A DNA stretch of 64,000 bases from Lepraria neglecta (taxonomy: Eukaryota > Ascomycota > Lecanoromycetes > Lecanorales > Stereocaulaceae): the NCBI GenBank assembly GCA_033220425.1, contig CM065653.1, forward strand, positions 2,294,001 to 2,358,000. Reading direction: 5' to 3'. The notes under the pieces are model-generated. The model was not told the DNA's origin. It was given only the letters and a program-made list of their open reading frames with translations, and did no database searches. The translations under genes and the position numbers were made by a program. Positions 1 to 64,000 of this stretch are shown one piece after another (within the stretch, counting starts at the first letter, position 1; each line of letters begins with the position of its first letter).

Positions 1-229
1 AGTGAACAAATTAGGATTAGGACTGAGGATAGATCCTCGATTCTTTATAGCCCTTTTTCGGGAACGGAAAATTTTTAGACGCGACGATGTGGCGATCGAA
101 ACCTGAATGCTAATCATCTCGTTATTGGCGATGCGCTTGCTTACATCACGCGTCGGTACTTGCCAGGCGACTCAGATGAAGTGTCTGTTATCTTGATTGC
201 ACGTCTACCCCGCCGGCTGCTGCGCAGCG

Positions 230-1257
230 TGAGGACTTCCTCGACCTCGCTGACCAGGAAGTGCGCCAAGTCCCACAGTTTCGCCCTCCAATTGATGGCG
301 ATCCTTGGATCGATCATCCGTTACACTCAAGATATGGTGAGGTCGACTTGGAAAGGATGAAAGCCGCTTTGGGGCTTAATTTTGCATGGTTACAAAAATA
401 TATTGAGATTCTCTGTACAGTCGTCGAGAAAGATAACGCGGCTAGACGCGGCTAGCAGTGGCAGTGGGACTCTACTTCTGGAGCCCGTGCTCCCTTTACT
501 CTCTTTGGACTCTGTCAGGGTGCGAGTACAATATCTTCGGGTTCGTCAAATGTTCCTGGAATTGCAACAGGAAAGTCAGTATGCCAAAGATCAGAAAACT
601 TCTCAGCTTCATCTGGAACGCTCAAAACTTCGCGGGATGGTCGAAGGCTCAGAAGACAGTCTCAACGATTTCGAAAGATACGCATCTTCACCAGATATCG
701 ATTGTTCACTTCCAGGCTTAGCTTATCCGCAAATCAAGGAAGACGCCAACAGAATATACGCCGAAGCACGACAATTGGAATCAGAGGTTCGCGATTACAT
801 GCAGCTGGAAGTTGGTAAACTATCGCTAGAGGAATCACGGAAATCTATTGAATTATCAAACCATCAGATCCTTGAATCAAAGAGAGTTCATCTTGTATGT
901 GAAATGCGAAAATCCGACATCTGCTGATTGATCATAGTCAAAATCTGTATGGGTACAACTTGGTACGTTTATTTTCAGCGCTGACTGAGAGTAGTTACGA
1001 TCCTCGCCTTTGTATATGTTCCGTTAAACTTAGCGACTTCCATATTTGGGATGAACCTCGAACAGCTCAACGGGAGCGGATAAAACTTATGGGTGTTCCT
1101 TACCACAGCTGTTTTAACTTTGATCTTTACTGCAGGATCATGGTTTTGTGTGGAACAGATCGGTACTTATCGGAAATGGCGGCGAGAAGTAGGCCCCCAA
1201 AAGGCAGAGACGAAATACAGCATGGGAGTGCGACTTGGTCTGCTCGTCCAGGTCTGA
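230..1257 (+). pseudogene. decayed CorA-like divalent-cation transporter family protein (C-terminal part)
   Basis: The fragment resembles the C-terminal half of fungal CorA-like proteins. A helical, charged stretch ends in LEESRKSIELSNHQI at about 829-870. It is followed, after a probable intron (about 898-978), by a transmembrane segment reading VPLNLATSIFGMN, with the GMN signature at 1048-1056, then NLEQLNGSG and a second hydrophobic helix ending in YRKWRRE. The frame is broken. There is a TGA at 982-984 and a TAA at 1081-1083 (just after NGSG), and the upstream part (about 230-450, containing WIDHPLHSRYGEVDLE) lies in a different frame from 460-897. Both stops are one C-to-T change from Arg or Gln codons. 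Family assignment rests on the GMN/two-helix pattern and is fairly secure. Loss of function is inferred from the stops and the frame change. Confidence 0.72.
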
Positions 1258-1368
1258 AAAGGCGGCCACAAGTGCAGGCTATGGTTGTGGAAAACTGGAG
1301 CCGGGTTGTGCATCCTAACTAACGACAGATATGGCACTTTCCGTACCAGAGGGGAAACATCGTGACAG

Positions 1369-3692
1369 AACATAGCGGGGCTCCTTGGGAAAAGCCGAGG
1401 CGATACTTTTGGTGACGAATGTGCCGGCATTGTCAAAGCTGTTGGCAGCCGTGTCCAAGATCTTGCTGTAGGGGATAGGATATTCTGTCCAGTATTTGGC
1501 AAGTGTGCCAATCGGGCCGTAGTCCGTGCTTCATGGTGCCAAAAGATGAGAATGCACGACAACTACGAGGTATGGGCACCTTTAATTACGTTTCGCGTTG
1601 AATTAAATCTAACTTGACGATAGAACATGGCTACAGTGTCCATCGCTTTTTGCATCGCTATACGCGCACTACTAGACCTTGCTCATCTCAAGGAGGGAGA
1701 AGTGGGTCATGTCATACAACACGCGGGGTTGCGCTAATCGTTACTAGACTGTACTGATTCATCCGGCAACAGGCGGTACTGGACTGGCGAGTCTTCAAAT
1801 TGCGGCTCTCTGCGGTTCAGAAGTAAGATGAACCCTATCATATTATTCTAAGCACAGCTGACAGAGTACTAGGTCTTTGCGACAGTAAGTGGAGATCATG
1901 ACAAGGAACAACTTCTCAGTCTGAACCCGAGTATGAGAGAAGATCATATCTTCAACTTTATCAGATAGATCTGCCACGCAAAGTATCATGAAGTTGACAG
2001 GTGAGAAAGGGGTCGACGTGGTACTTTGGAACTTACCTACAGAAACAGTCCAAGATTATTGGTCCTGCGTTGCACCTCTTGGCAGATTTGTGAATGTTCA
2101 GAGGATCGATGAGCTCGAACGGCAGAAAATCAGCATGAAGGTCCCCCTTCAAAACATCTCGTACATGGCGTTCGACTTGGAGTCATTGGGCCAGGTAGCA
2201 CCGGATGAGTTGTCAAGGTAAGGGCGAATTGTCTTCGTCATTAAGCTATGTTTCACAATTACTGACCAATATGTGTTCAGGCTAATGGCAAGAGTTGGCG
2301 CACTCCAGACTCAAGGCTCAATTACATCAACCTCTCATCAGGACTTCCAAGCATCGAACGCTGAACTAGTGTTCGAATCTTGCCTTGCGAATCCGTTCTC
2401 TAATAATGTCGTCATTACATTTGAGAAGTCAGCGGAGAAGATCAATGTGAGATACTCAGTCGTTTCTCTGCTTTTCCAAAGTGGCTTACAGTGTCTGCTT
2501 AGTTTCGGAAGCCAACATCTCAGTCGAAATTTGATCCTAATGCCACATACCTGCTTGTGGGCTGTCTAGGTGACCTTGGTCGACTCTTCAGCAGGTGGAT
2601 GGTACAGAGTGGGGCACGGCATCTGACTTATCTTTCGCGGTCTGGATGCGCTGATGAAGAGACTCGCAATTTCCTTGCCGAGCTTCAGGCTTCCGGCACT
2701 GATACGTTGATTGTCAAAGGAGATGTAGCTTCTTCTCTGGAAGATGTTCAACGAGCCATATTCTCTTGTGACAAACCCATCAAGGGGGTAGTCCAAGGAG
2801 CTCTGGTACTGCAGGTATTTGATCTATTCGAGCGACTGCCACAACACATATCTAAACATGTCTTAGGATCGCTTGTACGAAAATCTCACACGAGATGTTC
2901 AATGCGCTTATCGACCCTCGTGTTGGCGGAACCATTAATCTGCATAAAGCACTAAATGGACAACCTCTAGATTTCTTCCTAATGTGGAGCTCGTGGACCG
3001 CAATCTTCGGCACTGCTACGCAGACCAATTACCTCGCAACTTGCTCTTTCATGGACGCTTTTGCTCGCCATAGGCAAAGCCTTGGACTACACGCTACTTC
3101 TTTGGATTTGAGTCAGATCTTCGACATTGGCGCCTTCAAGCGCGTACCTAGCTATGCAAATTCATTAACGCGGAGCGGCTTGTATGGAAGTGAGGCTTAT
3201 GATGTTTTGCAGTACTGCGATGCAGCCATTGCCTCCTCGAAAAGCATCACGTCCTCGGTGTCTCCTTACGATCCACTTGCCAGCGCCCAGCTACTTGCTG
3301 GAATCGACGCTGTAGGCTTGAAAGACCTCAGTGTTACACACCTACTGGAGGGTATGGCCTGGTACTATGACTTACGTTTCTCGTAGATTTTGCAAGCTAC
3401 AAGAAACCTTGCTAGCGAGAACTCGGAGACGGCTGGAAAATTTGATTCTTCCGACAGCAACGCTACAACCACTCAACGTATTCTGAAGAAGCTCGCTCAA
3501 CTGCTTTATATTTCTACAGATGACATCGACGTCACTAGACCAATTAGCAAATACGGGATCGATAGTATGGTTGCCGCGGAGCTCAGGAATTGGCTGTTTG
3601 CCAATTTTGCGAAGGATGTTCCCTTAGCCCACATGTTGGACGCGGACACAAGTGTTGAAAGGCTCGAGCAAATGGTTCATATGGAGCATTAA
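1369..3692 (+). pseudogene. C-terminal remnant of a highly reducing polyketide synthase (ER-KR-ACP)
   Basis: Successive exons spell the end of a fungal HR-PKS. The enoyl reductase reads GDECAGIVKAVGSRV at about 1408-1455, IHPATGGTGLASLQIA at about 1757-1804 and GEKGVDVVLWNL at about 2003-2036. The ketoreductase reads ATYLLVGCLGDLGR at about 2541-2582 and NYLATCSFMDAFARHR at about 3027-3074. A terminal acyl carrier domain carries GIDSMVAAEL, whose Ser (about 3563) would take the phosphopantetheine arm, and the frame ends at TAA 3690-3692. No KS, AT, DH or methyltransferase is present. Frame breaks occur near 1965, between the DHIFN and RSATQSIMKL segments, and near 2898, between DRLYENLTRD and MFNALIDPRV. 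No intron explains these breaks. A TAG at 3384-3386 could be removed only by an implausibly short intron of about 35 bp. I read it as a 5'-truncated, frameshifted relic. Confidence 0.85.
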
Positions 3693-3806
3693 CAGTCTTT
3701 GTTCGCTCTAGACTTCACGTCTCTACTGCAATATATTCAATTTTGACTTTTCTAGTAAGAGCTAAAGCTACATGGCTTTTGGAGTTGTATCTCTATGTAA
3801 GTAGAA

Positions 3807-5177
3807 TCATGCAAGCTGGTATGGCTCGGTTGCGGGTGTGATGATCCAGTTCGCATCTGATTGATAGGAAGAGATCGGACGTGCCAAACTGGATGCCTCA
3901 GAATGCTGATAGCCGCTTTTGACTTCGATCCCGGCGAAACGGGACGCGATCCAGTCGAGCCAAAGACGCTGCGAGGCGAAAAGAGAAGGAGTGTGAGTAA
4001 TACCCGGGAGGGTGACATATTCCACCAGAGCATCTGGAAAAGCCTGAACGAGCTTGTTTACAGCACTTGTCGTCGTAGTGACGTTCATGTTTGGATCAGC
4101 TTCTCCCTGGATGACTAACAAAGGCCCTCCAATCTCCTTGCCTCCATTCAAAGTAAGCTGAATATATTGCTGAAGATAAGTGTTGTTCCTCCAATCGTCA
4201 TTCAGCAATTGGATCCCCGCCAACAATTCCACAGCAACGGGATTGCAGCCACCAGCTTGGCTGTACATCTGCCACCTCTCCCAGCCAGCATCCGTGAAGA
4301 TCTCTCTTGGCTCAAATTGTGGAAAGACGGTCTGGATGCCCGGAGCCATGAAGGCACCAAGGATGGGGATGAGCGGATTGTCAGTTGGCGGAAGCTCAAG
4401 TATATCCGTGACCGGCGAGAGTGCTATGGAGCCCAGATATCCTTTCACTGGCTTGAGAGCTTGTCTCTGCGCCGCTCCCCAAGCCGCTCCTCCGCCCTGA
4501 GAGTGACCTATAACCACGAACTCGGACGAAAGCTGCGAGAAGGCTGCTTGAGCTGCTTGCACGGCGTAGAAGAGGTCATTGGCATGTGCAGGGTTGGCAA
4601 TATATTGATGCACGATATCTTTGCCATCGGTGGTCTTGTCAACCCCAAGACCAACGTAATCTGGTGCTACCGTGACATATCCTTGCAAAGCCAAAGGAAA
4701 AGGTGCATCGAAATGCTGGTATAGGGTTTTGATATGAGATGGCGCGCAGTTGCCGTAGATTCCGCTTGTGCCGTGCGCCCAGGCAACCACAGGGTATGTG
4801 CCATCAGGCTGGGTACGGGACTGGTAAGGCCAGAGAATGTAAGCGGACGCAGGGATTGGTGCACCTTGAAGAGTCTCGCTCTGGAACATGATACGTGATA
4901 TCGCGGTTCCAGGAGCCAATGTATAAGTGGAAGCATTGGCGTCAGTTTCCAGCTTGAGTAAGGTGCCAGGAGCGGCGCTTGTGGAATTCGTCGGAGCCGT
5001 GTAGAACGAGTCAGAGGAGACAGGGCCGTTAGTCCATAGACTTTCTTCAAAGGCTGCAGCGGCAGAGGCATTGCTTGGAAGATATGACGGAGACGCCATA
5101 GCTTGAGGAGTTGGAATTGACGCGGTGACCAATGCAAAGAACAGTAGCCCTAGTCCGCAGAGTTGATCAACGACCAT
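3807..5177 (-). CDS. secreted lipase, LIP family (Candida antarctica lipase A-like)
   Basis: This is an intact, single-exon 456-residue protein. Residues 1-28 form a hydrophobic signal peptide ending near PTPQAMA. An alpha/beta-hydrolase domain follows with HGTSG near residue 135 (oxyanion region), VAPDYVGLG near 170, and the nucleophile elbow GHSQGGGA at about 224-231 with Ser as nucleophile. The probable catalytic Asp is in QGEADPNM at about 359-366, and the His in GITHTPS at about 393-399. Several N-x-T/S sequons suit secretion. Known members hydrolyse triacylglycerols and other esters outside the cell. The length matches the family (about 430-470). The start is the first ATG in frame and directly precedes the signal peptide. 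It lies tail-to-tail with the PKS relic, with 114 bp between them. Confidence 0.9.
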   Translation of the reverse strand: MVVDQLCGLGLLFFALVTASIPTPQAMASPSYLPSNASAAAAFEESLWTNGPVSSDSFYTAPTNSTSAAPGTLLKLETDANASTYTLAPGTAISRIMFQSETLQGAPIPASAYILWPYQSRTQPDGTYPVVAWAHGTSGIYGNCAPSHIKTLYQHFDAPFPLALQGYVTVAPDYVGLGVDKTTDGKDIVHQYIANPAHANDLFYAVQAAQAAFSQLSSEFVVIGHSQGGGAAWGAAQRQALKPVKGYLGSIALSPVTDILELPPTDNPLIPILGAFMAPGIQTVFPQFEPREIFTDAGWERWQMYSQAGGCNPVAVELLAGIQLLNDDWRNNTYLQQYIQLTLNGGKEIGGPLLVIQGEADPNMNVTTTTSAVNKLVQAFPDALVEYVTLPGITHTPSLFASQRLWLDWIASRFAGIEVKSGYQHSEASSLARPISSYQSDANWIITPATEPYQLA

Positions 5178-5833
5178 ATGAATGATCGAATGTCAATGTG
5201 TGATTATAAATTAACCGTTCATACCAGAATATCTACGACAAAGCAAAGGGTGCCGAGAAAAGAGAGCTGATATAATGTTCTGGAAGACAACGAGTGATGT
5301 CACGAGGTTGCAATATGAATGCACCGAAATTCTGTCGGGGTCGGTGTGTCTCAGCGTGCCAGCACGACTGCCGATCTTGGATTCGTGGGATGCGGCCTAA
5401 AGGCTGCAGCTGGTCATGCAGGATCCCGGCATGACCTGTACCTTATCAATTATTCTCTGCAGTTAGCACGACTTCCTCGTTTACATATGTATTACTTGCC
5501 CGAATTTGCTCTTGAGCCTAAATCCTACTGGAGGAGTGCTAGAAGACAGCGAGAAATTAGAGCATCGCGGTGCAAGCCGCTATGCTTCTGTACCTATTGG
5601 ACAACGGTCACGCCTCATGCTGGGAAATACTGGAGCAAATTTGTGCATTCTAAAGGATGATAAGTATGGTCATTTTCCGTGCTTTATGATCGACACGCCT
5701 CGGACTTCCCACAGGGATGTCTTTGCGTAGAGAAAAAGCGGGGTTGAATCCTTTGCGAAGTGAATTCAAAAGGCGGTATGCTTCCCACGGCTCGTTAACA
5801 AATCCCCAATCCCGCTATCATCAGCGCACCTAG
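5178..5833. other. intergenic, lipase promoter side; no supported gene
   Basis: This stretch lies upstream of the minus-strand lipase. Short open frames on the plus strand (for example 5319-5660) have no recognisable motif or splice continuity. It may contain the missing first exon of the next gene, but I could not join any upstream ATG in phase to the exon that begins near 5834. Confidence 0.4.
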
Positions 5834-6836
5834 CCCATCGCTCTTATCATACCCACCTCGAAAACGGCATCGAAACCAGAATCACTTCTCGATCTCTTCA
5901 ACGCAGTCAGGGCAAAATTCCCCTCAACCCTTGCGCAGCAGAGTTGGTATCTCATCGCGGTAAGCAAGGTTCTTTCTAGAGCGTTTCTAGATGCTCAACA
6001 GTCAACGTTCAAGTCAATTAACAACCATCTTACAAACCTTTAGGCGTCAGCTCTCGTCACTTGCTCCGACCCCTCGAATCTCGGACAACTTTACAAGTAT
6101 CTGACAAATCAGCCGGAGCACCATACCCCAGAGCAAAGACGTGCACTCAACAAGCGTTTGCGAGAGTTTGTGATGAAGCAGTGGGTAACAGTTGGAGCGC
6201 CTCAGGCTGCAGTTGCTCTCTTCGGATTGATCAAGAGCAGCCGGGAGATGCGGATCTCAGCTTCACGAAGTATGTCCTCCTCTCCCACTATATCTCTTTC
6301 CTTGCCTTTCCTTGTTTCCATTAGCTACGGATACTTGATAACATGAACAGCCTTCAAACCCCTAGATTCTAACAAGGAGTAGAGCAAACGCCACCCTAGA
6401 CGCTGCCAACCGCGTTCGAGGCACCGAGTTCCTTCGCAAGATCTATGGTCCCGAGAAATTGGAAACCATGTTCAAACCCTGGGGCGCTGATTTCGAGTGG
6501 CTGACCAAGGATGTCGTGTATGGCATGTTCCATGCTGATGAGCGTATGTTCGATACATTAGAGACTGAACTCATTGTATACACGGCAGTTGCATGTCAAG
6601 GCCTCCCCACGACTGTGGAGAATCATTTGGGGGTTTTGCTGCGCATGGGATTGAGCGTGGAGGAGACTGGGGGTGTGACGGCTTGCGCTGAGCTGGTTGC
6701 GGTTTGGGCTGGGTATAAAATGAGTGCGTGGCCTAATGTGCGTGAGGTAGTGGCTAGCTTGGGATATGAGTGCCGTAGATCTGGCTTGCATCCTCTTATT
6801 AGAGGGGATATGATTGGGACCATCTGCAAGGAATAA
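5834..6836 (+). CDS. carboxymuconolactone decarboxylase (AhpD-like) family protein
   Basis: The gene has three exons, about 5834-5959, 6044-6269 and 6400-6836. Intron 1 (84 bp) starts GTAAGC and ends TTTAG. Intron 2 (130 bp) starts GTATGT and ends CCCTAG, and both junctions keep phase. The last exon has the family's helical core, with ETELIVYTAVACQGL, then ENHLGVLLRMG and VTACAELVAVWAG. The middle exon has MKQWVTVGAPQAAVALFG. Family members are small all-helical proteins, some peroxidase-like with a CxxC pair. That pair is not evident here, so the activity is uncertain. No in-frame ATG precedes LLDLFNAVRAKF. The exon starts after a possible CCTAG acceptor, so a first exon may lie upstream or the start may be lost. 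Fungal relatives occur both in metabolite clusters and alone. Confidence 0.7.
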
Positions 6837-7450
6837 ATGAGCCTGTGTCATTGATCTACTTGGGAGCCATACAACCACATCCAAAATCAATTTCGGATAT
6901 TATCGGACTATCAAGCTAGTTCAATTCCACTCCAGAATCAAGTGCAAGATGGATTAGTCAAATCATACTTTGGAGTGAATAGAGAGCGAATTGAACGTTC
7001 CTGTGAGTGCGTTCACTGAAATACAATGTATTTCATCTCTCTTTATAACCAGTTTCGAGGAATGAGAGTTGCATATACATGTAATTTATCTTGTCTCTGT
7101 CATTAACTGTTTTCAGTTCGAAGCACCTCTCACAGAAACAAGCACATCCCACTGCCCGTCCTCTGACGATGTCTATCATTTTTCCTCCCTCGATTTCCCT
7201 CAGCTTCAGCTTTCAAGCACCGCTCCTTATTGTCAACAAACATTGATCCATCAACAGCCCCAATTTCCTGAATTTGTCACCACCTCTTCCCTTCCGTCAT
7301 ATCATCTGTGTTTTCTCTTTCCCCTGGTAGACTAAAAATGCCAGCTTGCAGCCCAGAACATCTATGGCCTCTTTAACCTGATTCGCACGTCTTGACGCAT
7401 TTTCTACCCCAGGCAGGGTTGATCGTCAAGATGGTGGGAACGACCCGCAG
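6837..7450. other. intergenic between two convergent genes; nothing recognised
   Basis: This contains the 3' ends of the CMD-like gene and of the minus-strand unknown gene. It has pyrimidine-rich tracts near 7150-7330 but no coding pattern, repeat or RNA gene that I can support. Confidence 0.4.
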
Positions 7451-8710
7451 CTACTTCCACTTAGCATGAAAGTGGTACGGTCCAAACTCCCCAAATTTCT
7501 CTCCACGCTTCCTCGCTTCGACTCGTCTCACTGATTCCCAAGTCTCAAAAACGCCATCAATTCCCTTCTCCTCCGCCTCTTGCATAATTTTATCAACCCA
7601 CATATCAGCACCGAAAGCGAACGTCTCAGTATCTCCGTCCTTCCTTGGACTGAGTGAACTGTCCATAGCTGAATGATGTCGAGAGTCTGGAAACGCTGCT
7701 TCTTCCCTCCGCTCTAAATCGGCGACAAACTGGACTGCTGTCGTAAGAGGGACTCTGACCATGTTGATCGAAGAAATTGACGGGACATCACTTCTGGCGA
7801 GAGGTAGGGTTTGGGCTTTGATGCTCTCAAAACTGATTGGCGCGCTGAGACCTGAATCGTCGCCAGTTGAGACCATCAGGATAGTCTGCCTCAGTGACGC
7901 TTTGTCGACGCTGATAGAGCCATCAGCTTCCTCTTCTGTATCTTCTTCAAATTGATCGAGAACAACGACGATAGCACGACAGAGTGGAAGCATCCTGTAG
8001 TGCTCGGTATTTGGCCAAGAGCCCATGAGAAGTTCTCTGGCCTTGCCACGGCTTATGTTATGCAAAAGGGTGGACACTTGATCGCAGAGGGCCTGATGCG
8101 CCTCAAGTATACCACCTATTGTTGCCGGTCCAGTAGAAGTCATGCGAATTGGATTAGCAAAGAAATGTCCAAATTCGATATCCGGCTTATTATTGTGGTA
8201 GCGGAACCACTCTTTATAGATGCAACCGAAAGGTAGCAAGGGACATCTGTCATCTCTCTGAGCCGAAAATGCCCAGTAGAGTAAGGTCGGCTTGTTGCAT
8301 ATGCTTTTGAGCTGTTTGGGGTCCAAATTTTTCGTAGGCCTTGAATGATTGAGTGTTAGGGCCATGCGTTCACTGGTCCATGAAAACTTTGCTTCCATAC
8401 GAAAACTGCCATCTCTCCTGTAAGATGTGAAATAATTTCTTAGGTCCGTCTTGACCTCGGCTTTGGCATCTGATGATAAAGGCTCTTTGGTCGGAAGTCG
8501 AGTCCACTGTGGCCGCGAGAAAGCAGTATATTGAGGAAATTTCATGGGTAAAGCCATCGCTGGCTTATCAGGTGGCGCGATTGGGATATTGTTTCGAGCT
8601 GGAATCGAAAGATGGTTTACCGGACATGGAATGCGCGATGGCTGACCTGAACACGAAAAGGCGGACTTCGCCATTCTTCTTGGAGCACAGTCACTGGAAG
8701 AGTGACTCAT
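7451..8710 (-). CDS. hypothetical protein, 419 aa, unrecognised
   Basis: This is a single uninterrupted frame. The first in-frame ATG is at 8708-8710 (MSHSSSDCAPRR); the frame stays open a little further upstream with no ATG. I do not recognise a domain. Visible features are a central region with a Cys/Trp-containing stretch (LYWAFSAQRDDRCPLLPFG), a helix-like SRGKARELLMG, a hydrophobic strand CRAIVVVLDQF followed by an acidic run EEDTEEEADG (about residue 270), and a charged C-terminus ending FGPYHFHAKWK. There is no signal peptide or membrane segment. The acidic run after a hydrophobic strand is unusual but not diagnostic. A decayed fragment similar to its LLHNISRG region lies at 11849-11920, so the gene belongs to a small local duplication. 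The length and absence of stops argue that it is real. Confidence 0.6.
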   Translation of the reverse strand: MSHSSSDCAPRRMAKSAFSCSGQPSRIPCPVNHLSIPARNNIPIAPPDKPAMALPMKFPQYTAFSRPQWTRLPTKEPLSSDAKAEVKTDLRNYFTSYRRDGSFRMEAKFSWTSERMALTLNHSRPTKNLDPKQLKSICNKPTLLYWAFSAQRDDRCPLLPFGCIYKEWFRYHNNKPDIEFGHFFANPIRMTSTGPATIGGILEAHQALCDQVSTLLHNISRGKARELLMGSWPNTEHYRMLPLCRAIVVVLDQFEEDTEEEADGSISVDKASLRQTILMVSTGDDSGLSAPISFESIKAQTLPLARSDVPSISSINMVRVPLTTAVQFVADLERREEAAFPDSRHHSAMDSSLSPRKDGDTETFAFGADMWVDKIMQEAEEKGIDGVFETWESVRRVEARKRGEKFGEFGPYHFHAKWK

Positions 8711-9433
8711 GTGACAGGTTGTGTCGAGTGGAGCAAGTTTGTAGCCAAGTTTTCCTACCACAGTGGTCTGCCTTCTCGATCCTTTACAGGTTTTGAATGA
8801 TCAACGTGGTTATATCCCGCGTATTTCGTGCGATGATGTGACGGACAAGAGAACCAAAAGGTCGAAATTTAGGTACGTGGAGCCCACAGGGGAGCGCACG
8901 TGCGAATTCATGAACTGCGTCAAAGACGAGTGGTTTAGACGGCCTGCTGGATTTGAGCAGAATAGCGGCAGTTCACCGGGCACCGGTAATGAGCCCCTGG
9001 AACAACCTTGTCTCTTTCCTGACTACTTATGGCATTAGATTCGTTCGTTCAAATGCCAGAAGCCCTCGTGAGTCGGCTGTTTGATCGACAAATTGAGTTC
9101 CGATTTGTCTCGCCGCAACCCTCCGATTAGGAGCCACGCTGACCTCGGTGGACTTCTAGCTATGATTTCCACCAAGAATAGATACCGGGATGTGGGGAAC
9201 AGCTCCGATACCATTGATGAGTCAATAGTCTGCTGGTATTCGTGGCGTGAGAAAATTACGTCCTTGGCGTTATTCTGGTCTTGCGGTGAATGAAGAAATC
9301 ATCCAAGCACGCCTGGCAGAATTTGTTGAATACAGCTATTATGTCCAGCTTAGTGAGGTGCTTGCATCCTACCACACGTACCAGGTCACCCTATGTAAGG
9401 GGAATCGGATAATATCTCCTCCGAGTGTTTGCG
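8711..9433. other. intergenic, no supported gene
   Basis: Several frames of 60-90 codons are open on the plus strand, but none has motif, start context or splice continuity. I see no repeats. Confidence 0.35.
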
Positions 9434-9664
9434 TTAAGCTGAGGCGTAGATCGCTTGGTTCAAGGTCAAATGTGTAGGGCCAGAATAGAGAGCTTTAGCC
9501 AGGTCTTCATTGGAGGAGTTGTTTGAAGCCATGGGTCCGAGCAGATAGGTTTGGTTTGCAGAAGTGTCTCCGTGGTAGATAGTTTCAGATGACTCATCGA
9601 GTTTGCCGAAGTCATGTGACTTGAAGAATTCCGCTTTTTGTTTTGTGTTTGCCGCCCTAATCAG
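9434..9664 (-). CDS. possible terminal exon of an unknown gene
   Basis: This is a 76-codon open frame on the minus strand ending at TAA (9434-9436). Its composition is protein-like (FGKLDESSETIYHG, TYLLGPMASNNSSNED, KALYSGPTHLTLNQ). It begins directly after TAG at 9665-9667, which could be an intron acceptor. I could not connect it to the larger minus-strand frame upstream (9985-10874). It may be a last exon, a fragment, or chance. Confidence 0.25.
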   Translation of the reverse strand: MIRAANTKQKAEFFKSHDFGKLDESSETIYHGDTSANQTYLLGPMASNNSSNEDLAKALYSGPTHLTLNQAIYASA

Positions 9665-9984
9665 CTACCACTCCCAATTGACGAGGAGTGGCATCCAGAG
9701 ACACCACGTGGAGGTGTAGGGTCGGACTTTGTCTCCGAGAACGGTGGTGAGTAGCAGTATGACCACTGCTTCGATCTACCCGGGGAACAATCTCGTCCTC
9801 AAATTGTTGCAGGCTCATCACAACCTCTCGACGTTTAAGGCCGCCGTACGTCCGAAGACCGCCTCCACCTTCATGTATTTCGCAACAACTCTCGAGAATG
9901 TTCTGGTCGATCTCTCACCGATGCTGAAGCCGGGTCAGTCACCGATTCCAAACATCGTAAAGGCGAGCGATGCTGTGACATGCA

Positions 9985-10874
9985 TCACTCGGACGTCACT
10001 CTAGATACCGCGCAGAGTCGTTGACAGGAGCCGGGGAATTCTGCTCGGGGGCCTGCTCGACGGAAAATAGGCGGATGTGGGATATTTCGTTTCGCTGACA
10101 GCTCAACGAGGATCGTCCGGTGCTTCTCGCGCTCTGTGAGCTGCTCGATATTGACGCACCTGAGAACCACAACTCGCTCTACGGTTCGGAATCCAATCTG
10201 TGACTTATGGTCTATGAGCATGCGCATCATGCTGGCGCCGTTGGTGCTGCCTAGTATGGCGTAAAAGCCATCGTCGACGTCGGTATAGACTTTGTATCCC
10301 AGGTCTGGTACCTCATCCTGCGTACATGTCGAATTTCGCGCTGCGTGCCAAATGGCATTCAAAGTTGACTCATTTTCGACCGAATGGCGCACTATGATTC
10401 GCAGCTTCGACGTCTTCTTGTTGGCTTCACGAGCGGCGGTCTGGTAGCACTGCCAAATGACTTCGGAAGGGAATAGTCGACGCAAGGGGAGATTCCGATC
10501 TCGTGCTTTGAAATTTTCCTTGAGTATCATTGCCCCATCTCGCCAGTTAAACTGATTGCTGTAGATATCAGGGTCGTGTGAACGCATGCTATGGCTTTGG
10601 ACATCCGTATAGAAGAAGTGCAAGGGGTCGATGTTCCAGGCTACGTCTTTCGAACATCTTTAGGTGCTGCCAGGGGGCCAGTGTCCAACTTGTACAGAGG
10701 GTTGATACGGCGTAGCTCCATTCGATCTGTCCGCACATTATTCGAGAGCTGTGCATAGAGTCTTTTCCCGTGTTCTATGTTGTGCCTATATTCCTGCCTG
10801 CTTTCCCCATGTCTCAGATGCTCCTCGAGCCGCAAAGCAGCATTCTCAGAGTCGTCACTCCACACGGACGCCAT
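9985..10874 (-). pseudogene. hypothetical protein interrupted by a one-base frameshift
   Basis: Two minus-strand frames abut and look like one gene. The first starts at ATG 10872-10874 (MASVWSDDSENAALRLEEHL) and runs to PLAAPKDVRK. The second starts without an ATG in a shifted frame with DVAWNIDPLHFFYTDV and continues to 9985. Moving one base near 10645-10655 joins them, giving about 295 residues. No splice sites fit at the junction. I recognise no domain. The second part has charged helices and strands (RIIVRHSVENESTLN, VYTDVDDGFYAILGS, RTVERVVVLRCVN). Either this is a recent pseudogene or the base call is wrong. Confidence 0.5.
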
Positions 10875-11722
10875 GATGCTTGCACTCTTACACAATCACA
10901 AAGACGCATCTCTACCGAAGTAAACATGACGAGCAGGCTTGCTCCTTCCCCAACAACATCCACAAAGCCAGCCAAAAACGGCAATAGCGTCTAGTCCGAG
11001 AGGTATTTGCCAATTAGTCCAGGAACGCTTTCTCAATGAGCCACCTCACCGAACTTTGTTGCATGATTGCTAACAACATAGAGTATGGTACCTCGCAGTT
11101 GTCAAGCCCTCACTCGGAAGAAGAGGTAGACTATTACCTCAAGCAAAGAAAGGGGTAGTGAGAATGATCATTGAGCTCACTGATCGAATTCTCTCGACAA
11201 AGCAGCATTGATCGTTGGCTTCATTCTGGTCCTGACTCGATTCCGGGTCTTTCATCCTAGCCTTCCAGCGCCTTTGGTGAAGACATCGTAGAGGTGCCGT
11301 ACGACATCATTGACGACGAGTCTACACACTCCAACACTCTGCACAGAGCGTCATGGTGCTATTAGATTTTCTCAAACACCTTTTAGCTTCATAGATATGT
11401 ATATATAAGGTGACCTTTCAGGGAGTGAGAAGAAACTTTGATGGAACTCAAAGACTACATTAGGTGAAACAAGACGTCATTCACTCCGAGTCCTCACTCG
11501 TTAGTCTGGTGAATACAACAGCCCGCGCTATGGCGCAGATTGGCGAGCTGATGATCATAGGTACGATGGGAGTGCTTGTTCTAGGCTTGTCGGCCAGGAT
11601 GCTAACTTGGAGAAGGCCAACAAGTCCGGAGCACATGCATGCTATTAAATCTCCCTTCTTCCAGAGTTGTTTGTTAATTATAGGTGAAGCGAACGTGATT
11701 CAATTCAGAACCCTTGTTATCG
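10875..11722. other. intergenic, nothing recognised
   Basis: No open frame here carries a recognisable motif. A 109-codon frame at 11464-11793 overlaps the duplicated upstream block described next and is probably chance. Confidence 0.35.
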
Positions 11723-11795
11723 GTCTGGTGAACCTGAGGGCCCATCATGCAATGCATGCATTGATTGCCCAAGCTCTTATCCCGTCTCTCTGAAA
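11723..11795 (+). repeat. duplicated upstream block (copy 1) of the M-family M0/M1/M9 subgroup
   Basis: This shares CATCATGCAATGCA, then ATTGCCCAAGCTCTT and CCCGTCT, with 36908-36970, which lies upstream of M9. A shorter match (ATGCAATGCATGC) lies at about 12445-12460, upstream of M1. In M1 and M9 the ATGCAATGCA box sits about 240-255 bp before the start codon, which suggests that the promoter region was duplicated along with the genes. Confidence 0.6.
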
Positions 11796-11848
11796 ATAAC
11801 CTTAATGCTCGCTTTTGGGCCAACAGCTCACAAAATGCTACCCCCTTC

Positions 11849-11920
11849 GCCACGGCTTATGTTATCGAACAGGCAGGACGTTCGACTGCCCTAGGACTAG
11901 TCCGTCTTAAGCATACCGGC
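11849..11920 (-). pseudogene. decayed fragment similar to the 419-aa gene at 7451-8710
   Basis: The plus strand around GCCACGGCTTATGTTAT matches 8041-8112 over roughly 72 bp at about two-thirds identity by eye. On the minus strand it still encodes DNISRG, as LLHNISRG does in the parent, with stops before it. It sits where the 5' half of M0 would be expected, so the locus is a patchwork. Confidence 0.5.
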
Positions 11921-12018
11921 TAGTCTTGTAGCTCGCTTAAAGAGGGAATGAATACCACAGGCCGGTCACAGATTATAACATTTGTTGCACAAATTGCTCA
12001 TCACTCATTAAGGACAGC

Positions 12019-12183
12019 ATGGAAGGTGGAATGGAGGAAGGGTGTCAGAGTGTCGAGATCGCTGCGCTTGAGGAGAAGGATGACAGTGGTGACTTTTTGC
12101 TGAAGGTGGATCTTAATTTCGGGTACAATGGATGCTCCCCGAATTATGGGGAGGTGTATGGGAAGAAGGTGCCTGAGGGATGA
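12019..12183 (+). pseudogene. M0: C-terminal fragment of the M family
   Basis: An open frame of 54 codons carries the C-terminal motif of the M1/M9 subgroup: a D-D-x-G-x-F/L-L strand, then a hydrophobic strand with Cys, then YGEVYGKKVPEG. The equivalents are DDNGNLMLKMNF and YGEKV in M1, and DDNGNLFLAVWF in M9. The N-terminal half (IVW/TGP/FTC region) is absent and is replaced by unrelated sequence at 11849-11920. It has the duplicated promoter-like block 230-300 bp upstream. It is a remnant, not an expressed full gene. Confidence 0.6.
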
Positions 12184-12205
12184 AGGAATCGGATATGGTG
12201 TTGGC

Positions 12206-12239
12206 GGAGAAGGAGAAGGAGAAGGAGAAGGGGAAGGAA
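12206..12239 (+). repeat. AGGAGA-type purine microsatellite
   Basis: Five or six imperfect copies of GGAGAA lie just after the M0 stop codon. This is simple sequence with no coding meaning apparent. Confidence 0.7.
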
Positions 12240-12700
12240 AGGTTGGGGATGGAGGTTGGAGAACGTGGAATGTAAGGTGAATTGAGCTTGTGCTCCTGAG
12301 TCTGTTATTTGGCTTGATCGTTGCTTCAGAGTGTTCTATAACTACGAGAAGACTGGACAGATTTAAGGGCAGGTTGTGAAGGAGCTCATGTTCGACTCTG
12401 TTACCTTTGTGCTCAACCTGTTAGAGTCCAGGCTTCAGTATGCGCTATGCAATGCATGCTCCCCGGCTGCTGCCCATCCTTCCAAGCAAAGATACAGGAT
12501 TACTATTGCAAACGTACAAAATTCAGGCTCCATGCACACACACCGCCTACCTTTGCCTGCTTCTCTTGTTAGCAATCAAGTTTCATCCTTGCTCATATAC
12601 CCAAAGCCTGCTGTCCAATATCCCCTCCTCAGAGCCCATCTCCCACCACAACCATCTCATCTAGACAAGACACATCCAGCACCAAAAAGTCATCACCACC
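12240..12700. other. M1 upstream region
   Basis: This contains the ATGCAATGCATGC box at about 12445-12460, roughly 250 bp before the M1 ATG, followed by a C-rich leader and CACC just before ATG. Small open frames across it are not supported. Confidence 0.4.
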
Positions 12701-13342
12701 ATGCCTCCCAAGCTCACATCCATTTATTCCACTCCTGGAGTGAGCAAATTACCCACCGTCAATGCTACCTATGCCTTCGTCTGGTCCGAAGTCACGGACG
12801 AAACATCCAGAGGCTATAAGTACGGCTCCGCCATGCACATCTACTCGTATTCCATGACAAATGTAAACGGCCGCATCCCCTGCAAAGTGGAGTTTTAGTG
12901 GCGTAAAGTTACTGCCGACTTCACGTGCAATTACTATCAACCGAATGCCACCTTCGAGGATTTTCAGTTTGTGGGGGAAAGCATGAATAGGGAAATGAAG
13001 AAGGGGATGGAGAAGGTTGACATCAACACGCTGCCCCCAATGCTCGTGGAAGATGTATATGGCTTTCAATGTCTGGCCATTTTCTTTGAGAGGCACTTCT
13101 GACTGTGTAAACCTGGACAGGATAACGGCAACTTGATGTTGAAGATGAATTTCTGGTTAAGCGAGAGTGAGATATGTGGAAACGTGTATGGGGAGAAGGT
13201 CATTGGCAATGTAGTGGAAGAGTATATGGAGATGTCTGAGAAGAAGAAGAAGGATATGAGTATCGGCATCGAAGATGAGGATGACGATGATGATGATGAT
13301 GCGTACGAAGATGGATGCAAAGCTACTGAGGCCACGTCCTGA
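12701..13342 (+). pseudogene. M1: M-family member with an in-frame TAG
   Basis: It starts ATG CCT CCC, as in M9. The core is visible: TYAFVW, then KVEF-stop-WRKVTADFTCNY, then FEDFQFVGE. A clean intron at 13055-13120 (GTATAT...GACAG, phase 0) leads to DNGNLMLKMNFW and YGEKV. The C-terminus is an acidic tail with a run of seven Asp. The TAG at 12896-12898 falls where M9 has Gln (VEFQWR), so one C-to-T change explains it. Everything else is in frame, so the inactivation looks recent. I do not recognise the fold. Function is unknown. Confidence 0.7.
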
Positions 13343-13519
13343 GGGACATGTGCTTTGAGTGGGAGAGGAGTTTGGAGTGCCAGCTGAGAAATCTAGAGGT
13401 GGACTGAGAGATAGGAGGAAACCATGACAGCTCATATGAGCGAGGATTCGAGCACATCGTCGCAAATGTCGTATATCTCATTGTCACACTAACTAGCAAA
13501 GGTCCGTATACTAAATCTC

Positions 13520-14161
13520 TTGAAAGCGCAAGATTTGCCGAACTCGTTGAGAAGTCTAGAATCCAAAGCATTTTGTAACCAATCTGCTGAACACGAGACT
13601 CTACCACATGCAGATGGCAGATTAGTCTTGCAGTTCTTCGATCCACGACAAACGGAAGACCCCAAAGGCTACGAACCATGCTCCACAATCACAATCACCG
13701 GTCCCAGCTTGGAGCCCCAATCAGACGGCAGCATCCCCTTCAAAGCAGTCTTCCGATGGCGTGAGTACACCGCCGAGTTTACCTGTGGCTACGATTCAGC
13801 CATAGCTTTTAAAGGCTTTGAGCTCGTTGACGGAAGCATGGGTGGAGAGTTTAGGGAAAGGTTTCCGGAAATTGATATTGACACGGATCCTGTGCTGGAT
13901 GATAATGATGTGAGGTTCTTGAAGGTGGATTTTTTTGCGCAGGGAGAGATTTCTGTGAAGATGGTTTTGGGGTGGGTGAGGGAAATGGATTTGGGGTTGT
14001 CGGAGGCGGAGAAGAGGAGGTTGGATATTAGAGGCAGAAATGACGAGGATGAAGACGAAGGCAACGACAAAGGCGATAATGAAGGTGGTAGCACCGAAGC
14101 CACGACCTACGTGAGAAGAGGTGCTTGTAGAGCTACGAGTGGCCCCAGCGGTAGACCGTGA
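13520..14161 (+). pseudogene. M2: M-family member without a visible start codon
   Basis: The frame is open to a TGA at 14159-14161 but has no ATG before the conserved core. The core reads VLQFFDPRQTEDPKGYEP, then STITITGPSLEP, IPFKAVFRWREYTAEFTCGY, FKGFELVDGS, and DDNDVRFLKVDFF. The tail is GLSEAEKRRLDI, matching the family's LTEGER-x-R-LGL end, followed by an acidic DEDEDEGND extension. All family landmarks are present and uninterrupted, so the body is intact while the 5' end (start or first exon) is missing or unspliced here. It is 178 bp downstream of M1 in the same orientation, so it probably arose as a tandem copy. Confidence 0.6.
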
Positions 14162-14645
14162 GAATAAAGAACATCGCCGATATCTGCCATACAGAGAGTC
14201 TATGTTCTCTATTGAGTACGCACGCGCGCAGAGAACGGGTCTGTTTTCTTGAAAAGTGAGCTGCTTCGGTTGCATCGAGGCTGTAATCTCACTATTATTT
14301 ATTGGTATGATCCATCAGAAGAGGAGAGAAGACGTGCGGAAAATGGCTTGAAGAGTTAGGCTGCCCGCGCAAAATGTCGACAAATAGCGAAATAGATGAG
14401 AACAAGAAGAAGCTGTATCCTCCAAACTTGCTGCGCCTGCCCGTCATCACATCACGACCCAGAAGAAACCTGCTTTGGGGCTAAAGTAGTTTCAATGATA
14501 TTTTGCAAGTTCTCTAGACCACTTCTTTCTCTCCGAATTCGGTTTCTCCCATGCCCGGGAAGAGCACAGTGGCCATTCATTGAATTCGTCTCACAAGTCG
14601 GGCTAAGGCTTTCTCTATTTCCAAACAGGTTAACATTCTTCTGGC
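14162..14645. other. gap between tail-to-tail M2 and M3
   Basis: The two family blocks meet here with 3' ends facing each other. I see no gene, repeat or hairpin that I can support. Confidence 0.4.
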
Positions 14646-15265
14646 TTAAGGTATCTTCAGCCTCCTCCTCTCTTCATTCGATAGAACAACATCCTCCACT
14701 TCGTGACCTTCCAGCACCAGCTTCCCATACATCTTCGCCCCTACAAGCATTCCCGACTCCATTTCCCCATTCTCAAACGACACCGAAAAAAACATAAACA
14801 AATTCCCATTATCATCTCTAACCTTATCTTCACCGCTACAAATGCTATGCGCGTCCGCATGAAACGCATATCGAATCGTATCATCTTTCTCCGACCAATA
14901 ATATCCAATAACGATGTTCAGACCGTTCAGCTTGAACGAATGCATTGATGTATCCCGTTCGATCTTGAAGTGTGTGAAATTGCAACTCTGCTGATTGTAG
15001 TTGCATGTTAGTGAAGCGTTTATGTCGCTCCAGTGGAAGGAGGCTTTGAATGTTGATGGCAGTTCCGATGACATGGGTGACTTTCAATGTTCACTTGGCC
15101 GTCTAGCGCATGTCCCAGAAAATTGTCGTTGTCATGACTGCACCATCCGAATTTGTAAGTGAGTTCCTTCCTGATGTCTGGTGGGGCTGAATATGATCGC
15201 TCTTGGTGCTTAGCCGAGTCAAACGTAGACTTTTCATTGCAAAGCGTTGGCATAATACCTGCCAT
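14646..15265 (-). pseudogene. M3: M-family member with a frameshift
   Basis: The N-terminal part starts near ATG 15263-15265 and contains LTYKFGWCSHDNDN and GHALDGQVNIES. The next part is in another frame from about 15075 onward: LPSTFKASFHWSDINASLTC, then DDNGNLFMFFSVSF and GKLVLEG, ending in LSNEERRRLKIP at 14646. A one-base shift near 15075 joins the halves exactly where paralogues read ITGP...F-x-A-x-F-x-W. No splice pair fits there. The C-terminal half is clean and is the nearest relative of the M1/M9 subgroup in its DDNGNL strand. Confidence 0.6.
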
Positions 15266-16042
15266 TTGGTCCACAAAGCCGTTTCCTTAGGCGGAAGAAG
15301 CCCTATTGAAACAGATTTCTCAGCAAATTTGAGACTTCGCATTTTGTAGATCGTATCGTGAATCGCCAGTCTTTAATAGGTATGATCTTTCATCATCGCT
15401 CCGAGCAAGGAGCTACAACATGAATTGACAGGAAGATTCTATACCTGGGATTGGCCAACTTGGCGGTGAAGTTCTGACCACTCCCGTTCAACGAAAATAT
15501 ATATGTATAAGAAGACATTATAAGGCAGTACACTCCAATGCGCGCTCAATTAGATAGTCGTAGGGTTTGAGCAGAAAATCCAAAGTCCTGTGCTTCGCTC
15601 AAGTAGATATTGTTCGTCCTCTGCTCTCCGCGATTGGCAATTCTTCAGCTTTCAGCTCCTCCTGCGCATGGGACATGTAATCTTCCGCTCCTTGGGAGTA
15701 ACTTGTTCATTACATCTAGTTCCCCGAAAGTAGACTACTCTTTAATTTCCAGTAATCATGAGCAGAGTTGGGACCACGACGCCCGAAGATGGAGAAGAAT
15801 GCGTCCATTACGTATAGCGTGTCAAATATTCTTCTATCCTCGCCCTCAAGCGGGATGTCTCCTGCGTGACCTGCTTGAGCTTTGCTTGCACACATGGCCA
15901 TGCACATGGCTGACTGGTTTGTCAAGGTTTCTTGATATGTTATCCCTCCTCTTCACGCGTGAGCCTGGTTTCCAACAATTCTCCAACGTCGCTGAGCTTG
16001 TAGATCCTCCTCAACACACAGCACGTGCCTCCCTGGTAGCCA
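15266..16042. other. intergenic, no supported gene
   Basis: A minus-strand frame at 15716-15925 (containing FDTLYVMDAFFSIFG) looks slightly protein-like but has no start, splice or family support. The plus-strand frame over it is a shadow. Confidence 0.3.
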
Positions 16043-17268
16043 TCAAGGGAGCGGTCCATTATTATTTGTTGCGACGAACACTACCTGCACGGATGCCAAA
16101 GCCACGGTAGCAGCAAAGATCTCCACTCTCTTCGCATTTGTAAAGATAGCCAGACAGCCCGCCAAGAGAGCCGAGAAGATCATGATGAGACCCAGCCGCA
16201 CTGGTGTACTGTGGACGTAGTATAACGCGAATATCGAAGCAGGTGGTATGAGGGACGAGAGTATGATGCTAATTGTATTCGCAGCAGCATTGAACTTGGT
16301 ATCCTTATAATCGAACAGCTGTGTCGTTTCATCCCGTCTCTTGAACCGATAGCCTATCCTCTTATGGTATCCAGGCATGACCTTCTCCGTGACCCAGCTC
16401 GTAAAGATGTCCCCATCTGTTTTGCGCTCCGAAAGCGCCACCAGATCTTCAGTCATCTCTTCGTTCCAGGCTTTACCCTCAGGCCAAGGCAGGAATTCTG
16501 CGCCCAAATCTGGGTCGCTGTACCATTCTCGTAGTATGCGCAGGTCATGTCTGCTGGGATCGGGCAGCTGGTAGAGGCGTGAATGCTGGAGTAAGGCGTC
16601 ATCTGCAGAATGTCAGTCCAAGTTTTGTCATAGCATGTTGATTGGTGGCCAGCTCACATACTGTACTCCTTCAGCTTCTCCCTAATCTCAAGCACCTTTT
16701 TCCATTGCCTGCCCTCTACGGCATCGGCTGGGGCAGCCTTCAGCGCTGTGATGTCGGACTTGAACACGCGTCGTTGTTCATTCTCGGAACTGCTGTCAGC
16801 GAGAACCAATCTCTTGAGCTCGTCCTCAAGGTTGATGAGCTCAGATTGTAGGTATAGCAGGTTTTGCGCGTTGAGGGTTGCGAACCGACGGTAGATTGCC
16901 AAGCCATCGTGGTTGCCAAGCAGCCCCGCGAGGGAGGAGTAACTTTGTGTGGATGCTGGGTTTCGGTTGGCAGGCTTCTCGTCTTTCATCATTGACTGGA
17001 ACATTTCAACTCGATTGGTCGGAGGTACTGGCAGAGGCTCTGTAGTGGCGGATGCCTTGGAGTTTGATAACCATTGGAGACCAACTGACACCGCCTTTTT
17101 AGCCACCAAATCGCCCCCAATGCAGCCCTAACCGACACTATCCTGAGCAGGCTGCCTCGAACCCTGTAAGCTGATAGTCTTGCGGTAGGCGCGTCGCGGC
17201 ACAGGCCGTCCTTACACAATGTGACGAAGCAAAGCTGATGTTGCCTGGCTTGTCATTATAGGATTCAT
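16043..17268 (-). CDS. DUF6594-type fungal membrane protein
   Basis: The proposed exons are 17218-17268, 16662-17127 and 16043-16602. Introns are 17128-17217 (GTGTAAG...TTAG) and 16603-16661 (GTATGTG...GCAG); both keep phase. Exon 2 holds SSLAGLLGNHDGLAIYRRFA, then a helical segment LLYLQSELINLEDELK. Exon 3 has LREWYSDPDL and YHKRIGYRFKRRDET. It ends with three membrane helices at the C-terminus (ISIILSSLIPPASIFALYY, LIMIFSALLAGCLAIF, ATVALASVQVVFVA). This N-helical plus three-TM layout is the DUF6594 pattern, a fungal family of unknown function. The first exon (MNPIMTSQATSALLRHI) is my least certain part. The domain body is intact. Confidence 0.78.
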
Positions 17269-17391
17269 GGTCAGGCGCTCGCTCATTGTCGTCATCTTTC
17301 TACGCATGCATTAGTGCTATCTACCCTTCTTTAGCTCTCCAATTCTTGTCTCTCGCGCGCGCCAGGGTTGTCTTTGCTCTACCCGGGAAAA

Positions 17392-18686
17392 ATGCCTCGA
17401 TATCAGAATTACCAGCAAGATGACGACGATGACGATGACCAGCAACCAAACCAGCGCGGGCGGCAGCAAGACGATGACAACCAGAGGGGCCAGGCCCAAC
17501 AGCAGCAGCAAGCGGACGATGATGACGATGACAACGATAATACCAACTCAAGAGGGTTGAAGCCCCAGCAGAACGATGACGACAACGATGATAACAACAG
17601 TACTGTCCAGCGGGGACAACAGGACGATGACGATGATGCTGGAAATACTCAGAGGGGGATACAACAGGCTCAAGACGACGATGACGACGATCCTGCTCCG
17701 TCTCCACCTCATAGCCCACCCCCAGACGACGACGACGATGACGACGATCCTGTTCCGTCTCCACCTCATAGCCCACCCCCAGACGACAACGACAATGACG
17801 ACGATGACGACGATGGGCAAACAGCGGTCAAGTCCTCAAACGTGAACATCAATTTCAACATCAATCTTGGGGGAGACCTCGAAGATTCAGACCTCCATGA
17901 AGGCGGGGTAATGTTCTCGAAAAAGTTGCTGGCACAATTATTTTCTGGGCCTGGAGAGCATGACCCAGACGGTAAAGAAGTACCAGTGAATCAAGTCCAA
18001 CATGAGCATGTGGAAACGGCGGACTCTGGCGAATGGACAATTGTTCAGCTCAAGACTCAGGATGCTACTGGTGCAACAATATATCTGAAAGCTAAGCTTG
18101 ACTCGGGAGCCGATGACAACTTCATGTCCTTTGATACCTATCAGGTGACAGGTGCGCACCCCTGTTCTCCACACTCTATTTCTGTCCACACCGACTGACA
18201 CTTCGCAGGCTTAGACTTCACACCCTATGAAGGCCCAGAGGGCCCGCCAACCTTTACAATGGGAGGCGGCCAGGAAAGCGAACCCCTTGGCACAGTACGA
18301 TTAGAATACACAGCCGGCATCAAGCCTGAAAAATTCATCGAGACATTCCAAGTAATGGAAGGTCTTCCTCACGATGTGATCATCGGCAAGCCTTTGATGA
18401 CTGCGGCGCATATGATGATGGTCAACCCCAACTTTGCGAATCCACCAGAGCATAAGGCTCTGTGCTTAATGGAATTGCCGCCGAAAGATAAAGGTAATGA
18501 TATTCCAGAAGGGTAAGGAATTCAACGCTAATTTTTATGATAGATTCAAAAGCCAAAGCCCTTGCGTTCCAGAAACAAAGAGCAGCAGAGCAAGCAGCGG
18601 CCTATGAAGCGAAGATCGAAGCGCAAGAAGCAGCAGCTCCAAAGTCAGGGAAGAAGCATCTCTTTGGCAGATTCGGTAAGCATTAG
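17392..18686 (+). CDS. stand-alone retropepsin-like protein with Asp/Gln-rich N-terminus
   Basis: The exons are 17392-18151, 18209-18493 and 18544-18686, joined in phase by introns of 57 bp (GTGCGC...CGCAG) and 50 bp (GTAATG...ATAG), giving about 395 residues. ATG 17392 (MPRYQNYQQDDDD) is the first ATG in frame. Residues 8-150 are low complexity: Asp runs separated by QRG and Gln blocks, and a duplicated PSPPHSPPPDD unit. From about residue 225 an aspartic-protease-like domain appears: LKAKLDSGADDNFMS (D-S-G-A catalytic type), then FQVMEGLPHDVIIGKPLM (the I-I-G strand). The C-terminus is Ala/Gln helical, with basic GKKHLFGRFGKH. No RT or integrase is nearby in this orientation, so it looks like a host gene derived from, or parallel to, retroelement proteases. 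Activity is inferred only. Confidence 0.75.
17674..17802 (+). repeat. 57-bp tandem duplication encoding a PSPPHSPPP-Asp unit
   Basis: Two units of 57 bp (19 codons) lie inside the retropepsin-like gene. They differ by a single Ala/Val codon (CCTGCT versus CCTGTT) before divergence sets in. They are flanked by GAC/GAT runs, which favour slippage. Confidence 0.8.
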
Positions 18687-18836
18687 AGATAGGCTGGTGC
18701 GACTACTACAACAGCCCGAGAGATCCAGCTACAGAGTAATTGTTCTATAAATCTCGCTTCTGAAGGTAATATCTCCACATAAATAGCCTCTTTGGCAGAT
18801 CCATGCCATTACAAAAAGGCAATCACTCTTCCCCTA

Positions 18837-19583
18837 CTACTCCTCCACACTCAATCCCAACCTCTCCTTCTCCCCCTTAGTCAAACCCCCAAGCTTCTTC
18901 GCATACAGCAAAACCACACCATCCTCCTCTCTATCCTCAAGAAACGACCTCACAAACAAAAACTTCTCCCCCGCATCATCCCTTACCACCTTCTTCTCCC
19001 GCAAGCTGCTTTGGTTCTCGTCGTAACCAGCACGCAATTCAAAGTGCTCAATCATCTCATTCCGTTCCCCAACCTCCCGCTCTATTCTCTCATTCATATC
19101 AGCCATGACGCTGCCCGTCTTAGCGACTTCGACCTCACCGAGCTCGAAGCAGGAGAAAGTGTCGGTGGTAGTGTCGTACAGGCAAGTGTAATCTGCCTTG
19201 TAGGGGAAGTATCGGAAGGCGACTTCGCAGGATATTTGCTGAGTAAGTTCCTCCAAGCCGTCGATGTTGGCAGAGGTTTCTGTTCCCCTATCCGCATCTT
19301 TTCCTTCCACCACTGGGTCTTCGTCTTCGTGGCCGGTGATGAGATTTGGCCTGGTGATACGGATGGAATTCGTCCCTTTTGATGGTACCAAGCCGGATGA
19401 CTCGCCTCCGACACAGTATGCCCAGACGATTCTGTAGACAATGTCGATATCTGGAGGTTTTTTCCCTTCTTCGGCGGTGCTCATGGCTCCAGGCGGGATG
19501 TTGGTATGGAAGGTATCAAACGCAATGGATTTATAGCTGTTGGATGGTGCAGACGCCATGGTTGATGAAGCTGCTGGTGACAT
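18837..19583 (-). CDS. M4: intact M-family protein, 248 aa
   Basis: This single exon starts at ATG 19581-19583. Family landmarks come in order: VYRIVWAYC near residue 50, SIRITRPN near 73 (ITGP position), ISCEVAFRYFPYKADYTCLY near 116-135, DTFSCFELGEVEV, IEHFELRAGY near 180, KVVRDDAGEKFLFVR near 197-211, VVLLYAKKL, and the terminal LTKGEKERLGL. There is no signal peptide or membrane helix, so a cytosolic or nuclear protein is likely. Length and layout match M5 (246 aa) and spliced M8, which defines the full-length form. I do not recognise the family. It is adjacent to M5 in the same orientation, 229 bp apart. Confidence 0.8.
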   Translation of the reverse strand: MSPAASSTMASAPSNSYKSIAFDTFHTNIPPGAMSTAEEGKKPPDIDIVYRIVWAYCVGGESSGLVPSKGTNSIRITRPNLITGHEDEDPVVEGKDADRGTETSANIDGLEELTQQISCEVAFRYFPYKADYTCLYDTTTDTFSCFELGEVEVAKTGSVMADMNERIEREVGERNEMIEHFELRAGYDENQSSLREKKVVRDDAGEKFLFVRSFLEDREEDGVVLLYAKKLGGLTKGEKERLGLSVEE

Positions 19584-19812
19584 GTTTTTGCGGATTTTGG
19601 ATCCCGGGGTGGAATTTCCTGATAGTTATGGAGGACCGGGGTGTCAGCAGGGGGAATGATGATATTTTGTAGGTTTAAGAACATGATGGAAGCAGTCAGT
19701 GAAATGCATAGTCGTGAAAACTCTTTGATACATTATGCAAGATTCCCGTTTGAAGCTTCCAGAAAGGCGTTCACTACCCTACTTGGGAAGAGACCGTGCA
19801 CGCACTGTCAAG

Positions 19813-20553
19813 CTACAAATCGTCATCCACCGGCAGCCAACCCAACCTCCCTCTTTCCCCCTCTGTCAAAACATTCTCATGCCCCTCTCGCACTCTCTTG
19901 CAATAATAAATGTATGTCTCAAAAGAGCAATTATTTCCATTCAGCCTCACAAACAACATCTTATCACCCTTGTCGTCCCTCACGACTTTCTGATCCTCGA
20001 TGATATCCGGTCCATCCAATGATCCCTCCGGAACTTTCAACTCGAAATGTTCGATCCTGAGACCCCGATTATCGGTACCATGGCTCGCATGGCTCGTCAT
20101 ACTTTCGTACATATCAACGTCCATGTCATATGGAGGGTAAATCTCGCCATCCTCGTCATCCACACCATCATCTTCAGGCGGATTGAGTTCGAAATCCGAA
20201 AGCGTATGAGTAATAAAGTCGTAAAGACACGTCATATTAGCCCAATGGGTCCCATACTCAACAGAAGCGCGGCAAAGGATTTTAGATCCGTCATCGGCAA
20301 TAGGATTAGACGCCTCTCCGCTGCTTTCGTAGACAGTTCTTCCTTCCTGTTCTCCTCGTGCCTCCTCAAATGCCTCGATGCCAGCATAGGAAGATGGCAC
20401 AATGCTGTCAATTGGACCAGTGATGATGATTTCGTTGTCGTATCCTTTCGGAGGAAGATGGCCAGAGGCGTCAGACTGATCACAGTATACCCATACGATC
20501 TTGTATGTGAGATTTACCTCTTGAGCAGTGCCTGGCGCTTCGACGGATTCCAT
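19813..20553 (-). CDS. M5: intact M-family protein, 246 aa
   Basis: This single exon starts at ATG 20551-20553 (MESVEAPGTAQEVN). The core reads TYKIVWVYC near residue 16, EIIITGPID near 41, ILCRASVEYGTHWANMTCLY near 91-110, TLSDFELNPPEDDG, RIEHFELKVPEG near 170, KVVRDDKGDKMLFVR near 189-203, TYIYYCKRV, and VLTEGERGRLGW near the end. Two acidic stretches lie in the middle. The pairwise pattern with M4 and M8 is clear, including IEHFEL and the KVVRDD strand, which the M1 and M6 subgroups lack. No domain, signal or membrane segment is recognised. Confidence 0.8.
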   Translation of the reverse strand: MESVEAPGTAQEVNLTYKIVWVYCDQSDASGHLPPKGYDNEIIITGPIDSIVPSSYAGIEAFEEARGEQEGRTVYESSGEASNPIADDGSKILCRASVEYGTHWANMTCLYDFITHTLSDFELNPPEDDGVDDEDGEIYPPYDMDVDMYESMTSHASHGTDNRGLRIEHFELKVPEGSLDGPDIIEDQKVVRDDKGDKMLFVRLNGNNCSFETYIYYCKRVREGHENVLTEGERGRLGWLPVDDDL

Positions 20554-21035
20554 GGCTTTGGTTGATGCGGTGGGTTAATAGTCTGCGGGAGGAGGCTGGT
20601 TTGTGAGACCCAGTCTTGCGGATAGAGCAGATGGTGGCAAATAAAGTTACTCTTCTGCGAGGATGATGGGCTATGATTCTCTGAGGAACCTTCTTCTTTT
20701 AATGACTCTGGAAAAGGTATACAAGCATTTGAAACTCTGGGGAGAATTTGATTCTTGTAACGAAGATGCTGAAAGACAACGGTAAGCTGCATTGTTTGCG
20801 GGCCGAGCAGCCTGGTGGCTTTCTATTTGCTAAAGAATGAATGCGAGATGCTGACCATTCTCGGACGCTCTAGAATAGTATTCTGCATTCGTAGTACACT
20901 TTAACAGACTGAATGGCAAGGATTGAATGCATGTGGAGCTGCGTCCCCATCGTCCTTAATCACCCTTTTAACCTTGACTGCTTCTAGTCTGCCATCAATG
21001 AATCCTTCCCACATGCATTCATATATATTAAACAC
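20554..21035. other. M5 upstream region, no supported gene
   Basis: A 92-codon minus-strand frame (20514-20792) overlaps the M5 start and has no family motif; I treat it as leader sequence. Confidence 0.35.
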
Positions 21036-21884
21036 CTAATTACCCTCCTTCCCCAAACCCAATCGCTCCATCTCCCCCTGGCATAGAGCACACTCCTGCG
21101 CCGCCAAAAAATCCTCCAATACCGTCCGCATCTTACAAAGGAAGTGATGTTCCTTCTGTTCAATGCCACTAAGACCCCTCAATTCCACCGACAAAATCCT
21201 TTCTTCTTCATCTCGTGTATCCACATACATCATAACAGTCTCCCTCGCGACTAGCTACTCATACATGTCCTTGTTCGTCTTTTTCTGAGCTTCGAGCGAG
21301 GCTGCCGAGGCCGCTGATATCTCAGTGGGTTGTAGATTGGCGAATGTGGTTGTGGAAGGCGAGTATGTGCACGTATACTCTACCCAGTAGCGTCCGTACT
21401 GGAGCTTGACAGTCACAGAGTAGGAGGGCTGAGGTGGATTGGAGGGTTGGGCTACGCCTTGGGCGGACAATCTTTGGCGCTTTGGATTTGGATGGGCATT
21501 ATCGGAGTCCATCTCGTTCGCGTCTCCGAATTCCTTGAGACCAGTAATAACGACGAACTTCTTTTCCCTGTCCCCTTCCGCTTCTGCATCTTCCATGGAC
21601 GAGTAGATGCCGAGGGGTTTGCTGTAGATCCATACGATGCTGTACGTTTTTGTGTTGGTTTGAGGGTTTGGGGGGTCCGAAGGGTTGGCGAGATTGGTCG
21701 CTGGTGGTTTAGTGCCACGAGGAGGTTTTGGGGCTGGTGTGTATTGATACATGGCGATATCGGTGTTTAGTATTTCGATATTCCTAGCAATAGTTGGCGC
21801 TGGCTGGTCTTCGTAGATGTTGAAATCAACGGATAGTGGTCTGCTGCGGCGGGAAAGGCGGCGAGTTCGTGGGGAAGGCGCCAT
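21036..21884 (-). pseudogene. M6: M-family member with one in-frame TAG
   Basis: It starts at ATG 21882-21884 (MAPSPRTRRLSRRSRPL), very like the start of M10. The core reads TYSIVWIY, FVVITGLKEF, SVTVKLQYGRYWVEYTCTY and TFANLQPTEIS. The frame then hits TAG at 21255-21257, just after KDMYE. The same frame continues beyond it as LVARETVMMYVDTRDEEE, SVELRGLSGIEQKEHHFLC and GEMERLGLG. M10 reads YEWLMQRG at this point, so the stop replaces the Trp codon (TGG to TAG). That single G-to-A change is the only lesion I see. The protein without it would be about 280 residues. Confidence 0.75.
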
Positions 21885-22416
21885 CTTGGGGTGTTTTGGG
21901 TAGGAAGGAGCTGTGGATGAGGTGGGTCAGGCTTGGGTGGAGAGATGTCAGGTTGGAAGTGCGGTATTTTGGGGCTTAGAAGAGGGTAAATGGTATCAAC
22001 AGCGAGCGGTTTTATCGGTGCTATTGAGGTAGTGGATATATTTTGTATATCTTCGATGGGCTCCAGTAGTTATAGACAAGCGGTTTTCCGGGCACGTAGA
22101 GTGGAGCAAAGAGAAAGAAGTACCTTGGATTGGGTCTGTTTGGCTTCAGTGGTATATTTGTCACCTGTCAGCAGCGGTGGTATGCCACAACGACTGGCTT
22201 GGGTGAGTCCCAGAACAAGCTGTTTTTCTTCAGATCTTGCAGCCTGCGACTTAGGCCGTTTACTTTGTATTGTCAAGCTTCAATTCTCGCAAGCAAGAGA
22301 AACCGTCAGTCATACGACACATGTTTGCATTGAAAACGGTAATATAGGGACAACGTGCCTCAGAGTTTTCCAAGGACTAAGGTTGAGAATACCAGGTATA
22401 TTTCGTGACCAATCTG
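21885..22416. other. M6 upstream and M7 downstream sequence
   Basis: No gene is supported here. The C-terminal third expected for M7 is not recognisable in this stretch. Confidence 0.35.
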
Positions 22417-22788
22417 TTAACTTATGTTGGGAGAGTAGGAGCAGGTGTACCACGCCTTGTAGCATCCATACCGGAAGTGGGCTTCGTAAGCGAGTCGGGC
22501 TTGTGATGATGTGGTGGTTTGTGAGCTTCGTACAGAACTATTGTTGCCGCCGCTGGGAATCTCGAATTTCTTGGAGCCTTGGATATAGAGGGAGATTTCC
22601 TCTGATATTACTTCAGGCGTACCACACCATCCACTGGAGCGCTCTTCATTGCTTTAGCGGTCGATCCATACGATTTGATAAATTTTGATCATGGGTTGAG
22701 AGTTTGGTGGGCCTGACGGGTCTTCGAGAATTGTGAATTTGGCATGTGGTGATCGTGCGCATCGGGTTCTGCTGGGAGGATTTGGCAT
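22417..22788 (-). pseudogene. M7: truncated, stop-containing M-family member of the M6/M10 subgroup
   Basis: From ATG 22786-22788 (MPNPPSRTRCARSP) the frame gives KIYQIVWIDR, then TAA at 22654-22656. It then stays open for 78 codons, through EISLYIQGSKKFEIP and LAYEAHFRYGCYKAWYTCSY, to a second TAA at 22417-22419. The last piece aligns with KLQYGRYWVEYTCTY of M6. The DTRD and HFLC C-terminal parts are missing. Two stops and a lost 3' third mark it as a pseudogene. Confidence 0.65.
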
Positions 22789-23440
22789 GGTTGCTTTGCT
22801 TGTTGGAGATGGTGGACGAGGTATTAGAAAGATTGATCGAGGACTTGAGAGGAGTGTGGAGCTTTGCAAGTCTTAGAAGGATGGGGGAAGTTAGCAGTGG
22901 AGTGTCTTGTTTGAGTTGTGAAGGACATGGTGGAATCTGAGATCTTGTTTTATTTAGCCCTCAGGAGCCAGAGAGATCACGAATTGCTACTCCGGACGAG
23001 CGGTGACACATATGGTAGATTTGCTATGTTTAGAGCCGGCCATACTTGTATCTTCTATCGAAAGCAGTGATTCGTTACAGGACTGGCCTGAGGTGTTTCC
23101 CCAGAGCGACATGTTTCTTTACGAGTTTGATGTCTTTGAGTCAAAGATGGGCTTCCATCCTTACAAACAATGGGATTGTCAAGTCTGAACACTGAAAGTC
23201 ATGTAAAGTGCTTTCGTGACATATGACATCTGCCATATTGGTGGTAGCTCACAAGCATGATGCTGTGGAATCAATGGCAAAAGCTTATTGGAAAGAAGAA
23301 TCAGGCATGGTTGGTGTGTATGTGTCAGTGATGTCGAATGAGTGGCGTGCAAAAATTCTAGACAGTTTTCGTTAGCAACCTCTCAAGAAACTAGCAGCGT
23401 CAGTGCATACATATATATATATATGTACGGCGGAGACTGC
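22789..23440. other. intergenic between the family cluster and the housekeeping island
   Basis: A short TA microsatellite (about 23409-23422) precedes the CoA-transferase 3' end. No gene is supported. Confidence 0.4.
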
Positions 23441-25037
23441 TTAAGCAACAACGCCCTTGGCCTTCAAGTCCTTGATATCACTCTCATCCATTCCCACAAT
23501 CTCTCTCAGCACCTCACCAGTGTGCTGGCCCAGCAAGGGCGGCGGTGTTCTGATACTCGGCTCCGAGTACGAATACTTGACAGGCGTATTGACCAACTTC
23601 ATTGGCCCGCACGTGGGATGTTCGACTTCCTTGACCATGTCGCGAGCCAGTACTACAAGATTCTAGATTAGCACATGTGCATTCTCAGTGGAATACCAAC
23701 CTACCATGCTCATGACTCAAAGTCCCCTGAATATCATTAACAGCGGCATAAGGCATACCGCTCTCGTTAAGCACATCCAACCAGTCCTTCGTCGTCTTCT
23801 TCTTAGTCTCAGCTTCAATTAATTCCAAGAGCACCTCTCGATTCTTGACGCGAACACTGTTCGTCATGAACCTTTCGTCCTTCGCCCACTCCGGCTTCCC
23901 CAGCTTGTCGCACAGAACGCCAAACAACCGATCATTGCCGCCTCCAAGCAATATGTCCCCATCGGCAGTCTTAAACCCTTGGTACGGTACAATAGACGGA
24001 TGTGCAGTCCCCCAGCGCCCTGAGTCAGGTTGACCGCTGATGAGAGCTGAGGAAGCCATATTGGCTAGGGTTGCTACTTGGCAATCACTGAGGGCTACGT
24101 CGATATGCTGCCCTTTTCCTGTTCTTGCTCGGCCTAGGAGTGCAGCCATGATCGAATTCGAGGTGTACAAGCCTGTAGTTAAATCCGTAACCGCCACGCC
24201 GACTTTTACAGGTGGTCCGTTGCGTGAACCTGTGATGTGCATAAGACCCATCTCTGCCTCGACCATGACATCGTAGCCAGCTCGCTTGCGATATGGCCCT
24301 GTTTGGCCGTAGCCTGTTATGCTCGCGTAGATGAGGGAGGGGTTGATTTTTGAGACTGTGGCGTAGTCCATTTTGTATTTTTGGAGGGTGTCGGGGAGGT
24401 AATTCTCGACTAGGACATCGCAGTTTTTGACTAGGTTATGCAAAATCGAGACGCCGGCGGGAGAGGCGAAGGAGAGGCCAAGGGATTTTTTGTTGCGGTT
24501 GACCTTGATGAGGTGTCAGCGTCTGGATTATACGGGCATGAATGTCGAGCGTACTGATAGAAAGTATGCACTCTCCCCAGGACCGTCTTGCTTGTCCCCT
24601 TTGATATGTTTTGCGTAGGGTGGGCCCCATGCTCGAGTGTCGTCTCCCCGTGTAGGGTGTTCTATCTTGATGATCTCTGCCCTGTTACACAGCCTCGCCG
24701 TTAGGCTTTGTATTCCTTCTCGTTCCAAGCCAACCTCTTGGGAAGTGCATCATACTGGACATGACAATGCCTACCCGAGGTCTCCGAGTATTTGTGTACA
24801 GTACGGCTGCAGCCATTGTCAGCGGGCTTGACTGCCTAGTCTAGCTTCAGAGCTTGGACATACTCCTGCCAGCACTCTAGTCATGTCTAGGACCCGGATA
24901 CCTGCTAATGGCAATGTGGGAGAAACAGCTTCTCCTGCAGTTGCAAGACCACGGCACATAGGACATATTGAGCGATTTAAAGTCGCTCTCGGCCCGAGAG
25001 GTCTGGGCAAGCTCAGTAAAGCTCTCGAGGTAGCCAT
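23441..25037 (-). CDS. family III CoA-transferase (CaiB/BaiF type), probably mitochondrial
   Basis: Five exons join in phase: 24864-25037, 24775-24806, 24555-24681, 23705-24503 and 23441-23652, giving about 447 residues. The N-terminus ([20 protein letters not shown]) is Arg/Ser-rich without acids, like a mitochondrial presequence. Then come [33 protein letters not shown] (across exons 2-3), the family's [14 protein letters not shown], and a [14 protein letters not shown] segment. [10 protein letters not shown] and [12 protein letters not shown] follow. Exon 2 is only 32 bp. Class III enzymes move CoA between carboxylates such as oxalate/formate, carnitine or succinate/glutarate. The layout with a presequence fits the SUGCT-like branch, but I cannot assign the substrate. 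It is transcribed divergently from RIB5. Confidence 0.88.
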
Positions 25038-25226
25038 AGCACCTCTGAATAAGTTCAAAAGATAGCAAAGAAGGGAGGGAGGAGAGGTGAAAAACAATCT
25101 GTCTCCGCACGCAGACATTATCGCCTCGGCATTTCGAGCGGAACAATGCCGCGATATTATTACCACTTCTCGTTGGAAAGCCTCACACTTCACCCATTCG
25201 GCAACAATCCCAAGGCATTGGCAATC
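25038..25226. promoter_or_regulatory. divergent intergenic promoter region, CoA-transferase / RIB5
   Basis: Only 189 bp separate the two start codons, so the promoters must overlap or be shared. I see no specific factor site that I would name. Confidence 0.5.
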
Positions 25227-26008
25227 ATGTTCACCGGCATAGTCGAAGTCATAGGCAGTGCGTCCCCCATCCTCCCCCCCCAACTCTCCCCCTTGATCCC
25301 AGCTAAATGCCTCTAACCTAGCCAGCCGTCACAACCCTCGCCCACCAAGATGAAACCGAAGGCGGAGGGACATCCCTCACAATCTCCAACTGCGCCGAAA
25401 TCCTCACAGACGCCCACTTAGGCGATAGCATAAGCATAAATGGCACATGCCTCACCATCACATCCTTCGCCCCCTCCCAATTCAAAGTAGGCGTCTCACC
25501 AGAGACACTACGGCGTACGAATCTTGGTAGCCTGAAAGAAGGCTCGAATGTGAATTTAGAGCGCGCAGTAAGCGCCACAACGCGAATGGGCGGCCACTTC
25601 GTCCAAGGCCACGTCGACACCATCGCTACGATCCTCTCCGTAACCCCGGACGGCAATGCACTCACATTCCGGCTGCAGCCGCGTGATCCCAGCATACTCC
25701 GCTATGTAGTTGAAAAAGGCTACGTGACTCTAGATGGCGCAAGCTTAACCGTCATTCAAGTCGACGATAGTGAAGGGTGGTGGGAGGTTATGTTGATAAC
25801 ATACACGCAGGAGAGGGTAGTTACGGCGGGTAAGGGGGAGGGGGAGGAGGTGAACGTGGAGGTTGATATGGTGGGGAAATATGTGGAGAAGAGCGTTAGG
25901 GGGTATTTTGAGGGGTTGGAGAAGGAGGGGATCAGTGGGGCAGGGGGAGGTGTGCTGGAGAAGATGGTTGAGAGGATTGTTGAGGAGAAGATGAAGGGAT
26001 TGAAGTAG
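25227..26008 (+). CDS. RIB5: riboflavin synthase (alpha chain)
   Basis: Two exons (25227-25257 and 25326-26008) are joined by a 68-bp intron starting GTGCGT and ending CCAG, in phase 1, giving 237 residues. The diagnostic MFTGIVEVIG start is present. Two similar lumazine-binding halves follow: DAHLGDSISINGTCLTI with FKVGVSPETLRRTNL in the first, and MGGHFVQGHVDTIATI with GYVTLDGASLTVI in the second. The enzyme disproportionates two 6,7-dimethyl-8-ribityllumazine molecules to riboflavin, the last step of the pathway, and works as a trimer. A Gly- and Glu-rich insertion (GKGEGEEVN) lies near the C-terminus, where many fungal copies vary. It appears intact. Confidence 0.95.
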
Positions 26009-26146
26009 AGGACTGCACTGGGCTGTGAATTCGTATTCGCTGGATCAGAGTCGGGTTTGTGACGGATAGACAAAATGGAATCTGCCAAAATAATGATACA
26101 GGTGATCGCGTCCTATTGGGTATCATGTTTCTGTCCCTTGAAAGCT

Positions 26147-29100
26147 TCACCAATTACCCTCCGGCACACCACTCTCCTTCACCTGCGTTGCTGGCTGCAC
26201 TTCCTGCTGCATCTCTACATCTTCATTATCCTCCGCTTCCGCCTCCTCATTCGCCTCTCCACCAGTCTCCGTATCAATTTCCTCAGGGTCTTCCGCCGTT
26301 CCCTTGGCTCTCATTAAGTTGGGGAACAAAGGCGGTCTACCCTCTGCAGCTTCTTCAGGCTTGTCATCCACCACAGCCTCATCAACCTCACTCAGCTCGC
26401 TTTCGTCATCCGCACTATCATGCACGCTACCCGGCACACTGCTTCCAGGATCCTTATCTGCATCCGCAGCGATCACCACGGCCAGGTTCGGGTTACTGCT
26501 TGAAGCTTTTTCTTGCTCCGATGCTGGAGCCGGAGCCAAAGGTTTGAGGACCTTGGCCGGAACTGTAGGCGCCCGCAGTGCAGCGATGGCTTCGGCTTTA
26601 CGGACAATTTCTCTGCCGGTGACCCATTTAGCTTTGCTTCTATGCTGCTCTCCCTGTACGTTTGCTGGATCAGAAGGCGGTGTTTCCACAACGCTAGGCG
26701 TCGGGTTCGTTAGAATGTTGTCAACACGCATGCGAACTCTATTTTCCTCGGCATGGAGCTCGGGGATCACGCTATCGTAGAGATGCGCGTACACGTCTCT
26801 AATAAGGTCTTCGAAGAGGTTAGATTTGAACAGCTTGTTGTTCAACTTCTGGAGTTCGATAGCCTCGCGGAGTATATCGAGACTAGGAGGATTTGTTGTC
26901 TGCGACTGCATCCATGTTTCAAGGCGAGCGGCATTGTTTTGGTAGAGCTCTGGGTCCATGCCCGTGAACTTGTGTTCTGCGTAGCCTTCGGGGACCCGAC
27001 AATTCGGTTGGTGGCGCAGGAGCTGTAAAAAGTAATTAGCTTTCCACCAGTTCTCAAGACTCTCCCTGTTCCACACACCTTCAAATATGCGTTGCAGACT
27101 AATTCCCACAATCCAGCATGGTCGAGAAAATCTCCTGTCCGCTTGCGAATGCGTCGTGCCAAGGCCTCCAAGCTTGTCTTATCGTTCAACCGATACAGCA
27201 ATTCAGTAAAGAACCTGACATATCGGGAAGTGTAGACAAAGTGCCTTCCAGCTCGTTCATTGTCTGGCTTCCACACTTGAATTGCCATCGTCTTCGTGAA
27301 GATCGATTGGTTGAGCTCGTGCTTTGCGGCAGCGTTCGTCTGTGGCTCGAGAGGAGTATCATCGTAGACGATGTGAGCAGCCTGTTGAAGATATCAGACT
27401 CTATTATGGCATTGATTCAGAAAGTAGCCTTACCCTTGCCACCATTCGGTGGTACCAATTGGCTTTATCAGCGGATCTCAGCGTCTTAAGGACCTGCAAG
27501 ACAAATGGCTTCCAATGTTCAAGATCGTGAACATCGTCAACCTTGCGGGAATACGGTGTAGCTTTCAAAACTCGGCAGCCTTCCTCAGGCTACATGACTC
27601 TGTTAGTACAACAATGAAGCCAAGAACGGTGAATATCTTACCGTGATCCGGCCGTGTCGCACTAATTTATGCACAATTGATACCAACTTGTAGTGAGGTT
27701 CGAGGATAGGGTCTTTTTCTGGATGTCTGCTGTCACGCTTCTCAGGGCAGGCCTCAATGGCTTGCACAATAGCAGCAATCACAAGTTGATGATCAACTCG
27801 CTTGAAATCGCCGGGTACCTTGGCGCCGAAGTCCCACATCTTCCACAGGACCTTTCCAAGCGAATACCAAATGCTGGAAACTGCATCAGTATTCACACAA
27901 AGACATGAGGCGTGATGAGACTTACATCCAGTTCTGGGGTTTTTGGGCTGAGGCTCGGCGAAGTAGCGTACTGGCTAATTTCCAAGCAGAATAAAGCTGC
28001 AGGCTTGTGAATGGGGGATTTCTATACATGCCTGATATCCTTGAATTGTAGTGTCTCTTATGATCGTCATCCAATTCAAATGCTCTCATGGAAAATGGCT
28101 CGCGCGTACAGGCATAGAGCCGTGTGCCGTAGTCAGCATAGAGATCCGCCATCTTGCTTGTGTCTTCGAATGATGCATCGGCGCAACGAGTCGCAATAGC
28201 CACGGCCATGGAATAGCAATGTATGGCCCTCCGCTGCAGTGTTACCAGCTCACCCATGCGATTGTCCAATTTCTCGGCTGTCCACGTAGTATCTTCCTCG
28301 ATCATCGTGTCAAAGACTTGCGCTAACCTGTACCAAGTCTCCCATCGCTCCGTGTCGAATTCAAGGTCATGTCTGAGAAACGTCCTGGCGATTTCAAGGT
28401 CGTCGGTGGAACCAGCAGCTGTGCGCTTCTGAGAGCGGAATTTGGCGAGTGCAACGTGACCCAGCAAGAAATACCAGCCTTTGGAGGCTATTTCGTAGCC
28501 TTCAGTGTGTACAGGGCTCCCACAGAGACCGCCGATTCCTCGTAGTGATCTATACAGATCGAGCGGGTTGATGGGTGACTTGAAATAGTTGTTCACAAGC
28601 CTATTATTGAAGGTCCTCGCCGGAGAATTGAGTATTTTGGGTATCTTAATGACCTGCTGCATCTTGTCGACGGTGAATTTGAGATCGCTCTTCAGTAAAT
28701 CCTTGATACTAATTCTGTTGACCTGAAACATAACGAGATCCATAATCTCAAGGGCAGTGTGACGGTCAAGGTCTTCCGGTAGACATCCGTGATCTTGCAT
28801 TTCTGTGGCATTCGAAGATATCTTCACACCGTAGAGATCGACGATCAATTGAGCCATGTTAGTTTCCCAATTTTCCACGTTCTGGGCTCTCTCAAGCTCG
28901 GCTTTCATCATTTTGAGGAAGCTCTTATTCGCTAGGCTGCAGTAGCATCGCAGACCCAGCGCATGATGCATGTGCTTCAAGAGGTTGATGAGAACTTCAT
29001 TCTGCGCAGGGAAAATCTCCTTGTATTGGACCATGGCTTCCTTCAGGAGCGTATGCTGCAACGTCCACGTCTTGACGATCATGTCTCGGAACTTGTCTGT

Positions 29101-32100
29101 TGACCTTGCCAGGCCTCTGCTAGCGTTTTGATTCTGTGGAAGTGGTGCCGGCGTCTGTCCAACTCGTATAGTGTCTTCCCAAAGTGCGAAAACGTGCAAA
29201 AGGTTTTGCATCCTAGACAGAGCCTCCAGAGACATTCTGATCTGGTCGCCGTCCACGCATTCGAAGGGTCGGCCTTTGGATGTTGAGCAACTTAGGATAC
29301 GTGTCATATGATCGTCAAGTCGATGCAGCCAGCGGAGGAGGCTATCACGACGAGTCTCGACGGCGCTCTCCGTGTACGATGAGGAACTCAAGTGGTTGAC
29401 AATGAGTTCAAGGATGCGAAGATCGCAGGAGAGAACTTGCGGTGGATAGTTGATAGCACGGTAGGCGTCTCGCAATTTCTGCCAAAGGAACAGTCTAAGC
29501 GGTAGACTTCCTTGCTCAAAGAAGTGTAGGGCCTCTATCAGCTTATTATCTGGGTTGGCCTGGGCAGGACTGTTGATTGCTTCACCTCCTAACGAAGCCG
29601 TTGTTACTATAGTGTTGGTGTGCTCAGGTCTTTGGGCCCTGACTGAATCACGATTTCTTGACTTTCCATCCTTCACGGACAATTCGAGTAATGGTTCGAG
29701 GCTCTCAATGATGGTGAGCGGATCATTGTTCTCAGAACTGAAGACACCCATGAAGAAGTCCATTGTCGTAAGCCTTGAGATCTCTTTTTGTGCTGCCTGA
29801 ACGGAGATTTCTGGCATGATCGCGTTATTAGGCAGTTCAATGACGAAACGACTGTCACTAGGCACTTTACGTTCCAGCGCATTGATTACGTGGATGAGGT
29901 CTTGAAAGCACAAGACTGTAGAGTCACGAGACTCCGGTTCCAAGAGGCTATTGCACACGACAGAGGCCCACATAAACCGGATTCGAAGACGATCCAGATG
30001 ATCTAGATCATTGCCTATATCCATCGGGAGGGGATCGTCTTCATGGAGTGACCTTAGATTCATCGTTCTGCTCGAAAATGCAGCCCAACGGCCTAGACGG
30101 TCACGTTGCTGAAGCCGAATAGCTGTATCAACCACGCTGCTGGGATTGGTGATCCGTCCATAGATGTCCAGATGCAGTTCAAAGATTACTTGTATTAGTA
30201 GCATACAGGTGTTCTTGCGCCTGTCACGATGCTTCGAGTCCAGATCACTGGTATCCGTCCGCGCAAGCTCACTGTTTTGTTCAATGTTGTCGACCATAGC
30301 TTCGAGCTCGGAGTAAATTGCCTCATATTGGTTCACAAGAACCTGTACGATAGATTGTTTGAGTGTATCAGGCCACAGAAGATTTTCATATGAAGATTCG
30401 AGCTCATTGTCCCCTCCAGGACCATCATCTTCTCCAAGGGGCTGGTGTCGCCCAAGCAGTTCATTGATCCATGCGAAGGAAAGTTGACCAAGGGTCATCC
30501 ATTTTAGTTTAACCCTATTCACGAACTGTTCCATACCAATGTCCCCGGACAGAACCGGTAAGTGTGACACTCGCTGCATCTCTTGATTAGAGTGTTCCAA
30601 GAAAGCTGTGAAACTTGGGTTCTGCGCGCCACTAATCCCACCAGCAGGGTCCTTGGGATCGTGTCCGTTCAGGAAAGCCTTACTCTTCACCAAATCCCAA
30701 CTGTCGAGTGTAGTCTTCAAGTCGAGAGCTGCTACATTCGCTGAGTCTAGTGATGGTTTTGTGTGATTAACTTGACTAGTTGACGACTGAGGCGAGACGA
30801 TTTCTCGAAGCGATTGCAAATCGCCACAACCTTCGGAACCGAACTTGGAGAGCATATTTCGAACACATTCGAATACCTTGTTGTCTGCTTGGTGGTATAT
30901 TTGAAGCTGTTGCACATACCATCGAGTCCAATCGTCCGCCGTAGAGTCTCTGATTGAATCAGGATCTATTGACCCTCTGGCTTTGATCCTTTTGCTTCTC
31001 GAGCGCCCCACTTCCGTAGAATCTGGAAGTTCGGCTGCTTCAGAGGATCTTTTCCGCGTCGGCAATGACACCGTTCCAATTGGTCCAAGGGCCTCCGGCA
31101 CATTGGCCGCAGCTTTCACGGAATCGCGGGTATCGGTCGTTGTCATCTTTGTTAGGCTCTCCATGGGTTGTTCAACAAGCTGTACGCCCATATCTATGGG
31201 AGAAGTCTGACTTGGCTCAGCATCTCCAAGCCAATTGCCCGCGCTAGCGGCTCCGTCTATTGACACCGGCGCCGGTCCAACTAAGTTCTGCCTAGTGCTG
31301 GTCATGGATGCATTCTGGGCGGATGCAGGATCACTGTTCGAGGTTGTCTTCGGTTGTGGTGGCTGAAACGTCGCGGTATCTTTCCCTGTAAGAGCAAGAG
31401 AATAATTGGCGCCAGGATCTGAGTTGATGACACCTTGCATCTCTTGACTCAGCTGAAGAAGGATAGCTTGTCCGCAGCTGGCCCACGTCCTTAGCGGCAC
31501 ATTGATGATCTGTTCATGCGCTGTGTTGACGGATTCTTGTGCAGGAATCTTTAGTGATGAGGTAGGAAGATACGGGCAAGGATCGATGTGTTTCCTCAGT
31601 GAATTGATAATGGGATCTTGCCGCTTGGATGAGTCTGAGAACTGAGATTCAGAAAGCTGATCTTCCAGTGATTGGAGGAGCGGTTTGAGCTGTTCAACAG
31701 CAAAGCCTTCTTCCAATCCCAGGGGCTCGGTCCATGCATCACTTGTGCCTTCGTCAGTATCAAGGACAGCTTCCAAGCAGAACCTCCCAACGCGTCGACT
31801 GCCCAAGAAGTTACCGATCCTAGAGACTTTTCGCCACAGCTCTAGGTCTGTATCATCTCTGTCAAGTGCTTCGACAAAAAGCTTCAAACTAGAAGACGCA
31901 GCAGTTGCAGTTTGGTGCGCAGCAATTGAAATGTCATCAGGTCGATTCTCTTCTTCTATCCTAGAGAGCTGGTCCTTGAGCCGATCAAGAATGAATTGAC
32001 CATGATTCTTGTAAGCAAGGTATAATATTTGAGGCAGCGAACTTGGAGCGCCATCTGCACTTGTGACTGGAACGGTAAGTGTTGGGGTTAATGAATGGTC

Positions 32101-32474
32101 CAAGTCATCTTCAGAGTCCTCCGCGCCGTCATAGAGCTCGATACGTTGGGCTTCAGAGAAGGATTCTGGGTAAGTAAAGATTTCCGAACGGAAAAGCTCA
32201 TTGTAAGCAATCTTGGCCTCATCATAAAAAGCTGGGCCCAGAATATGTAGTTTCAGAGCATTCTGATACAGCTTCAGAGCTTCTTCGATCTAGTAACGGA
32301 TTAGCTAGTCCATGACAAATGAAAATGGCGGGCGAGGACACGAACCTGGATTTCTTTACTATCATCAATCTCGTCCTCGCTTTCTGACTCAATCTCAACA
32401 TTCAGGGGCACAAAGCTGCTCTATTGATAGTTAGGTAAAGGTATAGGTAGGAAGTGTCCAAGGACTCATACCAT
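26147..32474 (-). CDS. HIR3: histone transcription regulator 3 / CABIN1 homologue, HIR complex subunit
   Basis: Seven exons join in phase into about 2002 residues: 32472-32474, 32346-32420, 27926-32289, 27642-27873, 27434-27589, 27079-27381 and 26147-27022. Exon 1 is only the ATG. The N-terminus reads SSFVPLNVEIE, acidic, then KEIQIEEALKLYQNALKLH (TPR-like) and EIFTYPES, as in Hir3/CABIN1. The middle is a long helical TPR-type solenoid. Near the end of the giant exon are RSLRGIGGLCGSPVHTEGY and LAQVFDTMIEEDT, followed by KKRTAAG-type charged stretches. The C-terminal tail is acidic (DDESELSEVDEAVVDD). In yeast the HIR complex is a replication-independent H3-H4 chaperone that represses histone genes. 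The length is typical, with no lesion seen. Divergent from the ChAPs gene. Confidence 0.9.
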
Positions 32475-32935
32475 GTTTAGAAAGTGTCCCTTTTCGGGGT
32501 AAGGTGTCTCGTTGCTCCAGGGCCAGAAATAGGTGGCTCCGGTCCTGAATCCTAGGAGATCTATGAACTAAATAACGCCATGCAATGGGCAAACACCGTT
32601 GATACCGAAAGTGCGGAGAGATGTGTGAGATGAGAGTCATGGGGAAGCCGCGAAGAACCGTTAATTGGAACATGCCAAGAATGATCCGCGTTTAGCTCCC
32701 GTGTAGCTTAATGCGACTATTGCGCCAAATGAACTGTTAGCAAAAATACGGCTCCACTTTCTTCAATCGCATGCTTGAGGACTGTACTTTCTAGGAGGAG
32801 GTCTCTGCGCTTTCTGATAATTTGGGATCTATACCACCAATGATCGCCTTGAGACCATATTGTCAACGAGTCTTGGGGTTTATGTGAGCCTCTAGCCATT
32901 GAAAGAAATTGTGAGCTGCCAATTGACAGCGCGCA
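32475..32935. promoter_or_regulatory. divergent intergenic region, HIR3 / ChAPs gene
   Basis: This 461-bp gap separates the two start codons and contains both promoters. No other gene or named motif is supported. Confidence 0.5.
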
Positions 32936-35338
32936 ATGGTTGTACCTGCGGTCCCTGAGTGAGCATTGGCTATGTGTTTATGTTTAGGGAAACGAGAATG
33001 TGAGCTAATCTTGTATAGGATCGTTGAAGAGGAGATCGAAACGGCAATTGAAAGCCGCAATGAGGCGCTGCAAACCATACGCGAACTAGGTCCCCCGGAC
33101 CTAGTACATCTGGTCAAACAGTCGAAATCTGGAGGACGTCAGGTATGGCTTGTCAACCAGACGGCTTGAAACGTTGGCTAATGCATGTCAGTAGACTGGA
33201 GTCTACCACCATGTCACAGGTGTAGACGCATCCTCTTCGGCTAGCTTGGCAGCATACGTCAATACTCTCGTCTACTCGCCAAATGATAAGACACACAAAG
33301 TCGTTTCTGGACTATACTGGTAAGTTTCTACTTGGAGACACAGGAATGAAGCTGATAGCGATTGGCGCAGCTGCTACAATGCCTTTTCCCACCTGGATAT
33401 GCGGGTGGAGGTCAAAATACCTGGTGGAGTCGAAAGCTATTGCATCGATGAAAGAGGTGACAAGCGCGTAGCCTCCGAAGGACTATGGCTGGAGACGTTC
33501 CTCTGTGCTGTATTAAGAGCATACTCATACGCAGATGATGGCAGTGGCGACAGCATAAAGAAGATTATCGGCGTGCGAAGATTTGATCCTATCACAAGTA
33601 CAGAGGTGGAGCATAAATTTCTTGAGGCTGCCGAACGACTATTTTTCAAAGGCAAGCACATCAATGATTGTATCAGGCTAGGCCTAACATCTCTGCAGGA
33701 TCACAGCTTGGCTCTGAACCGGAAATACAAGTGCCTAACACAGTCTCAAACCACCTCACAACGGGCCTGCTCAATTACATACATACTACTGGACGGTACA
33801 CATCCGGCATAAACCTATTCGAGAAGCTCCGAACGCGGGACGTCGAAGTCTCATCGCTACTAGCGCGTGTCCTGATAGCTGCGGACGAAGAGGTACAAGC
33901 CGTCAAACTCCTACACGATGCAATTAGCGAGCTACCAATGGACTACTCCCTCCTCGATTGCCAGTCTGCGTTTTGCCAAAGCAAAGGGCGGTTGGACTGG
34001 GCCTTGGAATGCGCGAAGCGTAGCGTGACTGCTGCACCTAGCGAGTTCGGCACCTGGGCGAAGCTTGCCGAAATATACGTTGGCCTTGAGCAATGGGATC
34101 TTGCGCTTCTGACGCTCAATTCTTGTCCCATGTTCACTTATCAGGACAAGGACGCTCCACGCATGCCTGAGCCAGCGCGCGTACTTTTACCTGTCTTACC
34201 GGAAAGTATACTGGATGAGATCGACGAATCTCAGCAAGCATATGACAGCGAGCTAGTGCACCCTTCGTTACGAAAATTGCACGCAGCTGGCTACAAAGGA
34301 ACCTTTCTCAAAGCCTACAGCCTACTTACAGAAATAACAGCGAAGATCGGCTGGGATCAGCTGCTTAAGATACGGAGTCAAGTCTTTGTAATGGAAGAAG
34401 AATACAGAAGTGAGAAGCAGACTGGCGGAAATCAAAACGCAAGCACGGTCGCACTGCATTCTGCAAGTCCACGAGTCAACGGCGCATCGCCAGCTGGGCC
34501 AGGCTCAGACGGTGCAGAAGAGGAAACCGATGGTGAATCACGAATGTCAACTGCAAACACTGCAGTAACCCAGGATACCAATGGAGCCACCAGCAATTCC
34601 GATCTAACCGCAGACGAATCGATAGAGAAGCCAAACCACACGATAACTTCCGAAGAGGTCAAGGCCGACAATGAAGAGGTAAGTGCTTCACCAAAAAATG
34701 ATGGAGACAGTAGCTAAACCTCTGCCAGCCCACTCCATCAAGCTCTCACTACACCCAGTTCCACAACAAACGCCTCTGCGAGCGGTGGCTCGATAACCTC
34801 TTCATGGTATTGTATGAAGATCTTCGCATATACACTATTTGGCGCACCGACATGGCACGTGCCAAATCCGAGGAGTCCACTGGTGAATATCGCAAATCAG
34901 CAGAAGAGTGGGAGATACTTGGCGAATTAGCGGACAGGCTACACCACTTCCCTGAAGCGGTGGAGGCATACCAGTCATGCTTGAGGGTGAGATTCAGTCC
35001 AAAGGCTATGACTGGCGTATTGAGGATGTATGAGGGGCAGGGGAGGACAGGAGAGGTGTTGCAGGCTGTTATTCGGCTGATCGCTTGGCAGTATCGGTGG
35101 TACTCGGAGGCAAGTCTTCAAGCAACCTGCCTTGCGGCCTCTGGAACAATACTGACAACTTCATCTGTAGTTCTCTCCAGCGCTGCTCCAAACCGTGCGG
35201 AAGCTCATCGAGACTGAAGGCGCTGTCAAAGTCCGAAGCATTGTTCAGGCGACGAGCTTACCACAACCGGTACTTGATTTGACGCATCGATATGTTGAGC
35301 TCTGTGCTTCTTTTAGATCGAATGGTAGCGATGGCTGA
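32936..35338 (+). CDS. ChAPs (Chs5-Arf1-binding) family exomer cargo adaptor, with one apparent frameshift
   Basis: The exons are 32936-32958, 33019-33142, 33195-33319, 33371-34678, 34759-35109 and 35171-35338. The protein begins MVVPAVPE, then IRELGPPDLVHLVKQS, TGVDASSSASLAAYVNTLVY, a TPR-like helical middle (GRLDWALECAKRS, FGTWAKLAEIYVGLEQWDLA), a Ser/Asn-rich insertion and the conserved end RKLIETEGAVKVRSIVQATS, VLDLTHRYVELC. In yeast such adaptors (Bch1, Bud7, Chs6) carry cargo such as chitin synthase from the trans-Golgi with Chs5. Intron 5 (35110-35170) is of GC-AG type. In exon 4 the frame changes at about 33730: HSLALNRKYK is in one frame and VPNTVSNHLTTGLLNY in the next, with no room for an intron. 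A missing G would explain it. This is either a sequencing error or real damage. Confidence 0.85.
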
Positions 35339-35865
35339 GCGGTATTGTACTATCACTTCAGAGATATCCCGAGCATATGCGATAGCTTTTGGTGCTACAC
35401 TAATACTCATCAAGCGCTTCTTCCGGTTTTTTGCATTCCCGAATGTGGCCTTTCTGTTTTAATCCGTTTAGGTTCTATTCCAGCAATCCACTTTGTGAAA
35501 AGACCTTAGCCTCCTGTACAAAGCCGGGTATGAGATAATGTGATCAAAGTGCGTTATGGGCCGCCGTTGTGGCCAATGCACAAACTTTCCTTGTTGGTGG
35601 CCCAATGCTAAAGGGATAGAGACCCGTCTTTCTATGAGCTTCCGGACCGGCATGAGGCGTACAAGATGAGGTCCTTTTCTTATGAAGCCGACGCTTGCGC
35701 AAGGACAACACAGATTTCAACCTCTACGAATTACTCTTCACTTCCACCATCTTCTTTGAATTTACAGGAGACAAGCTCCTCCCTGATCAAGCTCAGAATC
35801 GTTACTCAACGATCAACCAAAGGAATCCCATATCCTAAAACAAACGAGACATCATACCATCCACG
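35339..35865. other. intergenic, M8 upstream region
   Basis: No gene is recognised. The final 100 bp before M8 is CT-rich leader with a clean start context. Confidence 0.4.
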
Positions 35866-36685
35866 ATGGACTCCAAAGCGGATCATCCACCTAACGAGAC
35901 CGCTCCATCCAGCGACCCAGGTTCATTGACAGATGCTCCTCCATCTCAATACATCGCAGCTCCAGAAGTTGTGGAATCCACTGCAGGATCAAACACCGCC
36001 ATCGTGATTGATGAACTCTACAGAGATGTGTGGTGCTACAGCTATCGCGAGCCAGGCACTCACGGCTATATCCCCCACGAAGAATACAGCCCTTCGCTCG
36101 ACATTAGGGGATCTCTCACGCTCGTTGAGCATCGAAAGCCATCCGACTCGCCTTTTCGAATCCCCTGCAAGGCAACCTTCTCGTACGGACCGGAGTGGTG
36201 GGTATGTATTATTCCTCAGCACTTCAGCCCTTGATCAGTCTTAGAATTTCATAGTAAGGTACATCCTAACTATCAAATATATACAGGCCGATTTCACCTG
36301 CCTCTACAACGCCGAAACCGATACCTTCTCAGACTTCGCGCTCTGTCCAGCTACAGATCCAAGCACCGCCATTTCATACGAAATGAATGTGACAATGTAT
36401 GAGTACCTCCAACATCCTATGCAAGGACGGGGAATTGAGGTCAAGCACTTCGAGTTGAAGGCTAATGAGACACCGGAAACACATGCTGGGAGGATTGTGC
36501 TGGACGATGAGGGGCAGCAGATGTTGTTTGTGAGGATGCTGTATAATGGTCATGGCAATGAGGTTTACATTCTGTATCTTAAGAAGGTCGATGATGTGGA
36601 TGATGATGATGATGATGATGATATGGTCTTGACTGAGGGGGAGAGGGAGAAATTGGGATTGAGAGTGGAGGATCTCGAGAGTTAG
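35866..36685 (+). CDS. M8: intact M-family protein, two exons, about 244 aa
   Basis: The exons are 35866-36201 and 36287-36685, separated by an 85-bp intron (GTATGT...CCTAAC...TACAG) in phase 0. The core reads LYRDVWCYSY, SLDIRGSLTL, IPCKATFSYGPEWW (exon end), then ADFTCLYNAETDTFSDFAL, GIEVKHFELKA, GRIVLDDEGQQMLFVR, VYILYLKKV, an eight-Asp run and VLTEGEREKLGL. It belongs with M4 and M5, which lack the intron. The intron splits the W-A-D-F-T-C motif, so an intronless form could have been made by retroposition or intron loss. There is no signal peptide. Function is unknown. It is 18 kb from M4 on the other side of the housekeeping island. Confidence 0.82.
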
Positions 36686-37166
36686 TGGAAATGAGCTTGC
36701 TAGTAGGGTTTGCCACTGTCGTTTGGGGCTGACTTTCTAAACTAACAAGACGTTGTCATGTGGCTATCCGCCCTTTGTCAAATACCCTTTCAAGCCGGTG
36801 CGTATTCATGTAACGTCATGTTCAGAGGATTAGAAAGATTCTCAAGGGAGGCCAAAGATTTCATTGAAAAAACGAAATTGAGTTCACATCAGCAACCTGG
36901 TCACTAGTCTGATGGAGCTCAGACCCCATCATGCAATGCAGATTGCCCAAGCTCTTGTCCCGTCTTTTTTGTTGGTCACAAACAGGCTTTCCATCTCAAC
37001 TTAGAAGCTTACTGCACCTCTCTCGCGTTTGTTTTCCAGAAACAAATATTTCTAAGCCGCTTATTGACCTATAAACAATAGCTCGCTCTAAAAGAACATT
37101 TGCTGCTCGCAACACACTCATCGTCCACAACAGCCGTACCTTACTAAGCAACCTCCCATCTCAACC
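36686..37166. other. M9 upstream region
   Basis: This contains the duplicated block at 36908-36970 (next entry). No gene is supported. Confidence 0.4.
36908..36970 (+). repeat. duplicated upstream block (copy 2), before M9
   Basis: This matches 11723-11795 around CCATCATGCAATGCA and ATTGCCCAAGCTCTTG. It lies about 240 bp upstream of the M9 start. Confidence 0.6.
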
Positions 37167-37661
37167 ATGCCTCCCAACCCATCAGCACCGCCGTCCCCAC
37201 AATCAATATCAACATAACCTACGCCTTCGTCCACTCCTCCGTAACCGCCGAAGATCCCAGAGGCGACCAACCAGGCTCTTCAATCCACATCACCAACTCC
37301 TCGCCCGGGCCCGAAGACGACGGCACCATCTACTGTACCGTAGAGTTCCAATGGCGCGCCTTTACAGCATCATTCGAACGCGACTGTGATCCCGCCACCG
37401 GCAACTTTGTGAAATTTGAGCTCAATGGAGATAGCAGAAAGGGAGATTGGGGTAAATGAGCGCGGCGTGAGTGATGATAATGGGAATTTATTTTTGGCGG
37501 TCTGGTTTGATTTTGGGTGTAGTGGGTGTGTGTCTAACTATGGGAATGTTCGTGGGAAGAGGGTTTTGCCTGGACAGGAAGAGGGGGTTGTGGAGTTGTC
37601 CAAGGACGAGAGGTAGAGGTTGGGTCTGAGGGAGGAAGCTTTGGAGTGGCTGTTGGATTGA
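37167..37661 (+). pseudogene. M9: M-family member with frameshifts and a stop
   Basis: ATG CCT CCC (37167) opens the same way as M1 but in the wrong frame. The core appears one frame over: ITYAFVHSSVTAEDPRG, SSIHITNSSP, YCTVEFQWRAFTASF, FVKFELNGD. It shifts again near 37425 to IAEREIGVNERGVSDDNG and NLFLAVWFDFG, then reaches TAG at 37614-37616 in DER-stop-RLGLREE, before a final TGA at 37659-37661. Two shifts and one stop make it clearly dead. It preserves the Gln codon that is mutated to TAG in M1, which is how that lesion can be read. Confidence 0.7.
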
Positions 37662-38449
37662 GCGGTGGTGATGCTTGTCGCTGTCATTTGGGGCCGATTC
37701 TTCTGCGCTCAGTACGAAGGTGGAATGCTATTTGGTTGTTTCGTCTTTCTCAAACACATTCTAATTCCATGCACAAAACTTCTCATGAAGTATTGCATTG
37801 AAGATTGGCATTTCTTTGGTATGACATTACAGGTGCAATAGAGGATGCAACGCTCTCCCATGCAGGTTTCCAGCCGCATTTTGAGCTGAGTGTTTGCTTC
37901 AGACAGATAAGAGCTGACAGCTGGCACTGCAGCAAGCTTTTTATCCAGCGCGGCTGCAAGAAACTGCCTCTACCCAGCTTCTTGAGTATCACTACTCCAG
38001 ACAATAAGTTGAAAGAATACCATGGGTTACTGTCAGGTTCAACTGTTAGCGTTCTTGGCTACTAGCGCAGCTGACATTCATAAGATTCTAGACTAGGTGC
38101 AGGCCTCTGTCCTCAGGCCCTCCACCCCTCTCCAAATACTCGCAACCAACACCAACATGACGGTTGCCTAGAGACCGCTCTTGGAGCTTTCTTGATTGAA
38201 GTATTGTGGCTTCAAGTTGATCAGTCCCTTGCCGTGCCTTGACTACTACTCATTGCTCCCTACTTTCTCTACCCGTTTCAGACTCATTTACCATACTGGG
38301 CTCGTCTTTGCTCCACAAAATGAAGCCAACCCGTCCGAAGACCCATGGATCGAAACATATCAAAGCTAGAAGGGAAAGAAGATTAATAGCAAAATCAAGG
38401 AGATGTCGGATGTGTTGCATCAGCACCAACTCATCAGCGTTCTCCTAAT
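37662..38449. other. intergenic, nothing supported
   Basis: Short open frames on both strands have no motif or family resemblance. Confidence 0.35.
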
Positions 38450-39415
38450 CAAAGTTGATATACGAAGACCTGGCCACGCCCCGGTAGCGGGCCCGTTGGT
38501 CAAAGACAGCTCCGGGCATTGGTTTCGATCTGACTCCATTATACGCAACGGCAGCGATCCGATACCGCAATGATTGCGTCGTCAACATTGCTAAGGTATC
38601 TTTTGATACAGAATACCATGAAATGATGAGGCGTTTCTCCGTCAAAAAAAACTTGTCCATACCCCAATCCCTTAACAGCGCCTCTCTAACATCCACACAG
38701 CTCCAACCCATATAAAGACTACTGCGGAAACCCCTTGTAGCCGAGCATCTAGAAATTCTATTAAGATCTGCGAAAACGTCTCAATCTCCCATCCACCCCT
38801 TCAGTCGCTCGTCTCGGCTCACCCATAGCCAAGATCAACCACTTAACACCGCAACACCTAGGCCACCGCATCCCAGAAGCAGTAATCACATCACCCTAAT
38901 TCCCCTCTCTCTGCAAACACGACCTAGACGAAGCGGCTCACCTCAACGGAATCCTACCCCTTGACAACAAATTTGGAGAGCATTTTCACGAGCCATCTCT
39001 TACACGAACATGACCTTATTCGCGCGCTGGGAGAGAAGCCGAAATGTACCACTCGTGGTCGGAAAGCAGTCTCCTCGTCTACCATAATCTGGGCTCAAAT
39101 GCACTTCCCACCAACACGACAGAAGAAAGGGAAGCTTATTGGTCCCACATCCGCGAGAGGATTATGAAGCCATGTCTCGAAAAATACAACAGATACCACG
39201 TCGACACAGTCCTGCTTCTCCGAGAAAGCGCGAACGATTCCACTTTCTTGAGCGTTGTGAGCGATGCTATGCTGACGCTGCAGAACGATTTGCCGGACAT
39301 AGTTTATGAGGATGTATTTTACGTAGCGGCGAGAGGTGCGGCTGAATTTGCGAAACGAGCTAGGGAGAATTGGCAGGACGGTTGCTCTGACAGCGCTGGG
39401 AATGAGATGCGATGA
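38450..39415 (+). pseudogene. possible relic of a fungal Hsp70-like (actin-fold ATPase) protein
   Basis: Two separated pieces recall the fungal Hsp70-like proteins. At about 38527-38640 the plus strand reads FDLTPLYATAAIRYRND followed by VSFDTEYHEMMRRFS. At 39044-39415 an open frame ends with LPDIVYEDVFYVAARGAAEF and AKRAREN. The F-V-A-A-R-G-A-A-E-F end is typical of that family. Between them the frames are full of stops and no ATPase phosphate motif is visible. Assignment is from memory of the family's ends and is tentative. The minus-strand frame 38445-38711 is a shadow. Confidence 0.35.
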
Positions 39416-40080
39416 TGGGATGATGAGTATGTTGATCCTATATGGGACGAGAGTACGATTCTTCGATGAAGATGATCTGAAGCAGGGAATGAATCTCAAC
39501 AGGGATACAATCCAGGTTCAAAGCCGCGAGAGCTGATGCAGGGGAGAAAATATTGGTACTGGTCATTTTTGGAAGACACAGTTGCCGCCCCCATCCTCGC
39601 AATTACAACTCATTATGACAGTATCCAACGCCAGCAGCAGGCCTCATCGCCGCCTGCCGTACGGCTGCTTTTATTTTCAACGAAATACGATTGTACAATT
39701 TGGCCGACTAAAGGAAAACCGCTTGTTCGGGAAAAACGCAAAGCTAATTATTGTAATGTAATACGGCTGCCAACACGAGACACCCATATCACTGAGTCTG
39801 AATAGAGCCAATCTAAGGTATAATTAAATCTTTATCCTACTCCGGGTGCTTAGAAAAGCGAGTGTTTGTGAGTTTTTGCAACCAGTAGAAAACGAATGTG
39901 ATTCTTTATTTCATAACTCTTACAGCATAAACAACATACCTTGGCTCACCACCAACTACTACCTGACAGATTTCTTTAACCAACTTCCCGTCTCTAAAAT
40001 CTGGACTCATCGTAACTCCACCTTAACCTAGTATCATTCTACTTATCTCCCACTCTCTTCAACCCGACCCACAACCTACA
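39416..40080. other. intergenic, M10 upstream region
   Basis: This is AT-rich, with no gene recognised. Confidence 0.35.
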
Positions 40081-40873
40081 ATGGCGCCTTCCCAATCAAC
40101 TCGCCGCCTTTCCCACCGCCCTAAAGCACCAAACGCGGATGAGTTCGACATCAATAAAGACCTGCCAACAGCGGCAACCATTCCTCAACACAATACTGAA
40201 ACACCAAGCGCCCATTCCGCCAGCTATCAAGGCCAACGAGCCTTACGGGATGATACTCAACTTGCCACAAATACGTATAGCATCGTATGGGTTCGCTGCA
40301 GGGAATTCGACCTTGATGTACCTGTCGGAGAGGATAAGGAAGATGGAGAGGACAACTGCGTTATCATCCACGGACCCAGCCTATTAGGAGGTACGAGCGT
40401 AATGGAATCCGATGACATGCTTCCCAGCCCAAATCGCTAGAAACTGTCCGACCAAAGCGCTACTACATCCCCCATCATCAGCCCACCACTCAGCATCAAC
40501 GTCGAGCTCCAACACTGCCAACACTGGGCACGATACACAGTAACCTACTCATCCTCCACGGGGCCCTTTTCCAATTTGATCCTCCATTTGCACTTCCGAA
40601 GACAAGGAACTGGATTCAAGCGCCGCATTGAACGTGAGCGAAGAGTTCTATGAGTGGCTTATGCAGCGAGGTGTTGAGATGAAATTTTTGGACACAAGAG
40701 ATAATCAGGGTGGGGAGAGGTTTCTGTGGGTTGAGGTGAGGGGTGTTGGGGGGCTGGACCGGGGGGTGGACCATGAGTTTTTTTGTAAGATGAGAATTGT
40801 GGGAGGGGGTGTTTGTGTGTTGGGTCAGGGGGAGAGCGCAATAGCTGCTCTAGGTCGTGGGTTGATTGAATGA
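40081..40873 (+). pseudogene. M10: M-family member with a TAG and a frameshift
   Basis: It starts ATG GCG CCT TCC, like M6 (MAPSQSTRRLSHRPKAP). It reads TYSIVWVRC and CVIIHGPSLL, then TAG at 40438-40440, where M6 has Gln in KRQRLS. The same frame continues with KLSDQSATTSP, SINVELQHCQHWARYTVTY and PFSNL. A shift near 40580 is needed to reach SSAALNVSEEFYEWLMQ, MKFLDTRDNQGG, VEVRGVGGLD and DHEFFCKMR. The TAG is one C-to-T change from CAG. It is the closest relative of M6 although 18 kb away and on the opposite strand. Confidence 0.72.
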
Positions 40874-41658
40874 ATTTAAGCCTCATAGGCTACAAATACT
40901 TCTGAATGAACAACTTGCTGCTTCCCTTTGCTATAGATTTTGGTTACCTTGTCTGATTTTGAAAATTTTCGCGTGATCCATTTCCCATGTAGACTATGTG
41001 CAGCAAGAAAACGAAGTCTCTTCACGTTGATGGGGATGTAGAGCGGGGATGTAGAGCAGGGACAGTTCGATAACTTGTATGTCGATGATGGGTCTTTTTC
41101 ACGCCTTGGTCATGGATCCTGCGTTTTGAGCATCGATGAATATAATTATTTAAACTCCTTGATAATGATATCGAATAATTCCATGTAGCTTTTTCGACGC
41201 TCTCCGCACTACTTGTGAATTTAAGTTCTTCTCCCCCTTCTTTCACTTAATTAATAGTAACAGTAGGCTTTAACCAGGACAATTGCCTCCCCATTCACGC
41301 CGTACAAGGCACCTTTAAGATACAGAGCTTTGTCCTTGCTTCCTCACAATTTTGTGTTAGACGAAAGCATTGTATCCGTGGATTAGGACATCTCAAGGGC
41401 ACCATTCAAACCAAACTTGTTGTCCAAACACGTAATAGTTATATAGCATGGGTATCAACGATGCGAACTATCTATAGAAGAAGTTCCCATCCCCGTATTC
41501 CCAGATCTAGATGCCTTCACCTTTACCATTTACGTTGCGCCTACTATTTGCCACTGCTCTAACCTCCTGTCTAACTAGCTGGCCCTCATGAGCGAGCAAA
41601 TGATAGACTGGCACTGGCATGGCTCTGCCTCGTGACACAAGGGTTTCTCAAAAGAAGT
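40874..41658. other. intergenic, ankyrin gene 3' side
   Basis: No gene is supported. A short minus-strand frame (41022-41246) lacks any motif. Confidence 0.35.
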
Positions 41659-44600
41659 TCACCTCCAAGCCGGCGGAGCTTTGGAATAAGGTGGAGGAGC
41701 TGGTTGATAAGGATCCGGAGCAGTTCGAGCCTGATTGATCAGATAGCCGCCTGGCTGCTGATTGTGTCCCCAATGCGCATAACTAACGGGCTGCTCGGCA
41801 GGCATGATTTCTAATCTCCTCTTCCACTCATTTTGATTGATGATATTAAAATAATCCCTCACAGCCTTACGCTTGTCTTTATCAGGACACGCGTGATCAG
41901 CTTCTTCCGCAGGGGTGCGTTTGTAAGAGTCCTTCCCAGCTCGAGCTTTATAGTAAGCTCCGGCGCGGCACAATTCTCGCACAGTTTCGACATTCCCTTT
42001 TCGAGCAGCTATGTGCAGGGCTGTGGAGAGAGTGCCGGGTAATGATGCATTGACCTTTGCGCCTCGGCGGTGAAGCAGGCTGACCAGGTTGGTGTCATCG
42101 GCTTCTGAGGCCATCATGAGTGCTGTGTATCCATCAGGTGACGGAGCGTTGACGAAAGCGTCATGATCGAGAAGTAAAACGGCCATTTCGAAGTTGCCCA
42201 AGCAGCAGGCGTAGTGCAATGGTGTCAGAGATGACCCCAACAGCTTTGATCGGGGCCCATGACTCCAGGAAGTGGAACGTTCGGCCCAAGGGTTGACGTC
42301 AACGCTGTTCTTTAAGAGGTACTGTGCTACATCCAGATGTCCATGAAGACTGGCGATGTGCAGCAAAGTTTCGCCGGACTTGGTGCGTCTGTCAAGATCG
42401 GTTCTTTCGGTGAGTAGTGTCTCAACCGCAGCAAGCTGTCCCTCACCAGCAGCCTGGTGGATGGGGAGATAGCCAGAGCCGGCATTATCGTATTCCCATC
42501 GCGCGACGCCCTTATCAAGCAGCACTTCGATCATGGAAACTTGTCCTAACCTTGCCGCCCAATGTAGCGCCGACGTTCCACCTGCATCTACGGCCTCTGC
42601 ATTGGCGCCGTTGCGCAGCAATGTGTTGAATGAGTCATGGCGTTTAGCGATGATCGCCTGTTGCAGCGGAGTTCGACCTTTGTTGTTCTTGGCTTCAAGG
42701 TCTACGCCAGCTGCGAGTAGTGTTTCGACCATACCACCCATATCACTCTCAACTGCAATGTGCAAAGGTTTCGATCCTCCTGTATCGGAAGCCTCTCGTA
42801 GACTCTTCAGCGAGCGACTCCATTTCGCGGCATCCGTAGCGCGTAGCAGAATGGATGACCGATTCTTGGCTAGATCGGGTGTAGGAGGAGGAGGATATGT
42901 GTCTAAGAACCATTTCGTCGCTGGTATATTGTTCGAGAGCACCGCATAGTGCAGCGCCGTTGCACCCGCCTTATCAACAGCGAACTCATCTGCGCCGAAG
43001 GTCTTCAGAATCTTCAGACATTGAACATGTCCACTCATTGCTGCTCGCATCATTGGCGTTTTGAAATCGTAACTTGTAGAATTCACATTGACCTTTTCAT
43101 CCAGGAGCTTGGAAAGGGTTTTCTCATCGCCAGTTGCTGCGGCATTGCCCAGTGCTTCAGCCTTCGACGAAGAAGTAAATGTAGGGAATCTCATACTGCT
43201 AGCTCGGGGTTTGAGCTTGGGACTTGGCGACTTTGCCTTTGTAGGAGACGGCTCGGGGGGAGGTGCTAGCTGAGTCCGCCATATTACTTCGATAGACTTC
43301 TGTATCGCCTCTTCTTGAGCGCGCGAGTCACCCCGGGCTTTGGCTGCAGCAAGCTGGGTCTGTAGGTTCCTCAGCTGGATCTGGCCTTGCTCCCGAAGCG
43401 ACAACGGGGGACCGTCGCCCAGTGAAGTAGCCGCTGTATAACCTGCAGAGTATTGGATACTCTCTGCTGTATTGACCTCCGGTAATTCAGACGACGACGC
43501 AGTAGATGATGTACCAAATGTAGAAGAGTCTCTTTTAGAGGAGAGTGAGTGAAGATCGGTCCCGCTAATCGCAGATGTTGGAGTTGGCGGAGGCAAGCTT
43601 GAAGGAAAGGAGCCCCTTGTAGGCCTTGGCGGTAGTGGTGGAGCACGTTGTGGAGATGGGCTGGCAGAATTGATGGTAGTTGGGACTGGTTTTCTTATCG
43701 TAGCGGAGTCCATTTCAAAGAATGACCTTCGGGTTGACCCTGGAGTAATCCTCTTGGGCCCGTAGAAAACTCTGGGCTCTTGTTCGACAGGCTCTGACAG
43801 GCTCGTTACAGATTCTGACAGGCTCGTTACGGGTTCTGGCGGGCTCATGACGGGTTCTGGCGGGCTCATGACGGGCTCTGGCGGGCTCGTGACGGGCTCT
43901 GGCGGGCTCTTGTCCTCAAAAGCGAGATCCATTTGGTTCCTAAGACCCTCGACAGCGGACGGTGTCGTCGCTTCATCTCCATCCTTAGCCAGACCCGGTT
44001 CAACTTGATTGTGAAGGTCACCAGCAGTAGTTCCATTATCGCTAGCTGTTTCCGCATTTAAAGATGCCAGTTTTTGATCTTCTTCTGTCCTTGTTGGTAT
44101 AACCTCGCTTGATGGGGTGTCCAGAGCAGGAGGCAATTCAATGCCAAGGCCAGACAGAGGTGTCCTATCCTGGGCTGCAGGTCGAAGCTCAGTAGAATCT
44201 TTGGCATTGAGTTGTAGCTCCGGGGTCTGATTGGCTGCTTCATCGGCTGTTTTCGCGACCAAAAGACTCGAGCTCCCAGAAGCGTGCTCCGTGTGCAAAG
44301 TAGCATCTTCTGAAGAATGCTCTGGCGGTGGTGCCACATTCTGTTGATTCCCAACGGTTGAGGCAGCTTCTTTTAAGCTTGTGTCGCCAGCAGTACTTTC
44401 ATTGATCTCTTCATTCCCAGCCATCGGTTTAGGGCTAGTACTTCTGATACTTGTGCCATAGAGGTCAGATTCAGGCGTGGACGGCCTGATACCTTCATTG
44501 TTCTTGCCGATCGGGGCGCTGCTAGGTTGGACACTACTAGCTTCTAGAACTTGATGGGGAGCCGCACTTGCTTCTGCAACTTTGCTGCTGAGCGTCTTGA

Positions 44601-45627
44601 AGTCTTCGGGCTCAGATTCAGGCTCTGAATCGCGGCCCAGGTCGGGAGGGAGTTGGGAAGATATAAACGAGGGTTGATCTATAGTGTCGGCATCAAGCTG
44701 ATCGGCAGGCAGCCCATCGAGGCCGCCGGAGTCCTGCCTAGAAATTGTTCCAACATCCACTGCTTGTCCAAGATAAGGATTCCAGACTTCCTTCCTCTTC
44801 TGCCCGCGTGGAGGTGGTCGAGGGGGCACTCGCGGCGGTTTTAAGGCCCGGTCAGGTATTGGAGGAGGGCTCCGAGTCGCTTTAGGGGGACTTTGGGGTA
44901 CTGGAGGAGGGTTTCGAGTTTCTGGAGGAGGTGTTTGTGGGAGAGGACGCTGAACAAAGCTGTTAGCAGGCGGTTCGAAAAGGTCTATCTGAAGCCTGCT
45001 CACCTCCCCATAGACGTTTATATAAGCAGGGGTGGTCATGAGTACGGAGTCGAAATCGAAGTGGACTGAGGGATCGAGAGACAATACGGAGGCGGCGTCT
45101 TGGAAGTCCCTATTGGATGTTCGGAGTGTCTGTGTTTCAGCACGAACATTCTCAATGATCCTCCGGCTTTCTGCTCGCTCTAGCTTTTGCCGTTGCTCGG
45201 TCGCAGTCTTGCACTGGTAGATGGTCAAGAGCAGCTGCAATGCTCGCACCTGGCCCTCAAGGTTGGATAGGTATTCTTTGAGAGTATCCTCGAGCCACAC
45301 ATATCTGATTTTCTGTTTCATCCCAGGCTTGTAGCCTGACTCGCCCAGCTTTCCATCGATGACGGTGATAAGGATCGCGCAGCAGCTCAAAGACACCTCC
45401 AAATCCTTATCAAGCTGCTTTGAGTGGTCCGCTATTTCTTGATCGTTGGATCGCCATTCGTGAAGCGCTTCTAAGGCAGCCCTGATGGTTGACAGCGAGC
45501 TGGCAACCAGTGTGGTATTGAGCGCAACATTGTTGTAGCTATCCCTAACTTCGTTCAGTGACTTCGCTAGCTTCGTGATGCCGGAAATGAGTGTGAGGAT
45601 ACTGCTGGCGGCTGCAATGGTTTCCAT
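41659..45627 (-). CDS. large ankyrin-repeat protein with fungal N-terminal helical domain
   Basis: This is an uninterrupted 1322-residue frame from ATG 45625-45627. Residues 1-140 are a helical region starting METIAAASSILTLISGITKL, which resembles the N-terminal domains of fungal STAND/NLR-like proteins. It is followed by a helix with EQRQKLERAESRRIIENV. A long disordered Pro/Ser/Thr-rich middle (about 225-800) includes RPPPRGQKRKEVWNP and a 7-residue SPPEPVM-type repeat. From about 830 to 1240 there are roughly ten ankyrin repeats, with typical TALHYAVLSNN, TPLQQAIIAKRHDS, SALHWAARLGQ, TPLHYACCLGNFE and TALHIAARKGN motifs. The C-terminus is Pro/Tyr-rich. No NACHT or NB-ARC domain is present. 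A scaffold or signalling role is inferred from the ankyrins. Confidence 0.85.
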   Translation of the reverse strand: METIAAASSILTLISGITKLAKSLNEVRDSYNNVALNTTLVASSLSTIRAALEALHEWRSNDQEIADHSKQLDKDLEVSLSCCAILITVIDGKLGESGYKPGMKQKIRYVWLEDTLKEYLSNLEGQVRALQLLLTIYQCKTATEQRQKLERAESRRIIENVRAETQTLRTSNRDFQDAASVLSLDPSVHFDFDSVLMTTPAYINVYGEVSRLQIDLFEPPANSFVQRPLPQTPPPETRNPPPVPQSPPKATRSPPPIPDRALKPPRVPPRPPPRGQKRKEVWNPYLGQAVDVGTISRQDSGGLDGLPADQLDADTIDQPSFISSQLPPDLGRDSEPESEPEDFKTLSSKVAEASAAPHQVLEASSVQPSSAPIGKNNEGIRPSTPESDLYGTSIRSTSPKPMAGNEEINESTAGDTSLKEAASTVGNQQNVAPPPEHSSEDATLHTEHASGSSSLLVAKTADEAANQTPELQLNAKDSTELRPAAQDRTPLSGLGIELPPALDTPSSEVIPTRTEEDQKLASLNAETASDNGTTAGDLHNQVEPGLAKDGDEATTPSAVEGLRNQMDLAFEDKSPPEPVTSPPEPVMSPPEPVMSPPEPVTSLSESVTSLSEPVEQEPRVFYGPKRITPGSTRRSFFEMDSATIRKPVPTTINSASPSPQRAPPLPPRPTRGSFPSSLPPPTPTSAISGTDLHSLSSKRDSSTFGTSSTASSSELPEVNTAESIQYSAGYTAATSLGDGPPLSLREQGQIQLRNLQTQLAAAKARGDSRAQEEAIQKSIEVIWRTQLAPPPEPSPTKAKSPSPKLKPRASSMRFPTFTSSSKAEALGNAAATGDEKTLSKLLDEKVNVNSTSYDFKTPMMRAAMSGHVQCLKILKTFGADEFAVDKAGATALHYAVLSNNIPATKWFLDTYPPPPTPDLAKNRSSILLRATDAAKWSRSLKSLREASDTGGSKPLHIAVESDMGGMVETLLAAGVDLEAKNNKGRTPLQQAIIAKRHDSFNTLLRNGANAEAVDAGGTSALHWAARLGQVSMIEVLLDKGVARWEYDNAGSGYLPIHQAAGEGQLAAVETLLTERTDLDRRTKSGETLLHIASLHGHLDVAQYLLKNSVDVNPWAERSTSWSHGPRSKLLGSSLTPLHYACCLGNFEMAVLLLDHDAFVNAPSPDGYTALMMASEADDTNLVSLLHRRGAKVNASLPGTLSTALHIAARKGNVETVRELCRAGAYYKARAGKDSYKRTPAEEADHACPDKDKRKAVRDYFNIINQNEWKRRLEIMPAEQPVSYAHWGHNQQPGGYLINQARTAPDPYQPAPPPYSKAPPAWR
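43796..43911 (-). repeat. 21-bp coding minisatellite in the ankyrin gene
   Basis: About six units encode SPPEPV followed by T or M; the last two have drifted to SLSESVT and SLSEPV. The near-identical middle units suggest recent slippage or unequal exchange. Confidence 0.8.
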
Positions 45628-46313
45628 GCCTCCGCAGATCTGCTAAGGGGCAGCAGAAAGGCGGTAGGATGAGACGAGGAAGGTGTTTGTTGGAGACTCA
45701 TACCTGACGTAGAGCGGAACCGGGGAAGTCTCTCAGTTGATAGCCGTCGGCAACAACGGCACAGCCACCCTTCTCAGATGGCGCGAAGGATCTGGATCCC
45801 TGTCGGCCTTGAAACAGATCTCAGCCCAATGCCAAGACCTGTACTCGCATAGCCACTGGAAACATGTTAGCGTTCGCGTCACAAGCAGACATACTCTATT
45901 GAAGCTTCCAAGAGATCTGCTAGAACTAGAAGACTCGCCAAGAATGAAAGTATTACAAGTGCTGATATGCGGCTCGGGCCTCCAGCAACCCAAATCAGTT
46001 CCAGATCAGGCAGTCACGATGATCATAAGCACTCAAATCCTGAAGCGTTTTAATTCAAAAAAGGAAGGGGAAAAAAAGAAAAAAACCGTTGCAGTACGTG
46101 TCTTATAACGGGATGAGCAGCTTCTGTTCGATTGTTATTTCAGTAAGTTGATTGCTATATGCTCCTCGTACTCATTATCGATCCTTACATGCTTCTCATC
46201 TATTGTTTGCACGCCTTCCGTACCAAATCATATTGTACCGTCCAGTGCTTGCTTGTTCAATACCGTTGTCTCTAAACCATGTAGCAGTCTTATCGGGGGC
46301 TTGCTCCGGGCAT
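45628..46313. other. ankyrin gene upstream region, no supported gene
   Basis: A 123-codon plus-strand frame (45737-46108) covers the expected promoter/leader and ends in a Lys-rich A-tract. I see no motif in it. Confidence 0.35.
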
Positions 46314-46748
46314 TCAGCCGTATACGTCACGCCAGGCCTCTACACCGCTCAGGACATCTTTGCCATCCTCATTCTGGCTGACCATTTCGTGGTAAATCGG
46401 CATTTTTTCGCGTTGTATCACGCGAAAAGCAAGCCTTACGTCTGTTATCCCTCCATGTGCCCTCCTAATCCAAATGTCCTTCTCCGTATTTTCGTGCTTT
46501 ACGATAGTGCCAGCGCACAGTTGCGAAGCCGTCCCATCTTTGCGTATTACCCGTGACACACTCCAATATGACGAGAGAAATGGTCGCCTCTCTAGAAAAG
46601 TACGCCTTCTGCATCCAGGTTGAGTCCAGCTCATCCATGCCCGCCGCTCATAACACAGTTCTCTCCTACTTGCCTTGGTCCCTCGCGCCGGCGCCAAGGT
46701 AACATGCCTATTCACGTCGTGGCGGCTTCTAGGCACCTTGAGGTCCAC
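46314..46748 (-). CDS. hypothetical fragment sharing a short motif with 62591-62932
   Basis: The open minus-strand frame of 144 codons has no ATG at its head. Its first part reads GTKKVDLKVPRSRHDVN (frame continued upstream to about 46763). The corresponding stretch at 62.6 kb reads GTRKVDSKVPGSRHDVK. The remainder (RVIRKDGTASQLCAGTIV, RRAHGGITDVRLAFRV, MVSQNEDGKDVLSGVEAW) looks protein-like but is unrecognised. It is probably part of a larger, possibly broken gene. Confidence 0.35.
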   Translation of the reverse strand: MDLKVPRSRHDVNRHVTLAPARGTKASRRELCYERRAWMSWTQPGCRRRTFLERRPFLSSYWSVSRVIRKDGTASQLCAGTIVKHENTEKDIWIRRAHGGITDVRLAFRVIQREKMPIYHEMVSQNEDGKDVLSGVEAWRDVYG

Positions 46749-46765
46749 CTTCTTTGTACCCCCGT
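46714..46765 (+). repeat. 52-bp repeat, copy 1 (pair at 62606-62657)
   Basis: Both copies begin TTCACGTCGTGGCG and end CTTGTACCCC or TTTGTACCCC, with roughly 85% identity by eye and the same orientation. Flanks are unrelated. The two copies bracket the retrotransposon insertion. Confidence 0.6.
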
Positions 46766-47066
46766 AACATGGGCTTCCGAGACATCTTCGGCTTAGGAAC
46801 CGGGATCTTCGTGAGCGAGGTCTTATGAGGGTGAAAGCTACAGCTGTTTACTAGTATGTGTCCAATACACTCATCGGTCGTCCCATCGTCAACGGTCTTC
46901 TTGTGATAGATGTGCCTATTTGTTTGGGTTGTGAGCTGAAGGTTGAGCGCCTACTACGAAGCTATCTCCGAGTGGTGGTGTAGGATCCTGACTTCACGCT
47001 AGGCCATCTGCAGGACTGTCAATGCTGATGACGGGTCGTTTTCAACCACAGACCCAGGTTTCTTCT

Positions 47067-47615
47067 TTACAGTACCAAAGGTAGCCCATAGTTCTCTACT
47101 GCTAGGGCCAACTGCTGCTTGGAACTTTCCTCGTTATTCCCTCGGATCTCTACACCAATCTTGTGCTCCATTTTCAATTTCTTGACCATTCCTATCAACA
47201 AATTGCCCTCGTAAGCCCTCAGTCTTCTCTCATCCCAATTGCTCTGTGGTTCCCTCAGTTCTTTCATCTCCTCGGCGCGCTTGAGAGCTCGGACGTATGA
47301 TGACATGGTCTTGAAGTTTGGGATTCCCGATTTACAGGCGTCTAGAAGGTCCAGATTCACTGTGTTGATGTATTGGCACTAATGACTTGCTTTAGAATCT
47401 TTCAAGTAATACTGGGCGGTTGTAGCTGTTGAATTCAAGAAGGTCCTGGGCGTTAGTAACACAATTTCCAAGCATTTTGAATAATAAAAATCTATATCCG
47501 CAGTCACACTAGAAATGTTTGACGGTATCTTCCCAGTCTTGATAGGTACCTTCACCTTCTCCAATGGCGGAAGCAGAAACCTGTTCTGCCTCGAGACAAC
47601 AGTGTTGAAAGATGT
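47067..47615 (-). pseudogene. unknown protein fragment with a single in-frame TAG
   Basis: A single minus-strand frame is open for 183 codons except for one TAG at 47379-47381. Before it comes NRFLLPPLEKVKVPIK, then DIDFYYSKCLEIVLLTPRTF and YYLKDSKASH. After it comes CQYINTVNLDLLDACKSG, YVRALKRAEEMKELREPQ, WDERRLRAYEGNLLIGMV and NNEESSKQQLALAVENYG. The continuity in frame on both sides makes a nonsense change (for example CAG to TAG) more likely than two genes. I recognise no domain. The upstream exon or start codon is not identified. Confidence 0.45.
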
Positions 47616-48086
47616 TTAGGTAGCTCATCTTCTGAGGCATTTCCACGTAGACATAATACCTCTCTCAGAGCTATACAATCCAGACTTGTGATATCCTTCG
47701 CTTCGCACCAGATTGCGAGCCCAAGAACTAAATTAGAGACATTGTGCTTTGAGCAGCATCAAGGTACATTACCAGGAGCATAGTCGCTGGCGCTACGCGG
47801 ATGATTTCGCCCTACTCCGTGTAGTGCTCAAACAGCCGTCAGGATTGTTTCTGTTAACCATCTATGAGAACATCCCTTTCATCCTCATTAATTTATCTAA
47901 CATATGGGCATTCGGCCGGTTCTGCGGCCTTCTGTTGCATCCAAAGCTATGGCTTCACGTATAGGGACGAAGTTGTCACAGGGTCAGTGTACTCCTTCTT
48001 TCAATTTCGCACCTCTATCATGCATCTAGATCACGTAACGATTTCTTGTTCGTCTCTCCATGGAGCTAAGCAGAGTGAAAGTGCTG

Positions 48087-48376
48087 CTAATTTGTGACTA
48101 GACGGACGTTAGCTGTCAAAGCGAAGATCACACGGGTGCTAGGAGAGGAAGAGGAGCTACTTACAGTTCATTCCGCTCACTGGCTTGGATTCAGCGTGGC
48201 ATTTGTACGTTTCTTCGATCGCCATCGCGTTGAGCACCTCCTCATTCGTCACTAGCGTCAGACGTTAGCAGCTGTACAGTCTGCCATGCCAGCAGAATTG
48301 TAAGGGTGATGCCGTCCATACAGGTGCAAACCAGAATGTCCACCTTGCCGTTGGCGTCTGCTTTGATGATTGTCAT
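48087..48376 (-). CDS. small three-exon gene, 50-aa protein of unknown function
   Basis: Exons 48322-48376, 48165-48251 and 48087-48097 join in phase to 50 residues. It begins MTIIKADANGKVDILVC, continues NEEVLNAMAIEETYKCH and ends in MNFTN. Intron 1 (70 bp) has GTATGG, GCTAACG and GCTAG. Intron 2 (67 bp) has GTAAGT, GCTAACG and TCTAG. Both carry a fungal branch site at the usual distance, which is the main support. A third, leader intron is likely upstream (GTAAGTTC...CCTCAG, ending just before AGCAAAATG). Two Cys are present; there is no signal peptide or membrane helix. The copia element begins about 175 bp upstream of the ATG. Confidence 0.5.
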
Positions 48377-48554
48377 TTTGCTCTGAGGTGAGGTTGTCAG
48401 CTCATCGGTTCCCTTGGACGCCGACTCCAAACGGCGTCCGTATACAGAGCGGAGTCTATGAACTTACAGTGGAGAGATGCGCGTTTGGGTAGAGTTGGTA
48501 TGTTTTAGGTGGAATAAGGTGAGATGGAAGATGGTGGGACAGAATGAGAGGAAG

Positions 48555-48675
48555 TGTTGGAAATTGCTTAGTCATGCTTAGTCAGCACTGTCTTTATTGA
48601 AGATATCTCATGCAAATAGCTTCTTCTTCTTTAATCAACTCAATGAACAACACCTTCTGCCCCATAATTTCATCA
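48555..48675 (+). repeat. copia 5' LTR, 121 bp
   Basis: I read no difference from the 3' LTR across all 121 bp. Immediately inside lies GGTTATAAGCCCGG, the expected primer-binding position, but I cannot name the tRNA. Confidence 0.92.
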
Positions 48676-48923
48676 GGTTATAAGCCCGGCAAGCTAAGTG
48701 ATTGCTTATTGGTTGAATTGATTCCGGAAAGAGGTCTATAACCCCTCATAGTGATTGCAAGTAAAAACATATATCTTTACTCTCAACACTATAAATAATA
48801 CAAACCTCAGAACTCTGTTAAAACCGCGCCATCTTCTATAAAAGATACCGAGTACTCTACTATCTACTATATCTATCATCTACGAACGCGTTAACCCTGT
48901 ATACTTCAGGACCACATACTATT

Positions 48924-51900
48924 ATGTCCGACAACACATCTTCCGGAGGCTACGGAGTCTGGAAATTCGACAAGCTCATTGGCACGGATAACTACCCCCT
49001 ATAGGCGAGAAGTATAAAGGGATTGATGAAGTAGGAAGGCTACTGGGAAGTCGTTAACGGCTCAGAGTTCTGTCTAACGCTATAGACTAAGGAGAAAGAC
49101 GATACTGGGAAGGTTACGAAAGCGGCCCCTACTATAGCAGAGAAGACTGAATTAGAACGAATTTATAAGGAATAGAGTGTCAAGAACCGGAAAGCAGCCT
49201 AGCTGCTCGTCATGTACTATATAGATAAGCCTGCCTCTATAGTCGAGGATATAGACGATACCTTCCTTATTTGGTACAAGCTCAAAGAAAACTACTAAGA
49301 CTCAGGCTTTACTATACGGTATACGGCTTTTTAGAAGCTAATAATAACGATAATCGGAGACTGCGAAGGCTCAGTAGATAGCTATATATATAGGATCCGT
49401 ACTAATATAAAGGACCTTAAGAATATAAATGCTACCGTCTCTAATTGGATCCTAATCTCAATACTACTCAATAACCTTAATAAAAAATATATAGACTTCG
49501 TCTACCGAATAGTCCTTATAGCTACTAGAGAACTAGACTTTGAAGAAGTCGTTAAGCTTCTCTATAAGGAAGACCGTCTAGCTAAGCGAGAAGTTATATC
49601 GACGGCTATAGTAGCCGCGCGTACAAAGGCTTAAAAGAGCTTAAAGTAAACCGAAATATACGAGGAAGGGGAGTATAAAAATTGCCCTAAAGGGAAGAAG
49701 AAGAAGATCTACCCGAAAGAGATATATTGGATACTATATCTAGAATTATACCCTAACCACTATAAAACGAAGAACGAAAAGGCTAATACCGCTATAGGAC
49801 GCAACTACGACCAAGACGATAACGATATAGTGGCTCCTCAGTTTGGTTTATTTGCCTCTATAGCTATACTAAGTCCATTTAACGAGGAAGATATCGAATC
49901 TAACATTTTCCAAAAGGAGACTATATTTACTTATATAGTAGTGTTAGATAAGCGAAACCTCAGCTTCGATATATATACTCCCTTACCAAAATCTAGTGAA
50001 GAAGATATACCTAAGGAGCAAGGTTTACTATAGATCCATCTACTAAGATAGTCTGAGTCCTACTTAGTCAAAATTTGTAATTAAATGCCCGATTCTTCTA
50101 GCGTTTATATAGCCTTAATAATACTACTTATATATAAGGTTACCGACTGGATTATTGATTCTAGATACACTAATTATATATATCACGATCGAGAAGACTT
50201 TATTAGCTATACATCTCTCTATAACACTATCTATATTGCTAACAGTACTATAATTTATGCTTAGGGGAGAGGATCGATTAATATAGAGTTCATTCTACCA
50301 AATGATAAGGCTAGAGTCACCCGAATTAATAATATCCTATATATACCTCAGCTGCAATACGGACTCTTCTCTATATATTAAGCCACTATAAAAGGATACG
50401 GAGTTACCTTTTTAGGTTCTAGCTGTAAGATCTCTAAGGATAACATTCTTGTTAGTACTATACCAAAATCAGTAAACCAGTACGTTCTTAATATTAGCCA
50501 TATAACGGCAAAGCTTACTATTGGATTATTATACAATGAAAACGTACTCCGTCTATAGTATAGGCATCTTGGATACCTCAACGAGTCTAACCTCAAGTAG
50601 CTACCCTTAATGGCAAAAGGGATTAATCTTTCTATAAAGCCTTCGACGTCCACTATCTATTCTAGGTATACTAAAGGCAAATTTATAAAGAAGATATCTC
50701 GGAAGCTATATATAAAGGTTACTACTAAGCTAGGGAGAGTATACACGGACCTTAGAGGATCATTCTCAACTCGCTTAGTTATCGGATATACTATATATAT
50801 ACTAATTACTGATGAGGCAACGGGATAGACCTGGATATTTACGTTTCAAAAGAAGAGTTAGGTATTTAGCCGCTTTTCTGCCTAGAAAATAATAGCTAAG
50901 TCTTAGAGTAGTAAAAAGCTGAAAGCTATTCGCTTAGATAACAGAAAGGAGTATATTAATTAGTAATTCAAAGAACTATTCAAAAAAGATAGTATCTAAT
51001 AGGAGCTCTCTATTCCTTACGCCCCTGAGTAGAATAGATTAGCAGAAGTATAGAACCGTACTATTATTGGGGGTGTCCGCTTAATTTTAGCCGATATAGG
51101 CCTCCCTGCAGGACTCTAGAGCGAACTCCTATATATAAAGGTCTATTTAAAGAACCTTAGCCCTGCCTCGCGACTTAATAGGATAACTCTATATCAGGCA
51201 TAGTTTAATAAAGTTCCAAATATATTCCATCTAAGGATTATTAGCTATACCGTATAGGTCTATATCCCCAAGGAGAAGTGGAAGAAGCTTGATAAGAGGA
51301 GTAAGAAGTACTTCCTTATTAGCTATAAGAGCTCTAATCAATTCCAGTTATAGGATCCTAGTACTAGTAGTATTATCTATACTAAGGATATCAGATTTAA
51401 TAAAACAAAGATACTTACTAAGGATATATCTAATTACTCTATAGATAATACTACTAGTAGTACTAATAACGTCGATAATTGGGGTGATGTTATGATTTAT
51501 CTACTATTACTAGATAGTACTACTAGCGATATAAATTCGGAAGAAGTTGCGGAATCGAGGCTAATAGAGTAGACCTTAAATGAAACTGAGATCCTAGAAG
51601 AGTAGGATCTAGAAGAGCTACTTCCTAATACGCCTGAGACTTACCTAGATCCAAGTACCGATTCTACTTATTACTTATAACCGATCCGTAAATCTACCTA
51701 TTAAAAGGAGATCTCTTAAAAGTAACTCCAAAATAAAAGATAGAAGAATCTAAAGGACTAGGTAAAAGGAGCAGTGTCTATAGCTGATCAAATTATTAAA
51801 TCGGAGGAACTATACTATCGCTTAGCCACTATTGACCCTGAATCGCCCTACTACCATGATTTCGACCCTGATTTTAACTTGGATATAGCCGTAGAAATAA

Positions 51901-52219
51901 TCAGCCAGACTAAGGTATATAAGGTAACTATTTAGGATACCTTAGACGAGTACGGAATAGAGCCAAGTACGTGGGAAGAGATAATAAATTCGCTATTTTC
52001 TAAGTAGTAGAAGGCTGTATTAGATAAAGAGATAAGTGCCTTCGAAAAGATGAATATATAGGATCTATATCTAAGACCGAATAACTAACTAGTCCTGAAA
52101 GGTAAATGGGTCTTTAAGCTTAAGAAGAAGGCTAATAGGATAGTCCTATTCAAGGCTCGATAGGTTATCCGAGGTTTTGAACAATAATAAGGGATAAATT
52201 TTGATTAGACCTTTGCCTT
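48924..52219 (+). pseudogene. copia gag and first half of pol, stop-riddled
   Basis: ATG 48924 opens a gag-like frame (MSDNTSSGGYGVWKFDKLIG). It is interrupted repeatedly by TAG/TAA but stays recognisable through a gag helical region to about 49650. Integrase-like sequence follows around 50520-51250 (YLNESN, ARDNLD-type blocks are split by stops). The beginning of the reverse transcriptase (FKLKKKANRIVLFKAR) ends at the gypsy target site. Stops mostly sit at Trp, Gln or Arg positions, as C-to-T or G-to-A changes would create. Confidence 0.8.
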
Positions 52220-52224
52220 AGTAG

Positions 52225-52640
52225 TGTTAGAACCCTTGGTTCTAACAGGACTGTCCTGTAGGACAAGATACTATAGATAGGACTAGCAACTGGAGCGATA
52301 AGCGCAACGAGCGCCGTGCGCTTATGGCGCTCAAGAATGATAAGCGCAATGAGCGCCGTGCGCTCGTAATACTTATAGAGTACTTGGCAGGATTTCTTAT
52401 ATCTATATATACGGGGCTCTGCCTACTATTTGGAATAGTATATTCAACTTAGTTAATCTTCCTGGTACTCCTTACACTATACTTTACTAGTTATCAATAT
52501 AGAACGCATTGACTACCTACAACTATAAAGACTGCCATTCTACCTAAGTAACTCCTCTCCCACAGAAGCACAAGATACACGAAACCCCCCTACGTCGGTT
52601 ATCGCACCATTAGGTAAACGACCGGATATAGGTCGTAACA
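52225..52640 (+). repeat. gypsy 5' LTR, 416 bp
   Basis: It begins TGTTAGAACCC and ends GGTCGTAACA. It has a GC-rich internal repeat at about 52297-52372 with two copies of a GAGCGCCGTGCGCT palindrome-like core. Confidence 0.92.
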
Positions 52641-55600
52641 CTTTAAACACCCTAAGGGATGAGTTCTTTAACAACTTCAGGCAGAAACCCTACCCCAAGC
52701 ACCTTAACAGTTACTAGCTAGAGACGCTATACTATAGACAAAGGATCTAGAAAAAGGATAAAGGTTATAGTACTAGACCTATACTACGGAGACAGGGACA
52801 AGCTTGAGCCATAGCTTACACAAGTATAACTGTACCTTCTATTTCAGGGAGACTTGCTCCCGGCAACTAGACATACTACCTTCGCCATATTGTACCTACA
52901 AGGACAAGCCTAGAAGTAGGTCGAACCTTTCCTAAAGAAATATATAGAAGATAACGACGAAGACAGCGACGTTAAGTTATAGATAGAAAATATACTAAAG
53001 TTTATAGTTGAAATCCGCCGTATATTCGGACCTTCTAATAAGGTAAATATAGTAATATATATTATTTAGTATATAAAGTAGAAGAAGTCAGCGTCAGAAT
53101 TTTCAACTTAATTTCAAATATACGCGACTAAAATAGGCTAGGATGATAATACGCTGATAATAATATATCGTCGGGGCCTTAAAGATAATATTAAAGACGA
53201 GCTTATAAGATTCGGAGGAGTAATCGACACTCTAGATAGACTTATTAAGAATACGATCGAGATTGATAATAAACTATTCAAATAATCTATAGAGAAACGG
53301 TATAATAGAGGAGTTAGCAGAACCCGATATAAAGGATTCTTTTCGAAAATAAGGAATTACTAATAAGACTATAGGGAACGTAATACTTACCGTAGTATAG
53401 TACTAATAGAGATTAACTTTATTTAGATAGGAAAGAAGAAAGGAAACTTTAAAGGGAAAAAGCAGCACGGGGAAAAGAAAGTAATTACTTACTATAGCTA
53501 TAGCAAACTGGGCTATATAGCTAGAGACTACAGGTCGAAGAATATAGTATATAGACCGCAGATTAACGCAATAGAAGGAGGATCTCTAGATAATAAGGAA
53601 GACTCCGAAGAAATATAGCAATCCTATAATAAGGAAGAATTCAGTTAGGATTCAGAAGATAATACCTTCGAATTAGAATTCAATAAAGAAGTATAGAGGT
53701 ATTACTATAGGGATAGTAATAGATCTTAATAATATAAGACGGATTAGGAATAACGGAAAGCTAGTCTAGAGAGACTAGCGTCGATACCCGAACCTAGATC
53801 TACTATATCCCAAGTAGAAGGAAAATTGCCGGAGATTAATAAACCTTAATCGGACGAAGATAAATATAAACTCTTCGACGAAATTAAAGGAAAAGTATAA
53901 GGTATACTAAAAGAGTAATTATCTACAAAACCCGAATAGGAAGAACCTATACAAGACTATCAATATAATAGAGAATATTAGTAATATAGCGAGATTCTAT
54001 ATACTGAGTATATATTACCCGATTATTCAGTATATAGAGAGGAAAGAGGCCGTCTGGCGGAAGAATACGCAGTACCTCTACTTAAGAAAGCTTATTATAG
54101 GGAAATATAGTAGTATAAGTATAAGGAAGATAGATACTAGTAGTATCTTATAAGTAAAAGGAAGTACTATTACTTTCTATACTTTATAGAGAAGTAGGAG
54201 AAAGAAAGAAATAACTTACTCAAAGTCTTTAAGAACGGAGCTTGTAACTAAGTACTATAGTATAGCTACCTATATAATAAATATATTCCGTATAAGGGTA
54301 TAAAGGAAGTATATAGATTCCTACTATTACAGGGAAAAGAGTAATCTCTTATACTACGGGGAAGTATAAGGAGATTAACGCGTTACTCCCCAAATAACAA
54401 TTATATTCCGCCTAATATCACACTTATATTATTATACTAGTAAATATCAATAGATAGCGGACTATAGCGATAATAGACAGCGGAGCTACAGGAAATTTCA
54501 TCTCAAGGAACTTGGTAGACTCGAGCGGCCTACCAACCCGAAAGAAGAAACAGTCTTACAAGCTACGCCTAGCTAACGGGTTAGTATTCTTAATAGGAAG
54601 AGTAGAGGAGGAAATATACTCCCTACTAGTAATAATTCAGTAATACTATAAGGAGATTATATTCGATATAGTTAGGATAGCTACTTATAATATTATTTTG
54701 GGAATACCTTAGTTAAATAAATATAACCTAGAAATCAACTGGAAAATAAAAATGCTTAAATTCGGACGATCTAGAAACGTTACTAGTATTAGACCTATTA
54801 GTTAATAGTAGATAATAATAGATAAGAGAAGGAACCGAAGACCAGTTAAAGTATATATTACTTTATTCTTAAACGATAAGAGTAACTTCTAAGAGAGAAG
54901 GCTCGACTCCTTAGTTACTAGTAAAGGTTAGTAGGATACTAAAGAGAGAGCTATTAAAGGAAAAGATAAACCTTCTATAATCCCTCGGGAATATAAACGG
55001 TAGGTATACCTATTTAAGGAAGAGACGAGCGTAAAAGTGTTACCTAAGTACTAACTATAGGATTATAAGATCGAACTCGAACCTAGTAAGGCGCTAATAT
55101 TTAGACCTATCTATATATTATCGGAAAAGGAACTTACTATACTTCGCGGGTATATCGATAAGAACCTTAAGAAAGGATTTATTCGGGAATCCAAATCACT
55201 AGCAGGTTATCTAATCCTCTTCGCGCTAAAGAAGGACGGAAGTCTAAGGCTATATATCGACTATCGAAAGTTGAACGATATTACTATTAAGAATAGATAC
55301 CCTTTGCCGAATATTAGCGAGCTATAGGATCGGCTCGGCAAGGCAAAGATATTTATGAAACTAGACCTTAGGGGCGTATATAATCTAATCTAGATAAAAG
55401 AAGGCGAAGAATAGAAAACTGCCTTCCGGACTAGATATAGCTACTATAAGTATTTAGTAATGCCGTTTAGACTTACTAACGCACTAGTAACCTACCAAGT
55501 ACTTATTAATAACGTTATACGAGTATACTTAGATTAAATAGCGATAGCGTACCTCGATAATATCTTAATTTACTCTAAGAATAAGGAAGAACACATTAAG

Positions 55601-58358
55601 TATATATAGGACGTTATCGAATGCCTGTTACAAGCGGGACTTCTCCTTAAACTAGAAAAGTATGAATTTTACAGGGACTCTGTTAAGTTCCTAGGATTTG
55701 TGGTTAGTATAAAAGGTATTAGTATAAGCCTAGAAAAGATTAAAGCTATAGCGGAATAGCCTATACTACAGGACGTTAAAGCAGTACAAAGTTTCTTAGG
55801 ATTTACTAACTTTAACAGGAAGTTTATCGAGGGCTACTTAAAGAAAGTACTTCTACTTATAGATATTACTAGGAAAGATATCGGATTTATATAGGGACAA
55901 GAATAATAAAAGTCGTTTAATACGTTAAAAAAAGTATATACGGATCTACTAGTACTCTGTACCTTTCAGGCTAACGAACCGGCTTATATTAAAATAGATA
56001 CCTCGGATCTTATAATAGGAGTATACCTTTATTAAAAGAAAGAATAAAAGTAGTATCTAGTTACCTACTTTTTACGAAAGATATTAGTAGTAGAATAAAA
56101 CTATAATATACACGATAAAGAACTACTTACTGTAGTATATATACTTTAGAATTAGAGAGTGTACGTAGAAAGCTACTTAGACCTAACTATCTTTACAGAT
56201 TATAAGAATCTTCTTAACTTTATAATAATAAAAGAGTTAAATAGGAGATAAGTTAGATAGTTAGAACTACTTAGATAATATAAGTTCAAGATAACGTACA
56301 CCCCAGGAAAAGATAATGGTCGAGTAGATACGCTTAGTAGGCGGTTAGACTATATAGAATAAAAGAACGTCACAGAACGACCAATCCTGAAACGAGAAGC
56401 TAATAGATTATTAGTACTATATTAGGTATTAGTAATAACCCTTCGTATATCAGGACCTAATATGACTAATAGGATCGTAAAGGCCTATAATAACGATATA
56501 TTCGCAATAAAGCTACGAAAGGATTAACTAAATTTAGTATTACTCAAATATCAGGATAAAACTTATTTACCTAATATATACGTTAAGGAAGTAATTAGGG
56601 ATTACTACGATAACCTATTACAAGGTTACCCTAGAGTATCCAAGACTATAGAGCTCCTAGGACGAGGATATATAGCGCCGAAACTCCGGACGCGTGTTAA
56701 ATAATATATCAAGGAATATATCCAATACCAGCAGAATAAGTCTACACGATACGCCAAGTACGGATAAATTCAATTTATGCCTATACCAAAATCACTATAG
56801 GATAATGTCACAATGGACTTTATAGTCAAACTACTACCTTCGAAGGACCTAGCTATATAGGATATCTTCGATTCAATTATAGTTATTATAGATAAACTCA
56901 CGAAGTATATAATTATAATACCTTTCAAAGAAACGTATAAGGTAGATTAGTTAGCCTTTATACTACTCGATAAGCTGATAAGGGATTACGGTATACCTAA
57001 GTTAATAACATCCGATAGAGACAAGTTATTCACTTCTAACTATTAGAGAACGCTAATTACGTTAATTAGAACTAAACTTCGGATATTAATAGCGTACCAT
57101 CTATAAACTAATAGATAAACGGAATATATAAATCAAATAATAGAAGTATACCTAAGATATTATATAAACTAGAAATAGGATAACTAGGTTTTACTACTTC
57201 TAATAGTATAACTAGCGTATAACGACAAGAGGTCAGATATAACGGGCCTAATACCATTCTTCGCCAACTACGGGAAGAATACGAATATATTTCTAGAGCC
57301 TAGGGAAGGATCTAACGTAGAAAAAGCCTTAGTTAAGGTAAAGGAGCTGAAAAGCTTATATAAGGATATATAAAAGATAATTAAAAGCTTAAATAATAAG
57401 TTAAAGGAGCAGGTTAATAGTAAAAGAAAGAATATTCCTCAGCTTAAAGAGGGGGATAAAGTATACCTCCTAATAAAAAATATAAAGATAACGAGACCAA
57501 GTAAGAAACTGGATTATATTAAGGTCGGACTATTCTTGATTAAGAAGGTAAAGGGAGCCGTTAACTATAAACTCGAGCTTCTACCTGATACTAAAGTATA
57601 TCCGGTATTCTATATCTTACTTCTAGAGCTAGTAGACTCTAATATACTACTCTAAGAAACGTTTTATTATAATATTAAGGAAGAAACAGAGTATAAGGTC
57701 GAGAGGATCCTAGATAGAAGGAATTAGTTCTATCTAGTTAAATAGAAAGGGTATAACGAAACGGAAAGTACCTAGGAACCTCTTAAGAACCTTGCGGGGA
57801 ATTATAGGGAATACCTATAAGAGTTTTATCGGAGATAAGAGAAGACTAGTTAAAACTCTCGGGACCCTCTAGGCCGAGGGGGAGGTTGAACTACTTAGAG
57901 CCGACGTTAAATATTAAACCGTTAGGAGTATCGGAAGGAAGATCTTTATCCTTCTCCAATTCCTCTATATTCTATAACTCGCGCTTAACTAACTTTTTCT
58001 CTTCGTCCTAGACCCGATTAAATTATAATTAGAGGCGTATAAGTTTCGCCTGTATTTCTTTTATTTCTGACTAAGTATTATTATATACTTTCTTAATACG
58101 ATATATCTCGTCGACGGATATAACTAGGTCGTACTTCTTGCCCGTAGTAATATAGTTAGAATAATGGTCTGAACGGACGCCTACTAAGTACTGCTTATTA
58201 CCCTTCGTATAGAGAGTATAAGGATGTATTACGAATCTGGATAGTTTACTGGAAAGCTCTCTACGACGGACGAGGGGATCTTTGGAACGGATATTTCAAC
58301 GAGGAGGTATAAAGGACGGATAGTTTCTCGGGACGAGAAATCTAGAGGAGGGGGCTAG
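52641..58358 (+). pseudogene. gypsy gag-pol relic with chromodomain
   Basis: Gag-like helices lie around 52910-53290. A zinc-knuckle relic at about 53487-53530 has Cys positions read as Tyr. A retropepsin with DSGATGNFIS lies near 54474. The reverse transcriptase at about 55130-55700 has its active site read as Y-L-D-N near 55550-55561 instead of Y-L-D-D. RNase H follows near 55950-56200 (HDKELL). An integrase lies at about 56640-57600, and a chromodomain near 57690-57830 (KVERILDRR, then GYNETEST). Stops are spread throughout. All the changes noted are transitions, consistent with RIP. I give no repaired reading. Confidence 0.85.
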
Positions 58359-58773
58359 TATTAGAACCCTTGGTTCTGATAGGACTATCCTGTAGGATAA
58401 GATACTATAGACAGGACTAGTAACTAGAGCGATGAGCGCAACGAGCGCCGTGCGCTTATAGCGCTCAAGAATGATAAGCGCAATAAGCGCCGTGCGCTCG
58501 TAACGCTTATAGAGTACTTGGTAGGATTTCTTATATCTATATATACGGGACTCTGCCCACTGTTTGGAACAGTATATTCAACTTGGTTAATCTTCCTGGT
58601 ACTCCTTGCACTATACTTTACTAGTTATTAATATAGAACGTATTGACTACCTACAACTACAAAGACTGCCATTCTACCTGAGTAACTCCTCTCCTACAGA
58701 AGCACAAGACACACGAAACCCCCTACGTCAGTTATCGCACCATTAGGTAAACGACCGGACGTGGGTCGTAACA
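58359..58773 (+). repeat. gypsy 3' LTR, 415 bp
   Basis: It begins TATTAG rather than TGTTAG, so the terminal TG itself is mutated by G to A. It ends GTAACA. It differs from the 5' copy mainly by A/G and C/T changes, for example TTCTGATAGG versus TTCTAACAGG. Confidence 0.92.
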
Positions 58774-60058
58774 AGTAGTAAAGCCTATATTATTCAAAAT
58801 TCTATATACCCTTATAGCCCGAGATAACTTGGACGCTAAATAAATGGATGTCGTCACTGCCTTTCTGAACTCTATATATAAGGAGATGATCTATATTGAG
58901 TAGCCTACTAGATATATCGCAGATAAGAGAGTCTGCCTTCTAAATCGAGTACTGTATAGACTTAAGCAAGTACCGCGAGAATGGTATTATACTATTAGGG
59001 CTTTCCTGGAGAAATACGGGTTCTATTACCTCCAGGCTGATCATTCTATTTTTATTAATAAGATCACTAAGCTTATTATCAGTATTTATGTGGATAATCT
59101 ATAGATCTTCGGTCTAAAAGGATTAACCCAAATATAGATCCTAAAGGATAAACTTAGTAAAGAATACGAGATGACCGATTTGGGACCTTACCGTTAATAT
59201 CTTGGAATAGAAATTAAACGAGATCGTAAGGCTAAGACTATCCGAATCTCTTAGAAGGTATATATTCAGAAGGTCCTAACCAAATTCAATATGATTAACT
59301 GCTCAGCTATAGATACACCTATAATCTCTACTGCTTAATTAGAAACAGAAGAGACCCTTATAGCCTCGCCCAATAAGGTCAAGTACTACTAGTCTCTTAT
59401 TGGATCGCTGATATATACTATGATTGAGACTCGTCTAGATATTAGCCTTACCGTTGGAATTCTTTCTTAATTTGCTTATAATCCAAATAAGACGCACCTT
59501 ACTACAGCTAAGCGGGTCCTCCGATATCTTAAGGGAACACTGGACCGAGGAATTATCTACGGTGAAGGACAAGGCCTTATTGGATATATAGATACTGACT
59601 GGGCTGGTGATAAAACAACGAGAAGATCTACTGGTAGCTATATATTTACCCTTTATAGGGGTGCTGTCAGCTGGTCTTCCAAGTGTTAAACTACCGTTGC
59701 ACTGTTATCCTGCGAAGCCGAATATATAGTATAGACGCAGGCTTCTAAGGAAGCTATTTGGATAATACGACTACTTGTAGAGCTAGATCTTGGCCATTAA
59801 GTACCGAAGATACTAATTACTATAAAGGCAGATAATCAGGGAGTAATTGCACTTACTAAGGATCCAAAATTCCACACTCGGACCAAGTATATCGATATAT
59901 AGTGGCACTTCGTACGCGAGAAGGTTCTCAGCGGTGCAGTGGAGTTTAAATATTGCCCTATAGACTAAATGGCTGCTGACGGACTCACTAAAGTACTGGA
60001 CAAAGTCAAATTTAGTAGGTTCGTGAGGCTAATAGGGATGTCAGAAGATATCAGCTAA
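58774..60058 (+). pseudogene. copia RT / RNase H, second half, stop-riddled
   Basis: This resumes the copia frame after the gypsy target duplication. RT signatures are MDVVTAFLNS and LYRLKQVPREWY, with the active site read as Y-V-D-N at 59087-59098 in place of Y-V-D-D. The usual SLIGSLIY block, TTRRSTGSYIF and LLSCEAEY of the RNase H follow, and the frame ends ADGLTKVLDK near 60000 and TAA 60056-60058. Internal TAG/TAA codons are frequent. Confidence 0.85.
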
Positions 60059-60176
60059 TGGAAAAAAGAATTGAAAGGATGATGGACTAGAAGGAAGGAT
60101 TGCATGCAAAACACTATGAAATTTCTATTTTTAGACTATTTGGCGACAGCGACAGTGGCATGCACTCATGGGGGTG

Positions 60177-60297
60177 TGTTGGAAATTGCTTAGTCATGCT
60201 TAGTCAGCACTGTCTTTATTGAAGATATCTCATGCAAATAGCTTCTTCTTCTTTAATCAACTCAATGAACAACACCTTCTGCCCCATAATTTCATCA
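60177..60297 (+). repeat. copia 3' LTR, 121 bp
   Basis: This reads the same as the 5' LTR at every base, although the sequence between them is heavily mutated. Confidence 0.92.
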
Positions 60298-60800
60298 GGA
60301 AGGCTGAGTTTTTTAATCACTACTGAGCTGTCTTAATTAAGTTAGCATAACTATACATCGCGTTCTCTCTAATAATACAGTCTTTTACTGAGGCGACGAA
60401 TAGCCTGAGTATTGAAAGATGACCCTCGCAGATTCGGTAGTTCTTCTACAAGCCGTTGAGCGACATGCATGACGCGAGTGATGTTGCGCTGCACAAGCAA
60501 AGGCGAATAGTACGGAGCCTCGACGGCAGAGTCCGCTCAGAAGTAGCAAATTTCACTAAGGCTGGTTTCTCCAGGAGAGGCACGAGAAGAGGTCCCATAT
60601 CAAGTCGCGAACAAGCAGTGACTCCATCCGCACGTGAAAACACGATGCTCGTCACGCTCCTTTAACTCGTGCGCAAAGTATTTATGCCCACTCACTGTAG
60701 GAAATTTGCACATCCGCCGGAGTCGATAACTTTGTGACAATCCATTCCCCTCATGCTTATGCCCTCAAGACTAAAACAATAGTCTACCCTGGGGCCGTTG

Positions 60801-60897
60801 CTCAGAGGAGGAGTATTGTTCGCAGGAGTGGTGGTGCTCAGAGGAGAAGTATTGTTCGGAGGGGCGTTGGTGGTCGCAGGAGAAGCGGTATTCGGGA
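60801..60897 (+). repeat. degenerate tandem repeat, unit about 36 bp
   Basis: Nearly three units share CAGAGGAG(A/G)AGTATTGTTCG, then a variable G-rich spacer (GTGGTGGTGCT, GCGTTGGTGGT). The third unit is diverged. Confidence 0.6.
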
Positions 60898-62504
60898 TAG
60901 CATTCTATGCGATCTGTAATCTTTGATGTCCTCCGGCTCGATGAATTCATAGAGCTATCTATTGTTTGCGCGAGACTGAGTGTAGACCGATTTGACGTCT
61001 TTTCTCTGTTAAGTTTGACGTCCTTGAGCTTTGTGAATGCGACGTAAACGGCAAGATCCAAGCAAGTTCAAAACTCGCCCTTGACCGCCCCTTGAGGCTA
61101 TGCTTAGCTAGCTTGATGCGATTAGGTCCTTGTAAAGACATGGCAAGCCACTCTTGTCAAGCTCGTGGATTTAATGCTCGTGGATCGCTCCTCCGACGAG
61201 TTTTGATTCAACCATTGACGAAGTATTCGGTGTCGGGTTTGTATCGCTGGAAGGTATCGTGAAGAAATTATCTAATGAGTCGATTGAGTTTGTTATTGCT
61301 CTCCGTCCTGTTGCTTTTTTTCAGTACGTAACAAACATGAAGCTCTCGTAGCTCTCCAAAAGGAAGTTTTTCTAGGGCAGCGACAAATTCGGCCTTTTCC
61401 GTAAGCCATGATCAAAGGTAGCTGAGGGATAAATTATCGCTCGTTCCTCGCGCGCAAGCTAGGTGTTCAGCTGGTCATGCTACTTGGTGTAGGCAAACCA
61501 GTTTCGAGTCATGTGTGGATGCTCTTGACACCTTTGCTAGAAGAAAGATCGTGAACAGCTTTCAATGGTAACTGTAAAAAGCCTATGCTCGTACATTGTT
61601 CCATCTTTTTTACGCGTTGCAGATATGCTGGTGTTACTCCGGATGGAAGACCGGTGTCTGGTCTTGTTTCCATAAACACGTGGGATCTTTCATTGAGCTT
61701 GATAGGAACACATCATGGAGAAATGGCGGAAATGTCTCGGCTGCGCCTCGTTTCTTGTTTTGTCATCTAGGTGAAGTGGTACAGGTAGCACTTTCATCTT
61801 CTAGAAGCAGATACACCCATAAAAGGGCGTGGATCGTTGTTAACATCAAAATCATAGAATTTTCGGAATTCCCAGCTGAGTTTGACTTAGCCGTCGAAAT
61901 ACTTCTCATCTCGTTCGACGAACTTGTTTTCCTAATTGAGCAGAATTTCGCGATGGAGATAACCGGTTTGCCAAGCAACATTCTCGAAGGCCATGAGGTG
62001 TGGTATGATATGAGTAGCAACTCTCTTGGTGTGGCGACCAGGTTCCCGGATTATAGGGCACTACAGGAAGGTCCCCAGTTTGGTCACCATCCATAACATG
62101 AGGAGTTGTTGATAGCCAGATGACGATGTTGAGGCAAGGTGCTACCAATCGCACACTTTCACTGGTATCAATGGCATGAAGAAAAGTGGGCAGCGAAAGG
62201 TCAAATACTCAACGTGCACAGCATTCTGGCGAAGTGAGGACAAACCCAACAGTGATCGTAATACTTTCACTACTTTAGACTCATCATCGCCGCACGCTAA
62301 TTCGAGATGAAACTTGAAAGCTGTCTTCCACAAACCGTCCGCGCCTCAAGGTAACTGAAAGTGAAACTGTACATGATAGTTTACAGTCGCGAAGGAAGAG
62401 CTCTTAAAAGAGTAGTGAAGCTTTAAAAGGTTGGAAGTGTGTCGAGGTGAGACTTCATCGACTTTTCCTTGTAGGAAAGCTGGGAGAACAAGGACAAAAT
62501 CATG

Positions 62505-62555
62505 TCGTTGTGTCGTTGCTGTTGCTATTGCTATTGCTTTTGCTGCTGCTGCTCT
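62505..62555 (+). repeat. GCT/GTT trinucleotide microsatellite
   Basis: An imperfect run of GTTGCT, ATTGCT and GCTGCT codes for Ala/Thr-rich sequence in the antisense frame (AAAAKAIAIATATT). Confidence 0.7.
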
Positions 62556-62590
62556 TAGCGCCTCAGCTTCTTGGATGGCCTTGATGATCG

Positions 62591-62932
62591 TCAAATCCTC
62601 TTCACGTCGTGGCGACTTCCAGGTACCTTTGAGTCCACCTTCCTTGTACCCCAAGCTAGTGGCTCGTCTGCCCCTCCACTCTGTGGTCGGCTCTGACCCC
62701 CGCTGGGTTCTTCATCTTCGTCGGAGCTCTGTCCCTCATCGTCTTGTGTTTGTCCGGCCTGTGCCCTGGCGTGGTGCGCTTGTTCAAGCTCAGTGATTCT
62801 GGCTGCGATACCTGGCGAGGGTGGATTTCTCTCAAACTCTTTGCTCCAGTCTTCACCTTGACTTATTGACGAACAGAGGGAGGCTATGGTGATGCCCGAA
62901 GGCGGCTCGATTGCTAGGCAAATAGTGCTCAT
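62591..62932 (-). CDS. acidic hypothetical protein, 113 aa
   Basis: ATG 62930-62932 opens MSTICLAIEPPSGITIASLC. The frame continues through EFERNPPSPGIAARITELEQ and a hydrophilic, acidic QDDEGQSSDEDEEPSGG segment to GTRKVDSKVPGSRHDVK. The ending matches the motif at 46.7 kb. In the next frame the same DNA reads KGTWKSPRREEDLTIIKAIQ and goes on to an Ala-rich helix, so an intron, frameshift or longer gene is possible. Unrecognised; may be part of a dispersed element. Confidence 0.4.
   Translation of the reverse strand: MSTICLAIEPPSGITIASLCSSISQGEDWSKEFERNPPSPGIAARITELEQAHHARAQAGQTQDDEGQSSDEDEEPSGGQSRPQSGGADEPLAWGTRKVDSKVPGSRHDVKRI
62606..62657 (+). repeat. 52-bp repeat, copy 2 (pair at 46714-46765)
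   Basis: Same orientation as copy 1; it overlaps the 3' end of the acidic ORF on the minus strand. Confidence 0.6.
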
Positions 62933-64000
62933 ATGCGGGTGTGTGGGGTTGTGTGGGGGGGTTGGGGGCCACTGCCGGAGATGGAGGGATCGACGGCGAA
63001 CGGATTAGGTCTATCGGTATGGACGAAGGAAGTGTTGTGATGGGATATGGGTAAGGGACGGTCGCTCCAGGTGACGGATCTCGACGCAGCGCGCCAGGTC
63101 ACGAAAGAGGGAACGACTTGGATCTCAATGCTGGAAACTGCCGCATTTCAACGAACGTATTATCCTAATCGGCAGCTAGATAAAGTGCGCACCGGTACCT
63201 CGTTGGGTTGATCTGGTGACATGGCGACGTGCCGGTATTGGCGTGCGTATTGTAGCATTGGGGGTGCTCCGCTCTCCTCCATGTCTGGCGCCGGGTGCAT
63301 CGCCTCGTTGGCTGGTTCTGTGCTGTTCCCAAGATCTGTTCACATTTAGCGAGACCTAAGTGATGCAAGTCATTGTCAAGCTTATGTCTTGACGTACTGT
63401 TCATCTTTTCAGCTTGGGCAATGTTATCATGGTCCCGATAGATGTGATTGAAGCAGCTCGACTCACAAATAACAGGCGAACTTATGCGCGGAGGCTGGCA
63501 ACACTGAACCTGATTTACCCTCCCACGTGGTCCGTTTCGGTCCATTTCGGCCAAGGACTGATGTGACCATCATTCAACGCGTACTTGCTCAACTTTTGGA
63601 GCCCGTTTAATATTCATCCGTTTGGCTGCTGATGCCAGCGCCTTGTCCACGTTCCTCTTCCCCTGAAGCTTCTCTAACGTAACAGCTCTGTTTAGCTCAA
63701 ATTTCGTACGTCGATCTGCCAACTCCGTGGCCAGCTATTCCGCATAGCTCGTAACCGTCTGCCTCTCGGCCGCATGAGCCTGAGATGTTCATTGTCGAGC
63801 GCTTGATTCTTCCCCGTCAACGCGTCAACCTCTGATCGGAGAGTGTCTGCTCTCGCTGTCTCATTCTTCAGAGGCTGCTTTGAATTTTTCCTCTTGCCGT
63901 TGAGAAGGAATCTCGTTGAACTGCTTTGCGCTCCCGTCGGCTGCTTTGTTGAGTTTTGTTTGCATTGTTCGGATATGGGCTGCAGTTAAGTAAGGATGGT
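62933..64000. other. window end, no supported gene
   Basis: A 129-codon minus-strand frame (63165-63554) starts MAEMDRNGPRGRVNQVQCCQ but has no recognisable motif or splice continuity. The rest is not assigned. Confidence 0.35.

Follow-up and report, generated by a model that had tools for sequence, protein, structure and literature searches.

An undescribed, partly decayed family of predicted calycin-like barrel proteins in the lichen fungus Lepraria neglecta

The stretch of DNA analysed here (the window, 64,000 nucleotides in length) comprises bases 2,294,001–2,358,000 of contig C8 (4,488,439 bp) in the 42-Mb, 11-contig genome of Lepraria neglecta, an ascomycete of the Stereocaulaceae (Lecanoromycetes) that forms lichens. 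Eleven loci of a single protein family, designated M0 to M10, lie within it on either side of an island of housekeeping genes (23685–35217), which are not members of the family and encode a CoA-transferase III, a lumazine-binding protein, a 1,393-codon ORF and a ChAPs-family protein. The long island ORF (27922–32103) has no Pfam match at E ≤ 0.1 and resembles Hir3/CABIN1 by eye. Two further features were observed among the loci: a DUF6594 gene between M3 and M4 that is split over two frames (16043–17109), possibly by an intron or a break, and an Asp-rich, repeat-bearing ORF followed by a stretch that by eye is retropepsin-like (LDSGADDNF), which has no significant Pfam match (17368–18516). The cluster is situated mid-contig, away from the ends of the 4.49-Mb contig.

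Three of the eleven loci are intact. M4 (18837–19583, minus strand) encodes 248 aa, M5 (19813–20553, minus strand) 246 aa and M8 (35866–36685, plus strand) 244 aa, the last in two exons (35866–36201 and 36287–36685) separated by an intron of 85 bp (36202–36286) whose junction is the same in the GenBank protein OEA41_010421. This GenBank entry (346 aa; window 35866–37456) runs across the stop codon of M8 into the opening part of M9, a fusion that is probably an annotation error. The frame of M6 (21036–21884, minus strand) is complete apart from a single in-frame stop at 21257–21255, and M2 (13493–14161, plus strand) is open over 222 codons and lacks any in-frame ATG before its first motifs. M1 (12701–13342, plus strand) runs from ATG to stop and carries a nonsense codon at 12896. 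It also contains a 66-bp stretch (13055–13120) that separates a conserved D from the following D-N-G and that, judged from sequence, would be an intron (GTATAT...CTGAC...ACAG). Of the two in-frame stops of M1, the second falls inside this intron-like stretch, so that M1 probably has one nonsense codon.

The remaining loci are more heavily damaged. M3 (14646–15286, minus strand) comprises two frames that overlap, with a single frame change; 14649–15083 is matched by profile, and the upstream piece was assigned by eye only. M9 (37148–37660, plus strand) is disrupted by frame changes and by a premature stop at 37614, and M10 (40081–40873, plus strand) by a premature stop at 40438 together with at least one frame change. 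M7 (22420–22734, minus strand) retains the 5′ part only, with stops, 22420–22653 being matched by profile and 22654–22734 by DNA similarity to M6. M0 (11941–12183, plus strand) is the 3′ half only of a member.

The relatedness of these loci was assessed by leave-one-out recovery, with profiles from which the tested locus was withheld, together with its close orthologue if the set contained one. These profiles were run against the window cut into 1,562 stop-to-stop fragments and against 15,620 decoys, which were reversed or shuffled window fragments. All 11 loci were recovered, with the best fragment per locus scoring 22.0–103.7 bits against decoy maxima of 6.7–9.5 bits. M0, which is part of no profile, scored 23.1 bits compared with 7.8 for the best decoy. 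Isolated pieces can score weakly: exon 1 of M8 reaches 10.2 bits, and the initial piece of M3 reaches 3.0 bits. No other member was found in the rest of the window, where the top non-family fragment reached at most 7.1 bits with these profiles. M4 is 34% identical to M5 and likewise to M8, and 45 columns are invariant among the three intact proteins. The initial annotation had described eleven related loci sharing an ordered set of landmarks, with three members of about 245 residues that looked intact and many broken copies. These results bear out that description, as does inspection of frames and stops, with the qualification that the landmarks, while present, are variable between members.

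A twelfth member, intact and unlinked to the cluster, is found at about 1.956 Mb of contig C1 (G000:C1; 6,294,035 bp). The encoded protein, OEA41_006079 (165 aa), matches M9 at 7e-17, M2 at 1e-12 and M1 at 2e-4 within the window. The region adjoining this member (L011, 5226–8323) contains, by eye, an ORF with an F-box-like start (LPRELRDQIW) and a ferritin-like ORF. Searches of the L. neglecta genome with seven member proteins as queries returned only the cluster and the OEA41_006079 locus, with no near-identical copies; these searches score the best candidates only, so a very diverged member could escape them. None of the 11 loci shows a RIP signature. An AT-rich block near the middle of the contig (window 48000–60000, GC 0.32–0.42) bears, over 50–58 kb, a strong RIP signature (composite +1.12), in contrast to the RIP-free family loci.

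The initial annotation did not recognise the family, and database searches gave the same outcome. Among the members scanned, Pfam returned no family match and no HET, NLR, defence or allorecognition domain, and no calycin model up to E 10 for any of the 16; NCBIfam contained no relative, and neither did the PDB sequences, where the best E values were 0.16 with a single member as query and 1.2 with a profile. Protein searches over 5.8 billion sequences retrieved 16 proteins, three of which are from L. neglecta, including the M6 frame of the window itself. The other 13 are 70–97% identical to the presumed orthologue where this was computed, and originate in ENA, JGI and a third source with the code 'lgn', which we take to be Logan. 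Such searches require shared 5-residue words, and a set-C query (the sets are defined below) missed set-A members, so homologues in other lichens may escape them. As far as these searches go, the family appears to be undescribed and so far confined to L. neglecta and near relatives. Fungi commonly have gene families that are restricted to one lineage and partly decayed.

To order the members, we constructed a maximum-likelihood tree of 16 rows, from which M0 was left out as too short and for which the program warns of long branches. M6, M7 and M10 with their orthologues form set B (clade support 98/97), and M1, M2, M3 and M9 with the unlinked member and its orthologue form set C (97/95). M4, M5 and M8 make up a third set, A, which the tree does not resolve as a single clade. 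All three sets have members on either side of the housekeeping island, indicating that diversification preceded the separation of the two halves or that members have moved.

Paralogues are 26–50% identical over BLAST-aligned stretches (42 of 66 pairs; fewer than 25 codons aligned in the remaining 24). Presumed orthologues, a status assigned from sequence identity, are 85–94% identical for M4 and M5, 88–92% for M6 (over 105–117 residues) and 70, 75 and 97% for the unlinked member. When compared with these values, the paralogue identities suggest that the duplications are older than the splits between the sampled species. Furthermore, divergence is highest at third codon positions in all 42 pairs with at least 25 aligned codons, broken copies included, with a margin that is sometimes narrow. 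Protein-guided alignment favours this outcome, and little weight attaches to the weakest pairs (E up to 0.1). The broken copies M6 and M10 still align at 2e-24, and the coding-type divergence of broken copies suggests that the breaks are recent. At the M10 stop, the one relative compared has a sense codon, and one M4 relative (P0007) is truncated. A comparison of the in-frame stops of the dead copies for a shared cause gave no firm pattern. The source contigs of the M4 and M5 presumed orthologues are equal in size (846,298 bp), as are those of M2 and M6 (13,552,908 bp), which suggests that the cluster is present in other genomes.

To gain insight into the likely structure, we examined an AF2 model of the unlinked member (P0008; pLDDT 79.1, pTM 0.77), which predicts an antiparallel barrel in a calycin-like arrangement, in agreement with the earlier proposal of a compact, beta-rich domain. 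Lipocalins account for 8 of the best 10 Foldseek rows for this model, with match scores at background level, and the VIA rows listed for it are antiparallel barrels by our reading, likewise with scores at background level. The weaker M5 model points in the same direction. Consistent with alternating strands, even positions from 46 to 54 and odd positions from 57 to 65 of P0008 are hydrophobic in 80–100% of rows, compared with 0–47% at the alternate positions. The predicted inward face is hydrophobic and aromatic and bears two Cys columns, which lie on adjacent strands; the loops and tails are acidic. The lipocalin G-x-W motif sits at the first strand. In our alignment, all 14 rows that have a residue two columns before the conserved Trp carry I, F or D there, and never G. 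Hydropathy gave no hydrophobic N-terminus or transmembrane stretch in any of five sequences, the highest Kyte-Doolittle mean over 12 residues, for segments that start within the first 30 positions, being 0.46–0.98 in all five.

Soluble barrels of this shape, such as lipocalins and fatty-acid-binding proteins, most often carry a small hydrophobic molecule. Our preferred reading, which we hold tentatively, is that the loci belong to an old family of barrels, soluble and probably cytosolic, whose copies are being lost one at a time and whose most likely role would be the binding of a small hydrophobic ligand. Each intact member would form one soluble, acidic domain, probably located in the cytosol, in which a predicted antiparallel up-and-down beta-barrel is followed by short C-terminal helices. 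By analogy with calycins, the barrel may hold one small hydrophobic ligand there, for example a lipid or a fungal metabolite. The loss of copies suggests that the function is now largely dispensable in this fungus.

The strongest of the alternatives, although unlikely, is a non-binding scaffold, in which the barrel interior would be filled by a packed core, with the variable exterior and loops serving to bind partner proteins. Across paralogues the predicted inward positions are large, aromatic and conserved, whereas the outer face and loops vary more, and the acidic loops and tails would also suit such a role. However, the core of every beta-barrel is more conserved than its surface, so this pattern cannot separate a scaffold from a binder, and among close relatives changes are equally frequent at inward and outward positions (4 and 3 of 22).

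Less likely again, the barrels may once have served fruiting-body or spore development, as sexual-stage genes that are now decaying in an asexual lineage, with copies dying independently in each Lepraria lineage. The title of its genome paper (Pfeffer et al., 2023) describes L. neglecta as asexual. The coding-type divergence of the broken copies fits such a history, as does the state of M6 among relatives. The site of the M6 stop is a sense codon in all three relatives that cover it, and two other sequences (P0016 and P0018) appear by eye to shift frame elsewhere. On the other hand, four members are intact, and the unlinked one has relatives that are 70–97% identical, which is unexpected for a wholly obsolete function.

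The initial annotation had raised local expansion and the possibility of a fast-turnover family, such as one in defence, allorecognition or effector function. Clustering, the limitation to near relatives as far as searched and the many broken copies are in keeping with this idea. Nevertheless, we consider it improbable, since no recent or near-identical duplicates were found in the genome searches, the paralogues are old by both identity and the tree, the loci lie mid-contig and lack a RIP signature, and Pfam detects no defence or HET domain among the members.

It is also conceivable, though quite improbable, that the proteins form a new calycin-like family of the cell interior, limited to Lepraria and its near kin, in which parallel, independent decay across asexual species would mark ligand binders of a sexual stage since lost; the family would then be a molecular fossil of sex in a lichen genus. 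Most improbable of all is a secreted effector or symbiosis protein, as might be imagined for small, cysteine-containing proteins of a lichen fungus, given that hydropathy shows the hydrophobic N-terminal segment to be missing in all five sequences.

The present analysis gives a name to a previously undescribed protein family and provides it with a predicted fold that can be tested. Moreover, a cluster of broken copies need not signal fast turnover; the old paralogues in this case appear to be disappearing singly. As an asexual species, L. neglecta could be compared with fertile relatives to see directly whether gene copies are lost in step with sex.

Among known systems, the calycins (lipocalins, fatty-acid-binding proteins, nitrobindins and avidins) resemble the family in the antiparallel meander barrel predicted within a 165-residue protein, the hydrophobic inward face and the C-terminal helices of the model. 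The family differs from them in sequence, as reflected in the lack of Pfam and PDB matches and of the G-x-W motif, and the structural scores are at background level. The barrel rows of one model or of both include the lipocalin-like [4+2] cyclases AbyU, PyrI4, PloI4 and Cyc15. The family is also comparable with lineage-specific (orphan) fungal families, in that it is undescribed and restricted to near relatives in protein searches, but it is distinguished from them by the old paralogues of three sets that remain, and decay, in one cluster.
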